Of a stretch of DNA of 64,000 bases, positions 1 to 64,000 are shown in pieces (within the stretch, counting starts at the first letter, position 1; every line of letters begins with the position of its first letter). Position numbers and translations under genes: made by a program. The stretch covers positions 151,001 to 215,000 of the forward strand of contig NC_087389.1 in NCBI RefSeq assembly GCF_963675165.1. The letters run 5' to 3'. Origin of the DNA: Halichondria panicea. Lineage: Eukaryota > Porifera > Demospongiae > Suberitida > Halichondriidae. The notes under the pieces are model-generated. The model did not search any database. It was not told where the DNA came from and was given only the letters and a program-made list of their open reading frames with translations.

Positions 1-1
1 T

Positions 2-25
2 GATGCTGATGCCGTTGGCACTTGA
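2..25 (+). CDS. 3' end of an upstream NADAR gene (B0), partial
   Basis: The window opens with the last seven codons and TGA stop of a gene whose tail (DADAVGT) is the same as the end of gene B1 at 19312-19335. The following 180 bp also match the sequence after B1. The array of NADAR/PARP cassettes therefore continues to the left of this window. Only the terminus is visible; assignment rests on identity to B1. Confidence 0.75.
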   Translation, partial: DADAVGT

Positions 26-244
26 ACTAAGGACTGTGTTAGCTATATTGTGTAGCTAGTCTGTATATGTGTGTTGCTGTAAGTTAGTATAGTCATAGAT
101 AAACTATGGTACAGTGTATAATTGTACATGTGTACAGTGTTGTTGATTGATAATGCTGATTGAGCAAAATAAACATTTAGGGGATATCCCATTATAATTA
201 GAAGTTGATGATCACTTATATTTCACACAAACTTCTACGGTACT

Positions 245-1887
245 ATGAGTTCTCCTGTTACTGACTCAAGAGGTGTGCTCAGGGGAAGGTGTACCAGTTG
301 TAATTGCTCTGGGTATCAAGGTGGAACTGCTGGACTGAAGTGCAGCATCTGCACACACCCACCAGGGAAGCATCAGAACATCACACCAGGATTTGCTGCC
401 CAGACCTATGGTAAGCATTGAAGTGTTATAATCACTCGTTCTATAATGTTACTACTATAATTAAAGTTACTACAGGTTCAAGCCGACCAAGCAATACCAG
501 CGATGCTCATGGTGGATACAGTTATCAAAATGTATATCGGGTAATACCGTAAGCGTTCCAATTATAGAACCAGCCTCGGGTAGGACGCCCTCTTTTATAA
601 CGCCCATATACCACAAATAAAATCTTTTTTTTTGGTACATGTTTCTAGAAAAATAATTATTTTTTACTGGTTTTATAATTAGAACGTTTACGGTAACTAG
701 ATCTAGGTGTTTACTTTTTTTGTACAGCCTCCAGAAACAGGTCCATGCAGTGCAAACAACTGTAACAAGCCTTGCTACTATGATCCGAGTGTTGGGGAGT
801 TTGACTACTGCAGTCCATCGTGTAGAGACAAGCACTTGCTGCCCAAGGAAAAAAAGAGTCTACAAGATGATCTCAAAGCCTTTGAATATCAGGTGAAGTT
901 ACCTGTATCTGGTGGTGAAAAGCGTGGAATTGGAGCACACACAGCTGGTGGAGAGTCAGAGTATCAATCAACTCAAGCATCAGGAGGGAGGCATTCTTAT
1001 AGTAGTGCTGTGTCATCAGGTAGCCAAGCAACTACAAGATCCTCCAGCTCAGGCAAAGCCCATAATATTTCCCCAAATGTTAGTGAGTGTCTTGTTACTA
1101 CAGGAAGGCAGACGACAATCAAAGTGTTTTTTCAAAAGAGTCCATCAAATGATATTGGCCTCATTGTCAGTGAAGAGATATACAGATGTGACACATTTTC
1201 TGGGGTATGCCATTATACTTTTGATCAGTCAATGTACATATTTTGTATAATGCAGCTGCTGGTGCTTGGATTTGAGTACAATACTAAAGCTGAATACCTG
1301 ATTACTACGAATGAAGTACGTGTGCTGGATGTGATCACTTCATTGAATGACAAAAAAATCAGCCCGTTAACCTATAAAGAAGAAGCAACAAAGAATAGGT
1401 CATGTTCTCTGGAACTGAAAAGATGGATTTCACTTCCTCAACTGAAGCCACTTATGGACAAAGGTACTTTTGACATGCCTGAAATCAATTTATTGTTTTT
1501 GTTTTTTACAGCCGAATTCTCCAACCCAACAGCTCTTGTTGCTGTAATGAATCCAAAAGATTATCCCAATTGTTCCACTGCAAAAGGATTTGGACTGGGA
1601 ATCACTGTAAGCCATGACTGTTGCACATACTTCTTCTGTATTGATCATTCGTTTCTTAACAGTCTCTTCTTAGTACCACCTCTGTGGTTTCTGTGACAGC
1701 AAACACACCAGCACGATTCAGCAGACTAGAGTATGGAGATGAGATAATAGCCTATGGGTTTGTGAAGAAGAACAAGCTAGAAATTGGGAAGGATGCATTG
1801 AGTCTGACGACCAATCTGGAAGAAGCTGCAAAAGATGGAAAAACACTTGTCCTAGTAGTTAAGAGACCAGTGATAATTAACTTGTAG
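245..1887 (+). CDS. Gene A1: zinc ribbon, Cys/His finger and two PDZ-like domains
   Basis: Exons read as 245-410, 476-540, 728-1204, 1256-1463, 1512-1606 and 1663-1887, all with GT-AG borders and agreeing phases. The N-terminus carries the family signature M-x(4-5)-DSRG-x2-RG-x-C followed by C-x2-C-x-C and C-x2-C-x3-PPGKH, probably a zinc ribbon. Exon 3 has a second Cys-rich finger (CSANNC to YCSPSC). The remainder reads as two PDZ-like folds: the first has DIGLIVSEE and LVLGFEY; the second has the carboxylate-loop-like GFGLGIT followed by VTANTPARFSRLEYGDEIIAYG, the usual PDZ 'P-A-x-x-x-x-L-x-x-G-D-x-I' signature. No catalytic domain is visible. A role as an adaptor that brings partners to zinc-finger PARP/NADAR proteins is inference. 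It converges on gene C1 with a 68-bp gap. A MITE sits in intron 2. Confidence 0.75.
547..693. mobile_element. Short TIR element (MITE) in intron 2 of A1
   Basis: The ends are near-perfect inverted repeats of about 28 bp: CCGTAAGCGTTCCAATTATA at the left, and the right end reads CCGTAAACGTTCTAATTATA on the other strand. TA flanks both sides (545-546 and 694-695), as expected for the Tc1/mariner superfamily. The same intron in A2 (19861-19903) lacks it, so the insertion is specific to this copy. No coding capacity. Confidence 0.8.
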
Positions 1888-1955
1888 ATTAAGAATAACT
1901 GTGTCAAAGTGAAACTATATAATTATATGATTAGTAATAATTGTGTATAAAGAAG

Positions 1956-4139
1956 TCATTTGAATGTAATAACAAAACGTGGTAAATCATGAGCAGGGTT
2001 CTTCATCACTACAATGTCCCCATGTTTTGTATGATGAGTTCCAGTCTGTCCTAGCAACAGTTCATTCAGTAGTAGCTTCTTTCCACTCTTGCAGTAGCCG
2101 AGAGGAATGGTGGGAGATGTTGCGAAGTATTCCCCGGCACCATAGGCTTGGCCATTTCTCTTCTTTTGGTCATAGCCAGTAGTACAAATACTGTCGATAT
2201 TACTCTCTGCCGTTCCATGAAATGCAAGGCAAGTGTTTCTTTGGCTAGTGGGTAGAGACATCATTGCGCTCCTAAATTTATTGAATAAAGCACCTCCAGG
2301 CTTAGCGTGGTCGTTTTCTTTCATTGAGGCAACTTTGAGATTCGGGAATTTCTGGAGAAACTTTTGAACTTCCGGCATACTTGTAAGAATCCTCGCTGCA
2401 AATTGAATACAATAGTAGTAAAATAAAATTGTTAAGCCAGCTCTATATAATATTCATTATACCATCTCTGTTGGGGGCGTCCTTCTGTGCATGGTCTAGA
2501 CAACAGTAGTCATGGACTGTCCCTCCCTCTGTTTTCCTTCTGTTAGTGCATCCAGGTAGGCCACACTGATCTTCAACCTTATCAGCTGTAGCTGCAGGCA
2601 CAGGCATCACAAGTTATAACAACACCACCCATTCTATATCATGTATTATCAAGTATTCTAAAACAGCAGGAGTAACTTCTTGGTAAGAGTATACTAGGGA
2701 CTTTCCCAGGGGAATTTTCAGTGATTTTATCAAACCACACATAGTGGCCAGATAGCTGACAGGGACTCTCCCAGGGGAATTAAACCAATAAACAGGTGAC
2801 CCAACAGTTAAAACCAATCCTAAAATAAAGGTGACACAACAGTCCACTCTTCACATACCATAAATGCCTCTCCTCTTCCCCTCATCAGCATGGCTCTTCC
2901 CACAGTAGTCATAGGTGGCCCCAGTACTGCTGTCCACAAACTTGGGCTTCTGACAACCAGGGATGATGCACGATGAGCTGTCCTTAGGCCCAGCTTGAGA
3001 TGCAGTGGTAGTTCCAGCAACTGGTGGTGGAGCTGTGAAAAACTATAATCAAGGCTATAAATGCAATGAAACTTACTTACCCACAAGCCCTTGTTGCAAT
3101 CCAAGATTAGCATGTGTTCTCCCACAATAGTTCTCAAAAGGCCATGTATGTTTATTACAGCCAGGTAGTAGACAGTGTGTAACTCCTTTCACCACTTGCT
3201 GGTTCACCTCTACATGCAGGTACATACACAGTGAAACGTACAAGATGTTAGCTTACGTTGCCACAGAGCCTGTCTCCTCTGGTGCTCCATAGCATGAGTG
3301 ATACCACAGCACTCATGCACCGTACCACTCTCATCAACATAGCATGCATTTGGGCACTCAGCAATAGCACATGTGGCCCTTGATGTGGGTACAACAGGAG
3401 CCTGTACTGGAGTTGGTAGTGCTGCACCATCTTGGATATTCGCTGTAATAAGCATTAGCAAAACTACTAGATAGAGTTGAAGCTTACGTAATATTCCTCT
3501 CATCTTCCCCTCTTGGGCATGCGTCTTCCCACAGTAGTCATGGAGAACTCCAGTGCCACTGTCCATATACTTAGGCTGGAAACACTCGGGGATAATGCAC
3601 AGGGAATTGTCCTGTACGCCTTGTGCCACGGAGAACATACTTGAATCTATAGAGGGAGAAATAAATGGAATGGGTGAGTTTATAATTATAGGCGTACACT
3701 CACCTTGATAAAAGTTCTCTTCATATTGATTTCCATGCCCAAATTGATTATCTTCAAACATTCTCATACTTGCAGTCATTATATGAAAATGACAGTGTAT
3801 GCTTTCCATGCCCGAATTCAAGTCGAAGTCAACCGTCTGATTACAGTTGGGGAAGCCACATAATGATGATATTGGGGACGACTGAATGTTCAGAGGAGAT
3901 GCAAATGAGTTAGAAATTGGAAGAGCGACATGACTCTGATCCGTACAAGTGTTTCGGGTAGAAGTGTCTCGGATAAAAGTGTCTCCTTGCTGTGATTGCA
4001 GGGACTGGTCCAGCCTAGAGTGTCCTGCAGGACGACAGCCACATTGGGAGCACTTGAGACCACTGCTAGGGGGAGTGTAGCCTCCACAGCTAGAGCAATT
4101 CTTGCACCTTCCTCTGGAGATTCCACGGGCATCATCCAT
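1956..4139 (-). CDS. Gene C1: zinc ribbon, six Cys/His fingers and small PARP-like domain
   Basis: Seven exons on the minus strand: 4139-3704, about 3647-3488, 3442-3257, 3209-3081, 3032-2859, about 2592-2463 and 2395-1956. I chose the Met at 4139 (MDDARGISRGRC) because it aligns with the starts of genes A, D and E; the longer upstream reading is Arg-rich translation of a CT-rich leader. After the ribbon come six fingers of the form C-x3-C-...-HD[YFC]C-x2-[TS]HA, two of them degenerate. The last exon is a small ART/PARP fold: LAFHGTAES (His of the triad), GQAYGAGEYFATSP (Tyr) and a C-terminal HGDIVVMKN-...-FVITF strand. There is no Glu where D and F have one, so mono-ADP-ribosylation or loss of activity is more likely than polymer synthesis. 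It shares a divergent promoter interval with D1. Confidence 0.75.
3943..3990 (-). repeat. 15-bp coding VNTR in linker of C1
   Basis: Short tandem units of about 15 bp (agaagtgtctcggat-like) encode repeats of the type [RG]DTS[TI] between the ribbon and the first finger. C1 has about three units, C2 about four to five (23113-23172) and C3 about nine (39900-40031), so the linker length differs in every cassette. Confidence 0.75.
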
Positions 4140-4337
4140 CAAGTCTCTCTCACTCTCTCTAGCTCTAGCTCTCTCGATCTCTCTCTTTCTTGCATGTAGA
4201 TCTACTCTGTGTGAAGTCATACAATGCCAATGGGAAGCCCCCTCTTATGTAATGCTATTGGCATGTCTATTTATGCGTACCTTAACCTATTAACTCGAGC
4301 TAGCTCTACGTCTACTATACTAAACAAAGTCTCTAAG
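4140..4337. promoter_or_regulatory. Divergent promoter interval between C1 and D1
   Basis: The start codons of C1 (minus) and D1 (plus) are 198 bp apart, so the interval should hold both promoters. It contains a CT-rich stretch (4139-4200) reading into C1 and AT-rich DNA near the middle. The same arrangement recurs at 23331-23567. In cassette 3 the two genes are separated by an insertion of about 8 kb. No specific factor site is claimed. Confidence 0.5.
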
Positions 4338-7008
4338 ATGAGCTCCAACACTGATTCCAGAGGTGTACGGAGAGGTGATTGCAATTGCCCTCAATGTGAC
4401 TGTGACCAGTATGATGGAGGAACTGAAGGAATGAAATGCAATTACTGTGGTCACCCTCCTGGAAAGCATGTGAACATGAACACAGGCATTGCTTCTTTGG
4501 CACCAACAACTACTTCGTTCTTACCATCTAGCTCTTTCCATTCTACTATGGTTATGGATGATACCAAGTTCCCTAGTACCCAGAGTCAACCTTGTTTTGA
4601 TCTCAACACGGGCGTAGATGTACAAGATGGTTACAGCCCCCAATTTACTGACCACTCTGCACCCGATCAATCGACTATGTCGATGTCACCTCAAAGAGCT
4701 GTGCAATCACCACCGAGTCAATTTGATATTATGTCTTCCATATTACGAAGTCCCTTCAAGCGGCCACGACCAACTACTGCTCCCCCACCAGCATTACGTT
4801 CACCTGCACCTCAGCTAGCCCTAGCCCGTATGTTACTCTAATAATTTTATATAAAATTAATGATTAAATTATATTCCTATGCTTACAGTTCCACTTGACC
4901 AGCATTGTAAGCTCAGTGGATGCTCCAGGTGGTCGTGTACATGACTGTTGTGGGAGAAGACATGCGACAGAGTATGCCAAACAAAATTGTAAAGTTCTCA
5001 TGCTGTAACAGTACTTGTCATACTCTTTAGACATACTTCTATAGGTGAAATTACATCCGAGTTGCAATGCAAGACTCCTGGATGCTATAAACAGAGGTAC
5101 CCAAATGGCCAAGGAGGACATTTTGATTACTGTGCCAAATATTGTCGTGACAGTGGAGGCAAACCACAAGGGTCAATGCTTGCTTCAGGTAAGAGCTACT
5201 AAATGTGTACATGTTATAATACTATAAATTTATAGCTTCAATGCCGGACATGGCTCTGACAGGCGGATATGGTATCTGTCAGTTCCCTCAGTGTGCAAGA
5301 CCCAAGTACTGTGATCCTGCCAATGGGAGGGTGCATGACTTCTGTAGGAGATCCCATGCTTACCAAGCCAGAGTGCAAGGTACTTATTGCTGTGATGTAG
5401 ACTTATTATTATGTAGCTCTTGGGTATTTCCCAGGTGATTCCCCAAGTGATTCTCCAAAATGATAGTGGCCATTGTTATTAATGTGTCATGCTTTTGTTA
5501 TTCATACTTCTCAGGAATCACCACTAGCACTGCTGTGAATATCAGAGTAGCCACTGCACAAGAGCTCTCCACAATTGCAGGGAAGTTCAAGCAGTCATGG
5601 GCTAGTGCAAAGGGGGCCTGTCCACCAGTTTCATTTGTCTACATCATCAGTAACTCACAACTCACACAAAGATGGACCACGTACAGAAATGGGTTACAGA
5701 AGAAGGACGTTGAAGAGTACTACCATGGTACTAAACTGACATGCAACATTACAGCGACTTCAACTCTGTGCAACGATCAACATTGTGGTGCATGTGGTAT
5801 CTCAAACACTGGACTGGATCGAAGATGCATTCAAAAGAACATCAAGTTTCAGAGGTTTGGTCATGGCTTTTACCTCGCTCCTAATTCATCAAAATGCCAT
5901 GACTACACCCAAGGATGCTCCTCGTATAGAGCTATGCTGTTGTTTGATGTTTGTCCCGGAAATAAATCCAACCTCAAGAAAGACGATGCAAAATTAAAAG
6001 CACCACCTCAAGGATTTGATTCTGTTTATGGACGGAAAGGAGTCCGCTTGAACTATGTTATGGTTAGAACATGGGCATGAGGTATCTATGTGTTATAGTG
6101 TCCCAAAGCTCGAGGGCTTTAGCCCGAGGGATGAGGGACACTATAACCATAGATACCGAATGCACATGTTCTAACTGATTTAGATCCCAAAACCTATTGG
6201 CTACTAGAAATGCACTAGCTTAGCAACAGTCAACCTATATAAACAGCCAACCTAGCAACTGCATCATTATTCTTTTGAAAACTAATATCTGAAGTTGGCA
6301 TCTCTGTGTCTCTACTAAGTCTCTATTCAAGTCAACCCTGTTCCTCCACCTCAGTTTGATGGACAAAATTATAGTCCTAGCTAGCTCCACCCACAAAACA
6401 GAAACAACCAGCTCCTCCCCCAGTTTTGCAGCAAACAAGCCCAGCACACTTCCCAAGAAACGAGCGGCTCGTACTACTCTCACAAAGCGAAAGGAAGACA
6501 CCTAAGCTATAATTTGCAGCAAACAAGCCCAGCAAACGAGCGGCTCCTATACTACTCTTGAAAAAAGCGAAAGGAACTTTAGGAAGAAGCCAAAGCTAGA
6601 ATCCCAGCACTTCCATACATCCAGCTCCTCCCCCATGCAGCCTTGCAGCAAAAAAGCACAGCACACTGCCCAAAAAACGAGCGTCTCCTACTACTCTCGA
6701 ACAAAGCCAAAAAAAAGAAACTAGAGCTTCTCTCTTTCATTCTAGTTCTGTTATTATATTGCATCTAGCTACAATAATTTTTATGTTATTACATGTGTAT
6801 CTTCTTGTAAATCACAATACAATGTACAATGTTGTAGTTTGTAGCCCAGAGCAATCTATAGTACCCGGTACTATAGCTCATAGTTCCCTGCTAAATACAC
6901 TCAAATGGGATCTAAGAAGAAATAGTAGTGTACAACGCTGATGCTGCCCTTCCAAAATGTATTATTGTGTACCAAAAAGACAGTATAGGGAAAATAGCAA
7001 CAGGATAG
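4338..7008 (+). pseudogene. Gene D1: ribbon, fingers and PARP-like domain, disrupted
   Basis: Same layout as the intact D2 and D3: exon 1 (4338-4827) with ribbon and Ser/Pro-rich linker, three finger exons, and one large PARP exon from about 5516. It is broken twice. In exon 2, 20 nt present in D2 are missing after GGATGCTC (about 4925/4926), and the shifted frame ends at TGA 4942-4944. The PARP exon is cut after LNY by inserted DNA (6057-6916), separating the HGT and FYLAPNSSK motifs from the catalytic Glu strand EEIVVYN, which resumes at about 6917 and ends at the stop 7006-7008. Read through the insertion, the protein would end a few residues into it (after VMVRTWA). A full-length enzyme is therefore unlikely. 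Confidence 0.85.
6057..6916. mobile_element. Hairpin-headed non-autonomous element interrupting D1
   Basis: Comparison with D2 places about 860 bp of extra DNA inside the PARP exon between LNY and EEIVVY. It opens with a long imperfect hairpin (about 6062-6176, arms GTTAGAACATGGGCATGAGG and its complement). Just after the hairpin is TTAGATCCC (6180-6188), which pairs with GGGATCTAA at the right end (6908-6916). The interior has three copies of a roughly 75-bp repeat containing GCAGCAAACAAGCCCAGCA and ACGAGCG. I see no transposase. A related element lies at 61199-62067. The target duplication is unclear (perhaps a single base). Confidence 0.7.
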
Positions 7009-7136
7009 CACTTTTCATTTTTTCAGTAGCATAGCGTAATACAGTAGAAGTTTTTTCTATACAAAAACATTGTGTGAGCTGTATTATACATTGTCCTCCA
7101 AAATGCACTCATGCTAATAGCTAAGACTTCATCTAG

Positions 7137-8182
7137 CTAAGAGTTCATCTGTGATTGCATAAAGCACTGGTCACACCAGCCCTTCCCTGGGTTAGCTTGT
7201 TTCACTCGACACTTGGAGCACATCTTGCCACCAGCTGTCGCTGGCATGGACTGAGTAGAAGGGCCCAGGGGCATAGATCCACCAGAATGGGAGATAGGCA
7301 AACTATCATATGGTAGCATCGGAGGGCCTTGTCCTTGCATTTTAGAGTAGTAGCTCATGGCCCCACGTTTATCAGTAGAGGAAGGCCCACTGGAAATAGC
7401 AGATGATCCTGGTGGCTGTCTGTAAGCCCTTGGAGAGCTGCTGCCTTGTTGAGCTGCATGATTAGAATAAGTAGCAAGATTATAAAAAATAAAACCCACA
7501 CCTGTCTTCGTGGCAGCAACCTTCTGTTGGTGAAAGGATGATTGAAGTTCATTGAACTTCTTAGCACATGTCCTGCTACAGAAATCGTGGATCTTGTCAC
7601 CTTCTCTTCGTTTTGGAAAAGTACATCCAGGACATTTACAAGTTCCATAAGTTACTAGCTGAAGAGGTTGTTCATGAGCGTCATATCTTGGTTCGAACCC
7701 GGAGGCGCCCTGGGCCTGGGACATCATCTGACCAGACGTCACGGGTGCACCCGGTTGCTGAGGACGAGGCTTGCGTACTGCGAGTGAAACAAAGAACTAC
7801 GTTAGAAAAACGTAGATAGCTGGTGATAGATTTACATACAGAAATGATATAGAAACACATACGGACATGTCACATACGATGACAACCATAGCTAGCTAGC
7901 TATACGTATATACATACGTTTATCAGCTCCAGCGTGCGTATGAGCAGGGCAGCCACAGTATTCACAGTCAGTGTAGCTGTTTGGATCCTCAGACTGGTAC
8001 TTTTTGCACTCGTCTTTGTCACATTTACTGCAAGCTCCCAGTGCTATGATCCTGACATGCTCTCCTGGTGTATGGTTGCAGTACTCACAACGCAACTGTC
8101 CAGGCTGTGTGGGTGAAGTACGGTACTCTTTACACTCACAAGTGTTGCATTTGCCCCGCTGAACTCCTTGGATGTCCTTCAT
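7137..8182 (-). CDS. Gene E1: zinc-module-only protein
   Basis: Three exons on the minus strand: 8182-7918, 7777-7502 and 7453-7137. Exon 1 has the family start MKDIQGVQRGKC and two ribbon-like Cys clusters (CNTCEC...CEYCNHTPGEH and CSKC...CEYCGCPAHTH). Exon 2 has a Cys/His finger (CKCPGC...KIHDFCSRTC). Exon 3 is rich in Ser/Pro/Gly and ends with a small ribbon C-x2-C-x10-C-x2-C. There is no ART, NADAR or PDZ domain, so an adaptor or regulator of the neighbouring enzymes is a guess from context. It is convergent with D1, with a gap of about 130 bp. Confidence 0.7.
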
Positions 8183-8244
8183 TATTCTGTCAGTATAACA
8201 TGGATAGTAGAAAGAGTATAAGAATCTCGAGATGATTGTGATTA

Positions 8245-8511
8245 GGCCACTCCAAGTGATACTCTGGTTTCTGGTCCACCGCCCGCATCAGATTTTATTC
8301 TTGGATTTCTATGGATTTCTATCCCATTATTTCTACTACGCATGCGCATAATGGTCACGTGTGGTACAAAATAGTGTGATAATGATATTCATTTGCAAAA
8401 TAATGAGATTCATAAGGTGAAATTGATAATGACATAATGAGAAAACCCGCCCGCCCGCATGCAATTAGAAAAACTTCAGGACCAGAAACCAGAGTGTCAC
8501 TTGGAGTGGCC
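8245..8511. mobile_element. PIF/Harbinger-like MITE downstream of F1
   Basis: Terminal inverted repeats of about 32 bp begin GGCCACTCCAAGTGATACTC at the left and read GGCCACTCCAAGTGACACTC inward from the right. TTA is duplicated at 8242-8244 and 8512-8514. The same place in cassette 2 (around 26515-26525, gtgattacatg) has a single TTA and no element, which is a clean empty site. GGCC ends and a 3-bp TTA duplication fit the Harbinger superfamily. 267 bp, non-coding. Confidence 0.85.
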
Positions 8512-8700
8512 TTACATGTACATACGTATAATTATAGTGGCTTCAAGGGAATCCCGAGGGGAATCCCAGAGGAGGTAAGACATCCGCGTGTCAAAGGAAA
8601 CGAATCCCCAAAAGATAGTACACACCTTCTTTTTAGAGGGATCATATCCAATTGGCCAAGTGTAATTACATTAATTAAAAAATCACTAAAATCACTAAAA

Positions 8701-9616
8701 TCATTTTGCAATCTTTTCCACACCATCTAACTCATACACAACAATAAACTGAGGCATAACAGCAGCTACATCAAACACCACTATCTCATCATAGTTCAGA
8801 GAGCCTCCAGCAACACCATGCACTGAATTGTATTCTTCTGGAGGACCAGTGAGAGTCGTGCTGTCTTGACGAATCTCGTACTTTGCACCACACGCCACCA
8901 AACACAGCAACTGAGCACGTACTTTATGGAGCGGATTGCCTTGAGTGTAGTCGTGACATTTTGAAGAATTAGGAGCGAGGTAGATTCCTTTACCAAATCG
9001 CTGAAATCGAGGAATATTGCTACCAATGCGATGGGAATCAAATCCATTGGAAGATATTCCACATATTCCACAGCCTCTGTCTTGACAACAATCATCACGC
9101 TCTAGTAAATTGCACGTTAGTTTAGTTCCATGGAAAAACAGATCGGAGTTTGTAGCCTTCTGGTCGCCTTGCTTGATTCGATCACTGTACTCGTGAAATG
9201 ATTTTGTCAGCTGCTTGTTCTGTACAGCATATATCGCCAATGGCACGGGAGGGGTGGGACATTTGGGAGTGATTTTCACCCATTCTTTCTTGAAGTGCTC
9301 CAATATGTCTTTGTGCGTTTGTTGCTCCGAGTCTAGTCGCTTGAGCATGCTTGACTCTTGAACTACTGCAGGAAAGTAAAGGAAAGTAAAATACTGTAAC
9401 TTCCAAACATTTACCTAACTTAAGCTTCACCGAACACTTACCTGTTCCCTTTCTTTGTGCTTGGTAGCACTCTGTACAGAGCTTGAAAGGATGGTTTCTT
9501 TCCTTCTCCCCACACTCATAACACAGCTTGTGGTCTAGTTTACAGGACCTGCACAGAAAGTCTCCTTGAAGACGAGGATGGGAGTCACATTGAAAGCAGA
9601 GTTTGTCCTCAGCCAT
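8701..9616 (-). CDS. Gene F1: double zinc ribbon and PARP-like domain (H-Y-E)
   Basis: Two exons: 9616-9442 and 9365-8701. The N-terminus (MAEDKLCFQC) holds four C-x2-C knuckles in about 55 residues, so two zinc ribbons. After a charged helical stretch comes the ART fold: FFHGTKLTCN (His), FQRFGKGIYLAPNSSK (Tyr) and LNYDEIVVFD (Glu, as in the YNEYIVYD strand of PARP1). The full H-Y-E triad suggests a competent ADP-ribosyl transferase. A Cys-rich loop (CCQDRGCGIC) between the His and Tyr motifs is shared with gene D and may bind metal. Divergent from G1 by 125 bp. The family start is clear; the substrate is unknown. Confidence 0.8.
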
Positions 9617-9741
9617 CTTGTGTGTGTACTATTGTGTGTAGGGGAATTCCCAGGGGAACTCCCGTTACATCCACTGCAAAACACCACACCTCACTGCAAT
9701 GTCTAGCTCTTGCTAAGCTGCAAGCTCAATTAACTTTTGCA
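9617..9741. promoter_or_regulatory. Divergent promoter interval between F1 and G1
   Basis: 125 bp separate the start codons of a PARP-like gene (F1, minus) and a NADAR gene (G1, plus). The same pairing recurs at 27636-27771 and 54233-54356. Sharing one interval between a transferase-type and a glycosidase-type gene suggests co-expression. A conserved GGGGAATTCCCAGGGGAACTCCC-type palindromic stretch lies about 25 bp upstream of each F start and is the best candidate regulatory site. Confidence 0.5.
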
Positions 9742-11015
9742 ATGGCAACAAGATCACTCACTGGTAAGCTGGTTAAACAACTGCCTGCTGCTGCTATTAT
9801 ATTTTTGTTTGCATATTAGCTTGCTGCCTAGGCCTTTTAAAATCATCATGAGCTGAAACCTTGACAACTAGACCATTCACCATCCCTTTTGCCCAGGTAC
9901 AGTATGCAGGTACCCAGGCTGCTTCAAGCCAGGATACAAGGAGCCCAGTGGCTACACACACAACTTCTGTGGACGAACACATGCTGAGATGTACAGGTCA
10001 ATTCCTCTCGCTTCCCCAACCCCCACCACCTCGGCATTCTCATACTCAAGTAAGTTTGCAAAACAATGATTTTCTATTACTTTTACTTGTTGTGTCTTCT
10101 CTTGCAGGACCGGCTAAGTCAGCACAAACAACAAAAAGTGCTCTGAAACCATTGAAGGCACTTCAAAAATATGTATCACCATCGTCAAACGAGATAAAGT
10201 TCTACAACAGTTATGACCCCTTCTACGAGTTTACAAACTTTTATCCAACATTTATGACAATTGATGGAAGTTCTTGGCCTTCTTCTGAACACTACTTTCA
10301 AGCTCAAAAATTTGTCGGTACTCCATATGTAGAGAAAATAAGAAAAATGTCTTCGGCTAGAGAAACGTTCCAGTTTTCGAGGAACCCAGCCGTATCTCGA
10401 TGGCGAAGGTCGGATTGGGACCAAGTGAAAGATGACATCATGCTGAAAGCTCTAAGATGCAAGTTTGGGCAATCAGACAGACTGCGTTCTCTTCTTTTTG
10501 GCACAGGAGACAAGAAACTCATTGAGCACACAGAGAATGATTCTTACTGGGGAGACGGTGGAGGAAAAGGAAAAGGCTTGAACAAACTCGGCGAACTGCT
10601 CATGAAAGTACGAAGAGAGCTCAAAGAAATGGAAAAAATAAAAAGCCCTTTGAAAAGAAGCAACTCATTTTCAATTTCTAGCACAAAATCATCAAAACCG
10701 AAGTACACAGATGATATGAACGCTTTGGGACGCACTTCTCCATTGTTATCTCGTCGCTTGTCAGGATCACAGAACTCTTTACACACACCAAGCAGCACCA
10801 CCTACAGAGTAGGCTACTCCTCTCCTTCACTGGCAAGCAGGCCTAGCGGTTTCACTCCTCGCACACAAACCACAAATGGTTCCGGCTATTTGTATACCAA
10901 ACCAGGCACTGCTAACTACACTCCTAGTCCAAGACAACATACCACTCCTTCTTACAAGCAACGAAGGGGAAATGATTCCACTGGAGTGGCTTCAATTTTT
11001 GCACTTTATAAATGA
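9742..11015 (+). CDS. Gene G1: Cys/His finger and NADAR (YbiA-like) domain
   Basis: Exons 9742-9763 (MATRSLT), 9897-10049 and 10108-11015; junction phases keep one frame. Exon 2 has one finger (CRYPGC...YTHNFCGRTHAEMY) and a short linker. Exon 3 carries the NADAR fold: FYEFTNFYPTF, WPSSEHYFQAQKF, RWRRSDWDQVK, KFGQSDRLRSLL, DSYWGDGG and LNKLGELLMKVR, in the order seen in E. coli YbiA. The Glu of SSEHY and the Asp/Trp/Gly of DSYWG are the conserved active-site positions. NADAR enzymes include N-glycosidases of riboflavin intermediates and hydrolases that remove ADP-ribose from guanine; which applies here is unknown. The last 130 residues are Ser/Thr/Pro-rich and differ between copies. Confidence 0.85.
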
Positions 11016-11133
11016 ACTTAATTATTATTGATTTACTTCCCTTCCCTTCCAAACTTATTTGATTTTCAATACGTGAAAAAATTGTTATCTCCAATTTCAA
11101 TTATAAAAATAACAAAATTTTAATTATTATTGT

Positions 11134-11288
11134 TTATATTTTTCCACCAAACTTGTAATATTGTTTATACTGATCTAACAAAGTCTGACAGCTATCTCTA
11201 GTCACTGAGTCCATTGGAGACTTGAGGAAGGCAATATCTCCTTGTGAGGCCAGCTTCATCAAGCTGAACACTCCGGGTAGCATGGCAT

Positions 11289-11332
<44 letters not shown>

Positions 11333-13698
11333 GAGGGAGGGGTGTGGTTAATTACGGGGTGGGTGGGGCAATTAGAACTTATTCTGACTTGAGTGTGGAG
11401 GGGTCTTGTGTGTGCTGTCACAATGTATTCATGAAGGATGTACATCACAAACTACAGAGCAGTAGATGATAAACAAGCGTGTTCACACACTGTATATCTA
11501 CCTTACAAAACACCACTTGCTGAGAAATAAGCTCCATTGATCTAAAAGTGGATTCACAAAACATGGTACTAAAATGAATGCACATCACATTAAGTTACCT
11601 GGATACGAAACTGGCACATTGCACTAGCTCCTTGGTACTGGTGAGAGTGTACTTGGTTGCCACCTGTTGCTCCTTCAGATCCTGCCCTGAGGCAACCACC
11701 TTGTGTATCAGCTGTGGTCATCAGTCAAGAATAACAACCACCAATGAATACACTTATAAGAATAGCTGTACACATGATGTAATTAAGGAGTGTTATGAGG
11801 ATATTAATTAAGGCTGTAATGACAGGGGCAGGGGAGCGGGTGATTGTGTTTGAGTGTTACCTACACACAGACATCACCATCTCAGCAATGGCTCCAAGAA
11901 GCTCTACTCTCCTGTAGAAAATAAATTCATATTCCGTTATCATAACACCTACTCTGAAAACGAAAGCAAACATACAACACCGTAGTCACATTACTTACTG
12001 AATATTCAAAGAGTTTACGTCAAGTAGTGAGCACATCTGAAGAGCAGCCATTACTGATTGACTATCAAGACCAACCTACGTGCATATAATTATAATTATA
12101 TACGTTAACAAAATAATCCATGATACCACTTGTACACCTCATCGTCTCTAACGCATACCTGAGTGGGGAGAGAGACTAGAACAGCCACCAGCTGTACCAG
12201 ACCAGTTGCTAGCGGTGCCGAGGCTAAGAGAGCGTGTGCAGCAGACCGGCACAGTACCACAACCTACGAAAACAACACTAAATGTTTGGTGTGGCTAATA
12301 CTCGTTCACCTTGCTGAAGTGCTTCCTGAGTCCTTCTCTGCTAGACTGCTTTAGTTTAGAGTCCAAGATGAGCTTCCAGCTCGCACAGAAGACACACACA
12401 GACACTGGGTCACTGCAATCCTGGACAACAATAATTTATAAAACACATAATAATAATCATAAACAAAAATGTTAATTTAAAATAAAAATTTTTTTAACAC
12501 ACCATTTCAGAAAGTTCTTCCAAAATTTGAGACAGCTCCTCTCGATCCACCATGCACAGAACCACCCTCGTCACCATGGTAACTTTCTCGTACACCATCC
12601 TGAGCACCTGGTCGCTTTTACTGCTGCTATGAGATGCTTGGTCCCTTCTCGTGAGATAGTCTAGTGGATTGAGTCGTGGAGATCGTGCGAGGGATAATCT
12701 AAACAGTAAAGTGAGGGAAGAGTGAAGTCTTGTCCATGCTTTACGAATGTTTGGGACTGTTGGTTCAACATCCTCACACTCAGCAGCTGATTCTTCAGGA
12801 GGAACCGAGAGAGCCGTCAAATATATACAGTCAAGAAGAGCATTGAACTAAATTAAACGGAAAAATCGTCATCACAACATTAGCTCGTAAATTGCGTGTG
12901 CATTAATTATTATACTGACCACATTTAGTTGTTTCTGAAGATCAGGTGATCTCGACTCCAGTACAGTACCTAGGTCCACTGGACACTCTGCAACACGTTC
13001 TAAAGACGCCATGATTGCACTCACCCTACGAATAAAGCATACAGCTTAATAAAAACTTATACCAATTCTAATTACCTTGACGACATAAGCCCAGGCTGAC
13101 ACCGGAGTACAGCTGCCAGTGAGGAAATCAGGAGGGGGTGGTCCGGTAGTAATCTGTCAGGGGTTCCCCCCTCAATCAGCGACACAACAACTTCACAGAT
13201 TTGCTCCAGATTTGGGCGTGGTCTTTTTAAGGAGGGGTCAGTCAGTTGGCAGTGCTGCGGTGCAAACAACATAATATTATTGTGTACTTTATATACTTGT
13301 ACATACAACACTTTAGGACGTTCGCAACCCAAGTTATGGCCTCTCAAAGTTAGCTCTGAAAACAGGCCTGATTTAGAAAAAACACCCACTTATAGCCCAC
13401 GCTTTATTTCCAGAAATGGACAACCAAAATGAAGTACTGATCTAAGCACACCAACACTATACAGATAGTACATGTACAGAGTTGCTATAGTAACCCACCT
13501 TACAAGCAACGACAACAATACAATGAAGCCACCTCTCAGATAGTGGGGAACTCTTAGTCTCAGCCAACTAGAATGAATGGAGGGGGTGCTTGGAAACAAG
13601 AGGTGAGCTGACTCCATTGATATGCTTACCAGGTCTAGTTCTTTGTCAGGGTGACCTCCGACCTTAATTCGTACGTCAATGGCCATTTCCATGGTAAT
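11134..13698 (-). pseudogene. URB2-like 3' exons (C-terminal part only), fused to ankyrin gene
   Basis: Minus-strand exons encode an all-helical protein ending in DSCQTLLDQYKQYYKFGGKI, which resembles the C-terminus of the Urb2/Npa2 nucleolar ribosome-biogenesis family. The same exons occur in a longer gene at 55740-59904. Here homology to that gene stops inside an exon at about 13698 (ITMEMAIDVRIKVGG is shared; SSLL before it is replaced by NPKM), where sequence of the ankyrin gene takes over. The unit therefore lacks its own start and is the 3' half of a chimera made by the tandem duplication. Family assignment is from memory of the C-terminal motif. Confidence 0.6.
11291..11330. repeat. 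(TG)n microsatellite
   Basis: About 20 uninterrupted TG units in an intron of the URB2-like fragment. The corresponding intron in cassette 3 (55898-55907) has only about four, so the tract expanded in cassette 1 or contracted in cassette 3. Confidence 0.95.
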
Positions 13699-16600
13699 CA
13701 TCTTTGGGTTATCCCTACATAATCATGAACACAGAGTGTAGTTAATAAACACGAATATGTACATGCAGTATGAAGGTTGTGTAGTCCCTTAACACGATCC
13801 ACTAATATTGAAGTTACTGGGGTTTCCTCTAGAGAAAGGGTACACAGATATATACCTACCATCACGCTATCCTGACTCCGGTGAGGGTGTACTCAGAGCC
13901 GAGGTCTACAGCCACCCAGTTGTATGCACCAGCTGCAGGTATCTTCCAGTAGCTGATGGGATCATCTGTGCATGGAGGTAACACACAACTTGATATGAGT
14001 TAATAAAATGAAGGACCCTTTACTATATTACTAGGTAAAGGGTCATCTCATAAACAAACGAAAAACATAGTGACTCAAGGTAAAGGGTCATATTAATAAC
14101 AAACTCATAGTGACTCACTGTCCAACAGGCAGGTGGGTGGGTGCTGCTTGGTCCATGCACTGCAGTAGTCTGGAGTGGGTTGACACCATTCAGCCTTGTT
14201 CTTGAGCAGTGGATATGTGACTGTGCACAACAGAATAGTGCATGGTAGTGACTGTGCACAACAGAATAGTGTATGGTGGTTACTAGGAAGTCTATGATAA
14301 ATAAATGCACAACACAAGAGAGCTATACAGCTGCTACCCCCACAAGAGAGCTATATAGCTGCTACCCCCACAAGAGCTATACAGCTGCTACCCCCACAAG
14401 AGAGCTATACAGCTGCTACCCCCACAAGAGCTATATAGCTGCTACCCCCACAAGAGCTATACAGCTGCTACCCCCACAAGAGCTATACAGCTGCTACCCC
14501 CACAAGAGAGCTATACAGCTGCTACCCCCACAAGAGCTATACAGCTGCTACCCCCACAAGAGCTATACAGCTGCTACCCCCACAAGAGAGCTATACAGCT
14601 GCTACCCCCACAAGAGAGCTATACAGCTGCTACCCCCACAAGAGCTATACAGCTGCTACCCCCACAAGAGCTATACAGCTGCTACCCCCACAAGAGAGCT
14701 ATACAGCTGCTACCCCCACAAGAGAGCTATACAGCTGCTACCCCCACAAGAGCTATACAGCTGCTACCCCCACAAGAGAGCTATACAGCTGCTACCCCCA
14801 CAAGAGAGCTATACAGCTGCTACCCCCACAAGAGAGCTATACAGCTGCTACCCAATATGTTCAGTTGAACGTAGCATATGGACACTTACTGAAAAGATCG
14901 GCTGAAACTTTTTCTTTTGGAGAATCATGAGTCTGTTGTGACTGTTTGAAATGTATGCAGACAATATATATGTAATTATATGCAAGACTAAACATTATAA
15001 AGCTCATACATTAATGTTAGTCTACTTAGAGAATATTATTTGTTCATTAGTGGACACATAATATATAATTTTAGTGCTCAGAGAAATACTTATTAGTGCC
15101 TAAGAAGACAGAGAAGAGAATAATGGTATTCACCTTTGGCACTCTGAGTGGCTTCCCACGCTGTTGAACAAACATGGAAATGAATTCATCCCTCTTGGCC
15201 TCAGGATGCTGTTTAGCTATGCTGATGGCCGTCTGTGTGTGGGTGGTGTGGGTGGTGTGTGTGTGGGAGAAATGCAAGGTATAAGTATAAGTGTACATGG
15301 TCTAGAATTATATTATATCATGAGAGTGGTTTACTGGTAGCTATAGAGATATACACAGGTGTGTGGGTAGTGTGGTGTGTATGTGTGGGTGGTGGTGTGG
15401 TGCGTGTGTGTGTGGGTGGTGTGGTGTGTGTGTGTGTGGGTGTACCTGTCCATTGGAGACTTGTTGGGTCGGGTCTCCTCCAAACTCCAACAACAGCTGT
15501 GCCACATTTTTCCTAAGTATTCAGAGGGAGTACAGTACATGACCTAATACGCTAACACATCAAGTCCTTAATTAGATATCAATACACACAAGTCCTTGTA
15601 AGGTGATTAGCTGAGCTCACTTGAAGTATCTGATGGCTTCGTGCATGGGAAATGTGCCTGAAAGGAGAGAAATTGTTAATTCTTCACTCATGCTTGACCA
15701 ATGTTGGTGTAGTCAAGTAAGCAGTACGTATCCAACGATGCTCACCTTTGTTATGATCAAAGATATTTGGGTCCATTCCAGCCTCCAGTAAGATCTCAAT
15801 GATCTCCTTACGACCTAGAGAGAAAGTGATGAAAGCTAGGGTCAGTCTTAGTATGCAATGACATACTATACAGTCCAAGGATACCATCCAACATCATTAG
15901 ATATAAATGATTGCTCAGTTTGGGGCTACCTTAATTGTTAGAAACAAAGAAGTAGTTGTTTGGTGAATGCATTGTAGACTAACCACTCTTTGCTGCCTCG
16001 ATGATGGGTTTGGTCTGCTTGAGTGTACGAACATCAGCATCAATCAGCAGTGGCACTGCATCTGCCATTGTAATGTGTGTGTGTGTATGTAAAAGAATCA
16101 GTATAATAATTATGTTAGGAATATCAGTAAGCCCCTCAACAAAAGAAACAACACCTGAATGCTGAAGGCTAAACCAATAACAATCTTCGATCATACTGAC
16201 AACTCACCTATCTTGTTGAATCTAACGGCAAGGTCAAAGGGCGAATCTCCGGCCATGTTAGTGACGAGCACGTTGCAGTTATGTTGCAGAAGCTTGTTGA
16301 TGGTGAAGGTCTTACCAGGAGGGCAGTACTGACAGGTATAGTGCAGGGGAGTGTTCCCTTCACGATTGGCTATTTCTGCCTATAGAGAGAGATTAGTGTT
16401 AATGGACACTAATATCAAGTATTCCCATGACACTATCAAGGACCACTACACCACCATAAGGGTACCACACTGTCATTGCAAGTACAATGTATGAAATCAC
16501 TTGAGATAAGTTTTGGAGCATCTCAGAAGCTCTGTACGTATGTCTTCCATCCACACTTACCAGAGCTCCGTTAGCCAGTAGTAGGTCAACAATGTCTGAG

Positions 16601-17768
16601 CGATTGTGCCAGGCAGCAAAGTGGAGGGCAGTGTTCCTAATAGTAACAGGGAGGAGTGAACATTAAAAGACAGTCATTAATTTGTCGTTATGAGGTAGGG
16701 ACACAATTAAAAGTTGGCAATATCTCGAATTGGTAGTATCAGTTTATGGTGCTCTAACACGGCAGTCACTATAAGAGGTGTGTGTAGGGTTGTATGCTAG
16801 GTGTATGTAACTGGCAGCTAGCACACAACTACACACTGGCTTAGGCTCACACTGGCTTAGGCTCACACTGGCTTAGGCTCACACTGGTACTACACACTGG
16901 CTTAGGCTCACACTGGTACTGAACGTTGGCTTAGGCTCACACTGGTACTGAACGTTGGCTTAGGCTCACACTGGCAGTATAAATATTGTACGTTACTAAC
17001 AATAGCTAATAATATTATCCACTTAGCAACCATACCCTTGATTGTCCATGGTGAACAGCTCTGCAGAATACTGCAGGAGAGTGTATACCACGTCCTTGTG
17101 TCCATGCAGTACAGCTAGCATGAGTGCAGTGGAGCCAGTGTCATCACGATAGTCCACATTGATGCTAGAGGACTGCTTCTTGTTCTGGATCACCAGAGGA
17201 GGGGGAGAGTCGGAGAGACCATCACTCAACTTGTCAGAGGAGAGCAGTTTCTGGAGCTTGGACTGTCCCTTGAGCAGTTGCTGCAGGACAAATATTGATG
17301 CATTACATTGTACATGGGTGGCTTTTCCTAACACAGTGATGGAATTGGTTTTACAGTTTATGCAGGTGATATAGATGCATAATCTATACAGGTGCATTTA
17401 GTTAGCAGTTAAAATAAGCAGTGAGAGTGTCTTGCAAATGAGCCACTGTTGTTTCAGTATTATCTACCGTTTCACAGACAAATATAAAAATTATCAACCG
17501 CTACTTTGCATTTTACGATAGGACAGTGATTAGGCAGTTTTGCTGTTTGATAATTACACCAGTGACATTTACTATATCCAACACACACTGACAAATCTAG
17601 ATCTAGCTTTATAGTATAGTCATGCAACTTGCTAGAGTATTAGTCTGTGGCCCAGTGCAGTGTGGGTAGAGTATTTTTAGATAGTTTATTGCTAGCTATT
17701 CCACTCACCTCCACTTTACTATTGTTTCCAGCTGAAGCTGCCTCTAACAGTTGTGTTTCTTTCCCCAT
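13699..17768 (-). CDS. Ankyrin-repeat protein with F5/8-type C-like fragment, 5' part
   Basis: The start MGKETQLLEAASAGN (17768) is followed by exons with about six ankyrin repeats (for example STALMLAVLHGHKDVVYTLL, NTALHFAAWHNRSDIVDLLL and RKEIIEILLEAGMDPN). An exon at about 14118-14212 (WCQPTPDYCSAWT) and one at 13863-13965 (YWKIPAAGAYNWVAVDLGSE) then look like the beginning of an F5/8-type C (discoidin) domain. With the splice sites I infer, the last of these runs into TGA just after GVRIA before a GT donor, so the chimera with URB2 may be interrupted. Alternatively this ankyrin transcript ends there. The start motif resembles ANKS1-type proteins, but no SAM or PTB domain is visible. It is divergent from B1. 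The full-length parent gene is presumably left of this window. Confidence 0.6.
14313..14853. repeat. 26/28-bp minisatellite, about 20 units
   Basis: Tandem units of CACAAGAG(AG)CTATACAGCTGCTACCCC fill an intron of the ankyrin gene. Units come in 26-bp and 28-bp versions that differ by one AG. The long open frame across it is a by-product of the repeat. Cassette 2 lacks this region because of the deletion at 32413. Confidence 0.95.
15227..15445. repeat. GT-rich simple sequence in ankyrin-gene introns
   Basis: Two stretches of imperfect GTGTGGGTGGTGTGG-type repeats (about 15231-15270 and 15358-15443) flank a short unique piece. They lie in introns on either side of the exon encoding TAISIAKQHPEAKRDE. 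No coding meaning. Confidence 0.8.
16826..16976. repeat. Tandem repeat, unit GGCTTAGGCTCACACT plus variable spacer
   Basis: About seven units of a GGCTTAGGCTCACACTGG core, some joined by TACTGAACGTT, in an ankyrin-gene intron. The same intron in cassette 2 (33350-33536) has a different expansion, with a TATACTATACACATT spacer. Confidence 0.9.
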
Positions 17769-17974
17769 GATTGATAGTATAAAATCTGCTCTAAATCAAG
17801 AAGGGCGTGACCATCCATCAGATTATTAGCCTCGATTTTATTCTTTCTTGCGGCCTGGAATGGAGGCTCTTTGTCATCATCTAAGGGATTTCCCCTCAAA
17901 AAGCCCCCTACAAGTCAGTTTTCTTTTCGCTGCGTTTTCTTTTTTGCTGTACAGAACATTAACAGAAAACTAAA
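17769..17974. promoter_or_regulatory. Divergent promoter interval, ankyrin gene and B1
   Basis: 206 bp between the ankyrin start (minus) and the B1 start (plus). The interval is almost identical to 34391-34603 in cassette 2. It contains TTCTTGCGGCCTGGAATGGAG and a CTTTTCGCTGCGTTTTC pyrimidine-rich stretch just upstream of B1. No TATA box is evident. Confidence 0.5.
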
Positions 17975-19335
17975 ATGGAACATGTGGAAGCATTTAAGCA
18001 GAAAGTACAGGAGCTAGGAATAATTGTATACTTTAAGTCTCTGATTGCCTCTGATCCAGGAGTATGTGTGCAGTGTCACTCTCCCTGTGACTCTGAATTT
18101 TGCTCTCCACACTGTGAAATGAAGTATTGGGATGAGTTCAACCATCAGTACACCTACCATTCAGGTATAATGACCTGGGACTCCATTTGGTGCAGTACTA
18201 GTCTATTTATCTATTTAATCTACTTGCAGGGAAGACTCCACTGTGCAAATTTCCCAGATGTTTCAAGACTTGCTATGTTGAGAATCACGGTCGTGTTCAT
18301 GACTATTGCAGCAAATCTCATGCTGGAGAGCACCAAAAGATGAAAGAAGTAGCTCAAAGACAGCAACACACTTCCAGAAACCAGAGGGGCAAGGGTAACT
18401 TGTGGAGAGGGGGCCATCAACTAGGAGGCAGAGGTGGAGGTGGAGCAGGGACATCTCAAGCTGGGCGATGTCAGCAAGGTATGTAGCTACTTAATTGTTT
18501 TAATTTTTAAGTCACTTTTTCTGCTCCATATATAGGGCATACTCGAGGAGGTACCAACTATTCTCACTGCTCGGATAGTCATGGAACAATCTATTTCTAC
18601 AATCGTGGCGAACCATACTACGAGTTTACTAACTTCTACAATGGTGCTGCATTCAGTCTCGATGACAGTGAATGGCCTACTACTGAGCACTATTTCCAAG
18701 CCCAGAAATTCGTTGGTACACCTTACGTTCGCAAGATTCGGAATGCCTTTGGGCCGCGAGATGCTTTCGAATTGTCCCGCAATCCAGCTATCTCTCGTTG
18801 GAGGAGGAGCGATTGGGAAGTTGTCAAGATGGATGTGATGAGAAAGGCTCTTTTCGCTAAGTTTACTTCACACACATTTTTGAAAAATAAGCTTCTTGAT
18901 ACTGGTAAAAGAGAGCTTGTTGAACGATCTCCACATGATAGCTACTGGGGAGACGGTGGTGATGGTACAGGAGAGAACCATCTTGGAAGACTTCTCATGG
19001 AACTGAGGGCAAAGCTGCAAGGTGGTCAGTACAAGGATGTGGAACGAGATGGTATGCAAGCAGGAACGAGTTGTGGCGTTCCATCATATAACAAATTGAC
19101 GAGGAATCCATTACGTGACAACACACAATGTAAAGTAGAAGATGAAGTTGAAGACATGGATTATGAGAATACTGGGTTTCCAACTGGGTCACTGGTGTTA
19201 CTAGATGATTCGAATGAAAACGCATCTGACTATCCACCGCTTCCAACGCATTTCAATGGGAAACCATTAATACCCTCCCCATCACCTACGCCCCCTACTG
19301 GTACTGGTGCTGATGCTGATGCCGTTGGCACTTGA
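17975..19335 (+). CDS. Gene B1: Cys-rich module, Cys/His finger and NADAR domain
   Basis: Exons 17975-18164, 18230-18479 and 18536-19335. Exon 1 has a helical start and a Cys cluster (CVQCHSPCDSEFCSPHC). Exon 2 has one finger (CKFPRCFKTCYV...VHDYCSKSHAGEH) and a Gly/Arg-rich linker. Exon 3 carries a NADAR domain: YYEFTNFY, WPTTEHYFQAQKF, RWRRSDWEVVK, DSYWGDGG and HLGRLLMELR. It is a diverged paralogue of G in the same cassette, with the finger on the N-terminal side in both. The tail after the NADAR fold is acidic and Pro-rich and differs completely from that of B2. Probable nucleotide-sugar or ADP-ribose glycosidase; substrate unknown. Confidence 0.85.
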
Positions 19336-19563
19336 ACTAAGGACTGCGTTAGCTATACTGTGTAGCTAGTCTGTATATGTGTGTTGCTGTAAGTTAGTAT
19401 AGTCATAGATAAACTATGGTACAGTGTATAATTGTACATGTGTACAGTGTTGTTGATTGATAATGCTGATTGAGCAAAATAAACATTTAGGGGATATCCC
19501 ATTATAATTAGTCATATAAAGTTGATGTGATCACTTATATTTCACACAAACTTCTACGGTACT

Positions 19564-21065
19564 ATGAGTTCTCCTGTTACTGACTCAAGAGGTGTGCCCA
19601 GGGGAAGGTGTACCAGTTGTAGTTGCTCTGGGTATCAAGGTGGAACTGCTGGACTGAAGTGCATCATCTGCACACACCCACCAGGGAAGCATCAGAACAT
19701 CACACCAGGATTTGCTGCCCAGACCTATGGTAGGTATTAAAGTGTTATAATCACTTGTTCTATAATGTTACCACTATAATTAATGTTACTACAGGTTCAA
19801 GCCAACCAAGCAATACCAGCGATGCTCATGGTGGATACAGTTATCAAAATGTATATCGGGTATGTATTGTAATATAACGCATAATTTATACTGTGGTGTT
19901 TACAGCCACCAGCAACGAGTCCATGCAGCGCACCGGACTGTAGTAATTCCTGCTACTATGATCCGAGTGTTGGAGAGTTTGACTACTGCAGTCCATCGTG
20001 TAGAGACAAGCACTTGCTGCCCAAGGAAAAAAAGAGTCTACAAGATGATCTCAAAGCCTTTGAATGTCAGGTGAAGTTACCTGTATCTGGTGGTGAAAAG
20101 CGTGGAATTGGAGCACACACAGCTGGTGGAGAGTCAGAGTATCAATCAACTCAAGCATCAGGAGGGAGGGATTCTTATAGTAGTGCTGTGTCATCAGGTA
20201 GCCAAGCAACTACAAGATCCTCCAGCTCAGGCAAAGCCCATAATATTTCCCCAAATGTTAGTGAGTGTCTTGTTACTACAGGAAGGCAGACGACAATCAA
20301 AGTGGTTTTTCAAAAGAGTCCATCAAGTGATATTGGCCTCATTGTCAGTGAAGAGATATACAGATGTGACACATTTTCTGGGGTATGCCATTACACTTTT
20401 GATCAGTCAATGTACATATTTTGTATAATGCAGCTGCTGGTGCTTGGATTTGAGTACAATACTAAAGCTGAATACCTGATTACTACGAATGAAGTACGTG
20501 TGCTGGATGTGATCACTTCATTGAATGACAAAAAAATCAGCCCGTTAACCTATAAAGAAGAAGCAACAAAGAATAGGTCATGTTCTCTGGAACTGAAAAG
20601 ATGGATTTCACTTCCTCAACTGAAGCCACTTATGGACAAAGGTACTTTTGACATGCCTGAAATCAATTTATTGTTTTTGTTTTTTACAGCCGAATTCTCC
20701 AACCCAACAGCTCTTGTTGCTGTAATGAATCCAAAAGATTATCCCAATTGTTCCACTGAAAAAGGATTTGGACTGGGAGTCGCTGTAAGCCATGACTGTT
20801 GCACATACTTCTTCTGTATTGATCATTCGTTTCTTAACAGTCTCTTCTTAGTACCACCTCTGTGGTTTCTGTGACAGCAAACACACCAGCACGATTCAGC
20901 AGACTAGAGTATGGAGATGAGATAATAGCCTATGGGTTTGTGAAGAAGAACAAGCTAGAAATTGGGAAGGATGCATCGAGTCTGACGACCAACCTGGAAG
21001 AAGCTGCAAAAGATGGAAAAACACTTGTCCTAGTAGTTAAGAGACCAGTGATAATTAACTTGTAG
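19564..21065 (+). CDS. Gene A2: ribbon, finger and two PDZ-like domains
   Basis: Second copy of A with the same six-exon structure and no disruption that I can see. Exon 3 reads CSAPDCSNSCYYDPSVGEFDYC, so the finger is complete, and both PDZ-like domains are nearly identical to A1. Intron 2 is short (19861-19903) and lacks the MITE found in A1, giving the empty site. Convergent with C2, gap 68 bp. Confidence 0.75.
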
Positions 21066-21133
21066 ATTAAGAATAACTGTGTCAAAGTGAAACTATATAA
21101 TTATATGATTAGTAATAATTGTGTATAAAGAAG

Positions 21134-23330
21134 TCATTTGAATGTAATAACAAAACGTGGTAAATCATGAGCAGGGTTCTTCATCACTACAATGTCCCCA
21201 TGTGTTGTATGATGAGTTCCATTCTGTCCTAATAACAGTTCGTTCAGTAGCAGCTTCTTCCCACCCTTGCAGTAGGAAAGAGGGGTGTTGGGAGATGTTG
21301 CGAAGTACTCCCCAGCACCATAGGCTTGGCCATTTCTCTTCTTTTGGTCATAGCCAGTAGTACAAATGCTGTCGATATTACTCTCTGCCGTTCCATGAAA
21401 TGCAAGGCAAGTGTTTCTTTGGCTAGTGGGTAGAGACATCATTGCGCTCCTAAATTTATTGAATAAAGCACCTCCAGGCTTAGCGTGGTCGTTTTCTTTC
21501 ATTGAGGCAACTTTGAGATTCGGGAATTTCTGGAGAAACTTTTGAACTTCTGGCATACTTGTAAGAGTCCTCGCTGCAAATTGAGTAGTAAAACAAAATT
21601 GTTAAGCCAGCTTAATTTATATACCATCTCTGTTGGGGGCGTCCTTCTGTGCATGGTCTAGACAACAGTAGTCATGGACTGTCCCTCCCTCTGTTTTCCT
21701 TCTGTTAGTGCATCCAGGTAGGCCACACTGATCTTCAACCTTATCAGCTGTAGCTGCAGGCACAGGCATCACAAGTCATAACTATTCTACATGCATGTAT
21801 TATCAAGTATTCTAAAACAGCAGGAGTAACTTCTTGGTAAGAGTATACTAGGGACTTTCCCAGGGGAATTTTTCAGTGATTTTATCAAACCACACATAGT
21901 AGCCAAATAGTGGCCAGATAGCTGACAGGGACTCTCCCAGGGGAATTAAGTGTTAGAACCAATAAACAGGTGACCCAACAGTTAAAACCAATCCTAAAAT
22001 AAAGGTGACACAACAGTCCACTCTTCACATACCGTAAATGCCTCTCCTCTTTCCCTCATCAGCATGGCTCTTCCCACAGTAGTCATAGGTGGCCCCAGTA
22101 CTGCTGTCCACAAACTTGGGCTTCTGACAACCAGGGATGATGCACGATGAGCTGTCCTTGGGCCCAGCTTGAGATGCAGTGGTAGTTCCAGCAACTGGTG
22201 GAGGAGCTGTGAAAAACTGTAATCAAGGCTATAAAAATGCAATGAAAATTTACTTACCCACAAGCCCTTGTTGCAATCCAAGATTAGCATGTTTTCTCCC
22301 ACAATAGTTCTCAAAAGGCCACGTATGTTTATTACAGCCAGGTAGTAGACAGTGTGTAACTCCTTTCACCACTTGCTGGTTCACCTCTGCATGCAGGTAC
22401 ATACACAATGTGAAACGTACAAGATGTTAGCTTACGTTGCCACAGAGCCTGTCTCCTCTGGTGCTCCATGGCATGAGTGATACCACAGCACTCATGCACC
22501 GTACCACTCTCATCAACATAGCATGCCTTTAGGCACTCAGCAATAGCACATGTGGCCCTTGATGTGGGTACAACAGGAGCCTGTACTGGAGTTGGTAGTG
22601 CTGCACCATCTTGGATATTCGCTGTAATAAGCATTAGCAAAACTACTAGATAGAGTTGAAGCTTACGTAATATTCCTCTCATCTTCCCCTCTTGGGCATG
22701 CGTCTTCCCACAGTAGTCATGGAGAACTCCAGTGCCACTGTCCATATACTTAGGCTGGAAACACTCGGGGATAATGCACAGGGAATTGTCCTGTGCGCCT
22801 TGTGGCACGGAGAACATACTTGAATCTATAGAGGGAGAAATAAATGGAATGGGTGAGTTTATAATTATAGGCGTATACTCACCTTGATAAAAGTTCTCTT
22901 CATATTGATTTCCATGCCCAAATTGATTATCTTCAAACATTCCCATACTTGCAGTCATCATATGAAAATGACAGTGTATGCTTTCCATGCCCGAATTCAA
23001 ATCAAAGTCAACGGTCTGATTACAGTTGGGGAAGCCACACAATGATGATATTGGGAACGACTGAAAGTTCAGAGAAGATGCAGAAATTGGAAGAGCTACA
23101 TGACTCTGATCCATAGAAGTGTCTCGGGTAGAAGTGTCTCCAGTAGAAGTGTCTCGGATAGAAGTGTCTCCTTGCTGTGATTGCATGGACTGGTCCAGCC
23201 TAGAGTGTCCTGCAGGACGACAGCCACATTGGGAGCACTTCCAATTGAGACCACTGCTAGGGGGAGTGTAGCCTCCACAGCTAGAGCAATTCTTGCACCT
23301 TCCTCTGGAGATTCCACGGGCATCATCCAT
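21134..23330 (-). CDS. Gene C2: ribbon, six fingers and small PARP-like domain
   Basis: Intact-looking copy of C1 with the same seven-exon plan and the start MDDARGISRGRC at 23330. The last exon (stop at 21134) keeps LAFHGTAES, GQAYGAGEYFATSP and HGDIVVMKN. The DTS linker repeat is longer than in C1. Replacements such as AECLKAC for AECPNAC in a finger are the main differences. As in C1, the third triad position lacks Glu. Confidence 0.75.
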
Positions 23331-23567
23331 CAAGTCTCTCTCTAGCTCTAGCTCTCTCGATCTCTCTCTTTCTTGCATGTATATGTAGATCTACTCTGTG
23401 TGAAGTCATGTCATACAATGCCAATGGGAAGCCCCCTCTTATGTAATGCATGCTATTAATTTTATTGGCATGTCTATTTATAGTCTCTAACCGTACCTTA
23501 ACCTATTAACTCGATCAACTTTAGCTATCTAGCTCCTACGTCTACTATACTAAACAAAGTCTCTAAG
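23331..23567. promoter_or_regulatory. Divergent promoter interval between C2 and D2
   Basis: 237 bp between the start codons. Homologous to 4140-4337, with small insertions (for example around 23450-23490). CT-rich leader on the C side. No individual site is claimed. Confidence 0.45.
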
Positions 23568-25397
23568 ATGAGCTCCATCACTGATTCCAGAGGTGTGCAG
23601 AGAGGCGGTTGCAATTGCCCTCAATGTGACTGTGGCCAGTATGATGGAGGAACTGAAGGAAGGAAATGCAATTACTGTGGTCACCCTCCTGGAAAGCATG
23701 TGAACATGATCACAGGCATTGCTTCTTTGGCACTAACAACTACTTCGTTCTTACCATCTAGCTCTTTCCATTCTACTATGGTTATGGATGATACCAAGTT
23801 CCCTAGTACCCAGAGTCAACCTTGTTTTGATCTCAACACGGGCGTAGATGTACAAGATGAGTACTGTCCACAACCTACTGACCACTCTGCACCCGATCAA
23901 TCGACTATGTCGATGTCACCTCAAGGAGCTGTGCAACCACCACCGAGTCAATTTGATATTATGTCTTCCATATTACGAAGTCCCTTCAAGTGGCCACGAC
24001 CAACTACTGCTCCCCCACCAGCATTACGTTCACCTGCACCTCGGCTAGCCCTAGCCCGTATGTTATTCTAATAATTTTATATAAAATAATGATTAAATTA
24101 TATTCTTATGCTTACAGTTCCACTTGACCAGCAGTGTAAGCTCAGTGGATGCTCAAGGAGGAGATACACTGAACCAGGTGGTCGTGTACATGACTGTTGT
24201 GGGAGAACACATGCGACAGAGTATGCCAAACAAAATTGTAAAGTTCTCATGCTGTAACAGTACTTGTCATACTCTTTAGACATACTTCTATAGGTCAAAT
24301 TACATCCGAGTTGCAATGCAAGACTCCTGGATGCTACAAACAGAGGTACCCAAATGGCCAAGGAGGACATTTTGATTACTGTGCCAAATATTGTCGTGAC
24401 AGTGGAGGCAAACCACAAGGGTCAATGCTTGCTTCAGGTAAGAGCTACTAAATGTGTACATGTTATAATACTATAAATTTATAGCTTCAATGCCGGACAT
24501 GGCTCTGACAGGCGGATATGGTATCTGTCAGTTCCCTCAGTGTGCAAGACCCAAGTACTGTGATCCTGCCAATGGGAGGGTGCATGACTTCTGTAGGAGA
24601 TCCCATGCTTACCAAGCCAGAGTGCAAGGTACTTATTGCTGTGATGTAGACTTATTATTATGTAGCTCTGGGTATTTCCCAGGTGATTCCCCAAGTGATT
24701 CTCCAAAATGATAGTGGCCATTGTTATTAATGTGTCATGCTTTTGTTATTCATACTTCTCAGGAATCACCACTAGCACTGCTGTGAATATCAGAGTAGCC
24801 ACTGCACAAGAGCTCTCCACAATTGCAGGGAAGTTCAAGCAGTCATGGGCTAGTGCAAAGGGGGCCTGTCCACCAGTTTCATTTGTCTACATCATCAGTA
24901 ACTCACAACTCACACAAAGATGGACCACATACAGAAATGGGTTACAGAAGAAGGATGTTGAAGAGTACTACCATGGTACTAAACTGACATGCAACATTAC
25001 AGCGACTTCAACTCTGTGCAACGATCAACATTGTGGTGCATGTGGTATCTCAAACACTGGACTGGATCGAAGATGCATTCAAAAGAACATCAAGTTTCAG
25101 AGGTTTGGTCATGGCTTTTACCTCGCTCCTAATTCATCAAAATGCCATGACTACACCCAAGGATGCTCCTCGTATAGAGCTATGCTGTTGTTTGATGTTT
25201 GTCCCGGAAATAAATCCAACCTCAAGAAAGACGATGCAAAATTAAAAGCACCACCTCAAGGATTTGATTCTGTTTATGGACGGAAAGGAGTCCGCTTGAA
25301 CTATGAAGAAATAGTAGTGTACAACGCTGATGCTGCCCTTCCAAAATGTATTATTGTGTACCAAAAAGACGGTGTAGGGAAAATAGCAACAGGATAG
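23568..25397 (+). CDS. Gene D2: ribbon, three fingers and PARP-like domain (H-Y-E)
   Basis: Five exons: 23568-24057, 24118-24237, 24294-about 24436, about 24485-24628 and about 24763-25397. The ribbon (CNCPQCDC...CGHPPGKH) is followed by a Ser/Thr/Pro linker, then fingers CKLSGC...HDCCGRTHA, CKTPGC...FDYCAKYC and CQFPQC...HDFCRRSHA. The catalytic exon has YYHGTKLTCN (His), FQRFGHGFYLAPNSSK (Tyr) and LNYEEIVVYN (Glu), a full H-Y-E triad, plus a Cys-rich insert (CNDQHCGACG) shared with F. This fits an active PARP-type transferase. It is the reference for recognising the damage in D1. Convergent with E2. Confidence 0.85.
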
Positions 25398-25509
25398 CAC
25401 TTTTCATTTTTTCAGTAGCATAGCGTAATACAGTAGAAGTTTTTTCTATACAAAAACATTGTGTGAGCTGTATTCTACATTGTCCTCCAAAATGCACTCA
25501 TGCTAATAG

Positions 25510-26461
25510 CTAAGAGTTCATTAGTGACTGCATAAAGCACTGGTCACACCAGCCCTTCCCTGGGTTAGCTTGTCTCACTCGACACTTGGAGCACATCTTG
25601 CCACCAGCTATCGCTGGCATGGACTGAGTAGAAGGGCCCGGGGGCATAGATCCACCAGAATGGGAGAGAGGCAAACTATCATATGGTAGCATCGGAGGGC
25701 CTTGTCCTTGCATTTTAGGGTAGTAGCTCATGGCCCCACGTTTATCAGTAGAGGAAGGCCCACTGGAGATAGCAAATGATCCTGGTGGCTGTCTGTAAGC
25801 CCTCGGAGAGCTGCTGCCTTGTTGAGCTGCATGGTTAGAATAAGTAGCAAGATTATAAAAAATAAAACCCACACCTGTCTTCGTGGCAGCAACCTTCTGT
25901 TGGTGAAAGGATGATTGAAGTTCATTGAACTTCTTAGCACATGTCCTGCTACAGAAATCGTGGATCTTGTCACCTTCTCTTCGTTTTGGAAAAGTACATC
26001 CAGGACATTTACAAGTTCCATAAGTTACTAGCTGAAGAGGTTGTTCATGAGCATCATATCTTGGTTGGAACCCGGAGGCGCCCTGGGCCTGGGACATCAT
26101 CTGACCAGACGTCACGGGTGCACCCGGTTGCTGAGGACGAGGCTTGCGTACTGCGAGTGAAACAAAGAACTACGTTAGAAAAACGTAGATAGCTGGTGAT
26201 AGATTTACATACAGAAATGATATAGAAACACAGTATTCAGTCAGTGTAGCTGTTTGGATCCTCAGACTGGTACTTGTCGCACTCGTCTTTGCCACATTTA
26301 CTGCAAGCTCCCAGTGCTATGATCCTGACATGCTCTACTGGTGTATGATTGCAGTACTCACAATGCAACGGTCCAGGCAGTGTGGCCGCGGGTGAAGTAC
26401 GGTACTCTTCACACTCACAAGTGTTGCATTTGCCTCGCTGAACACCTTGGATGTCCTTCAT
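25510..26461 (-). pseudogene. Gene E2: zinc-module protein with exon-1 deletion
   Basis: The finger exon and the Ser/Pro-rich last exon (stop at 25510) are preserved. Exon 1 (start 26461) lost about 100 bp relative to E1: sequence jumps from the intron (agaaacaca) into cagtattcagtcag at about 26232. This removes the second ribbon's last Cys cluster and the splice donor, and the frame ends in TGA right after NSYTD. A product of about 74 residues with one complete ribbon might still be made, but the finger and tail exons are no longer joined in any obvious way. Confidence 0.75.
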
Positions 26462-26763
26462 TATTCTGTCAGTATAACATGGATAGTAGAAAGAGTATAA
26501 GAATATCGAGAACAAGTGATTACATGTACGTACGTATAATTATAGTGGCTTCAAGGGAATCCCGAGGGGAATCCCAGAGGAGGTACGACGTGTCAAAGGA
26601 ACGTTTTAGACACACTTAGGTCAAAGTTCGGAATGTGTGTGTTAAAGACACGCGGATGTCGTACCACCTCTGGGGGAATCCCCCAAAAGATAGTACACAC
26701 CTTCTTTTTAGAGGGATCATATCCAAGTGTAATTACATCAAAAAATCACTAAAATCACTAAAA

Positions 26764-27635
26764 TCATTTTGCAATCTTTTCCACACCATCTAACTCATAC
26801 ACAACAATAAACTGAGGCATAACAGCAGCTACATCAAACACCACTATCTCATCATAGTTCAGAGAGCCTCCAGCAACACCATGCACTGAATTGTATTCTT
26901 CTGGAGGACCAGTGAGAGTCGTGCTGTCTTGATGAATCTCGTACTTTGCACCACACGCCACCAAACACAGCAACTGAGTACGTACTTTATGGAGCGGATT
27001 GCCTTGAGTGTAGTCGTGACATTTTGAAGAATTAGGAGCGAGGTAGATTCCTTTACCAAATCGCTGAAATCGAGGAATATTGCTACCAATACGATGGGAA
27101 TCAAATCCATTGGAAGATATTCCACATATTCCACAGTTTGTGTCTTGACAACAATCATCACGCTCTAGTAAATTGCACGTTAGTTTAGTTCCAGATCGGA
27201 GTTTGTAGCCTTCTGGTCGCCTTGCTTGATTCGATCACTGTACTCGTGAAATGATTTTGTCAGCTGCTTGTTCTGTACAGCATATATCGCCAATGGCACG
27301 GGAGGGGTGGGACATTTGGGAGTGATTTTCACCCATTCTTTCTTGAAGTGCTCCAATATGTCTTTGTGCGTTTGTTGCTCTGAGTCTAGTCGCTTGAGCA
27401 TGCTTGACTCTTGAACTACCGCAGAAGATTAGTAAAATACCGTAACTTCCAAACACTTACCTGTTCCCTTTCTTTGTGCTTGGTAGCACTCTGTACAGAG
27501 CTTGAAAGGATGGTTTCTTTCCTTCTCCCCACACTCATAACACAGCTTGTGGTCTAGTTTACAGGACCTGCACAGAAAGTCTCCTTGAAGGCGAGGATGG
27601 GAGTCACATTGAAAGCACAGTTTGTCCTCAGCCAT
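26764..27635 (-). pseudogene. Gene F2: PARP-like gene lacking catalytic His
   Basis: Start MAEDKLCFQC at 27635 and C-terminus as in F1 and F3. At about 27192 ten nucleotides are missing that in F1 and F3 encode the FFHG of FFHGTKLTCN. This deletes the catalytic His and shifts the frame, so the reading ends soon after NSDL in out-of-frame residues. Downstream, the Tyr and Glu motifs are preserved but out of frame. The rest is nearly identical to F1, so the lesion looks recent. Confidence 0.85.
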
Positions 27636-27771
27636 CTTGTGTGTGTACTATTGTGTGTAGGGGAATTCCCAGGGGAACTCCCATTACATAACTTGCAAAA
27701 CACCACACTAGCACTGCAAATAATAAACTAGTTCTAGCTAGCTAAAGCTGCAAGCTCAATTAACTTTTGCA

Positions 27772-30700
27772 ATGGCAACAAGATCACTCACTGGTAAGCT
27801 GGTTAAACAATAGCCTCGGTCCCAGGCCGATTTTTTTTTAATAGAACGAAGTTGAAAAATACGGCCTGGTATTGATTGTATCTGGGCATGGCAGGAACCG
27901 GTGTCATAGGATAGAACCTCCGGGCGACAGTTTCTCCCCCGGAGCCTGCGGTCTTAGGACAATGCCTCCCCCCCCGGTGGTTTTGTCCTAGGACAGAATC
28001 CCCGCCCCCAGGATATATCATCCGGGTACATGTACCCTGTCAAAACCTGTCAAGGCTATAGTATAAGCGTATGTGCGAGTGCATGAGAAATGTATAGACT
28101 GTTAGCAATCAGAATGCCTACTCAACAAGAGTATGAGGACATACTGCTGTACAAGACTGCTGCCAGCAATGCTGGCCAGAAGAAATACAGAGACGGGCTT
28201 TCCACTAATGACAAGAGAAGTATAAGAGACAAAGTTCAAAGATATGCTCTGCAGCAACAATGCTTATACCTGCCTGAGAAGGACAGCACTGGCATGCATA
28301 GAATGAGAAGAGTTGTGGTGAAGCAAGAGGAGAAAAGCAGGATACTAAACATGTGCCACGATGGACTGGATGGAATGCATTTTGGGAGAGACAAGACCTA
28401 TGGAAAGGTATATTTATCATCATATCTTATAAAGTATAATTATATCTGTTTCATGCATGTAGGTTGCTCAGGATTTCTACTGGAAAGGCCTACATGCTGA
28501 CGTCATACAGCTCTGCAAGCACTGCGACAAATGCCAACGAACGAATCACCAACTGCAGAAGCCCAGAGCAGAACTACATCCCATCCCTGTGACAAAGGTC
28601 TGGTACAGAGTTGGTATTGACTTAGTAGGACCTCTACCTGAAACAAGCTCTGGAAACAAGTACATTATCACGCTCTCAGACTATTTCTAAGTGGCCTGAG
28701 GCTGCCCCACTCCCATCAAAATCAGCAGAAGGTGTAGCAAAATTTCTGTTTGACACATTTTGCAGGCATGGGTGGCCAAAAGTGATTCAATCAGACCAAG
28801 GAAGAGAGTTTGTCAACGAAATCAACACCCGACTTTTTCAGTTGACTGACATACAGCACTGCGTATCAAGTGCTTACCACCCACAAACAAATGGCCTTGA
28901 TGAACGCTTCAACCAGACTCTAGTGAATACTCTCAAGAAGGTAATCGATTCTAGTACTGATGACTGGGATCAGCATCTCTCTGCTGCTCTTTATGCCTAT
29001 CGCATATCAAAACAGGTAAAATTTTAATTATTATATCATGCATGCTTTTATTTTTTGATTGTAGGCGTCATCAAAGTACACACCCTTTTTCTTAATGTTC
29101 AATCGCCACCCGCGGAAAGCTGTTACTTTTGATATAGATCAACGAGATGGTGCCGACGCTATAGAAGATAGAGGAGATGCTGACCAATTGAGTGGAGAGG
29201 AGACAGAAAATGAAGAAGACGGAGAAGACATGGATGGAATTCTCCGAAGGTTGATGGAAATTCGTGATCGCTGTCACCTCAATGCCAAGGAGAACATTGC
29301 TGCTGCACAGCAAAAACAGAAGCAGCAGTATGACAACAAGCATAACTCTTTGAAGGTATTATTTTATATAGCAAACTTTAGCTTAATTTTTGCCATTTTT
29401 GTCGTAGAGTTATCCAGTTGGCAGCAGTGTCATGCTAAAGAATATGGCCAATTCTCATCGAATGGGAGGGAGAGTGGACTGCACCTGGAAAGGTCCATAT
29501 AACGCTTTCCCCAAGTACTGAGCTCCAGATAGCACAAGTGTATAGCCCATTAATTCAATGCAATGGGCTGTTGATTTCTGTGGTGGCTCTCCAGCAGCAA
29601 GAGGGTGCTAACAACTGCGGACTATTTAGCATTGCTGCTGCAATCACGCTGCTATGAACGATAATGTGGATTCTCTAGTGTTTGATGAGGCCAAAATGAG
29701 AGCACATCTCATTAAGTGCTTTGAGAAGGGCAAACTCTCACGGTTCCCTCGCACAAAGAAAGCGATGCCCAAAAGACCAACACCACAAACCATTGCCATT
29801 ACAATAATTATACTGCATGTGCAAGAGACCGGACTCTTTTGAGGATATGGTCATGTGTGACAAATTTAGTGAGTAGTATCACTATCGCTGTGCCAAAATT
29901 CGCAATGAACCAGTAGGTAATTGGTTTTGTTCTGGTTGTATCACTTTATGATTTGTGCACTTTTGGTTATATTTATTGTACTTCTTTCTCTTGCATTGTT
30001 GTATTTATTGAGTATTGAGATCTATAACATAATAGATACAGCATCTATTGCATCTAGTCTATGGCTGTTTACTTCGTATATAGCCTAGACTAGTCTCTTC
30101 TCAGATTACCTGTGGACTGACTTTCACCTGCACCGCAGAATGGGGGAGCTCTGGTCCTGGGGTAGGAGCTTTTGTCCTAGGACAGAAACTCCGGGGGGAG
30201 GAAATATCCTAAGGACGGAACCCCCCCCGGAGCTACTGTCCTGGGGGAGGCCGTGTCCTGTGACACCGGAAACAAAAGCAGTGATTCTTTACATTTTGTT
30301 TCCTGCTTTTTTTCTGTAATACTAAAGGTGTACGTAGAGGCATTTTACTCCCGTAAAAGTTACAGTAATTTAGCTCCGTGTCATGTTCTCAATTTATAGC
30401 TAGCTAGCTATGGCATGCAACTCGTTGTCTTGTTTGAAGCAAGATGGCCTCACTCTCATGGCAGAACAGGCCCAGGCTCTCAAGCTCCTGTTTGAGGGAA
30501 GGGACGTGTTTATCTGGTTCCCAACGGGGTATGGCAAGTCTCTCTGCTATATCAGTTGCTACCCTTTTTAATGGACTACAAGCTAGGTAGGACCAAGGCT
30601 CCTCCTGTTGACAAAAGTGTTCTTCTTGTTAATTGTCTCTCCCCTTGTATCTCTCATCATGAGACTCATGATTGACCAGATCAGAAGTCTAAACAATAGA

Positions 30701-32281
30701 GGTGTTTCTGCTGCCATCCTCAGTAGCAATAAAGGAATCGACAAAGATTTGGTTGCCACTGCCAAAGAAGTGTCTTTTGGGAAGTATTTCCTGCTGTATA
30801 CTGCCCCAGAGGCTGTTGTTGAAGACCACTGTTGGAGATTAATTTTTTGTTGTACCACCAGTCAATTTGTTTTATGTTTTATGTATTAAAAAAACCACGC
30901 CCAGATCACGCCCAAATACAATCAATACCAGGCCTAGTAGGCGACCTAGCGTTCAATTGGAGACCGATCGGCCGGGGGTCGAGGCTAGTTAAACAACTGC
31001 CTGCTGCTGCTATTATGTTTTGTTTGCATATTAGCTTGCTGCCTAGGCCTTTTTATATAAAATCATCATGAGCTGAAACCTTGACAACTAGACCATTCAC
31101 CATGCATCCCTTTTGCCCAGGTACAGTATGCAGGTACCCAGGCTGCTCCAAGCCAGGATACAAGGAGCCCAGTGGCTACACACACAACTTCTGTGGACGA
31201 ACACATGCTGAGATGTACAGGTCAATTTCTCTCACTTCCCCCACCTCGGCATTCTCATACTCAAGTAAGTTTGCAAAACAATGATTTTCTATTACTTTTA
31301 CTTATTGTGTCTTCTCTTGCAGGACCGGCTAAGTCAGCACAAACAACAAAAAGTGCTCTGAAGCCATTGAAGGCATTTCAAAAATATGTGTCACCGTCGT
31401 CAAACGAGATAAAGTTCTACAATAGTTATGACCCCTTCTACGAGTTTACAAACTTTTATCCAACATTTATGACAATTAATGGAAGTTCTTGGCCTTCTTC
31501 TGAACACTACTTTCAAGCTCAGAAATTTGTCGGTACTCCATATGTAGAGAAAATAAGAAAAATGTCTTCGGCTAGAGAAACGTTCCAGTTTTCGAGGAAC
31601 CCAGCTGTATCTCGATGGCGAAGGTCGGATTGGGACCAAGTGAAAGATAACATCATGCTGAAAGCTCTGAGATGCAAGTTTGGGCAATCAGACAGACTGC
31701 GTTCTCTTCTTCTTGGCACAGGAGACAAGAAACTCATTGAGCACACAGAGAATGATTCCTACTGGGGAGACGGTGGAGGGAAAGGAAAAGGCTTGAACAA
31801 ACTCGGCGAACTGCTCATGAAAGTACGAAGAGAGCTCAAAGAAATGTACAAGACAAAAAGTGGCAGCCCTCTGAAGAAAAGAAGCAGCTCGTTTTCATTT
31901 AATAGTACAACATCAAAACCTAAGTACATTGATGATATGGATATCTCTCTGAGCTCTTCAGGGCACAATCCTCTATTATTATCTCGTCACTTGTCTGGAT
32001 CACTAAGCTCTTTGCACACACCAAGCAGCACCCCCAAAGTAAGATGCTCATCTCCTTCACTGGCACGCAGTCCTCTCGGTTTCACTCCTCGCACACAACC
32101 CACAAATGATACAAGCTATTTGTATACAAAACACAGCACTGCTACCTACACTCCTACTCCATCACAATGGAAAACAACTTCTCAATCTACTGTGACAAAG
32201 CGACCTAAGGGAAATGATTCCAGTCAAGTGGCTTTTCTCTTTACTTCTTCACATAAACATACTAAACATTTTAGAGTTTGA
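27772..32281 (+). CDS. Gene G2: finger and NADAR domain, transposon in intron 1
   Basis: Exons 27772-27793 (MATRSLT), 31121-31264 and 31323-32281. Intron 1 is about 3.3 kb, against 133 bp in G1, because of nested mobile elements. The finger (CRYPGCSKPGY...HNFCGRTHAEMY) and NADAR motifs (FYEFTNFYPTF, WPSSEHYFQAQKF, DSYWGDGG, LNKLGELLMKVR) are intact. The Ser/Pro tail differs from G1 and G3 in length and sequence and ends SHKHTKHFRV. Expression depends on splicing out the 3.3 kb; otherwise coding capacity is complete. Confidence 0.8.
28090..29510 (+). pseudogene. Ginger1 transposase: gypsy-type integrase with introns
   Basis: Zinc-binding H2C2 region (HDGLDGMHFGR...CKHCDKC), then a DDE core: GIDLVGPL, IQSDQGREFVN and YHPQTNGLDERFNQTL (catalytic D, D and E). 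Introns are visible at about 28408-28462, 29016-29064 and 29356-29407. A missing base at about 28686 turns the expected DYFSKWPEA into DYF-stop, so this copy is inactive. The end of the region reads WKGPYNAFPKY. Confidence 0.8.
29520..29950 (+). pseudogene. Ulp1-like C48 protease and PHD-finger remnant of Ginger1
   Basis: QQQEGANNCGLFSIAAA resembles the Gln...Cys catalytic block of Ulp1/SENP (C48) peptidases. A frame break follows ITLL at about 29655. After a Lys/Pro linker, another frame reads CMCKRPDSFEDMVMCD and CAKIRNEPVGNWFCSGC, a PHD finger with TAG in place of the usual Trp before YHYRC. Decayed. Confidence 0.7.
30411..30890 (+). pseudogene. RecQ-like helicase N-terminal fragment captured in transposon
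   Basis: Reads LMAEQAQALKLLFEGRDVF and WFPTGYGKSLCYI (Walker A, PTGYGKS). After frame shifts follow VSPLVSLIM, RSLNNRGVSAAILSSN and FGKYFLLYTAPEAVV, the RecQ motifs Ia to Ic order. It stops before a DEAH box. It lies within the 9-bp-TSD element and looks like a captured host gene fragment. Not functional as seen. Confidence 0.65.
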
Positions 32282-32879
32282 ACAATTGTAATTTATTTAC
32301 ACGCTACCATACTTCCCCTACCAAAATATGGAATGTCAAATTATTATTATTATTATGTCAATTATAATAATTATTGTTTATATTTTTCCACCAAACTTGT
32401 AATACTGTTTATACAAAGAAGTAGTTGTTTGGTGAATGCATTGTAGACTAACCATTCTTTGCTGCCTCGATGATGGGTTTGGTCTGTTTGAGTGTACGAA
32501 CATCAGCATCAATCAGCTGCATCTGCCATTGTAATGTGTGTGTGTGTGTATGTGAAAGAATCAGTATAATAATTATGTTAGGAATATCAGTAAGCCCCTC
32601 AACAAAAGAAACAACACCTGAATGCTGAAGGCTAAAACAATAACAATCTTTCGATCATACTGACAACTCACCTATCTTGTTGAATCTAACGGCAAGGTCA
32701 AAGGGCGAATCTCCGGCCATGTTAGTGACGAGCACGTTGCAGTTATGTTGCAGAAGCTTGTTGATGGTGAAGGTCTTACCAGGAGGGCAGTACTGACAGG
32801 CATAGTGCAGGGGAGTGTTCCATTCACGATTGGCTATTTCTGCCTATAGAGAGAGATTAGTGTTAATTGACACTAATCA

Positions 32880-32985
32880 GTATTCCCATGACACTATCAA
32901 GGACCCCTACACCACCATAAGGGTACATGTACCACTACACCACCATAAGGGTATGTACCCCTACACCACCATAAGGGTACCACAC
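32880..32985. repeat. Short tandem repeat CACCACCATAAGGGTA
   Basis: Three units of about 28-35 bp with core CTACACCACCATAAGGGTA in an ankyrin-gene intron. Cassette 1 (16446-16466) has one unit only. Confidence 0.85.
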
Positions 32986-33349
32986 TGTCATTGCAAGTAG
33001 AATGTATGAAATCACTTGAGATAAGTTTTGGATCATCTCAGAAGTTCTGTACGTATGTCTTCCATCCACACTTACCAGAGCTCCGTTAGCCAGTAGTAGG
33101 TCAACAATGTCTGAGCGATTGTGCCAGGCAGCAAAGTGGAGGGCAGTGTTCCTAATAGTAACAGGGAGGAATGAACATTAAAAGCCAATCATTAATTTGT
33201 CGTTATGAGGTAGGGACACAATTAAAAGTTGGCAATATCTCGAATTGGTAGTATCAGTTTATGGCGCTCTAACACGGCAGTCACTATAAGAGGTGTGTGT
33301 AGTGTTGTATGCTATGCGTACATAACTGGCAGCTAGCACACAACTAAAC

Positions 33350-33536
33350 ACTGGCTTAGGCTCACACTGGTATACTATACACATTGGCTTAGGCTCACAC
33401 TGGTATACTATACACATTGGCTTAGGCTCACACTGGTATACTATACACATTGGCTTAGGGCTCACACTGGTATACTATACACATTGGCTTAGGCTCACAC
33501 TGGTATACTATACACATTGGCTTAGGCTCACACTGG
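33350..33536. repeat. 33-bp tandem repeat in ankyrin-gene intron
   Basis: Six units of GGCTTAGGCTCACACTGG followed by TATACTATACACATT. The core is shared with 16826-16976 in cassette 1 but the spacer is different, so the two arrays expanded independently after duplication. Confidence 0.9.
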
Positions 33537-34603
33537 CAGTAAAAACATGCATTACGAACAATAGCTAATAATTTTATCCACTTAGCAACTCATAATAATA
33601 CTAAAATTAGCACACAAAACAAATAGGAGTGTTGATTGAAGGCAGAGGACATACCCTTGATTGTCCATGGTGAACAGCTCTGCAGAATACTGCAGGAGAG
33701 TGTATACCACGTCCTTGTGTCCATGCAGTACAGCTAGCATGAGTGCAGTGGAGCCAGTGTCATCACAATAGTCCACATTGATGCTAGAGGACTGCTTCTT
33801 GTTCTGGATCACCAGAGGAGGGGGGGAGTCAGAGAGACCATCACTCAACTTGTCAGAGGAGAGTAGTTTCTGGAGCTTGGACTGTCCCTTGAGCAGTTGC
33901 TGCAGGACAAATATTGATGCATTACATTGTACATGGGGTGGCTTTTCCTAACACAGTGATGGAATTGGTTTTACAGTTTTGCAGGTGATAGATACATCAC
34001 TTATACAGGTGCATTTAGTTAGCAGTTAAAATAAGCAGTGAGAGTGTCTTGCAAATGAGCCACTGTTGTTTCAGTGTACATCGATCTACCATTTCAGACA
34101 AATATAAAAATTATTACAATCGCTACTTTAAATTTTATGGTAGGACAGTGATTAGGCAGTTTTGCTGTTTGATAATTACACCAGTGACATTTACTATATC
34201 CAACACACACTGACAAATGTAGATCTAGCTTTATAGTATAGTCATGCAACTTGCTAGAGTATTAGTCTGTGGCCCAGTGCAGTGTGGGTAGAGTATTTTT
34301 AGATAGTTTATTGCTAGCTATTCCACTCACCTCCACTTTACTATTGTTTCCAGCTGAAGCTGCCTCTAACAGTTGTGTTTCTTTCCCCATGATTGATAGT
34401 ATAAAATCTGCTCTAAATCAAGAAGGGCGTGACCATCCATCAGATTATTAGCCTCGATTTTATTCTTTCTTGCGGCCTGGAATGGAGGCTCTTTGTCATC
34501 ATCTAAGGGATTTCCCCTCAAAAAGCCCCCCTACAAGTCAGTTTTCTTTTCGCTGCGTTTTCTTTTTTGCTGTACAGCTACAGAACATTAACAGAAAACT
34601 AAA

Positions 34604-36185
34604 ATGGAACATGTGGAAGCATTTAAGCAGAAAGTACAGGAGCTAGGAATAATTGGATACTTTAAGTCTCTGATTGCCTCTGATCCAGGAGTATGTGTGC
34701 AGTGCCACTCTCCCTGTGACTCTGAATTTTGCTCTCCACACTGTGAAATGAAGTATTGGGATGAGTTCAACCATCAGTACACCTACCATTCAGGTATAAT
34801 GACCTGGGACTCCATTTGGTGCAGTACTAGTCTATTTATCTATTTAATCTACTTGCAGGGGAGACTCCACTGTGCAAATTTCCCAGATGTTTCAAGACTT
34901 GCTACGTTGAGAATTACGGTCGTGTTCATGACTATTGTAGCAAATCTCATGCTGGAGAGCACCAAAAGATGAAAGAAGTAACTCAAAGACAGCAACACAC
35001 TTCCAGAAACCAGAGGGGCAAGGGTAACTCGTGGCCGTGGAGAGGGGGCCATCAACTAGGAGGCAGAGGTGGGGCCAGAGGTGGAGGTGGAGCAGGGAAA
35101 TCTCAAGCTGGGCGATATCAGCAAGGTATGTAGCTACTTTATTGTTTTAGTCACTTTTTCTGCTCCATAATTATATAGGGCATACTCGAGGAGGTACCAA
35201 CTATTCTCACTGCTCGGATAGTGGAGGTGGAGGTGGAGCAGGGATGTCTCAAGCCGGGCAATATCAGCAAGGTATGTAGCTACTTTATTGTTTGTAGTCA
35301 CTTTTTTCTGCTCCATATATAGGGCATACTCGAGGAGGTACCAACTATTCTCACTGCTCGGATAGTCATGGAACAATCTATTTCTATAATCGTGGCGAAC
35401 CATACTACGAGTTTACTAACTTCTTCCCTGGTGCTGCATTCAGTCTCGATGACAGTGAATGGCCTACTACTGAGCACTATTTCCAAGCCCAGAAATTCGT
35501 TGGTACACCTTACGTCCACAAGATTCGGAATGCCTTCGGGCCACGAGATGCTTTCGAATTGTCCCGCAATCCAGCTATCTCTCGTTGGAGGAGGAGCGAT
35601 TGGGAAGATGTCAAGAAGGATGTGATGAGAAAGGCTCTTTTCGCTAAATTTACGTCCCACCCAATTTTGAAAAAGATGCTTCTTGACACTGGTAAAAGAG
35701 AACTTGTTGAACGATCTCCATACGATAGCTACTGGGGAGACGGTGGTGATGGTACAGGAGAGAACCATCTTGGAATAATTCTCATGGAACTGAGGGCAAA
35801 GCTGCAAGGTGGTCAGTACAATGATATAGAACGAGATGGTGGTATGCAAGCAACTCAGAGAGGAACGATTGTTTCACAATCCAGTCAGACCTTTGTCTCG
35901 ACATGTAGTGGACCCCCAGCCCGTTGCGGCATTCCAACAAGTAGCGAATTAGAGCGGCCTCCACTACGTATACATGGCACTTCAAGCACCAAACATGAGA
36001 CAACACCAATGGATACGAATGATGTTGAGAAACGAAATAATTCGAGCAACACAAAAGATCTGATAACCTTCTCACAGGATTCTACACTCTTTGCTAATAG
36101 TGGTGATGCTGTTAGCATTGCAACTCAAACTGATTCTGATTCTGAAAAACAAGCACTAGATGCTGATATAATGGACACTAACTAG
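34604..36185 (+). CDS. Gene B2: Cys-rich module, finger and NADAR, with duplicated exon
   Basis: As B1 but with an extra exon: 35179-35271 (93 nt, 31 codons, in frame) repeats the start of the NADAR exon (GHTRGGTNYSHCSD) followed by a Gly-rich end copied from the previous exon. The regular last exon starts at 35323. NADAR motifs YYEFTNFF, WPTTEHYFQAQKF, RWRRSDWEDVK and DSYWGDGG are intact. The C-terminal tail (Ser/Thr/Asp-rich, ending DADIMDTN) has no similarity to B1 beyond the NADAR fold, though both end in a short Asp-rich run. Confidence 0.8.
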
Positions 36186-36390
36186 AACACGTACTAATGT
36201 TAGTCCGTAGCTAGCTGTGTGTGTTGTGTGTCTCTTGAGTGCACTATACATTTTAATATACAGTACAGTGTTGTTTCTGCAATGTTTATTAATGCTGATT
36301 GAGCAATGCGCAAACATTAAAAATTTGGGGAATATCCCAACCTAATTCTGAGCTAGATCTAGCTGGCTTGCTACAGAACTAGCTAGAGCT

Positions 36391-37894
36391 ATGAGTTCTC
36401 CTGCTACTGACCCAAGAGGTGTGCCCAGGGGAAGGTGTACCAGTTGTGAGTGCCCTGGGTATCAAGGTGGAACTGCTGGACTGAAGTGCAGCATCTGCAC
36501 ACACCCACCAGGGAAGCATCAGAACCTCTCACTGGGATCCGGACCTACTACCCAGTCCTATGGTAAGTATTACAATACGGTGAATACCTATTCTATATAA
36601 AATTACTACAGGTTTAAGCCGACCAAGCAATAACAGCGATGCCTATGGTGGATTCAGTTCTTCATATGTGTACAGGGTACGGGTATGTCATAACGAAATA
36701 AAGTGTTAATTGTTTTGCTTTTTTTGTACAGCCACCAGCAACGGGTCCATGCAGTGCACCAGGCTGTAGCAAGCCTTGCTACTATGATCCTGATCCGAGT
36801 GTTGGGTAGTTCAAGTACTGCAGTCCAGCGTGTAGAGACCAGCACTTGCTACCCACAGAGAGGCGGGGTCTACAGGAACACCTGAATGCCTTTGAGTATG
36901 AGGTGAAGTTACCTGTATCTGATAAAAAGCGTGGAACTGGAGCACACACAGCTGGTGGAGAGTCAGAGCACCAATCAACTCAAGCATCAGGAGGGAGGGA
37001 TTCTTATAGTACTGTTTTGTCATCAGGTAGCCAAGCAACTTCAAGATCCTCCAGCTCAGGCAACGCCCATAATATTGCCCCAAATGTTAGTGAGTGTCTT
37101 GTTGCTACAGGAAGGCAAACGACACTCAAATTGGTTTTTCAAAAAAGTCCATCAAATGATATTGGCCTCATTGTCAGTGAAGAGATATACAGATGTCAAA
37201 CATTTTTTGGGGTATACCATTATACTTTTATTCAGTCAGCGTACATATTTTGTATAACCCAGCTGCTGGTGCTTGGATTTGAATACAATACTAAAGCTGA
37301 ACACCTAATTACGAGTGGTGAAGTACGTGTGCTGGATGTGATCACTTCATTGAACGACAAAGAAGTTCACCCGTCAACCTATAATAAGGAAGTGAGTAAG
37401 AACAGATCATGTTCTCTGGAACTGAAAAGATGGATTTCACTTCCTCAACTGAAGCCACTTATGGACAAAGGTACTTTTGACATGCCTGAAATCAATTTAT
37501 TGTTTTTGTTTTTTACAGCCGAATTCTCCAACCCAACATCTCTTGTTGCTGTAATGAATCCAAAAGATTATCCCAATTGTTCCACTGAAAAAGGATTTGG
37601 ACTGGGAGTCGCTGTAAGCCATGACTGTTGCACATACTTCTTCTGTATTGATCATTCGTTTCTTAACAGTCTCTTCTTAGTACCACCTCTGTGGTTTCTG
37701 TGACAGCAAACACACCAGCACGATTCAGCAGACTAGAGTATGGAGATGAGATAATAGCCTATGGGTTTGTGAAGAAGAACAAGCTAGAAATTGGGAAGGA
37801 TGCATTGAGTCTGACGACCAATCTGGAAGAAGCTGCAAAAGATGGAAAAACACTTGTCCTAGTAGTTAAGAGACCAGTGATAATTAACTTGTAG
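36391..37894 (+). pseudogene. Gene A3: PDZ/zinc gene with in-frame TAG
   Basis: Six-exon plan as in A1. In exon 3 the finger reads YYDPDPSVG-stop-FKYCSPAC: the GAG codon of A1 and A2 is TAG at 36807-36809. Unless read through or skipped, the product ends before both PDZ-like domains. Exons 1-3 and the first part of exon 4 differ at many positions from A1/A2, whereas sequence from about 37407 on is almost identical to them. Confidence 0.75.
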
Positions 37895-37962
37895 ATTAAG
37901 AATAACTGTATCAAAGTGAAACTATATAATTATATGATTAGTAATAATTGTGTATAAAGAAG

Positions 37963-40192
37963 TCATTTGAATGTAATAACAAAACGTGGTAAATCATGAG
38001 TAGGGTTCTTCATCACTACAATGTCCCCATGTGTTGTATGATGAGTTCCAGTCTGTCCTAGCAACAGTTCATTCAGTAGTAGCTTCTTTCCACTCTTGCA
38101 GTAGCCGAGAGGAATGGTGGGAGATGTTGCGAAGTACTCCCCGGCACCATAGGCTTGGCCACTTCTCTTCTTTTGGTCATAGCCAGTATAGTACAAATGC
38201 TGTCGATATTACTCTCTGCCGTTCCATGAAATGCAAGGCAAGTGTTTCTTTGGCTAGTGGGTAGAGACATCATTGCGCTCCTAAATTTATTGAATAAAGC
38301 ACCTCCAGGCTTAGCGTGGTCGTTTTCTTTCATTGAGGCAACTTTGAGATTCGGGAATTTCTGGAGAAACTTTTGAACTTCTGGCATACTTGTAAGAATC
38401 CTCGCTGCAAATTGAGTAGTGAAACAAAATTGTTAAGCCAGCTTAATTTATATACCATCTCTGTTGGGGGCGTCCTTCTGTGCATGGTCTAGACAACAGT
38501 AGTCATGGACTGTCCCTCCCTCTGTTTTCCTTCTGTTAGTGCATCCAGGTAGGCCACACTGATCTTCAACCTTATCAGCTGTAGCTGCAGGCACAGGCAT
38601 CACAAGTCATAACTATTCTATATGCATGTATTATCAAGTATTCTATAACAGCAGGAGTAACTTCTTGGTAAGAGAGTATACTAGGGACTTTCCAAGGGTA
38701 ATTTTTCAGTGATTTTATCAAACCACGCATAGTAGCCAAATAGTGACCCAACAGTTAAAACCAATCCTAAAATAAAGGTGACACAACAGTCCACTCTTTA
38801 CATACCATAAGTGCCTCTCCTCTTCCCCTCATCAGCATGGCTCTTCCCACAGTAGTCATAGGTGGCCCCAGTACTGCTGTCCACAAACTTGGGCTTCTGA
38901 CAACCAGGGATGATGCACGATGAGCTGTCCTTGGGCCCAGCTTGAGATGCAGTGGTAGTTCCAGCAACTGGTGGAGGAGCTGTGAAAAGCTGTAATCAAG
39001 GCTATAAATGCAATGAAAATTTACTTACCCACAAGCCCTTGTTGCAATCCAAGAGTGGCATGTGTTCTCCCACAATAGTTCTCAAAAGGCCATGTATTTT
39101 TATTACAGCCAGGTAGTAGACAGTGTGTAACTCCTTTCACCACTTGCTGGTTCACCTCTGCATGCATGCAGGTACATGTACATACATGTCTAATGTACAA
39201 GATGGTAGCTTACGTTGCCACAGAGCCTGTCTCCTCTGGTGCTCCATAGCATGAGTTATACCACAGCACTCGTGCACCGTACCACTGTCATCAACATAGC
39301 ATGCATTTAGGCACTCAGCAATAGCACATGTGGCCCTTGATGTGGGTACAACAGGAGACTGTACTGGAGTTGGTAGTGCTGCACCATCTTGGATATTCGC
39401 TGTAATAAGTGGAGGAAGCATTAGCACACCTACTAGATAGAGTTGGAGCTTACGTAATATTCCTCTCATCTTCCCCTCTTGGGCATGCGTCTTCCCACAG
39501 TAGTCATGGAGAACTCCAGTGCCACTGTCCATATACTTAGGCTGGAAACACTCGGGGATAATGCACAGGGAATTGTCCTGTGCGCCTTGTGGCACGGAGA
39601 ACATACTTGAATCTATAGAGGGAGAAATAAATGGAATGGGTGAGTTTATAATTATAGGCGTATACTCACCTTGATAAAAGTTCTCTTCATATTGATTTCC
39701 ATGCCCAAATTGATTATCTTCAAACATTCCCATACTTGCAGTCATCATATGAAAATGACAGTGTATGCTTTCCATGCCCAAATTCAAGTCGAAGTCAACC
39801 GTCTGATTACAGTTGGGGAAGCCACACAATGATGATATTGGGAACGACTGAATGTTCAGAGAAGATGTAGAAATTGGAAGAGCTACATGACTCTGATCCA
39901 TAGAAGTGTCTCGGATAGAAGTGTCTCGGGTAGAAGTGTCTCCAGTAGAAGTGTCTCGGATAGAAGTGTCTCGGGTAGAAGTGTCTCGGGTAGAAGTGTC
40001 TCCAGTAGAAGTGTCTCGGATAAAAGTGTCTCCTTGCTGTGATTGCAGGGACTGGTCCAGCCTAGAGTGTCCTGCAGGACAACAGCCACATTGGGAGCAC
40101 TTGCAATTGAGACCACTGCTAGGGGGAGTGTAGCCTCCACAGCTAGAGCAACTCTTGCACCTTCCTCTGGAGATTCCACAGGCATCATCCAT
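37963..40192 (-). pseudogene. Gene C3: ribbon, fingers and PARP-like domain, frameshifted
   Basis: All exons of C are present from MDDACGISRGRC (40192) to the stop at 37963. In the PARP exon, two extra nucleotides at about 38188-38190 (agccagtatagtac against agccagtagtac) shift the frame just after NIDSIC. The His motif LAFHGTAES is then followed by unrelated residues, and the Tyr motif and last strand are lost. The linker holds the longest DTS repeat of the three copies. The finger and ribbon part could still be made as a truncated protein. Confidence 0.8.
39900..40031 (-). repeat. Expanded 15-bp coding VNTR in C3 linker
   Basis: About nine units of agaagtgtctc-(gga/ggg/cag)-t encoding [RG]DTS[TI], against about three in C1. 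All length changes are multiples of 15 bp, so the frame is kept. Confidence 0.85.
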
Positions 40193-40307
40193 CAAGTCTC
40201 TCTCACTCTCTCTAGCTCTAGCTCTCTCGATCTCTCTCTTTCTTGCATGTAGACGTAGATCTACTCTGTGTGAAGTCATACAATGCCAATGGGAAGCCCC
40301 TCTTATG

Positions 40308-40361
40308 TAGCCTCCTTCACCGGGGGCCTTTGATGTGGAGTGCGGCCTGGGATCGAGGCTA
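40308..40361. mobile_element. 54-bp mini-element with 9-bp target duplication
   Basis: TAGCCTCC...GATCGAGGCTA, flanked by CCTCTTATG on both sides (40299-40307 and 40362-40370). C1 and C2 have this site once. The ends and the 9-bp duplication match the larger element at 27811-30987, so this is probably an extreme internal-deletion derivative of the same family. Confidence 0.8.
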
Positions 40362-40473
40362 CCTCTTATGTGGCTATTATTTTATTGGCATGTCTATTTA
40401 ATTATGTCTCTAACCCGTACCTTAAAGGCTTTAATTACCGCATTAGCAACTTCCGGATCTCGGAGCGAGTTTT

Positions 40474-40486
40474 GAGTATAAAAAGA
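40474..40486 (+). promoter_or_regulatory. TATA-like box inside inserted DNA
   Basis: GAGTATAAAAAGAG is a good TATA-box match about 220 bp upstream of the small reading frame at 40709. It may drive an element-encoded transcript. Position relative to a transcription start is unknown. Confidence 0.35.
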
Positions 40487-40708
40487 GCTGCCGTGGGCGC
40501 GACCTTTGACCCCTAAATTTCCATTCAAGCCCCTAATATAGTAACGAGCTGTTTTTTTCTCTTGCGCAAAAGCGCTCAGAACCCACTCACTGCACACTGT
40601 GAACACTCCAAAATATACACAAAGGGAAGGGAAATACATTCTTGGTAGTTTTTCGTTTTTACCAGAAGCAGAAACAAAAAACAAAAAAAATAAAATTATT
40701 ATCATAAT

Positions 40709-40991
40709 GGCTGACAAAAACTTTATGAATAGATACAGCAAAAGCCTATGCACAATAAAGGAATCTTTTCAGCTCCAGGTCAGCTACAGTGAGCATACTC
40801 CAGGGAACGTTGTGGAAGAGCTAGGAAGCTTGCTTTCTTGCATAATAGACGGCATTGAAACTGTCATTGTGGAAATTCACCGAAACTTCGATTCTGAAAA
40901 GGATTTATATGAATATCAGTACATCTATATCAAACAAAATCTTTACTACCATTTTAATAGGGCAAGTGGGGTGCATGGCACCAGACAGTGA
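40709..40991 (+). CDS. Unrecognised 94-residue reading frame in inserted DNA
   Basis: MADKNFMNRYSKSLCTIKES begins after an A-rich leader ending ATAATGG. The protein is acidic, with VVEELGSLLSCIIDGIETVI and many Tyr near the end; no domain recognised. On the minus strand, 41056-41141 has good splice borders around RVEGRFEGLRLPLLVDSL, which could be an isolated exon of a decayed gene. Both are within the 8-kb insertion and may belong to mobile elements. Confidence 0.35.
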
Positions 40992-41141
40992 GGCTCTCCT
41001 CCCCCTAGCAAAGAGCTAGGGATATAATAGGATAATTTGCTTGATACAGATAGTAATACTTACATAGATTGATGGTGTACCCAGGGAGACTGTCAACAAG
41101 CAAAGGCAGTCGCAGTCCTTCAAAGCGTCCTTCAACGCGAC

Positions 41142-42071
41142 CTGAGAAAAAAATGAATGTTACTAAAGGGTGATGATGCCTCGGTGTAGGCAATGAAGCT
41201 ACATGCAGTACCATTATTAATGACTGTACATATAATTTACATTTTAGATGGATTCATCGGCCCTGGCGGATAATGCTTAATTCTTTTTATTTTACTTTAT
41301 TCTCTCGTTATTCCCCTATTTTGCTACACACAAGTTGTACTAGCTTTCAAAGTAAGCAAACATAATCATAAGCATTATTTTGCAAACCCAACTAATTGCA
41401 ATTCAAGAAAAATTATGATTATAACAGCCTACAATAATTATACAGAAACTCTTCATTTATCATCGAGCAGCTGTAACAGTCGATCTACACACACAGAGAC
41501 ACACTACCGTATACCTTGCGCATGCCCAACTGAGGCATAATGAGTGTATATATGAACGAACAAACTATAAATAGACAAAGGTCCTTCCTACAGACTTCTA
41601 CTCTTCTGTTCGTTACATTATAATTATTGTAAAATGAAAAAGCGTTCGCAGGTTGATGAAGTCACATTACTTTATACTAAACTACTAACATTACTATAGA
41701 CCTGTGGACTACTTACTTGAGTTATTATGTCCACATCTTCAACAACAGCATCAGTTTGTCAGATCCTCATGTTGGGCCAATGCGATATGCATGCATCTCT
41801 GGCAGCAAGACAACGCTTAGCACTGTCAATTATACCTACAAAGACTTGCTTGGTATCTTTCAGTCTCGACCCCCAGTAGGCTTCTTTTGAGGTTGTGGAG
41901 AACAGACTTCTTGAAATAAACTTTTGACAGCCATTTTTTGTTTTTAGTTTGTGTCTACTATCTCGTGAGAGAGCGGAAGAAGGCGTATCAAAAGAAGAAT
42001 GTAAAAATGTAAAGAATGTGCATTATAACTGTCAAGGGCGTCTTTTTGCAAGACTCAAGAATATTCATTGT
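41142..42071. other. Non-coding part of insertion
   Basis: AT-rich DNA with scattered stops in all frames. I see no conserved motif or repeat apart from short A/T runs. Confidence 0.5.
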
Positions 42072-43960
42072 CAGAGGAGGCGCGAAGCACTTAACCTTTG
42101 CTAATCAGGTCTCTAATTGCCGTTGTGTTAATTGCATGCCAGTCTCATGAATTAGCCGCCCTTCCTACCTGAGACCTTGAGAAGGGCGGCTGATTCAAGA
42201 GCCTAACCATGGGTACACAGGAGTGAACTGCTATAAAGATCTCTCTCACTTGCACTGAGGTGATATCAAACATTCAAGAGCTTCCACAACTGAAAATGTG
42301 AGATGTGGAATGCTTCTTCAGAGATATGGTGGGCACATTTTACACTTCACACCGTCAAGTAAATGGAGGAAAGTTCTCCCAAACGAATGGATCCCTCGTT
42401 GCCATAAATTATTACTGTTTCTTTATCAAATGCCTTCATTTGATGTACGTGCGTGCGAATATATACTACAATGTGCCAGTTGATCATCCTCCCTCACAAG
42501 TTACTGCAATATAACTGACCACAACTATTTATAAATTGGACATTGATAATCATGAGCATTATATTCATGGCTAACAGCTATTAATACGTGTATAATTATA
42601 TGATGCATGTTATTGCTGCACTTGGTCGAATTTCAATAGAAATGTACAACAAAAAATGACATGAGCGGTGAACAATGCTATTAGAACATGATTGTTTATA
42701 GTCGTGCAAGTGTTATACAATTAAATTAATGCAGTCATTGGAAATCAACGCAAAATTAGGTTAGGCGACAACAGTACTTAATGTGTACTTCAACATTAAT
42801 TTGATGGCCATACACCTTTCAGTTGTTATGTTAGCAAAAAAAAACCCTGGGCCCATACGGTATATACCAGTCACTGACATATTTGACCCACTCGAATGTT
42901 ACAACAGTAATGTCATTCCTTATGAGGGCATCGTACACAGCATCCCGTGCTTCCTTCACTACGTATCCAAAGGAACTGTCTACAACGCAATTGCATTTGG
43001 AGTCACAGGATTGTCAGGTTCAACATGTACTTCTATATATAGGTACAGGGACACCTTCGTCAATAAGTACACTTGCTTTTCAGAGTACTTCTGGATATAG
43101 TTTTTCCTTAATACATCCGATCACCTTGAAAGGTATGGTGTGTGACTGTTTCAGACTCTGCGTCTGAATAGTCCGGGGTTCCGTTGGCCGAAAACAAACA
43201 GCAATTCCCCTCACTATTAGTACCGTCTTGTCTTGTGGATGTAGCACCTGCCACTTCCAAATAACAAACACCTTGCCGTCTTTAATTCTCAATCCATCGA
43301 CATTGACCACATTGGTAAACTCAGGTGTGAATACTAATGAGGAAGAATGCTCGAGCTCATCAAAATCTTCATTTCTTGTCGTATCTTGAACTGGTTTGGC
43401 AACAACAAGATCATTTTGGAGTTGAATGAGCGTCACATGCGTCACATGCACATTAACTGTGTGAACGAGAATGGATTATTAAAACGTAAAACAGAGAACG
43501 ACAACCACTTTCAGTCAAGTATTGAGCTGCTCCCTCCCACAGTCGAACACAGGGCGGATGAGATTTTGGCCAGGCTTCTCAATAGCTGGCCTTTGTTGCA
43601 TTTAGCATGCATGTACGGTCCACTTTATACGTATATATACATTGTAAAAGGAGGCCTCAGGCTCTTCTGCTGTGGTACATGCATGGTCCTGGATATACCT
43701 TCTTTTAATCATAGATGATGGCTTCTTATAGCTGGTTGTTTTGGAGTGTTCCCTGACATGATTCTATTGATGGCAAGCTCTTTGCTCCAGGCTGTCTTTC
43801 ATGATGTCTTTCAGCTTGTTGGTTAGTCTCACGAATTAGCCGCCCTTCCTAGGTCTCTCACTTAGGAAGGGCGGCTAATTCATGAGACTGGCATGCAATT
43901 AACACAACGGCAATTAGAGACCTAATGAGCAAAGGTTAAGTGCTTCGCGCCTCCTCTGAT
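42072..43960. mobile_element. 1.9-kb unit with long inverted repeats and terminal hairpins
   Basis: An arm of about 90 bp (CAGAGGAGGCGCGAAGCACT...GCATGCCAGTCTCATG) recurs inverted at 43880-43960. Next to each arm is a hairpin: GAATTAGCCGCCCTTCCT with its complement (42151-42199, and near-perfect at 43836-43885). Several reading frames lie inside (for example 42817-43100 plus and 43080-43451 minus) but none matches a transposase I know. A foldback-type or other TIR transposon is likely; the flanking duplication is not clear. Confidence 0.6.
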
Positions 43961-44257
43961 TCATTGTTGCCATTTTGTCATTTTTTGGTTGCTTCCGGTC
44001 GGAGCTGCCCACGACACGCCCTTTTATAGTCAGCATGCTCGTTTAAGGTTACGGCAAACAGTTTGCTCATGAATATTCATGATTTTTCTTATAATGATTT
44101 TTGTGAAACTATAAATGCCATGAGAGAAATTTGAAGCACATACATGATAAATATATTGGTGTATCAATCTGTATGACAAGTATCAATCTTCAAAACATCT
44201 TCCAGTGGAAGCTCTGAGCGATCATCAAGTTACTAGAAACAACACAAAACTAGTAGT

Positions 44258-44547
44258 CATTTTAAACTTCCAAAAACACTTCTAGCTCTGTGTTCTTGGT
44301 CTTATATGATGCTTCTTACCATTCTGGAGGGCGTGTAGAAGCATTTTTTTCTTTCCAGGCCAACAAACTCTCACAAAATAATAATATGTAGACTAACTCC
44401 ACTTAAACTTCCAAAAACACTTCTAGCTCCGTGTTCTTGGTCTTATATGATGCTTCTTACCATTCTGGAGGGCGTGTAGAAGCGTTTTTTTCTTTCCAGG
44501 CCAACAAACTCTCACAAAATAATAATATGTAGACTAACTCCACTTAA
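44258..44547. repeat. 140-bp direct duplication
   Basis: Two adjacent copies of AACTTCCAAAAACACTTCTA...GTAGACTAACTCCACTTAAA that differ at a few bases (for example AGCTCTG/AGCTCCG and AGCATTTTT/AGCGTTTTT). Non-coding. Confidence 0.9.
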
Positions 44548-44784
44548 AATTAGATATGGCACGATTGTTAAATGACAAGCTTTTGACTACCATTGGTAGC
44601 CAGTAATGTTGTAGTCAACAAAGACAGCCGATTTTCAGTGAATGAGGAAAGAACTGAGTAGACTCTAGTTGAGGTCACATGTAAAAAAAAGTATATATCT
44701 AGGATGGGCAGTCATGTATATATGTATATACTGAGTGTTTATGTATGGTATATAGCCAACAGAGTAGTTTGAGCATTTAAGACT

Positions 44785-45645
44785 TAGTTGGGTAGTAGCC
44801 AGGTAGTTCAGTTGGTATAGTCGAGTAGCTATATAGTTGGGTAGTGGAGTAGCTATATACCTATAGGTAGTTGGGTAGTGAAGTAGTCGAGTAGTTATAG
44901 GTATAGTGAAGTAGTTGGGTAGTGCAGTAGCTAGGTAGTTGGGTAGTGAAGTAGTTGGGTAGTGAAGTAGTCAAGTAGTTGGGTAGTGCAGTAGTTGGGT
45001 AGTGCAGTAGCTAGGTAGTTGGGTAGTGCAGTAGCTGGGTAGTGAAGTAGTTGGGTAGTCAAGTAGTTGGGTAGTCAAGTAGTTGGGTAGTCAAGTATAG
45101 TTGGGTAGTGAAGTAGTGAAGTAGTTGGGTAGTGAAGTAGTGAAGTAGTTGGGTAGTCAAGTAGTTGGGTAGTTGGGTAGTGCAGTAGCTGGGTAGTGAA
45201 GTAGTTGGGTAGTTGGGTAGTGAAGTATAGTCAAGTAGTTGGGTAGTGCAGTAGCTAGGTAGTTGGGTATATATATAGTGAAGTAGTTGGGTAGTGAAGT
45301 AGTCGAGTAGTGAAGTAGTTGGGTAGTGAAGTAGTTGGGTAGTGAAGTAGTGAAGTAGTTAGGTATAGTGAAGTAGTTGGGTAGTCAAGTAGTGAAGTAG
45401 TTGGGTAGTGAAGTAGTGAAGTAGTTGGGTAGTGCAGTAGCTATAGGTATAGGTTGGGTATAGTGAAGTAGTTGGGTATAGTGAAGTAGTTGGGTAGTGA
45501 AGTAGTGAAGTAGTTGGGTAGCGAAGTAGTTGGGTAGTGAAGTAGTGAAGTATAGCTGGGTAGTGAAGTAGTGAAGTAGCTGGGTAGTGAAGTAGTTAGG
45601 TAGTGAAGTAGCTAGGTAGTGAAGTAGTCGAGTAGTGAAGTAATT
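44785..45645. repeat. GTAGT-type satellite, about 860 bp
   Basis: Dense imperfect repeats of GGGTAGTGAAGTAGTT and relatives (GTAGTTGGGTAGTCAA, GTGCAGTAGCTAGGTA). The elementary motif is a 5-bp GTAGN built into higher-order units of 15-25 bp. Strongly strand-asymmetric (G/T/A, almost no C). Non-coding. Confidence 0.95.
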
Positions 45646-47940
45646 GTACGGGAGCTCTGTGCTGCACTTAGTGACAAACAGATCTCAATCACTGTGCAAG
45701 ACTTTCAGAAGAGAATTGCCAACTTCCCTTTGAACACTGTCAATCCCCAATGGTTCCTAAACAAAACAACTGACAGGACCACGATTCCATCTAGCTAGCA
45801 TCCATATATGCATGCTAAGCAAAAGAAGTGCTCACAGATCTACCAGTCCAGCTTTGACGAGTCTTTTCTCGAAAAGTTGGAAGCAGGTGTACGTAATTAT
45901 AATAATTATAACATTCATCAATATTCATGCTAAAATTATTCCGAGCATAAAATTATAATTTATCAGGGCATATACCTTTAATAGATAGTATATGCAGCAT
46001 GCATAATTATACTGAATTATATAATCATGCAATTTTGTGTCTTTTTTATAGCTATACATGGAGAAGAGGTGTGTTCAGCTAGAGGAAGTTGACAAGGACT
46101 TCGACTCCAGTGGCCTTTGGGGCGGGGAGAGTCAGACTCCTCCAAAGGAAACCATGTGGAAAGAGAGACCCCGCCCCTCCATCATCAGACACTCCTCATG
46201 TGGTAGAGACCCCTCCATCAAACAGCAGTACAACTTCTCCTTTGGTAGAGACCCCTCCATCATCAGACACTCCTCACGTGGTAGAGATCCCTCCATCAAA
46301 CAGCAGTACAACTCCTCCTGTGGTAGCTGCACTGTTAGAACTGGGGTGTAATTTACACCCAATTATATGGGTACTGCATATATATACGCTTTAAAAACTC
46401 TACACCAGGGGTGTAAACTGGAGCAGTTAGTTTACACCCATACAAGAGTAAACTATACCCCCAAAGAGTGTATACTACATACTTTTTTTCACATGCAGAT
46501 ATAGGTTATGAACAACTTAAAAATGTTAACAGTGACATTAATTTTAAGTGAAAAGTGACAACAGTTACTAACAAAACAACAGTTAGAAGAAAATTGTACA
46601 GTGATAATACAAAGGAAATTGATTGTTTACAGAACAGGTCTTCTTGGTGTAACATACTGGAACTCAGGTATAGCAAGACCGATCACTCTTGACGATGAAG
46701 CGCCCACCTAGGCATGTGGAAAGTTCATATCATGTAACCACTTCATAGGTAGTAGGGTCGCCTGGCTCCGGCCAGATTGCTTTATTCTTTCTCACATTGA
46801 CATGTATACTTTCCAGTTAGTATTTACTGTAGAAAAAAGGTGGACTATGTATGCTTAGAAAGTATATAGAAAAATAGACAGTGACCAGTGTTTACCTAAT
46901 TATAGATAACTAGTCATCTGTCTGTTCCTTACCTGTCATAGAAGTACATTGTAACATCATCCACTTCATGTAATGCAGTGAACAAATCCTGTCTTGTCTC
47001 TTGTCTCTTGTCTTTGTCTTTTGGAAGCTCAATGGTTTCACAGCTAATAGATCTACTGAGCATGCGCAACTAAATTGAGCCACTTCCATAGCACTTCCAT
47101 AGCTAGCTGCAAACTTGTGCATATCTTTCAACCGGCTTTGTAACAATGCCTTGAGATTTTTCCTTTACAAAAATACTCCAGGTGGATCTTTCGTACACCA
47201 GATGTATATATATAGTAGACTTTTGGGGGGTACTTGCTGAAGCACAGATACACAGTTCATTGAATGTGATGAGTCTGCTTCTAGCATGCGCAGTGCTCTA
47301 TAGCACTGCTTTTACAAGAGGAAACTAACAGCATAAAGTATAGAAAGCATAATGTTATGTCCAGGTGATGAAAGACACCGACCAGAAACTAAAATTCACT
47401 GGTCAGGAAATATTGCTACAGTATACATGCACTCTTGTGGGATTATTTACACCCATGTTCACTATTTTACACCCCAGGGTTCACCATTAACACCAGTACC
47501 AGATTTACACCCTATAAGGGGCTGTTGTTTACACCCCTCCTTGCATTTTTTACGCCCCAGTTTTAACAGTGACTGTGTGTAGAGACCCCTCCATCAGACA
47601 GTGGTACGAACAGAGATCCAGCGAGCAGTGGTGAAGCCGTGACAAAACAACTAAAGCGTGCTCTTACACTTTGCACTGAAGACAATACTCCTGTGTTGAA
47701 GCGCAGCAAACGGATGAAGGGGAGACACAGTACCACCCCTGTGGTGAAACGCAGACGCATGAACAAAAAGATCAACAAAAAGATCGACACAAACATTTGT
47801 CAGCAGTGCCAGCAGGCAGGAGACGAGGAGAATTGGGTGGGATGTGATTACTGTCCACGTTGGTTCCACATTAATTGCGTGAGGATTGACCGACGTCAAC
47901 ATGCATGACATCCGTGAACAGTGGAAATGCTCAATATGTT
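45645..47940 (+). pseudogene. Broken gene with Pro/Ser/Thr repeats and PHD finger
   Basis: A coding-like stretch (VRELCAALSDKQISITVQDF at about 45648) is followed by a repeat-rich exon (VETPPSSDTPHVV units, about 46160-46330), an insertion (46330-47571), the continuation of the same repeat (CVETPPSDSG), a Lys/Arg-rich part, and a PHD finger ICQQCQQAGDEENWVGCDYC...CV. A one-base frameshift near 47892 precedes the last PHD cysteines (EQWKCSIC). Probably part of a transposon-encoded protein like that of Ginger1, but the catalytic part is not identified. Confidence 0.55.
46330..47571. mobile_element. TIR element with TTTACACCC subterminal repeats
   Basis: Left end CACTGTTAGAACTGGGGTGT and complement of the right end CACTGTTAAAACTGGGGCGT form TIRs of about 22 bp. 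Many copies of TTTACACCC occur near both ends (46353-46450 and 47448-47545). It interrupts the Pro/Ser/Thr repeat of the surrounding gene. CACTG termini resemble the CMC superfamily, but I cannot see a matching 2-3-bp target duplication. No transposase. Confidence 0.7.
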
Positions 47941-48478
47941 AAACAGATTGTTCTAAGTTTCTGAGCTATCACTTACGTTTTGTGTTCACCTAGTAGATAT
48001 AATATCTAGATCTATACTCATTTATTTACTCATTTATACAACAACAGCTCAATGTTCACTTTGTAAATCAGTTAGTAAATGTCATGGTGTTCAATTATTG
48101 GAATTATTACTGATAACTAGTGATTGGACAATTGGTGATGACTACCCACTACTTGACTAAGGTGGTAGTCTACAGCGCATAGTTTAAAGATCAAGACATA
48201 TATGACAAAATGAGTAGGCAGACCGGGGTAGTCACTTCAACCAGTTCCTTATATAATACTGAGAAGCTACACTCTTATTTCAGACTTCTCTGGATAACTA
48301 GTAACGAATAATTTTATCTGTGGTAAATGAAAACTCATGTAAAAAAACTTGCCTGACTCAGCAATATTGTGCTCCCGTGATGTTGTCCAACCTTAAATGT
48401 TTGGGAATATCACGTGACCAGTGACTTCCGCTCTAGACATTGGAGATGCAGGAACTCTGAAAACCGCAGTATCTATGC
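47941..48478. other. Non-coding right part of insertion
   Basis: AT-rich, no reading frame of note and no repeat apart from a few short direct repeats. It ends at the point where homology to 23500-23570 resumes. Confidence 0.5.
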
Positions 48479-48549
48479 CTTAACCTATTAACTCGATCGA
48501 CTCTAGCTAGCTCTACGTCTACTATACTATACTAAACAAAGTCTCTAAG

Positions 48550-50251
48550 ATGAGCTCCAGCACTGATTCCAGAGATGTGCAGAGAGGCGGTTGCAATTGC
48601 CCTCAATGTGACTGTGGCCAGTATGATGGAGGAACTGAAGGAAGGAAATGCAATCACTGTGGTCACCCTCCTGGAAAGCATGTGAACATGAACACAGGCA
48701 TTGCTTCTTTGGCACCAACAACTACTTCGTTCTTACCATCTTATCCTATACAAGATGGTTACAGCCCCCAATTTACTACCCACTCTGCACCCGATCAATC
48801 GACTATGTCGATGTCACCTCAAGGAGCTGTGCAACCACGACCGAGTCAATTACGAAGTCCCTTCAAGCGGCCACGACCAACTACTGCTTCCCCACCAGCA
48901 TTACGTTCACCTGCACCTCGGCTAGCCCTAGCCCGTATGTTACTCTAATAATTTTATATAAATGATTAAATTATATTCTTATGCTTACAGTTCCACTTGA
49001 CCAGCAGTGTAAGCTCAGTGGATGCTCAAGGAGGAGATACACTGAAGGTGGTCGTGTACATGACTGTTGTGGGAAAACACATGCGACGGAGTATGCCAAA
49101 CAAAATTGTAAAGTTCTCATGCTGTAACAGTACTTTTCATACTCTTTAGACATACTTCTATAGGTCATATTACATCCGAGTTGCAATGCAAGACTCCTGG
49201 ATGCTACAAACAGAGGTACCCAAATCGCCAAGGAGGACATTTTGATTACTGTGCCAAATATTGTCGTGACAGTGGAGGCAAACCACAAGGGTCAATGCTT
49301 GCTTCAGGTAAGAGCTACTAAATGTGTACATGTTATAATACTATAAATTTATAGCTTCAATGCCGGACATGGCTCTGACAGGCGGCTATGGTATCTGTCA
49401 GTTCCCTCAGTGTGGAAGACAAAAGTACTGTGATCCTGCCAACGGGAGGGTGCATGACTTCTGTGGGAGATCCCATGCTTACCGAGCCAGAGTGGAAGGT
49501 ACTTATTGCTGTGATGTAGATATTATGTAGCTCTGGGTATTTCCCAGGTGATTCCCCCAAATTGATAGTGTGCGGGCCTATTGTTATTATTGTGTTATGC
49601 TTGTTTGTATTCATACCTCCAGGAATCACCACTGCTGTGAATATCAGAGTAGCCACTGCACAAGAGCTCTCCACAATTGCAGGGAAGTTCAAGCAGTCAT
49701 GGGCTAGTGCAAAAGGGGCTTGTCCAGCAGTTTCATTTGTCTACATCATCAGCAACTCCCAGCTTACACAAAGATGGACCACATACAGAAGTGGGTTACA
49801 GAAGAAGGACGTTGAAGAGTACTACCATGGTACTAAACTAACATGCAACATTACAGCGACTTCAACTCTGTGTAACGACCAAAATTGTGGTGCATGTGGT
49901 ATCTCAAACACTGGACTGGATCGAAGATACATTCGAAAGAACATTAACTACCAGAGATTTGGTCATGGCTTTTACCTCGCTCCCAATTCATCAAAATGCC
50001 ATGACTACACCCAAGGATGCTCCTCGTATAGAGCTATGCTGTTGTTTGATGTTTGTCCTGGAAATAAGTACAACCTCAAGAAAAACAATGAGAAATTAAC
50101 AGGTCCACCTCAAGGATTCGATTCTGTTTATGGACAGACAGGAGGAGGCAACTTGAACTATGAAGAACTAGTAGTGTACAACGCTGATGCTGCCCTTCCA
50201 AAATGTATTATTGTGTACCAAAAGGACGGTGAAGGAAAAATAGCAAAATAG
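48550..50251 (+). CDS. Gene D3: ribbon, three fingers and PARP-like domain (H-Y-E)
   Basis: Intact copy of D. Exon 1 is shorter than in D2 (the FHSTMVMDDTKF block and a second linker block are absent), giving a linker about 36 residues shorter. Fingers CKLSGC...HDCCGKTHA, CKTPGC...FDYCAKYC and CQFPQC...HDFCGRSHA are complete. The PARP exon has YYHGTKLTCN, FQRFGHGFYLAPNSSK and LNYEELVVYN. Several replacements relative to D2 (for example NINYQRF, GQTGGGN) make this the most diverged D catalytic domain. Its divergent partner C3 is now about 8 kb away. Confidence 0.85.
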
Positions 50252-50322
50252 ACATTTTTTAATTACAGTTACTGTTTTTCTATACAAAACATGTGTGATG
50301 TAGACTATTATACATTGTCCAA

Positions 50323-51396
50323 TTAAGAGTTCATCTGTGACTGCATATAGCACTGGTCACACCAGCTCTTCCCTGGGTTAGCTTGTCTCACTCGACACTT
50401 GGAGCACATCTTGCCACCAGCTGTTGCTGGCATGGACTGAGTAGAAGGGCCCGGGGGCATAGATCTACCAGAATGGGAGAGAGGCAAACTATCACTTGGT
50501 AGCATCGGAGGGCCTTGTCCTTGCATTTTAGAGTAGTAGCTCATGGGTCCACTGGAGATAGCAGATGATCCTGGTGGCTGTCCGTAAGCCCTCGGGGAGC
50601 TACCTTGTTGAGCTGCATGAAATTAATAGTAGTAGATTATATAAAATAACCCCCCCACCACCATCCTACCTGTCTTAAAATAACCCCCCCCCCATCCTAC
50701 CTGTCTTAAAATAACCCCCCCACCACCATCCTACCTGTCTTGGTGGCAGCAACCTTCTGCTGGTGAAAGGATGATTGAAGTTCATTGAACTTCTTAGCAC
50801 ATGTCCTGCTACAGAAATCGTGGATCTTGTCACCTTCTTTTCGCTTTGGATATTTACACCCAGGACATTTACACTCCCCAAATATTATTTTTTGAACAGG
50901 TTGTTCATGAGCATCATATCTTGGTTGGAACCCGGAGGCGCCCTCGCCCTGGGACATCATCTGACCAGACGTCATGGGTGCACTTGGTTGCTGAGGACGA
51001 GGCTTGCGTACTGCGAGTCAAACAAAGAACTACGTTAGATAGCTGGGGTAATGATAATTATAGACTCACATATGGAAATGATATAAATACACATACGGTG
51101 ACAGCCATCTATAATTATGTACAATTCTTACGTTTATCAGCTCCAGCATGCAATTGAGCAGGGCAGCCACAGTATTCACAGTCAGTGTAGCTGTTTGGAT
51201 CCTCAGACTGGTACTTGTCGCACTCGTCTTTGCCACAGCTACTGCAAGCTCCCAGTTCTATGATCCTGACATGCTCTACTGGTGTATGGTTGCAGTACTC
51301 ACAACGCAACTGTCCAGGCTGTGTGGGTGAAGTACGGTACTCTTCACACTCACAAGTGTTGCATTTGCCCCGCTGAGATCCTTGGATGTCTTTCAT
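50323..51396 (-). CDS. Gene E3: zinc-module-only protein
   Basis: Three exons from the start MKDIQGSQRGKC (51396) to the stop at 50323. Both ribbons in exon 1, the finger CKCPGC...KIHDFCSRTC in exon 2 and the C-terminal ribbon C-x2-C-x10-C-x2-C are complete. The last exon lacks about 8 residues (the DKRGA region) present in E1. The intron between exons 2 and 3 contains a triplicated splice-donor segment. Confidence 0.7.
50641..50745 (-). repeat. Triplicated exon-end/splice-donor segment in E3
   Basis: Three tandem copies of about 35-43 bp (ACCCCCCCACCACCATCCTACCTGTCTTAAAATA-like). Read on the minus strand, each copy carries AAGACAGGTAGG, the exon-2 end plus donor. The authentic donor is the copy nearest the exon; the other two are potential alternative donors downstream. 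Confidence 0.8.
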
Positions 51397-51777
51397 TATT
51401 CTGTCAGATCACTCAGTAGATATATAATTATGATTATCTCCCCAAAAACTGAACATAGACATCTACGGCTTTCTTTGATTATGTAGGGGAATCCCATAAT
51501 TAAATTATGCATACATTTGCCATGTCTGGACTGTACTGGCACAACAGTGAACACTGACAGTTCAACACCATGCATGAACTGTGCATATTATTGTCACACT
51601 GTTTCTTATCTTAGAGGTCAATGCAAAAAGCATAAATGAGGGGGCGTACAACGAGGCCTATGTGTACGACTGCTGAGCCAATAATCACACATGTATCCCA
51701 TCACAACTATTTACTGACTGTCGACAGTTCATAATAAAACCCGACAAACTGTACATAGAGGTATAAAAGTAAAGTTT
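51397..51777. other. Interval between E3 and the H3 fragment
   Basis: No coding sequence or repeat that I can support in these 380 bp. Confidence 0.4.
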
Positions 51778-53189
51778 TCACGGTCTCTTTACAACTAAGA
51801 CAAGTGTTTTTCTAACTATTGCAGCCAGATCCAGATCAACATTGGACAACATTCCTGTCCCTGTTTCCAACACATAGTGTTTCACAAACCCATAGGTAAT
51901 TATCTCATCTTCGTACTCTAGTCCGCTAAATCGTGCTGGCGAGTTCTTTGTCACAGAACTCACAGTGGTGGTAGTAAGATGAGACTGTAAAAAAAGTGAA
52001 TGATCAAAATAACAAATAGTGCATATGGCTTACAATGACAGTCAGTCCAAATCCTTTTTGAGTTGAACAATTCTGATATTCTCTCGGATTTTGAACAGCA
52101 ACAAGAAAGGTTGGATTACAGTATTTGGCTGCATAAGAAATAAAACGATGTCATGCAGTATGTCACAAGAGCCAATTTCCAACACAATCAAAAAGTACCG
52201 TTGTCCATGAGTGGCTTAAGTTGAGGAAGTGCAATTGATCTGTTTAGTTCCAGAGAACATGACCTATTCTTTGTTGCTTCTTCTTTATAGGTTAACGGGC
52301 TGACTTCTTTGTCGTTCAATGAAGTGATCACATCCAGCACACGTACTTCACCACTCATAATCAGGTGTTCAGCTTTAGTATTGTATTCAAATCCAAGCAC
52401 CAGCAGCTGCATTATACAACACAATTGTGTACACTGACCATACAATAGAGGCGCATACCCCAGTAAATGTGGGACATCTGTACGTCTTTTCACCGACAAT
52501 GAGGCCAATATCTTTTTTTTTTACGTTTTGAAACAACACTTTGACCACCACCTGCCTTCCTGTAGCAATAAGACATTTACATTAATACCTTTGTAAGGGC
52601 GTTACCTGAGCCGGAGGATCTTGAAGTTGCCTGGTTACCTGATGACAGAACAGCACCATGAGAACGTTGACCACTCCCTCCTAATGCTGGAGCTAGTGTC
52701 TTCTTGGTGGCAGCAACCTTTTGTTGTTGAAAGGATGATTGAAGATCGTTGAACTTCTTAGCACATGTCCTGCTACAGATCTTGTCACCTTCTCTTTGCT
52801 TTGGAAAAGTACACCCAGGACATTTACAAGTTCCATGCATTATTTTCTTGGCAGGTTGTTCATGAGCATCATATCTTGGTTGGAACCCGGAGGCGCCCTG
52901 GGCCTGGGACATCATCTGACCAGACATCATGGACATCATCTGACCAAACGTCAAGGACATCAGCTGGCCAAACGTCAAGGACGCACTTGAGTGTTGGCTT
53001 TGAGGACGGGGTTTGCGTACTGCGAGTTAATTTAACCAAGAGCTATACGATATGATGGGTGAAAAACATAGCTAGCTAGCTATACGTACGACTTACGTTT
53101 ATCAGCTCCAGCATGCAATTGAGCATAACAGCCACAGTATTCACAGTCAGTCAAGTGTTGCATTTGCCTCGCTAAACACCTTGGATGTC
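51778..53189 (-). pseudogene. Gene H3: chimera of E-like zinc modules and A-like PDZ domains
   Basis: Found only in cassette 3, between E3 and F3. A degraded exon 1 (53189-53092, MKDIQGV-stop-RGKCNT, with an internal deletion) and a finger exon (PAKKIMHGTCKCPGC) resemble E. The following exons (about 52562-52459, 52409-52200, 52130-52035 and 51986-51778) match the PDZ-like region of A: KKDIGLIVGEK, LLVLGFEYNTK, GFGLTV and NSPARFSGLEYEDEIITYG. The finger has lost HDF (KICSRTC), and exon 1 has a stop and lacks its second ribbon Cys. Probably a decaying relic of an ancestral ribbon-finger-PDZ gene or a recombination product. Confidence 0.65.
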
Positions 53190-53316
53190 CTTCATTCTGT
53201 CAACAAAGATTTACTGAATCTCTCCAGAAACAAAGCCACTGTTGGTGTGATTCAAGGGGAATCCCCACAACAAGATACGCCCCCACAAGTACATGCATCA
53301 AAGAACTAAAAACATT

Positions 53317-54232
53317 TCATTTTGCAATCTTTTCCACACCATCTAACTCATACACAACAATAAACTGAGGCATAACAGCAGCTACATCAAACACCACTAT
53401 CTCATCATAGTTCAGAGAGCCTCCAGCAACACCATGCACTGAATTGTATTCTTCTGGAGGACCAGTGAGAGTCGTGCTGTCTTGACGAATCTCGTACTTT
53501 GCACCACATGCCACCAAACACAGCAACTGAGCACGTACTTTATGGAGCGGATTGCCTTGAGTGTAGTCGTGACATTTTGAAGAATTAGGAGCGAGGTAGA
53601 TTCCTTTACCAAATCGCTGAAATCGAGGAATATTGCTACCAATTCGATGGGAATCAAATCCATTGGAAGATATTCCACATATTCCACAGTTTGTGTCTTG
53701 ACAACAATCATCACGCTCTAGTAAATTGCACGTTAGTTTAGTTCCATGGAAAAACAGATCGGAGTTTGTAGCCTTCTGGTCGCCTTGCTTGATTCGATCG
53801 CTGTACTCGTGAAATGATTTTGTCAGCTGCTTGTTCTGTACAGCATATATCACCAATGGCACGGGAGGGGTAGGACATTTGGGAGTGATTTTCACCCATT
53901 CTTTCTTGAAGTGCTTCAATATATCTTTGTGCGTTTGTTGCTCTGAGTCTAGTCGCTTGAGCATGCTTGACTCTTGAACTACTGCAGAAGATTAAAGGAA
54001 AGTAAAATACCGTAACTTCCAAACATTTACCTAACTTAAGCTTAACCGAACACTTACCTGTTCCCTTTCTTTGTGCTTGGTAGCACTCTGTACAGAGCTT
54101 GAAAGGATGGTTTCTTTCCTTCTCCCCACACTCATAACACAGCTTGTGGTCTAGTTTACAGGACCTGCACAGAAAGTCTCCTTGAAGGCGAGGATGGAAG
54201 TCACATTGAAAGCAGAGTTTGTCCTCAGCCAT
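53317..54232 (-). CDS. Gene F3: double zinc ribbon and PARP-like domain (H-Y-E)
   Basis: Intact, with start MAEDKLCFQC at 54232 and stop at 53317. Exon 1 ends at a donor near 54059. The catalytic exon carries FFHGTKLTCN, FQRFGKGIYLAPNSSK and LNYDEIVVFD. Nearly identical to F1 (differences such as CQDTNCGIC for CQDRGCGIC), so F1 and F3 are the likely functional copies. Divergent from G3 by about 125 bp. Confidence 0.85.
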
Positions 54233-54356
54233 CTTGTGTGTGTACTATTGTGTGTAGGGGAATTCCCAGGGGAACTCCCGTTACATCAACTGCAAACAAC
54301 ACCTCACTGCAAATGTCTAGCTCTTGGCTAAGCTGCAAGCTCAATTAACTTTTGCA

Positions 54357-55662
54357 ATGGCAACAAGATCACTCACTGGTAAGCTGGTTAAACAACTGCC
54401 TGCTGCTGCTATTATGTCTTTGTTTGCATAATTATTAGCTGCATGCCTAGGCCTTTCTATATATAAAATTATCATGAGCTGAAACCTTGACAACTAGACC
54501 ATTCACCATCCCTTTTGCCCAGGTACAGTATGCAGGTACCCAGGCTGCTCCAAGCCAGGATACAAGGAGCCCAGTGGCTACACACACAACTTCTGTGGAC
54601 GAACACATGCTGAGATGTACAGGTCAATTCCTCTCACTTCCCCCACCCCAACCACCTCGGCATTCTCATACTCAAGTAAGTTTGCAAAACAATGAATTTC
54701 TATTACTTTTACTTATTGTGTCTTCTCTTGCAGGACCGGCTAAGTCAGCACAAACAACAAAAAGTGCTCTGAAACCATTGAAGGCACTTCAAAAATATGT
54801 ATCACCGTCATCAAACGAGATAAAGTTCTACAATAGTTATGACCCCTTCTACGAGTTTACAAACTTTTATCCAACATTTATGACAATTGATAGAAGTTCT
54901 TGGCCTTCTTCTGAACACTACTTTCAAGCTCAAAAATTTGTCGGTACTCCATATGTAGAGAAAATAAGGAAAATGTCTTCAGCTAGAGAAACGTTCCAGT
55001 TTTCGAGGAACCCAGCTGTATCTCAATGGCGAAGGTCAGATTGGGACCAAGTGAAAGATGACATCATGCTGAAAGCTCTAAGATGTAAGTTTGGGCAATC
55101 AGACAGACTGCGTTCTCTTCTTCTTGGCACAGGAGACAAGAAACTCATTGAGCACACAGAGAATGATTCTTACTGGGGAGACGGTGGAGGGAAAGGAAAA
55201 GGCTTGAACAAACTCGGCGAACTGCTCATGAAAGTACGACGAGAGCTCAAAGAAATGGAGAAAACAAAAAGCCCTTTGAAAAGAAGCAACTCATTTTCAA
55301 TTTCTAGCACAAAATCATCGAAACCGAAGTACACAGATGATATGAACACTTTGGGACGCACTTCTCCGTTCTCATTATCTCGTCGCTTGTCAGGATCACA
55401 GAACTCTTTACACACACCAAGCAGCACCCACAGAGTAGACTACACACCAAGCAGCACCCACAGAGTAAGATTCTTATCTCCTTCACTGGTACACAGGCCC
55501 CCCCTCAGCGCCACTTCTCGCACACAACCCAACAAACAAGGCACTACTAGTCCAAGACAACAGACCACTCCTTCTAACAGAACTCAATCTACCACAAGGC
55601 GACACGTGGGAAATGATTCCAGTCAAGTGGCTTCTGCTCTTACACACATATATAGATATTAG
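54357..55662 (+). CDS. Gene G3: finger and NADAR domain
   Basis: Exons 54357-54378, 54523-54675 and 54734-55662. Finger and all NADAR motifs are present; one change near the core is SQWRRSDW for SRWRRSDW, where B and other G copies have Arg. The Ser/Pro tail contains a local duplication (HTPSSTHRVDYTPSSTHRVR) and ends ALTHIYRY. Convergent with the URB2-like gene, gap about 78 bp. Confidence 0.85.
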
Positions 55663-55739
55663 AATTTGAACTTTATAATTATATTGACTTAATTGCTTCC
55701 CTTAACCAATTTCAATTATAATAAATATCATATAATCGT

Positions 55740-58700
55740 TCATATTTTTCCACCAAACTTGTAATACTGTTTATACTGATCTAACAAAGTCTGACAGCTT
55801 TCTCTAGTCACTGAGTCCATTGGAGACTTGAGGAAGGCAATATCTCCTTGTGAGGCCAGCTTCATCAAGCTGAACACTCCGGGTAGCATGGAATCCTGTG
55901 TGTGTGCGGAGGGAGGGGTGTGGTTAATTATGGGGTGGGTGGGGCAAATAGTACTTACTCTGACTTGAGTGTGGAGGGGTCTTGTGTGAGCTGTCACGAT
56001 GTATTCATGAAGGATGTACATCACAAACTACAGAGCAGTAGATGATAAACAAGCGTGTTCACACACTATACCTACCTTACAAAACACCACTTGCTGAGAA
56101 ATAAGCTCCATTGATCTAAAAAAAACATGGTACTAAAATGAATGCACATCACATTAAGTTACCTGGATACGAAACTGGCACATTGCACTAGCTCCTTGGT
56201 GAGAGTGTCTTGGGTTGCCACCTGTTGCTCCTCCAGATCCTGCCCTGAGGCAACCACCTTGTGTATCAGCTGTGATCATCAGTCAAGAATAACAACCACC
56301 AATGAATACACTTATAAGAATAGCTGTACACATGATGTAATTAAGGAGTGTTATGAGGATATTAATTAAGGCTGTAATGACAGGGGCAGGGGAGCGGGTG
56401 ATTGTGTTTGAGTGTTGCCTACACACAGACATCACCATCTCAGCAATGGCTCCAAGAAGCTCTACCCTCCTGTAGAAAATAAATTCATATTCCGTTATCA
56501 TAACACTTACTCTGAAAACGAAAGCAAACATACAACACCATAGTCACATTACTTACTGAATATTCAAAGAGTTTACGTCAAGTAGCGAGCACATCTGAAG
56601 AGCAGCCATTACTGATTGACTATCAAGACCAACCTACGTGCATATAATTATAATTATATACGTCAACAAAGTAATCAGGGTACTTACTCTAGACCTCATC
56701 GTCTCTAACGCATACCTGAGTGGGGAGAGAGACTAGAACAGTCACCAGCTGTACCAGACCAGTTGCTAGCGGTGCCGAGGCTGAGAAAGCGTGTGCAGCA
56801 GACCGGCACAGTACCACAACCTACGAAAACAACACTAAATGTTTGGTGTGGCTAATACTCGTTCACCTTGCTGAAGTGCTTCCTGAGTCCTTCTCTGCTA
56901 GACTGCTTTAGTTTAGAGTCCAATATCAGCTTCCAGCTCGCACAGAAGACACACACAGACACTGGGTCACTGCAATCCTGGACAACCATCATACATCATT
57001 TATAATTATAAACACATTATAAAACAATTTTAAAACATACCATTTCAGAGAGTTCTTCCAAAATTTGAGACAGGTCCTCTCGATCCACCATGCATAGAAC
57101 CTCCCTCGTCACCATGGTAACTTTCTCGTACACCATCCTGAGCACCTGGTCGCTTTTACTGCTGCCATGAGTCACTTGGTCCCTTCTCGCTAGAGTGAGA
57201 TAGTCTAGTGGATTGAGTCGTGGAGATCGTGCGAGGGATAATCTGAACAGTAAAGTAAGGGAAGAGTGGAGTCTTGTCCATGCTTTACGAATGTTTGGGA
57301 CTGTTGGTTCAACACAATCAGCAGCTGCTTCTTCAGGAGGAACCGAGAGAGCCGTCAAATATATACAGTCCAGAAGAGCATTGAACTAAATCGAATGGAA
57401 TGATCGTCATCACAACATTAGCTTGTAAATTGCGTGTGCATTAATTATTATACTGACCACATTTAGTTGTTTCTGAGGATCAGGTGACCTCGACTCCAGT
57501 ACAGTAACTAGGTCCACTGGACACTCTGCAACACGTTCTAAAGATGCCATGATTGCACTCACCCTACGAATAAAGCATACAGCTTAATAAATATTAGTAA
57601 AAACTTATACCAATTCTAATTACCTTGACGACATAAGCCCAGGCTGACACCGGAGTACAGCTGCCAGTGAGGAAATCAGGAGGGGGTGGTCCGGTAGTAA
57701 TCTGTCAGGGGTTCCCCCCTCAATCAGCGACACAACAACTTCACAGATTTGCTCCAGATTTGGGCGTGGTCTCTTTGAGGAGGGGTCAGTCAGTTGGCAG
57801 TGCTGTGGTACAAACAACATAATATTATTGTGTACTTTATATACTTGTACATACAACACTTTTTTTAATTGGACGTTCGCAACCCAAGTTATCGCCTCTC
57901 AAAGTTAGCTCTGAAAACAGGCCTGATTTAGAAAAAACACCCACTTATAGCCCACGCTTTTGTTCCAGAAATGGACAACCGAAATGAAGTACTGATCTAA
58001 GCACACCAGCACTATACAGATAGTACATGTACAGAGTTGCTATAGTAACCCACCTTACAAGCAACGACAACAATACAATGAAGCCACCTCTCAGATAGTG
58101 GGGACCTCTTAGCCTCAGCCAGCTAGAATAGATGGAGGGGGTGCTTGGAAACAAGAGGTGAGCTGACACATTGATATGCTTACCAGGTCTAGTTCCTTGT
58201 CTGGGTGACCTCCGACCTTAATTCGTACGTCAATGGCCATTTCCATGGTAATGAGCAACGAGCTATTGAGCTCTGGTATCTGTATATATGTACGCACAAA
58301 CACTAAAATATCACTTCAGAATCAAATTTAATAATTCAAGAAATCCTTTTATACACAACACAATTACTGAAGTTACACACCTCATCAATCTTGAGACAGC
58401 TGTTCCGAGCCAGAGCAGCTGTTCCCTTGTACAACCATTCACAAATGAGATCAAGGAGCGATGAAAACTTGACAGCTGCAGACGCTAAGATTTCTCGCTT
58501 GGACTTTGAACTCTTGGGGGTGTAGCGTAGAAGGGGACAAAGAGAGAGACACTGTAGAACCCAACCCAGGAGATAGCTTGTCTTCACTAGCAGAGGAAGT
58601 GTGGCACTGTCTTCAGGAAGATCGGCCGTTGTGGAGACCTGAAAATGTGCGAGATATTCGTGACGTCTATATGCACATTTATACTAGAAAGCGGTACAAA

Positions 58701-59904
58701 CTACATGTAGGTACTGTGTACATGTATGATCAAAATGTTTAAGTTTACAAAGAATGGTTGCAACAGGCACTGGACGAATTAATCAGTAAACTATACACCC
58801 AGGAAACATCCAGGATGTATGTATGCAGGATGTATGTATGTAGGTGTTGCGCCCTCGGGAATACATAGAACTGCCCATTTCCGGGAAATAATTATATGGC
58901 CATTCTTGAGTGTTAGTTTAATTCGTCCGGTGACATGTACTGCTACATGCACAGACCAGCAAGGCAGCAACTCTAAGCATGGTTATGATACACTGACTAC
59001 AGAACAACGACTAGCTGCTGTGACTCACAGCGAGTGTAAGAGAGGTGTGCCAGACACAGAGGGCGAGCAGAATCCTCTGTAGGGACACGGGACTGACACA
59101 CCGCAATGGAAGACTCTCAAGCAGCTGCAGACATGCACACAATATTTTTTATATTATAATTATATTTACTCGATATACTTACCTCAATGGTTGTTTTCAG
59201 AGTATCCAGCCATTGATTCAGTTTCTTGTCAGAGGAGGGTGGTCCAGCCCATGATGGTAGTGACTCCAGGGCACAGTTCAGGCTGGTTGACAGAGAACCA
59301 GTGAACAAGTCGTCCAGGAACACTCCCTCACCAGAGCAGCTGGCCGAGAATATCTTCCTCAGAGGTTTGGGGAAACTATAGGAACAAAATATATAGTGAT
59401 CGAACTATCACTGTTATTTCCTCAAGTGGCTATAACGTCAATCCAAGCGATGATGTATACACACTTGTATGACCAGCCCACACAAACATTTTTTTAACGC
59501 CATAAATTGCTTAGAATAATCGACGTTGTGAGCTAAACGCATCATCCAAAACCCAAAAGCCCCTTTTCATGCATCTCAATTGACAAACACCGAATGCCTA
59601 CACATATATACATACCATTTAGGTAACAGTAGTTGCTCGTGTGTGAGTGTGCAGGTCAGTAAAGCTTCGTGAAGATTCGCCATTTCAAGGAACACGTTAG
59701 ACACTAGAAACTCTCTCAGCACACCCCCCACAGTGAGACTAGATGTGGGAGGTCTATCAACACGATGGTGACACAGAGCCGTGACAATACCCCCCGCCAT
59801 GGTTGTGAGGTGATGGTTGGAGGTGTAGGGATAGAGGAGGGGCAGAGAGGAGAGGAGAAGCTGCCAGTACGCCACATCACTATTGTCATGGCAAAGGTCA
59901 TACG
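55740..59904 (-). CDS. URB2-like nucleolar ribosome-biogenesis protein, 5' end not seen
   Basis: At least a dozen minus-strand exons from 59904 (VAYWQLLLSSLPLLYPYTSN) to the terminal DQYKQYYKFGGKI at 55740. All are helical, without signal peptide or catalytic motifs; examples are LKIDEVCNFSN-adjacent exon 58503-58380, NLEQICEVVVSLIEGGTP (57780-57625), RRVELLGAIAEMVMSVC and PGVFSLMKLASQGD. The C-terminus resembles Urb2/Npa2 proteins, which act in 60S ribosome assembly in the nucleolus. No upstream exon is visible between 59905 and 64000, so the gene is either truncated by the duplication that made the secreted-protein genes or has a very long intron. The 58.6-59.1 kb stretch is probably intronic. 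This copy is probably the ancestral right flank of the array. Confidence 0.6.
58530..59160. other. Intron-like interval in URB2-like gene
   Basis: About 600 bp without clear minus-strand exons. It contains short plus-strand reading frames (58506-58742, 58819-59082) and a small GGATGTATGTATG repeat at 58812-58840; none is convincing as a gene. Confidence 0.4.
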
Positions 59905-60151
59905 TCTACAGAGGGAGAAAACAGTTTACGCAGTCATTAAGAATAAACAGCTACTCTACTATATACCAAGTACTGGATTACCACAACAAAAGATAATTGA
60001 CTAACTCCTAGCAACGTTTCCTGTTTCACATTAAATGTACGTGCTTCTTTCAACTGATGAAGTTATACAAATTCGTTTATTCCTGGAAACCCACTGCTGG
60101 CTATAAATGAGGCATAAGTAGTGCATGTAATTCAGTTTCCATTTGTCCAAG

Positions 60152-62528
60152 ATGACAGCAGCTACTAGTGTACTATTTCTCTGTTCTGTCCTGCCAATAC
60201 TATCCCTGGCACAGCTGCAAGGTCAATGTGACCTACCAGGTTGTGAGTTAACTGTAAAAATCAAGTGTGTATCAGTTCGCATCTCGATATACTGGTACTA
60301 ACCCCCAGACTATCAACCTGAGGGGTCTGGATTCTATGTCTACCCCAATCTTTCCTGCACTGATAATGGCTTAACTATCCAACTAGTCCACAACTATGCA
60401 GAGGATCTAAGTGACTCAAGAATCCAGCTATTCTATGAGTGCACTGCAGCTTCTGGGGAGGTGAGCAAACTAATAAACAACACTATGTGTGTAATCACAC
60501 TATACACAGGTCTCATCTAACACAGTGCCAGACAGTTACAACACTCGAATTGATGACTTTGTGTACAGTGTACCCCTGTCCTCACTGCTTGTTGATCCTG
60601 GTTCCACGTGTGCAGTGTATGGCTGTTACGAGGAGAGTTCCATAGACGAGATGTTTGAACATTTCCCAATTCAAAGCCGAACTTGTCAGTATACAACAGG
60701 TAAGGATAAATGCATAAAGATCACGCAACCTCACAAACCCTCTATATATATACACAGGCAGTCCACCAAGTCCCAGCAGTCCACCACCAGTTGGAGAAGT
60801 AACGTATACGGGTAAGTAACAAACACATTATACAGATAGCAACTAATTACTGCTGTTATATATACAGAAGTGCCAACACAAGAGACGAGTGCAACAGTAC
60901 AAGTCTCAACACAAGAAGTCACAACTGAGGGCAGAGTTGAATCACAATGTACTCTTATAGGTGGTAAGTTGACCCAACTGCAATCAATATGCCCATGTAT
61001 ATATCTGTTGATTTACGAACCCCCAGACTATCAACCTGAGGGGTATGGATTCTATGTCTACCCCGATCTTTCCTGCACTGATGATGGCTTAAGATTCCAA
61101 CTAGTCCACAACTATACTGAGGATCTAAGGAACTCAAGAATCCAGCTATTCTACGAGTGCACTGCAGCTTCTGGGGAGGTGAGACTAACAATGACAATAA
61201 GTTATAGTTATAACACGGGCACGAGGGATGTATGGAATATATTGCACTGAAGCACGAGGGCGCCAGCCCCGAGGGCTGAGTGCAATATATGCCATGCAGC
61301 CCGAGTGCACGTGTTATAACTAGTTTATATCCCAAGGGCATAGCAACATAACACTGTCCTAGTAACACAATATAAACAGCACAAAAAAAAGACAGAGACA
61401 ACTCTAGACACAGCTCCATCTCTTCTCTCTTCTAGACGCCAGTATCTGCAGCGTATAAGATTGGCATGACCGACGAATGGCTTGACTGACACAAAATTGT
61501 TGGAGTTCCAACTGAAATCTGCAAAACAGCCCCACCCCACTTCTGGTGCTGCAAAACAGCCCCGCCCCACTTACTGCAAAGAAACAGCCCCACCCCACTA
61601 CTCAGTGAATACATGTATTAGCTGCTGGTCTACGCTCGGCCTCATAACCAAGCCAAGAAAGCTCGCTTCTATACTGCTGCAAAACAGCTCATGCCCCCAG
61701 CAAAAAGAGCCACTTCTATTGCTAGGGTGAAGCAGAATTGACATGCGCATCACGAGGTCAAGGACTAGGTCGATCTAGGAACACAGAATCTTCCACAAAA
61801 TGAATCTTGGACAATTTTAAAACCTGCATGGTTGCAAGAAGAAACTCCAGCAGTGCTGAACATTCATTCCTGCATGGCTGGACATACTTTGATACTTGTT
61901 ATTTCTCATGTGTATTAATTTAATTTTAATTTAATTGTCTGTCTAATTGCTAGAGGGGCGTTTTGTGGTTAGTGCATTATGACTTTGCGATCAGTGCAAT
62001 ATGACTTTCAGCAGTGCATTATGCTGCATATTGCACTTGGCAACAACATAGCAACGGGATATAATTAGGTGTAATCACACTACCGGTATATATATACATG
62101 CATGCAGATATCAAATGACATAGTACCAGACAGTCGCAACACTCAACTTGATGACTATGTGTTCAGTGTATCCCTGTCCTCACTGCTGGTTGATCCTGGT
62201 TACACGTGTGCAGTGTACGGCTGTTATGACCCGAGTACAGTAGACACGAATTTTGGAGTCTTCCCAATTCAAAGCCGAACTTGTCAGTACACAACAGGTA
62301 AAAGCAACTAGCATAAAGATCATGCAACCTCACAAACCCTCTATATATATACACAGACAGTCCACCACCAGTTGGAGAAGTAACCATACCTAATGGTGCC
62401 GGTGAGCTCACTACTAATATTACTGGAACAATTGTCTTACAATCAACATACATGCAGGCATCATTGGCTCATGCAGAAGCTTGCTTGTCATCTTGGCTGG
62501 GATTGTGTTGGCTACAGTGACACTATGA
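60152..62528 (+). CDS. Gene I: secreted, probably GPI-anchored protein with two novel Cys modules
   Basis: Signal peptide MTAATSVLFLCSVLPILSLA at the start. Then two tandem modules, each from two exons: DYQPEG-x-GFYVYP-x-LSCT...LFYECTAASGE, and a second half ending LLVDPG-x-TCAVYGCY...PIQSRTCQYTTG. They are joined by Pro-rich and Thr-rich spacers (SPPSPSSPPPVGEVTY, VPTQETSATVQVSTQEV). Conserved Cys: two in the first half (LSCT, YECT) and three in the second (TCAVYGC, RTC). The last exon reads SCRSLLVILAGIVLATVTL-stop, a hydrophobic tail without cytoplasmic residues, typical of a GPI signal. A mobile element lies in the intron inside module 2. I do not recognise the module; a cell-surface role is inferred. 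Confidence 0.7.
61199..62067. mobile_element. Hairpin-headed element in an intron of gene I
   Basis: About 870 bp of extra intron compared with module 1 and with gene J. It opens with a hairpin (about 61210-61320, arms GTTATAACACGGGCACGAGG and complement) followed by TTATATCCC, which pairs with GGGATATAA at 62057-62065. GCAAAACAGCCCC repeats lie inside (61517-61600). Same layout as the element in D1 (6057-6916) but with diverged sequence. No transposase seen. Confidence 0.65.
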
Positions 62529-62763
62529 GCTGGACAGTGACAGCAAATCATTGTTCATGTAGAACGCTCATAAATACATGTAACTTTTGTTTGTACATCT
62601 AGAACAAGTGTTACGAATACAAATTGTCCCCAGACGTTGCAATGTTGCAAGCCAAAAGAAGTAGTTCCTGAATTGTGCACACAACGGGAGGGGAGGGGGT
62701 AAACCATTAGCGCTCATTCTGTGACCATGCAGTGATAATGGCTAAAGTTTCCATGCAACTAGG
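62529..62763. other. Interval after gene I
   Basis: Likely 3' untranslated region of gene I followed by unremarkable sequence. No gene seen. Confidence 0.4.
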
Positions 62764-62818
62764 AACATGTTAGACGCTAGAAACTCTCTCAGCACACCCA
62801 CCACAGTTAGACTAGATG
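62764..62818 (-). pseudogene. Fragment of a URB2-like exon
   Basis: About 55 bp (TTAGACGCTAGAAACTCTCTCAGCACACC...) match 59696-59750, part of the URB2-like exon encoding VGGVLREFLVSNVF. It marks the edge of a duplicated unit of about 3.0 kb; the sequence around 63017-63098 likewise matches 60010-60090. Confidence 0.75.
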
Positions 62819-63175
62819 AAAACGGATATTCAACTCTTCCCCCTAACCCCTTGCTCCTAAGTTGTATAGTTGCAAACACGGCTGTATACTGGCAATACGT
62901 CGCCCCCTCACTACACTATACCAATACCACGACTGTATTCAGGCCAACACTAGCCTTTGGACTCACACACAGTTACAGTAATGCAATTACAATAACAATA
63001 TAGATAGTTGGATAACTGGGCATCAACTCATAGCAACCAGTTTCCTTAAATGTACTTCTTTCGACTGATGAAGTATACAGACTCTTCTATTCCTGGAACT
63101 CTACACTATATGCAGGCTGGCTATAAGAGGCGCATTCCTGAACAGGCACAGTATATCTAGTTACATTTGTCCAAG

Positions 63176-64000
63176 ATGACAGCAGCTACTAGTGTACTAT
63201 TTCTCTGTTCTGTCCTGCCAATACTATCCCTGGCACAGCTGCAAGGTCTATGTGACCTACCAGGTGGTGAGTTAACTGTAAAAATCAAGTGTGTATCAGT
63301 TCACATCTCAATACTGGGTACTAACCCCCAGACTATCAACCTGAGGGGTCTGGATTCTATGTCTACCCCGATCTTTCCTGCACTGATAATGGCTTAACTA
63401 TCCAACTAGTCCACAACTATACAGAAGATCTAAGTGACTCAAGAATCCAGCTATTCTATGAGTGCACTGCAGCTTCTGGGGAGGTGAGTAAACTAATAAA
63501 CAACACTAGTGCAACCACACTATACACAGGTCTCATCTGACACAGTGCCAGACAGTTACAACACTCAACTTGATAACTATGTGTACAGGGTGCCTATATC
63601 TTCACTGCTTCTTGATCCTGGTTCCACGTGTGCAGTGTACGGCTGTTACGAGGAGGATACTGTAGACACGATTTTTGAATATTTCTTAATTCAAAATCGT
63701 ACTTGTCAGTATACAGGTATAAGTGATTATTATAAAGATAGCACTATAGGAAAAAGAATATCACCGTTATATAGAAGTGCCAACACAAGAGACGAGTACA
63801 ACAGTCTCAACACAAGAGGTCACAACTGAGGGCAGAGAAGATTTGAAATGTACTCTTCCAGGTGGTAAGTTGACCCAACTGCAGTCAACATGCATGTACA
63901 CGTACTACTAACCCAGATGAGGACTCTGGATTCTATGTCTACCCCGATCTTTCCTGCACTGATGATGGCTTAACTATCCAACTAGCCCACAACTATACGT
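63176..64000 (+). CDS. Gene J: second secreted Cys-module protein, runs off the window
   Basis: Start MTAATSVLFLCSVLPILSLA, identical to gene I. Module 1 (GFYVYP, YECTAASGE, then DPGSTCAVYGCY and NRTCQYTG), a Thr-rich spacer (VPTQETSTTVSTQEV) and the beginning of module 2 (SGFYVYPDLSCTDDGLTIQL) are visible before the window ends. It is a tandem duplicate of gene I; the Pro-rich spacer exon present in I is not seen at the same place here. Confidence 0.7.

What the first reader, a model, noticed from the sequence alone, without database searches (positions are those of the whole stretch)
245..55662. Tandem array pairing PARP-type writers with NADAR-type hydrolases
Seen: three head-to-tail cassettes, each with three ART/PARP-fold genes (C, D, F), two NADAR genes (G, B), a PDZ gene (A) and a zinc-only gene (E), with a fourth cassette implied at the left edge. 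Known: PARP-type enzymes transfer ADP-ribose, and some NADAR proteins remove ADP-ribose from guanine in nucleic acids or hydrolyse N-glycosidic bonds (YbiA/COG3236). Inference: this is a dedicated ADP-ribosylation system with attached erasers, possibly for defence against nucleic acids or for self/non-self chemistry, undergoing rapid copy-number evolution. I know of no described animal locus with this layout.
Basis: partly seen in the sequence, partly recalled or inferred. Interest (0 to 1): 0.92.

Follow-up and report, generated by a model that had tools for sequence, protein, structure and literature searches.

The report
Animal ADP-ribose writer–eraser gene array
Three tandem copies of an animal gene cassette hold PARP-type enzymes, which attach ADP-ribose, beside NADAR-type enzymes, which in other organisms remove ADP-ribose from guanine; most of the genes carry a common zinc finger found almost nowhere else in this genome, so they may form one matched writer-and-eraser system.

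Summary
The array is real: three tandem units of about 19-26 kb, gene order G A C D E F B, 5-17% diverged in the long aligned stretches. The implied fourth cassette is not there: the left-edge piece is gene G of unit 1. PARP domains in C, D, F and NADAR domains in G, B pass Pfam cut-offs; the PDZ call in A does not.

In searches of this 131-Mb animal genome it turned up only in the array, plus two truncated copies of C. Writers and erasers thus share a private module. Catalytic residues are kept (F, D: H-Y-E; NADARs: E-K-E); domain dN/dS is 0.09-0.33. Each unit has one broken PARP (D1, F2, C3); all six NADAR domains are open. The NADARs are YbiA-type, unlike the genome's NADAR on contig 4. RibA and RibD were not found, so riboflavin clean-up is unlikely.

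Best reading: reversible ADP-ribosylation, probably of guanine in nucleic acid, perhaps for defence. Chemistry, expression and other animals are untested. Closest known: bacterial DarT1-NADAR and YarT-YbiA.

The parts
1..25 (+). last bases of G1 (fingers + RGG + NADAR), NADAR gene of unit 1, which lies just left of the window (NADAR at C13:150285-150713)
245..1696 (+). A1: N-terminal zinc module + zinc finger + PDZ-like; 3' end not resolved
   Evidence: PDZ only from A2
1956..4139 (-). C1: zinc modules + PARP (H-Y-D by eye), open model of 543-550 aa
4338..6057 (+). D1: zinc fingers + PARP, broken (20-base gap in exon 2; 851-base insert 6058-6908 next to the catalytic Glu codon)
7137..8182 (-). 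E1: zinc modules only
8701..9616 (-). F1: Cys-rich N-terminus + PARP (H-Y-E), 279 aa, exons 9616-9442 and 9365-8701
9881..11015 (+). B1: zinc finger + NADAR; the ATG seen in B2 is absent, true start unknown
15979..17768 (-). ankyrin-repeat gene of unit 2 (3' exons uncertain)
17975..19335 (+). G2: two Cys-rich fingers + RGG stretch + NADAR, 412 aa, exons 17975-18164, 18230-18478, 18536-19335
19564..20874 (+). A2: zinc modules + PDZ-like; 3' end not resolved
21134..23330 (-). C2: N-terminal zinc module + five zinc fingers (a sixth, degenerate) + PARP, 552-554 aa, seven exons
23568..25397 (+). D2: N-terminal zinc module + three zinc fingers + PARP (H-Y-E), 510 aa, five exons
25510..26461 (-). E2: zinc modules only; first exon runs into a stop earlier than in E1 and E3, may be damaged
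26764..27635 (-). F2: broken copy (10-base gap at the catalytic His motif, frame lost)
31102..32281 (+). B2: zinc finger + NADAR, 373 aa, exons 31102-31264, 31323-32281
32448..34390 (-). ankyrin-repeat gene of unit 3 (model only)
34604..36185 (+). G3: two Cys-rich fingers + RGG + NADAR, open model of 439 aa
36391..37703 (+). A3: zinc modules + PDZ-like, diverged; stop codon in the finger exon
37963..40192 (-). C3: zinc fingers + PARP, broken (frame lost between the H and Y motifs)
48550..50251 (+). D3: N-terminal zinc module + three fingers + PARP (H-Y-E), open models of 452-490 aa
50323..51396 (-). E3: zinc modules only
51781..53026 (-). E/A chimera: E-type zinc exon followed by A-type PDZ-like exons
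53317..54232 (-). F3: Cys-rich N-terminus + PARP (H-Y-E), 279 aa
54507..55662 (+). B3: zinc finger + NADAR; start codon unresolved as in B1

Best explanation
The locus encodes a self-contained system of reversible ADP-ribosylation. PARP-family transferases (F, D, C) put ADP-ribose on a target, and YbiA-type NADAR hydrolases (G, B) take it off. The target is reached through a zinc finger that C, D, G, B, A and E share and that was found almost nowhere else in this genome. Because every NADAR tested in the papers read acts on guanine-linked ADP-ribose, the mark is most likely on guanine in RNA or DNA. The RGG stretch of G fits RNA contact (inferred). Several writers with attached erasers, whole-unit duplication and decay of single copies fit an inducible conflict or defence system in which the erasers protect the cell's own nucleic acid. 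Shown: the domains, catalytic residues, low dN/dS, finger homology and its confinement. Inferred: the substrate, joint action and the defence role.
For: PARP and NADAR domains over cut-off. H-Y-E invariant in F1, F3, D2, D3. Counterparts of the NADAR residues E43, K50 and E125 (named in PMC11543638) are invariant in six of six array NADARs. A profile of the eight C/D fingers finds the fingers of all six NADAR genes at E 4.9e-14 to 5.1e-12 among 5342 ORFs from 224 kb of this genome; the best hit outside the array and the C fragments is 0.4. In the whole genome the finger queries hit the array in 34 of 35 rows and 31 of 34 rows. F/D-type PARP hits lie only in the array, 7 of 7 rows. Open full-length models exist for two copies of each PARP. 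dN/dS is 0.09-0.33 for the NADAR and 0.19-0.30 for the PARP domains, against 0.65-0.85 for the B tails (small counts, no significance test). NADARs reverse guanine ADP-ribosylation in DNA and RNA (passages of PMC11543638; PMC11125620; PMC11833690). PARP10, a PARP-type enzyme, can modify a base (PMC13036486). Weak matches of G and B to models of anti-phage NADARs (NF053876, 72 and 70 bits against a cut-off of 240; PADLOC PDC-M42C) do not decide anything.
Against: No expression, protein or substrate data. No second animal genome could be searched, so conserved linkage is untested. The closest solved relatives of F (PARP4, tankyrases) are recalled as protein modifiers. The base mark of PARP10 is on uracil, which the NADARs tested there did not reverse. 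E. coli YbiA acts in vitro but did not protect cells from DarT1 or YarT. F lacks the shared finger. B1 and B3 lack the start codon seen in B2. Gene models are predictions without transcripts. G and B fit the riboflavin N-glycosidase model above its cut-off.
Confidence: 0.45

Rival explanations
1. Protein- or small-molecule-directed ADP-ribose signalling: C, D and F modify proteins or make a diffusible NAD derivative, and G and B clear a different ADP-ribose species. The shared finger only brings them to one complex.
For: F resembles PARP4 and tankyrase by sequence. PMC9503650 argues that many phage NADARs act on soluble ADP-ribose derivatives.
Against: The NADARs tested in the papers read act on guanine-linked ADP-ribose. 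Nothing of NAD metabolism stood out among the ORFs read and the Pfam matches listed; no dedicated search was made.
Confidence: 0.3
2. Erasers only matter: the NADARs defend against foreign ADP-ribosylating toxins or viruses, and the PARPs are decaying companions.
For: Three of nine PARP copies are broken against none of six NADAR domains. The difference is not significant (Fisher p about 0.2, my arithmetic).
Against: Two open copies of each PARP type remain, with dN/dS 0.19-0.30. Decay is not special to PARPs: A3 is damaged and E2 may be.
Confidence: 0.12
3. Ordinary neighbours: a lineage-specific multigene family with a common finger whose PARP and NADAR members have unrelated jobs.
For: Finger exons are short and the E/A chimera in unit 3 shows exon shuffling within the array.
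Against: The finger was found nowhere else in the genome except C fragments (only the best candidates are scored there). By chance a NADAR locus would lie within 10 kb of one of about 18 other PARP clusters with probability near 0.3% (my count from the 56 rows, which are lower bounds).
Confidence: 0.1
4. YbiA-type riboflavin housekeeping: G and B destroy reactive riboflavin intermediates.
For: TIGR02464 (riboflavin intermediates N-glycosidase) matches G and B above its cut-off, 124.7 and 125.6 bits against 73.7.
Against: GTP cyclohydrolase II (PF00925) and RibD_C (PF01872) were not found in the genome, searched exon by exon, while the controls rang in 10 of 14 and 14 of 14 genomes.
Confidence: 0.03

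Closest known systems
DarT1-NADAR (DarTG1) toxin-antitoxin (PMC11543638)
   Same: a transferase of the ART superfamily next to a NADAR hydrolase that reverses guanine ADP-ribosylation
   Different: bacterial two-gene operon; the transferases here match the PARP model; its NADAR is of the BC4488 type (Asp), while G and B are YbiA-type (Glu); here there are multi-exon animal genes, several writers and a shared zinc finger
YarT-YbiA toxin-antitoxin of myxobacteria (PMC11125620)
   Same: H-Y-E transferase next to a YbiA-type NADAR
   Different: YarT is a 114-residue stand-alone toxin of the HYD1/Rhs group; F, D and C match the PARP domain and carry zinc modules; toxicity and rescue untested here
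Tandem PARP14-like duplications of sponges and lancelet (PMC4245714, PMC13224862; passages)
   Same: PARP duplication in lower animals, proposed as antiviral
   Different: those sponge PARPs carry macrodomains, some WWE or RRM; Pfam reported none of these in the ORFs scanned here, and NADAR genes are present instead
PARP7/12/13 (ZAP) zinc-finger PARPs (PMC4245714)
   Same: zinc fingers N-terminal to a PARP domain
   Different: C3H1 fingers there; a different Cys/His finger without a Pfam match here, also present on the hydrolases
SNA-3 of nematodes (PMC9303266, passages)
   Same: animal NADAR-domain protein, linked to RNA
   Different: three NADAR domains, no PARP partner named in the passages read, trans-splicing role

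Membership tests
PARP (PF00644) | significant match to the catalytic domain | tested here: met
   C, D, F over cut-off
PARP (PF00644) | H-Y-E catalytic triad | tested here: met
   invariant in F1, F3, D2, D3; C has Asp at the third place by my reading, so not met for C; D1, F2, C3 are broken
PARP (PF00644) | ADP-ribosyl transferase activity | not testable with these tools
   needs purified protein
NADAR, YbiA subfamily | domain match | tested here: met
   PF08719; PDB 2b3w E. coli YbiA 1.2e-34 for G2
NADAR, YbiA subfamily | catalytic Glu, Lys and last-strand Glu | tested here: met
   invariant in six of six array copies; residues from PMC11543638
DarT1-NADAR | BC4488-type NADAR with catalytic Asp | tested here: not met
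   array NADARs have Glu at that place
DarT1-NADAR | DarT-family toxin | tested here: not met
   transferases match the PARP model; no DarT model was reported for them by Pfam, NCBIfam or PADLOC
YarT-YbiA | ART next to a YbiA-type NADAR | tested here: met
YarT-YbiA | YarT/HYD1-type small ART | tested here: inconclusive
   PARP match and multi-domain architecture speak against it; no direct comparison with YarT was made
toxin-antitoxin system | toxicity of the transferase relieved by the hydrolase | not testable with these tools
   experiment needed
riboflavin YbiA | host makes riboflavin | tested here: not met
   RibA and RibD_C not found; the sequence model TIGR02464 itself is met

The most novel reading that the evidence does not exclude
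An animal counterpart of the bacterial ART-NADAR module: PARP-family enzymes that write guanine ADP-ribosylation on nucleic acid, paired with NADAR erasers, with a private zinc finger as the common address that marks self from non-self.
Probability: 0.28. Interest if true: 0.92.

Novelty: new variant of a known kind. Interest (0 to 1): 0.7.

Why it matters
What animal NADAR proteins do is an open question: PMC11125620 says in its discussion that the physiological roles of NADARs in eukaryotes, animals included, are unclear. A locus where NADAR erasers sit among PARP writers and share a private finger names candidate writers, erasers and an address module at once. It makes guanine ADP-ribosylation in an animal directly testable.

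Tried and rejected
Rejected: a fourth cassette; riboflavin housekeeping; the NADAR on contig 4 as a sister locus (31-33% identical, several exons; no PARP row lies on contig 4; a loose pattern scan of 60 kb there found no finger and two loose PARP-pattern matches that the family search did not support).

Led nowhere: relatives of F/D, of C and of the D fingers in viral contigs gave none. B has 12 NADAR relatives there (33-51% identical), and 3 of those 12 records also hold a PARP domain; the two regions read look like jumbo phages with a PARP of another type (WGR, macro and jumbo-phage labels are recall). NCBIfam and PADLOC named no PARP of the array. The NADAR tree used 36 rows: 6 array, 1 contig-4, 22 of 80 bacterial and 7 of 12 viral (eight viral rows were picked, one dropped for stops). 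It contains no other animal, so it shows one origin of G and B but not where they came from; the contig-4 row is a very long branch. Species identity: none of the 20 genome notes listed of 1,090 papers gives 131.5 Mb in the abstract start shown. Papers: PMC11125620 parts 1-3 of 6; PMC11543638 passages and section 12; PMC9503650 passages and section 31; passages of PMC11833690, PMC13036486, PMC13224862, PMC4245714, PMC9303266; the others as search listings only. That no paper describes a PARP-NADAR locus in an animal rests on the listed rows only (an open-licence library).

Full report
WHERE. The window is contig 13:151001-215000 of a 131.5-Mb, 39-contig genome. Wnt genes match on contigs 3, 6 and 12 (10 rows), so the organism is an animal.

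ARRAY. DNA self-comparison finds gene-sized repeats, mostly 16.5-26.6 kb apart. The 300-base reference stretches are 60-100% identical between copies, most 93-99%; aligned stretches over 1 kb are 83-95% identical. With 30 kb on the left and 20 kb on the right, the repeated region runs from about -6063 to 58252, and both ends meet the same place in the unit, near 13697. There are therefore three units: -6063 to 13696, 13697 to 32412 and 32413 to 58252. The order in each is [ankyrin (-)] G (+) A (+) C (-) D (+) E (-) F (-) B (+).

GENES. Pfam places PF00644 in C, D, F and PF08719 in G and B, all above cut-off. Exon models with GT-AG introns of 47-134 bases join zinc exons to catalytic exons in G2, D2, B2, F1 and F3; C2 has seven exons. 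Open full-length models were also found for G3 and D3 and C1, and the first exon of G1 is open. No transcript was available. B1 and B3 lack the ATG of B2, so their starts are unknown. The 3' end of A is unresolved and its PDZ match is below cut-off.

SHARED FINGER. Reading the upstream exons showed short Cys-rich units of the form C-x4-C-x(10-16)-C-x3-H/C in A, B, C, D, E and G. Pfam gives them no family above cut-off; E has a weak zf-FCS match. A profile made only from eight C and D fingers, run against 5342 ORFs from 224 kb of this genome, finds G at 4.9e-14 to 4.5e-13, B at 3.7e-12 to 5.1e-12, A at 6.5e-6 to 3.7e-4 and E at 7.5e-5 to 1.3e-4. The best hit outside the array and the C fragments is 0.4. 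The reverse profile (G and B) finds single C and D fingers at 1.8e-11 and weaker. Genome-wide, finger queries hit the array in 34 of 35 rows and 31 of 34; the rest are two C fragments on contig 1 and one chance-level row (E 0.65). These searches score only the best candidates. A second zinc module at the N-terminus is common to A, C, D and E. F lacks the finger, but its PARP is 44% identical to that of D, and such PARPs were found nowhere else in the genome (7 of 7 rows in the array).

ACTIVITY. H, Y and E are invariant in F1, F3, D2 and D3. C reads H-Y-D by eye. The distal-ribose Glu, phosphate Lys and last-strand Glu named in PMC11543638 align with invariant residues of all six NADARs, which makes them YbiA-type. 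Between units dN/dS is 0.22-0.33 (G) and 0.09-0.13 (B) for the NADAR domain, 0.23 (F1-F3), 0.30 (D2-D3) and 0.19 (C1-C2) for PARP, 0.65-0.85 for the B tails and 0.44-0.61 for whole NADAR exons. The counts of changes are small and no significance test was made. Each unit has one broken PARP: D1 (20-base gap in exon 2 and an 851-base insert next to the catalytic Glu codon), F2 (10-base gap at the catalytic His motif) and C3 (frame lost between the H and Y motifs). All six NADAR domains are free of stops. Decay is not confined to PARPs: A3 has a stop in its finger exon and E2 may be damaged. One broken PARP per unit and per gene has a chance of about 7% given three breaks (my arithmetic), so nothing is built on it.

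ORIGIN. G and B form one clade (100/99) next to bacterial YbiA-type rows; the bacterial rows printed are 49-59% identical to G2 or B2, while the multi-exon NADAR on contig 4 is 31-33% identical to them. Without other animals in the tree, transfer from bacteria is possible but not shown. RibA and RibD_C were not found in the genome.

MECHANISM. Shown: domains, kept residues, low dN/dS, common finger, confinement. Inferred: that writers and erasers act on one target, that it is guanine in RNA or DNA (from the activity of the NADARs tested in the papers), and that the role is defence. Against: F looks most like PARP4 and tankyrase; the NADARs tested did not reverse the PARP10 mark on uracil; in cells, rescue by NADARs was mostly specific to the partner, E. 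coli YbiA rescuing from neither DarT1 nor YarT and one other NADAR rescuing from DarT1 only in part.

PLACE AMONG KNOWN SYSTEMS. It works like, but is not a member of, DarT1-NADAR (wrong NADAR type, no DarT match). It resembles YarT-YbiA in pairing an H-Y-E transferase with a YbiA-type NADAR, but the transferases match PARP and membership was not directly tested. Duplicated PARP14-like genes in sponges and lancelet are in print, and NADARs in sponges are noted in print. A PARP-NADAR array with a common finger was not found in the listings.

Noticed in passing
window 51781-53026 (-): Extra gene in unit 3 that joins an E-type zinc exon to A-type PDZ-like exons, a product of shuffling inside the array.
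   Followed up: partly
L020:4163-4816 and L021:4897-5547 (contig 1): Two truncated copies of the end of C (last finger, cut in L021, and PARP), 85-87% identical to C and lying within a longer stretch that the two share with each other.
   Followed up: partly
window 28629-29024: Integrase-core ORF (rve, just under cut-off) of a retroelement between F2 and B2.
   Followed up: no
window 44867-45646: Long 8/16/24-base tandem repeat in the stretch with a GC skew of 0.36 at 44-46 kb.
   Followed up: no
window 47573-47905 (+): PHD-finger ORF over the Pfam cut-off in the insert between C3 and D3.
   Followed up: no
window 11137-13722 and 55743-58217 (-): ORFs of what looks like a larger gene repeated at the unit ends; the right copy may continue to about 60 kb. 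It recalls a nucleoporin, but the three ORFs scanned gave no Pfam match above cut-off.
   Followed up: partly
L037:4732-15224 and L038:5229-13491: Two viral records with a PARP-domain gene and a YbiA-type NADAR within 10 kb of each other.
   Followed up: partly
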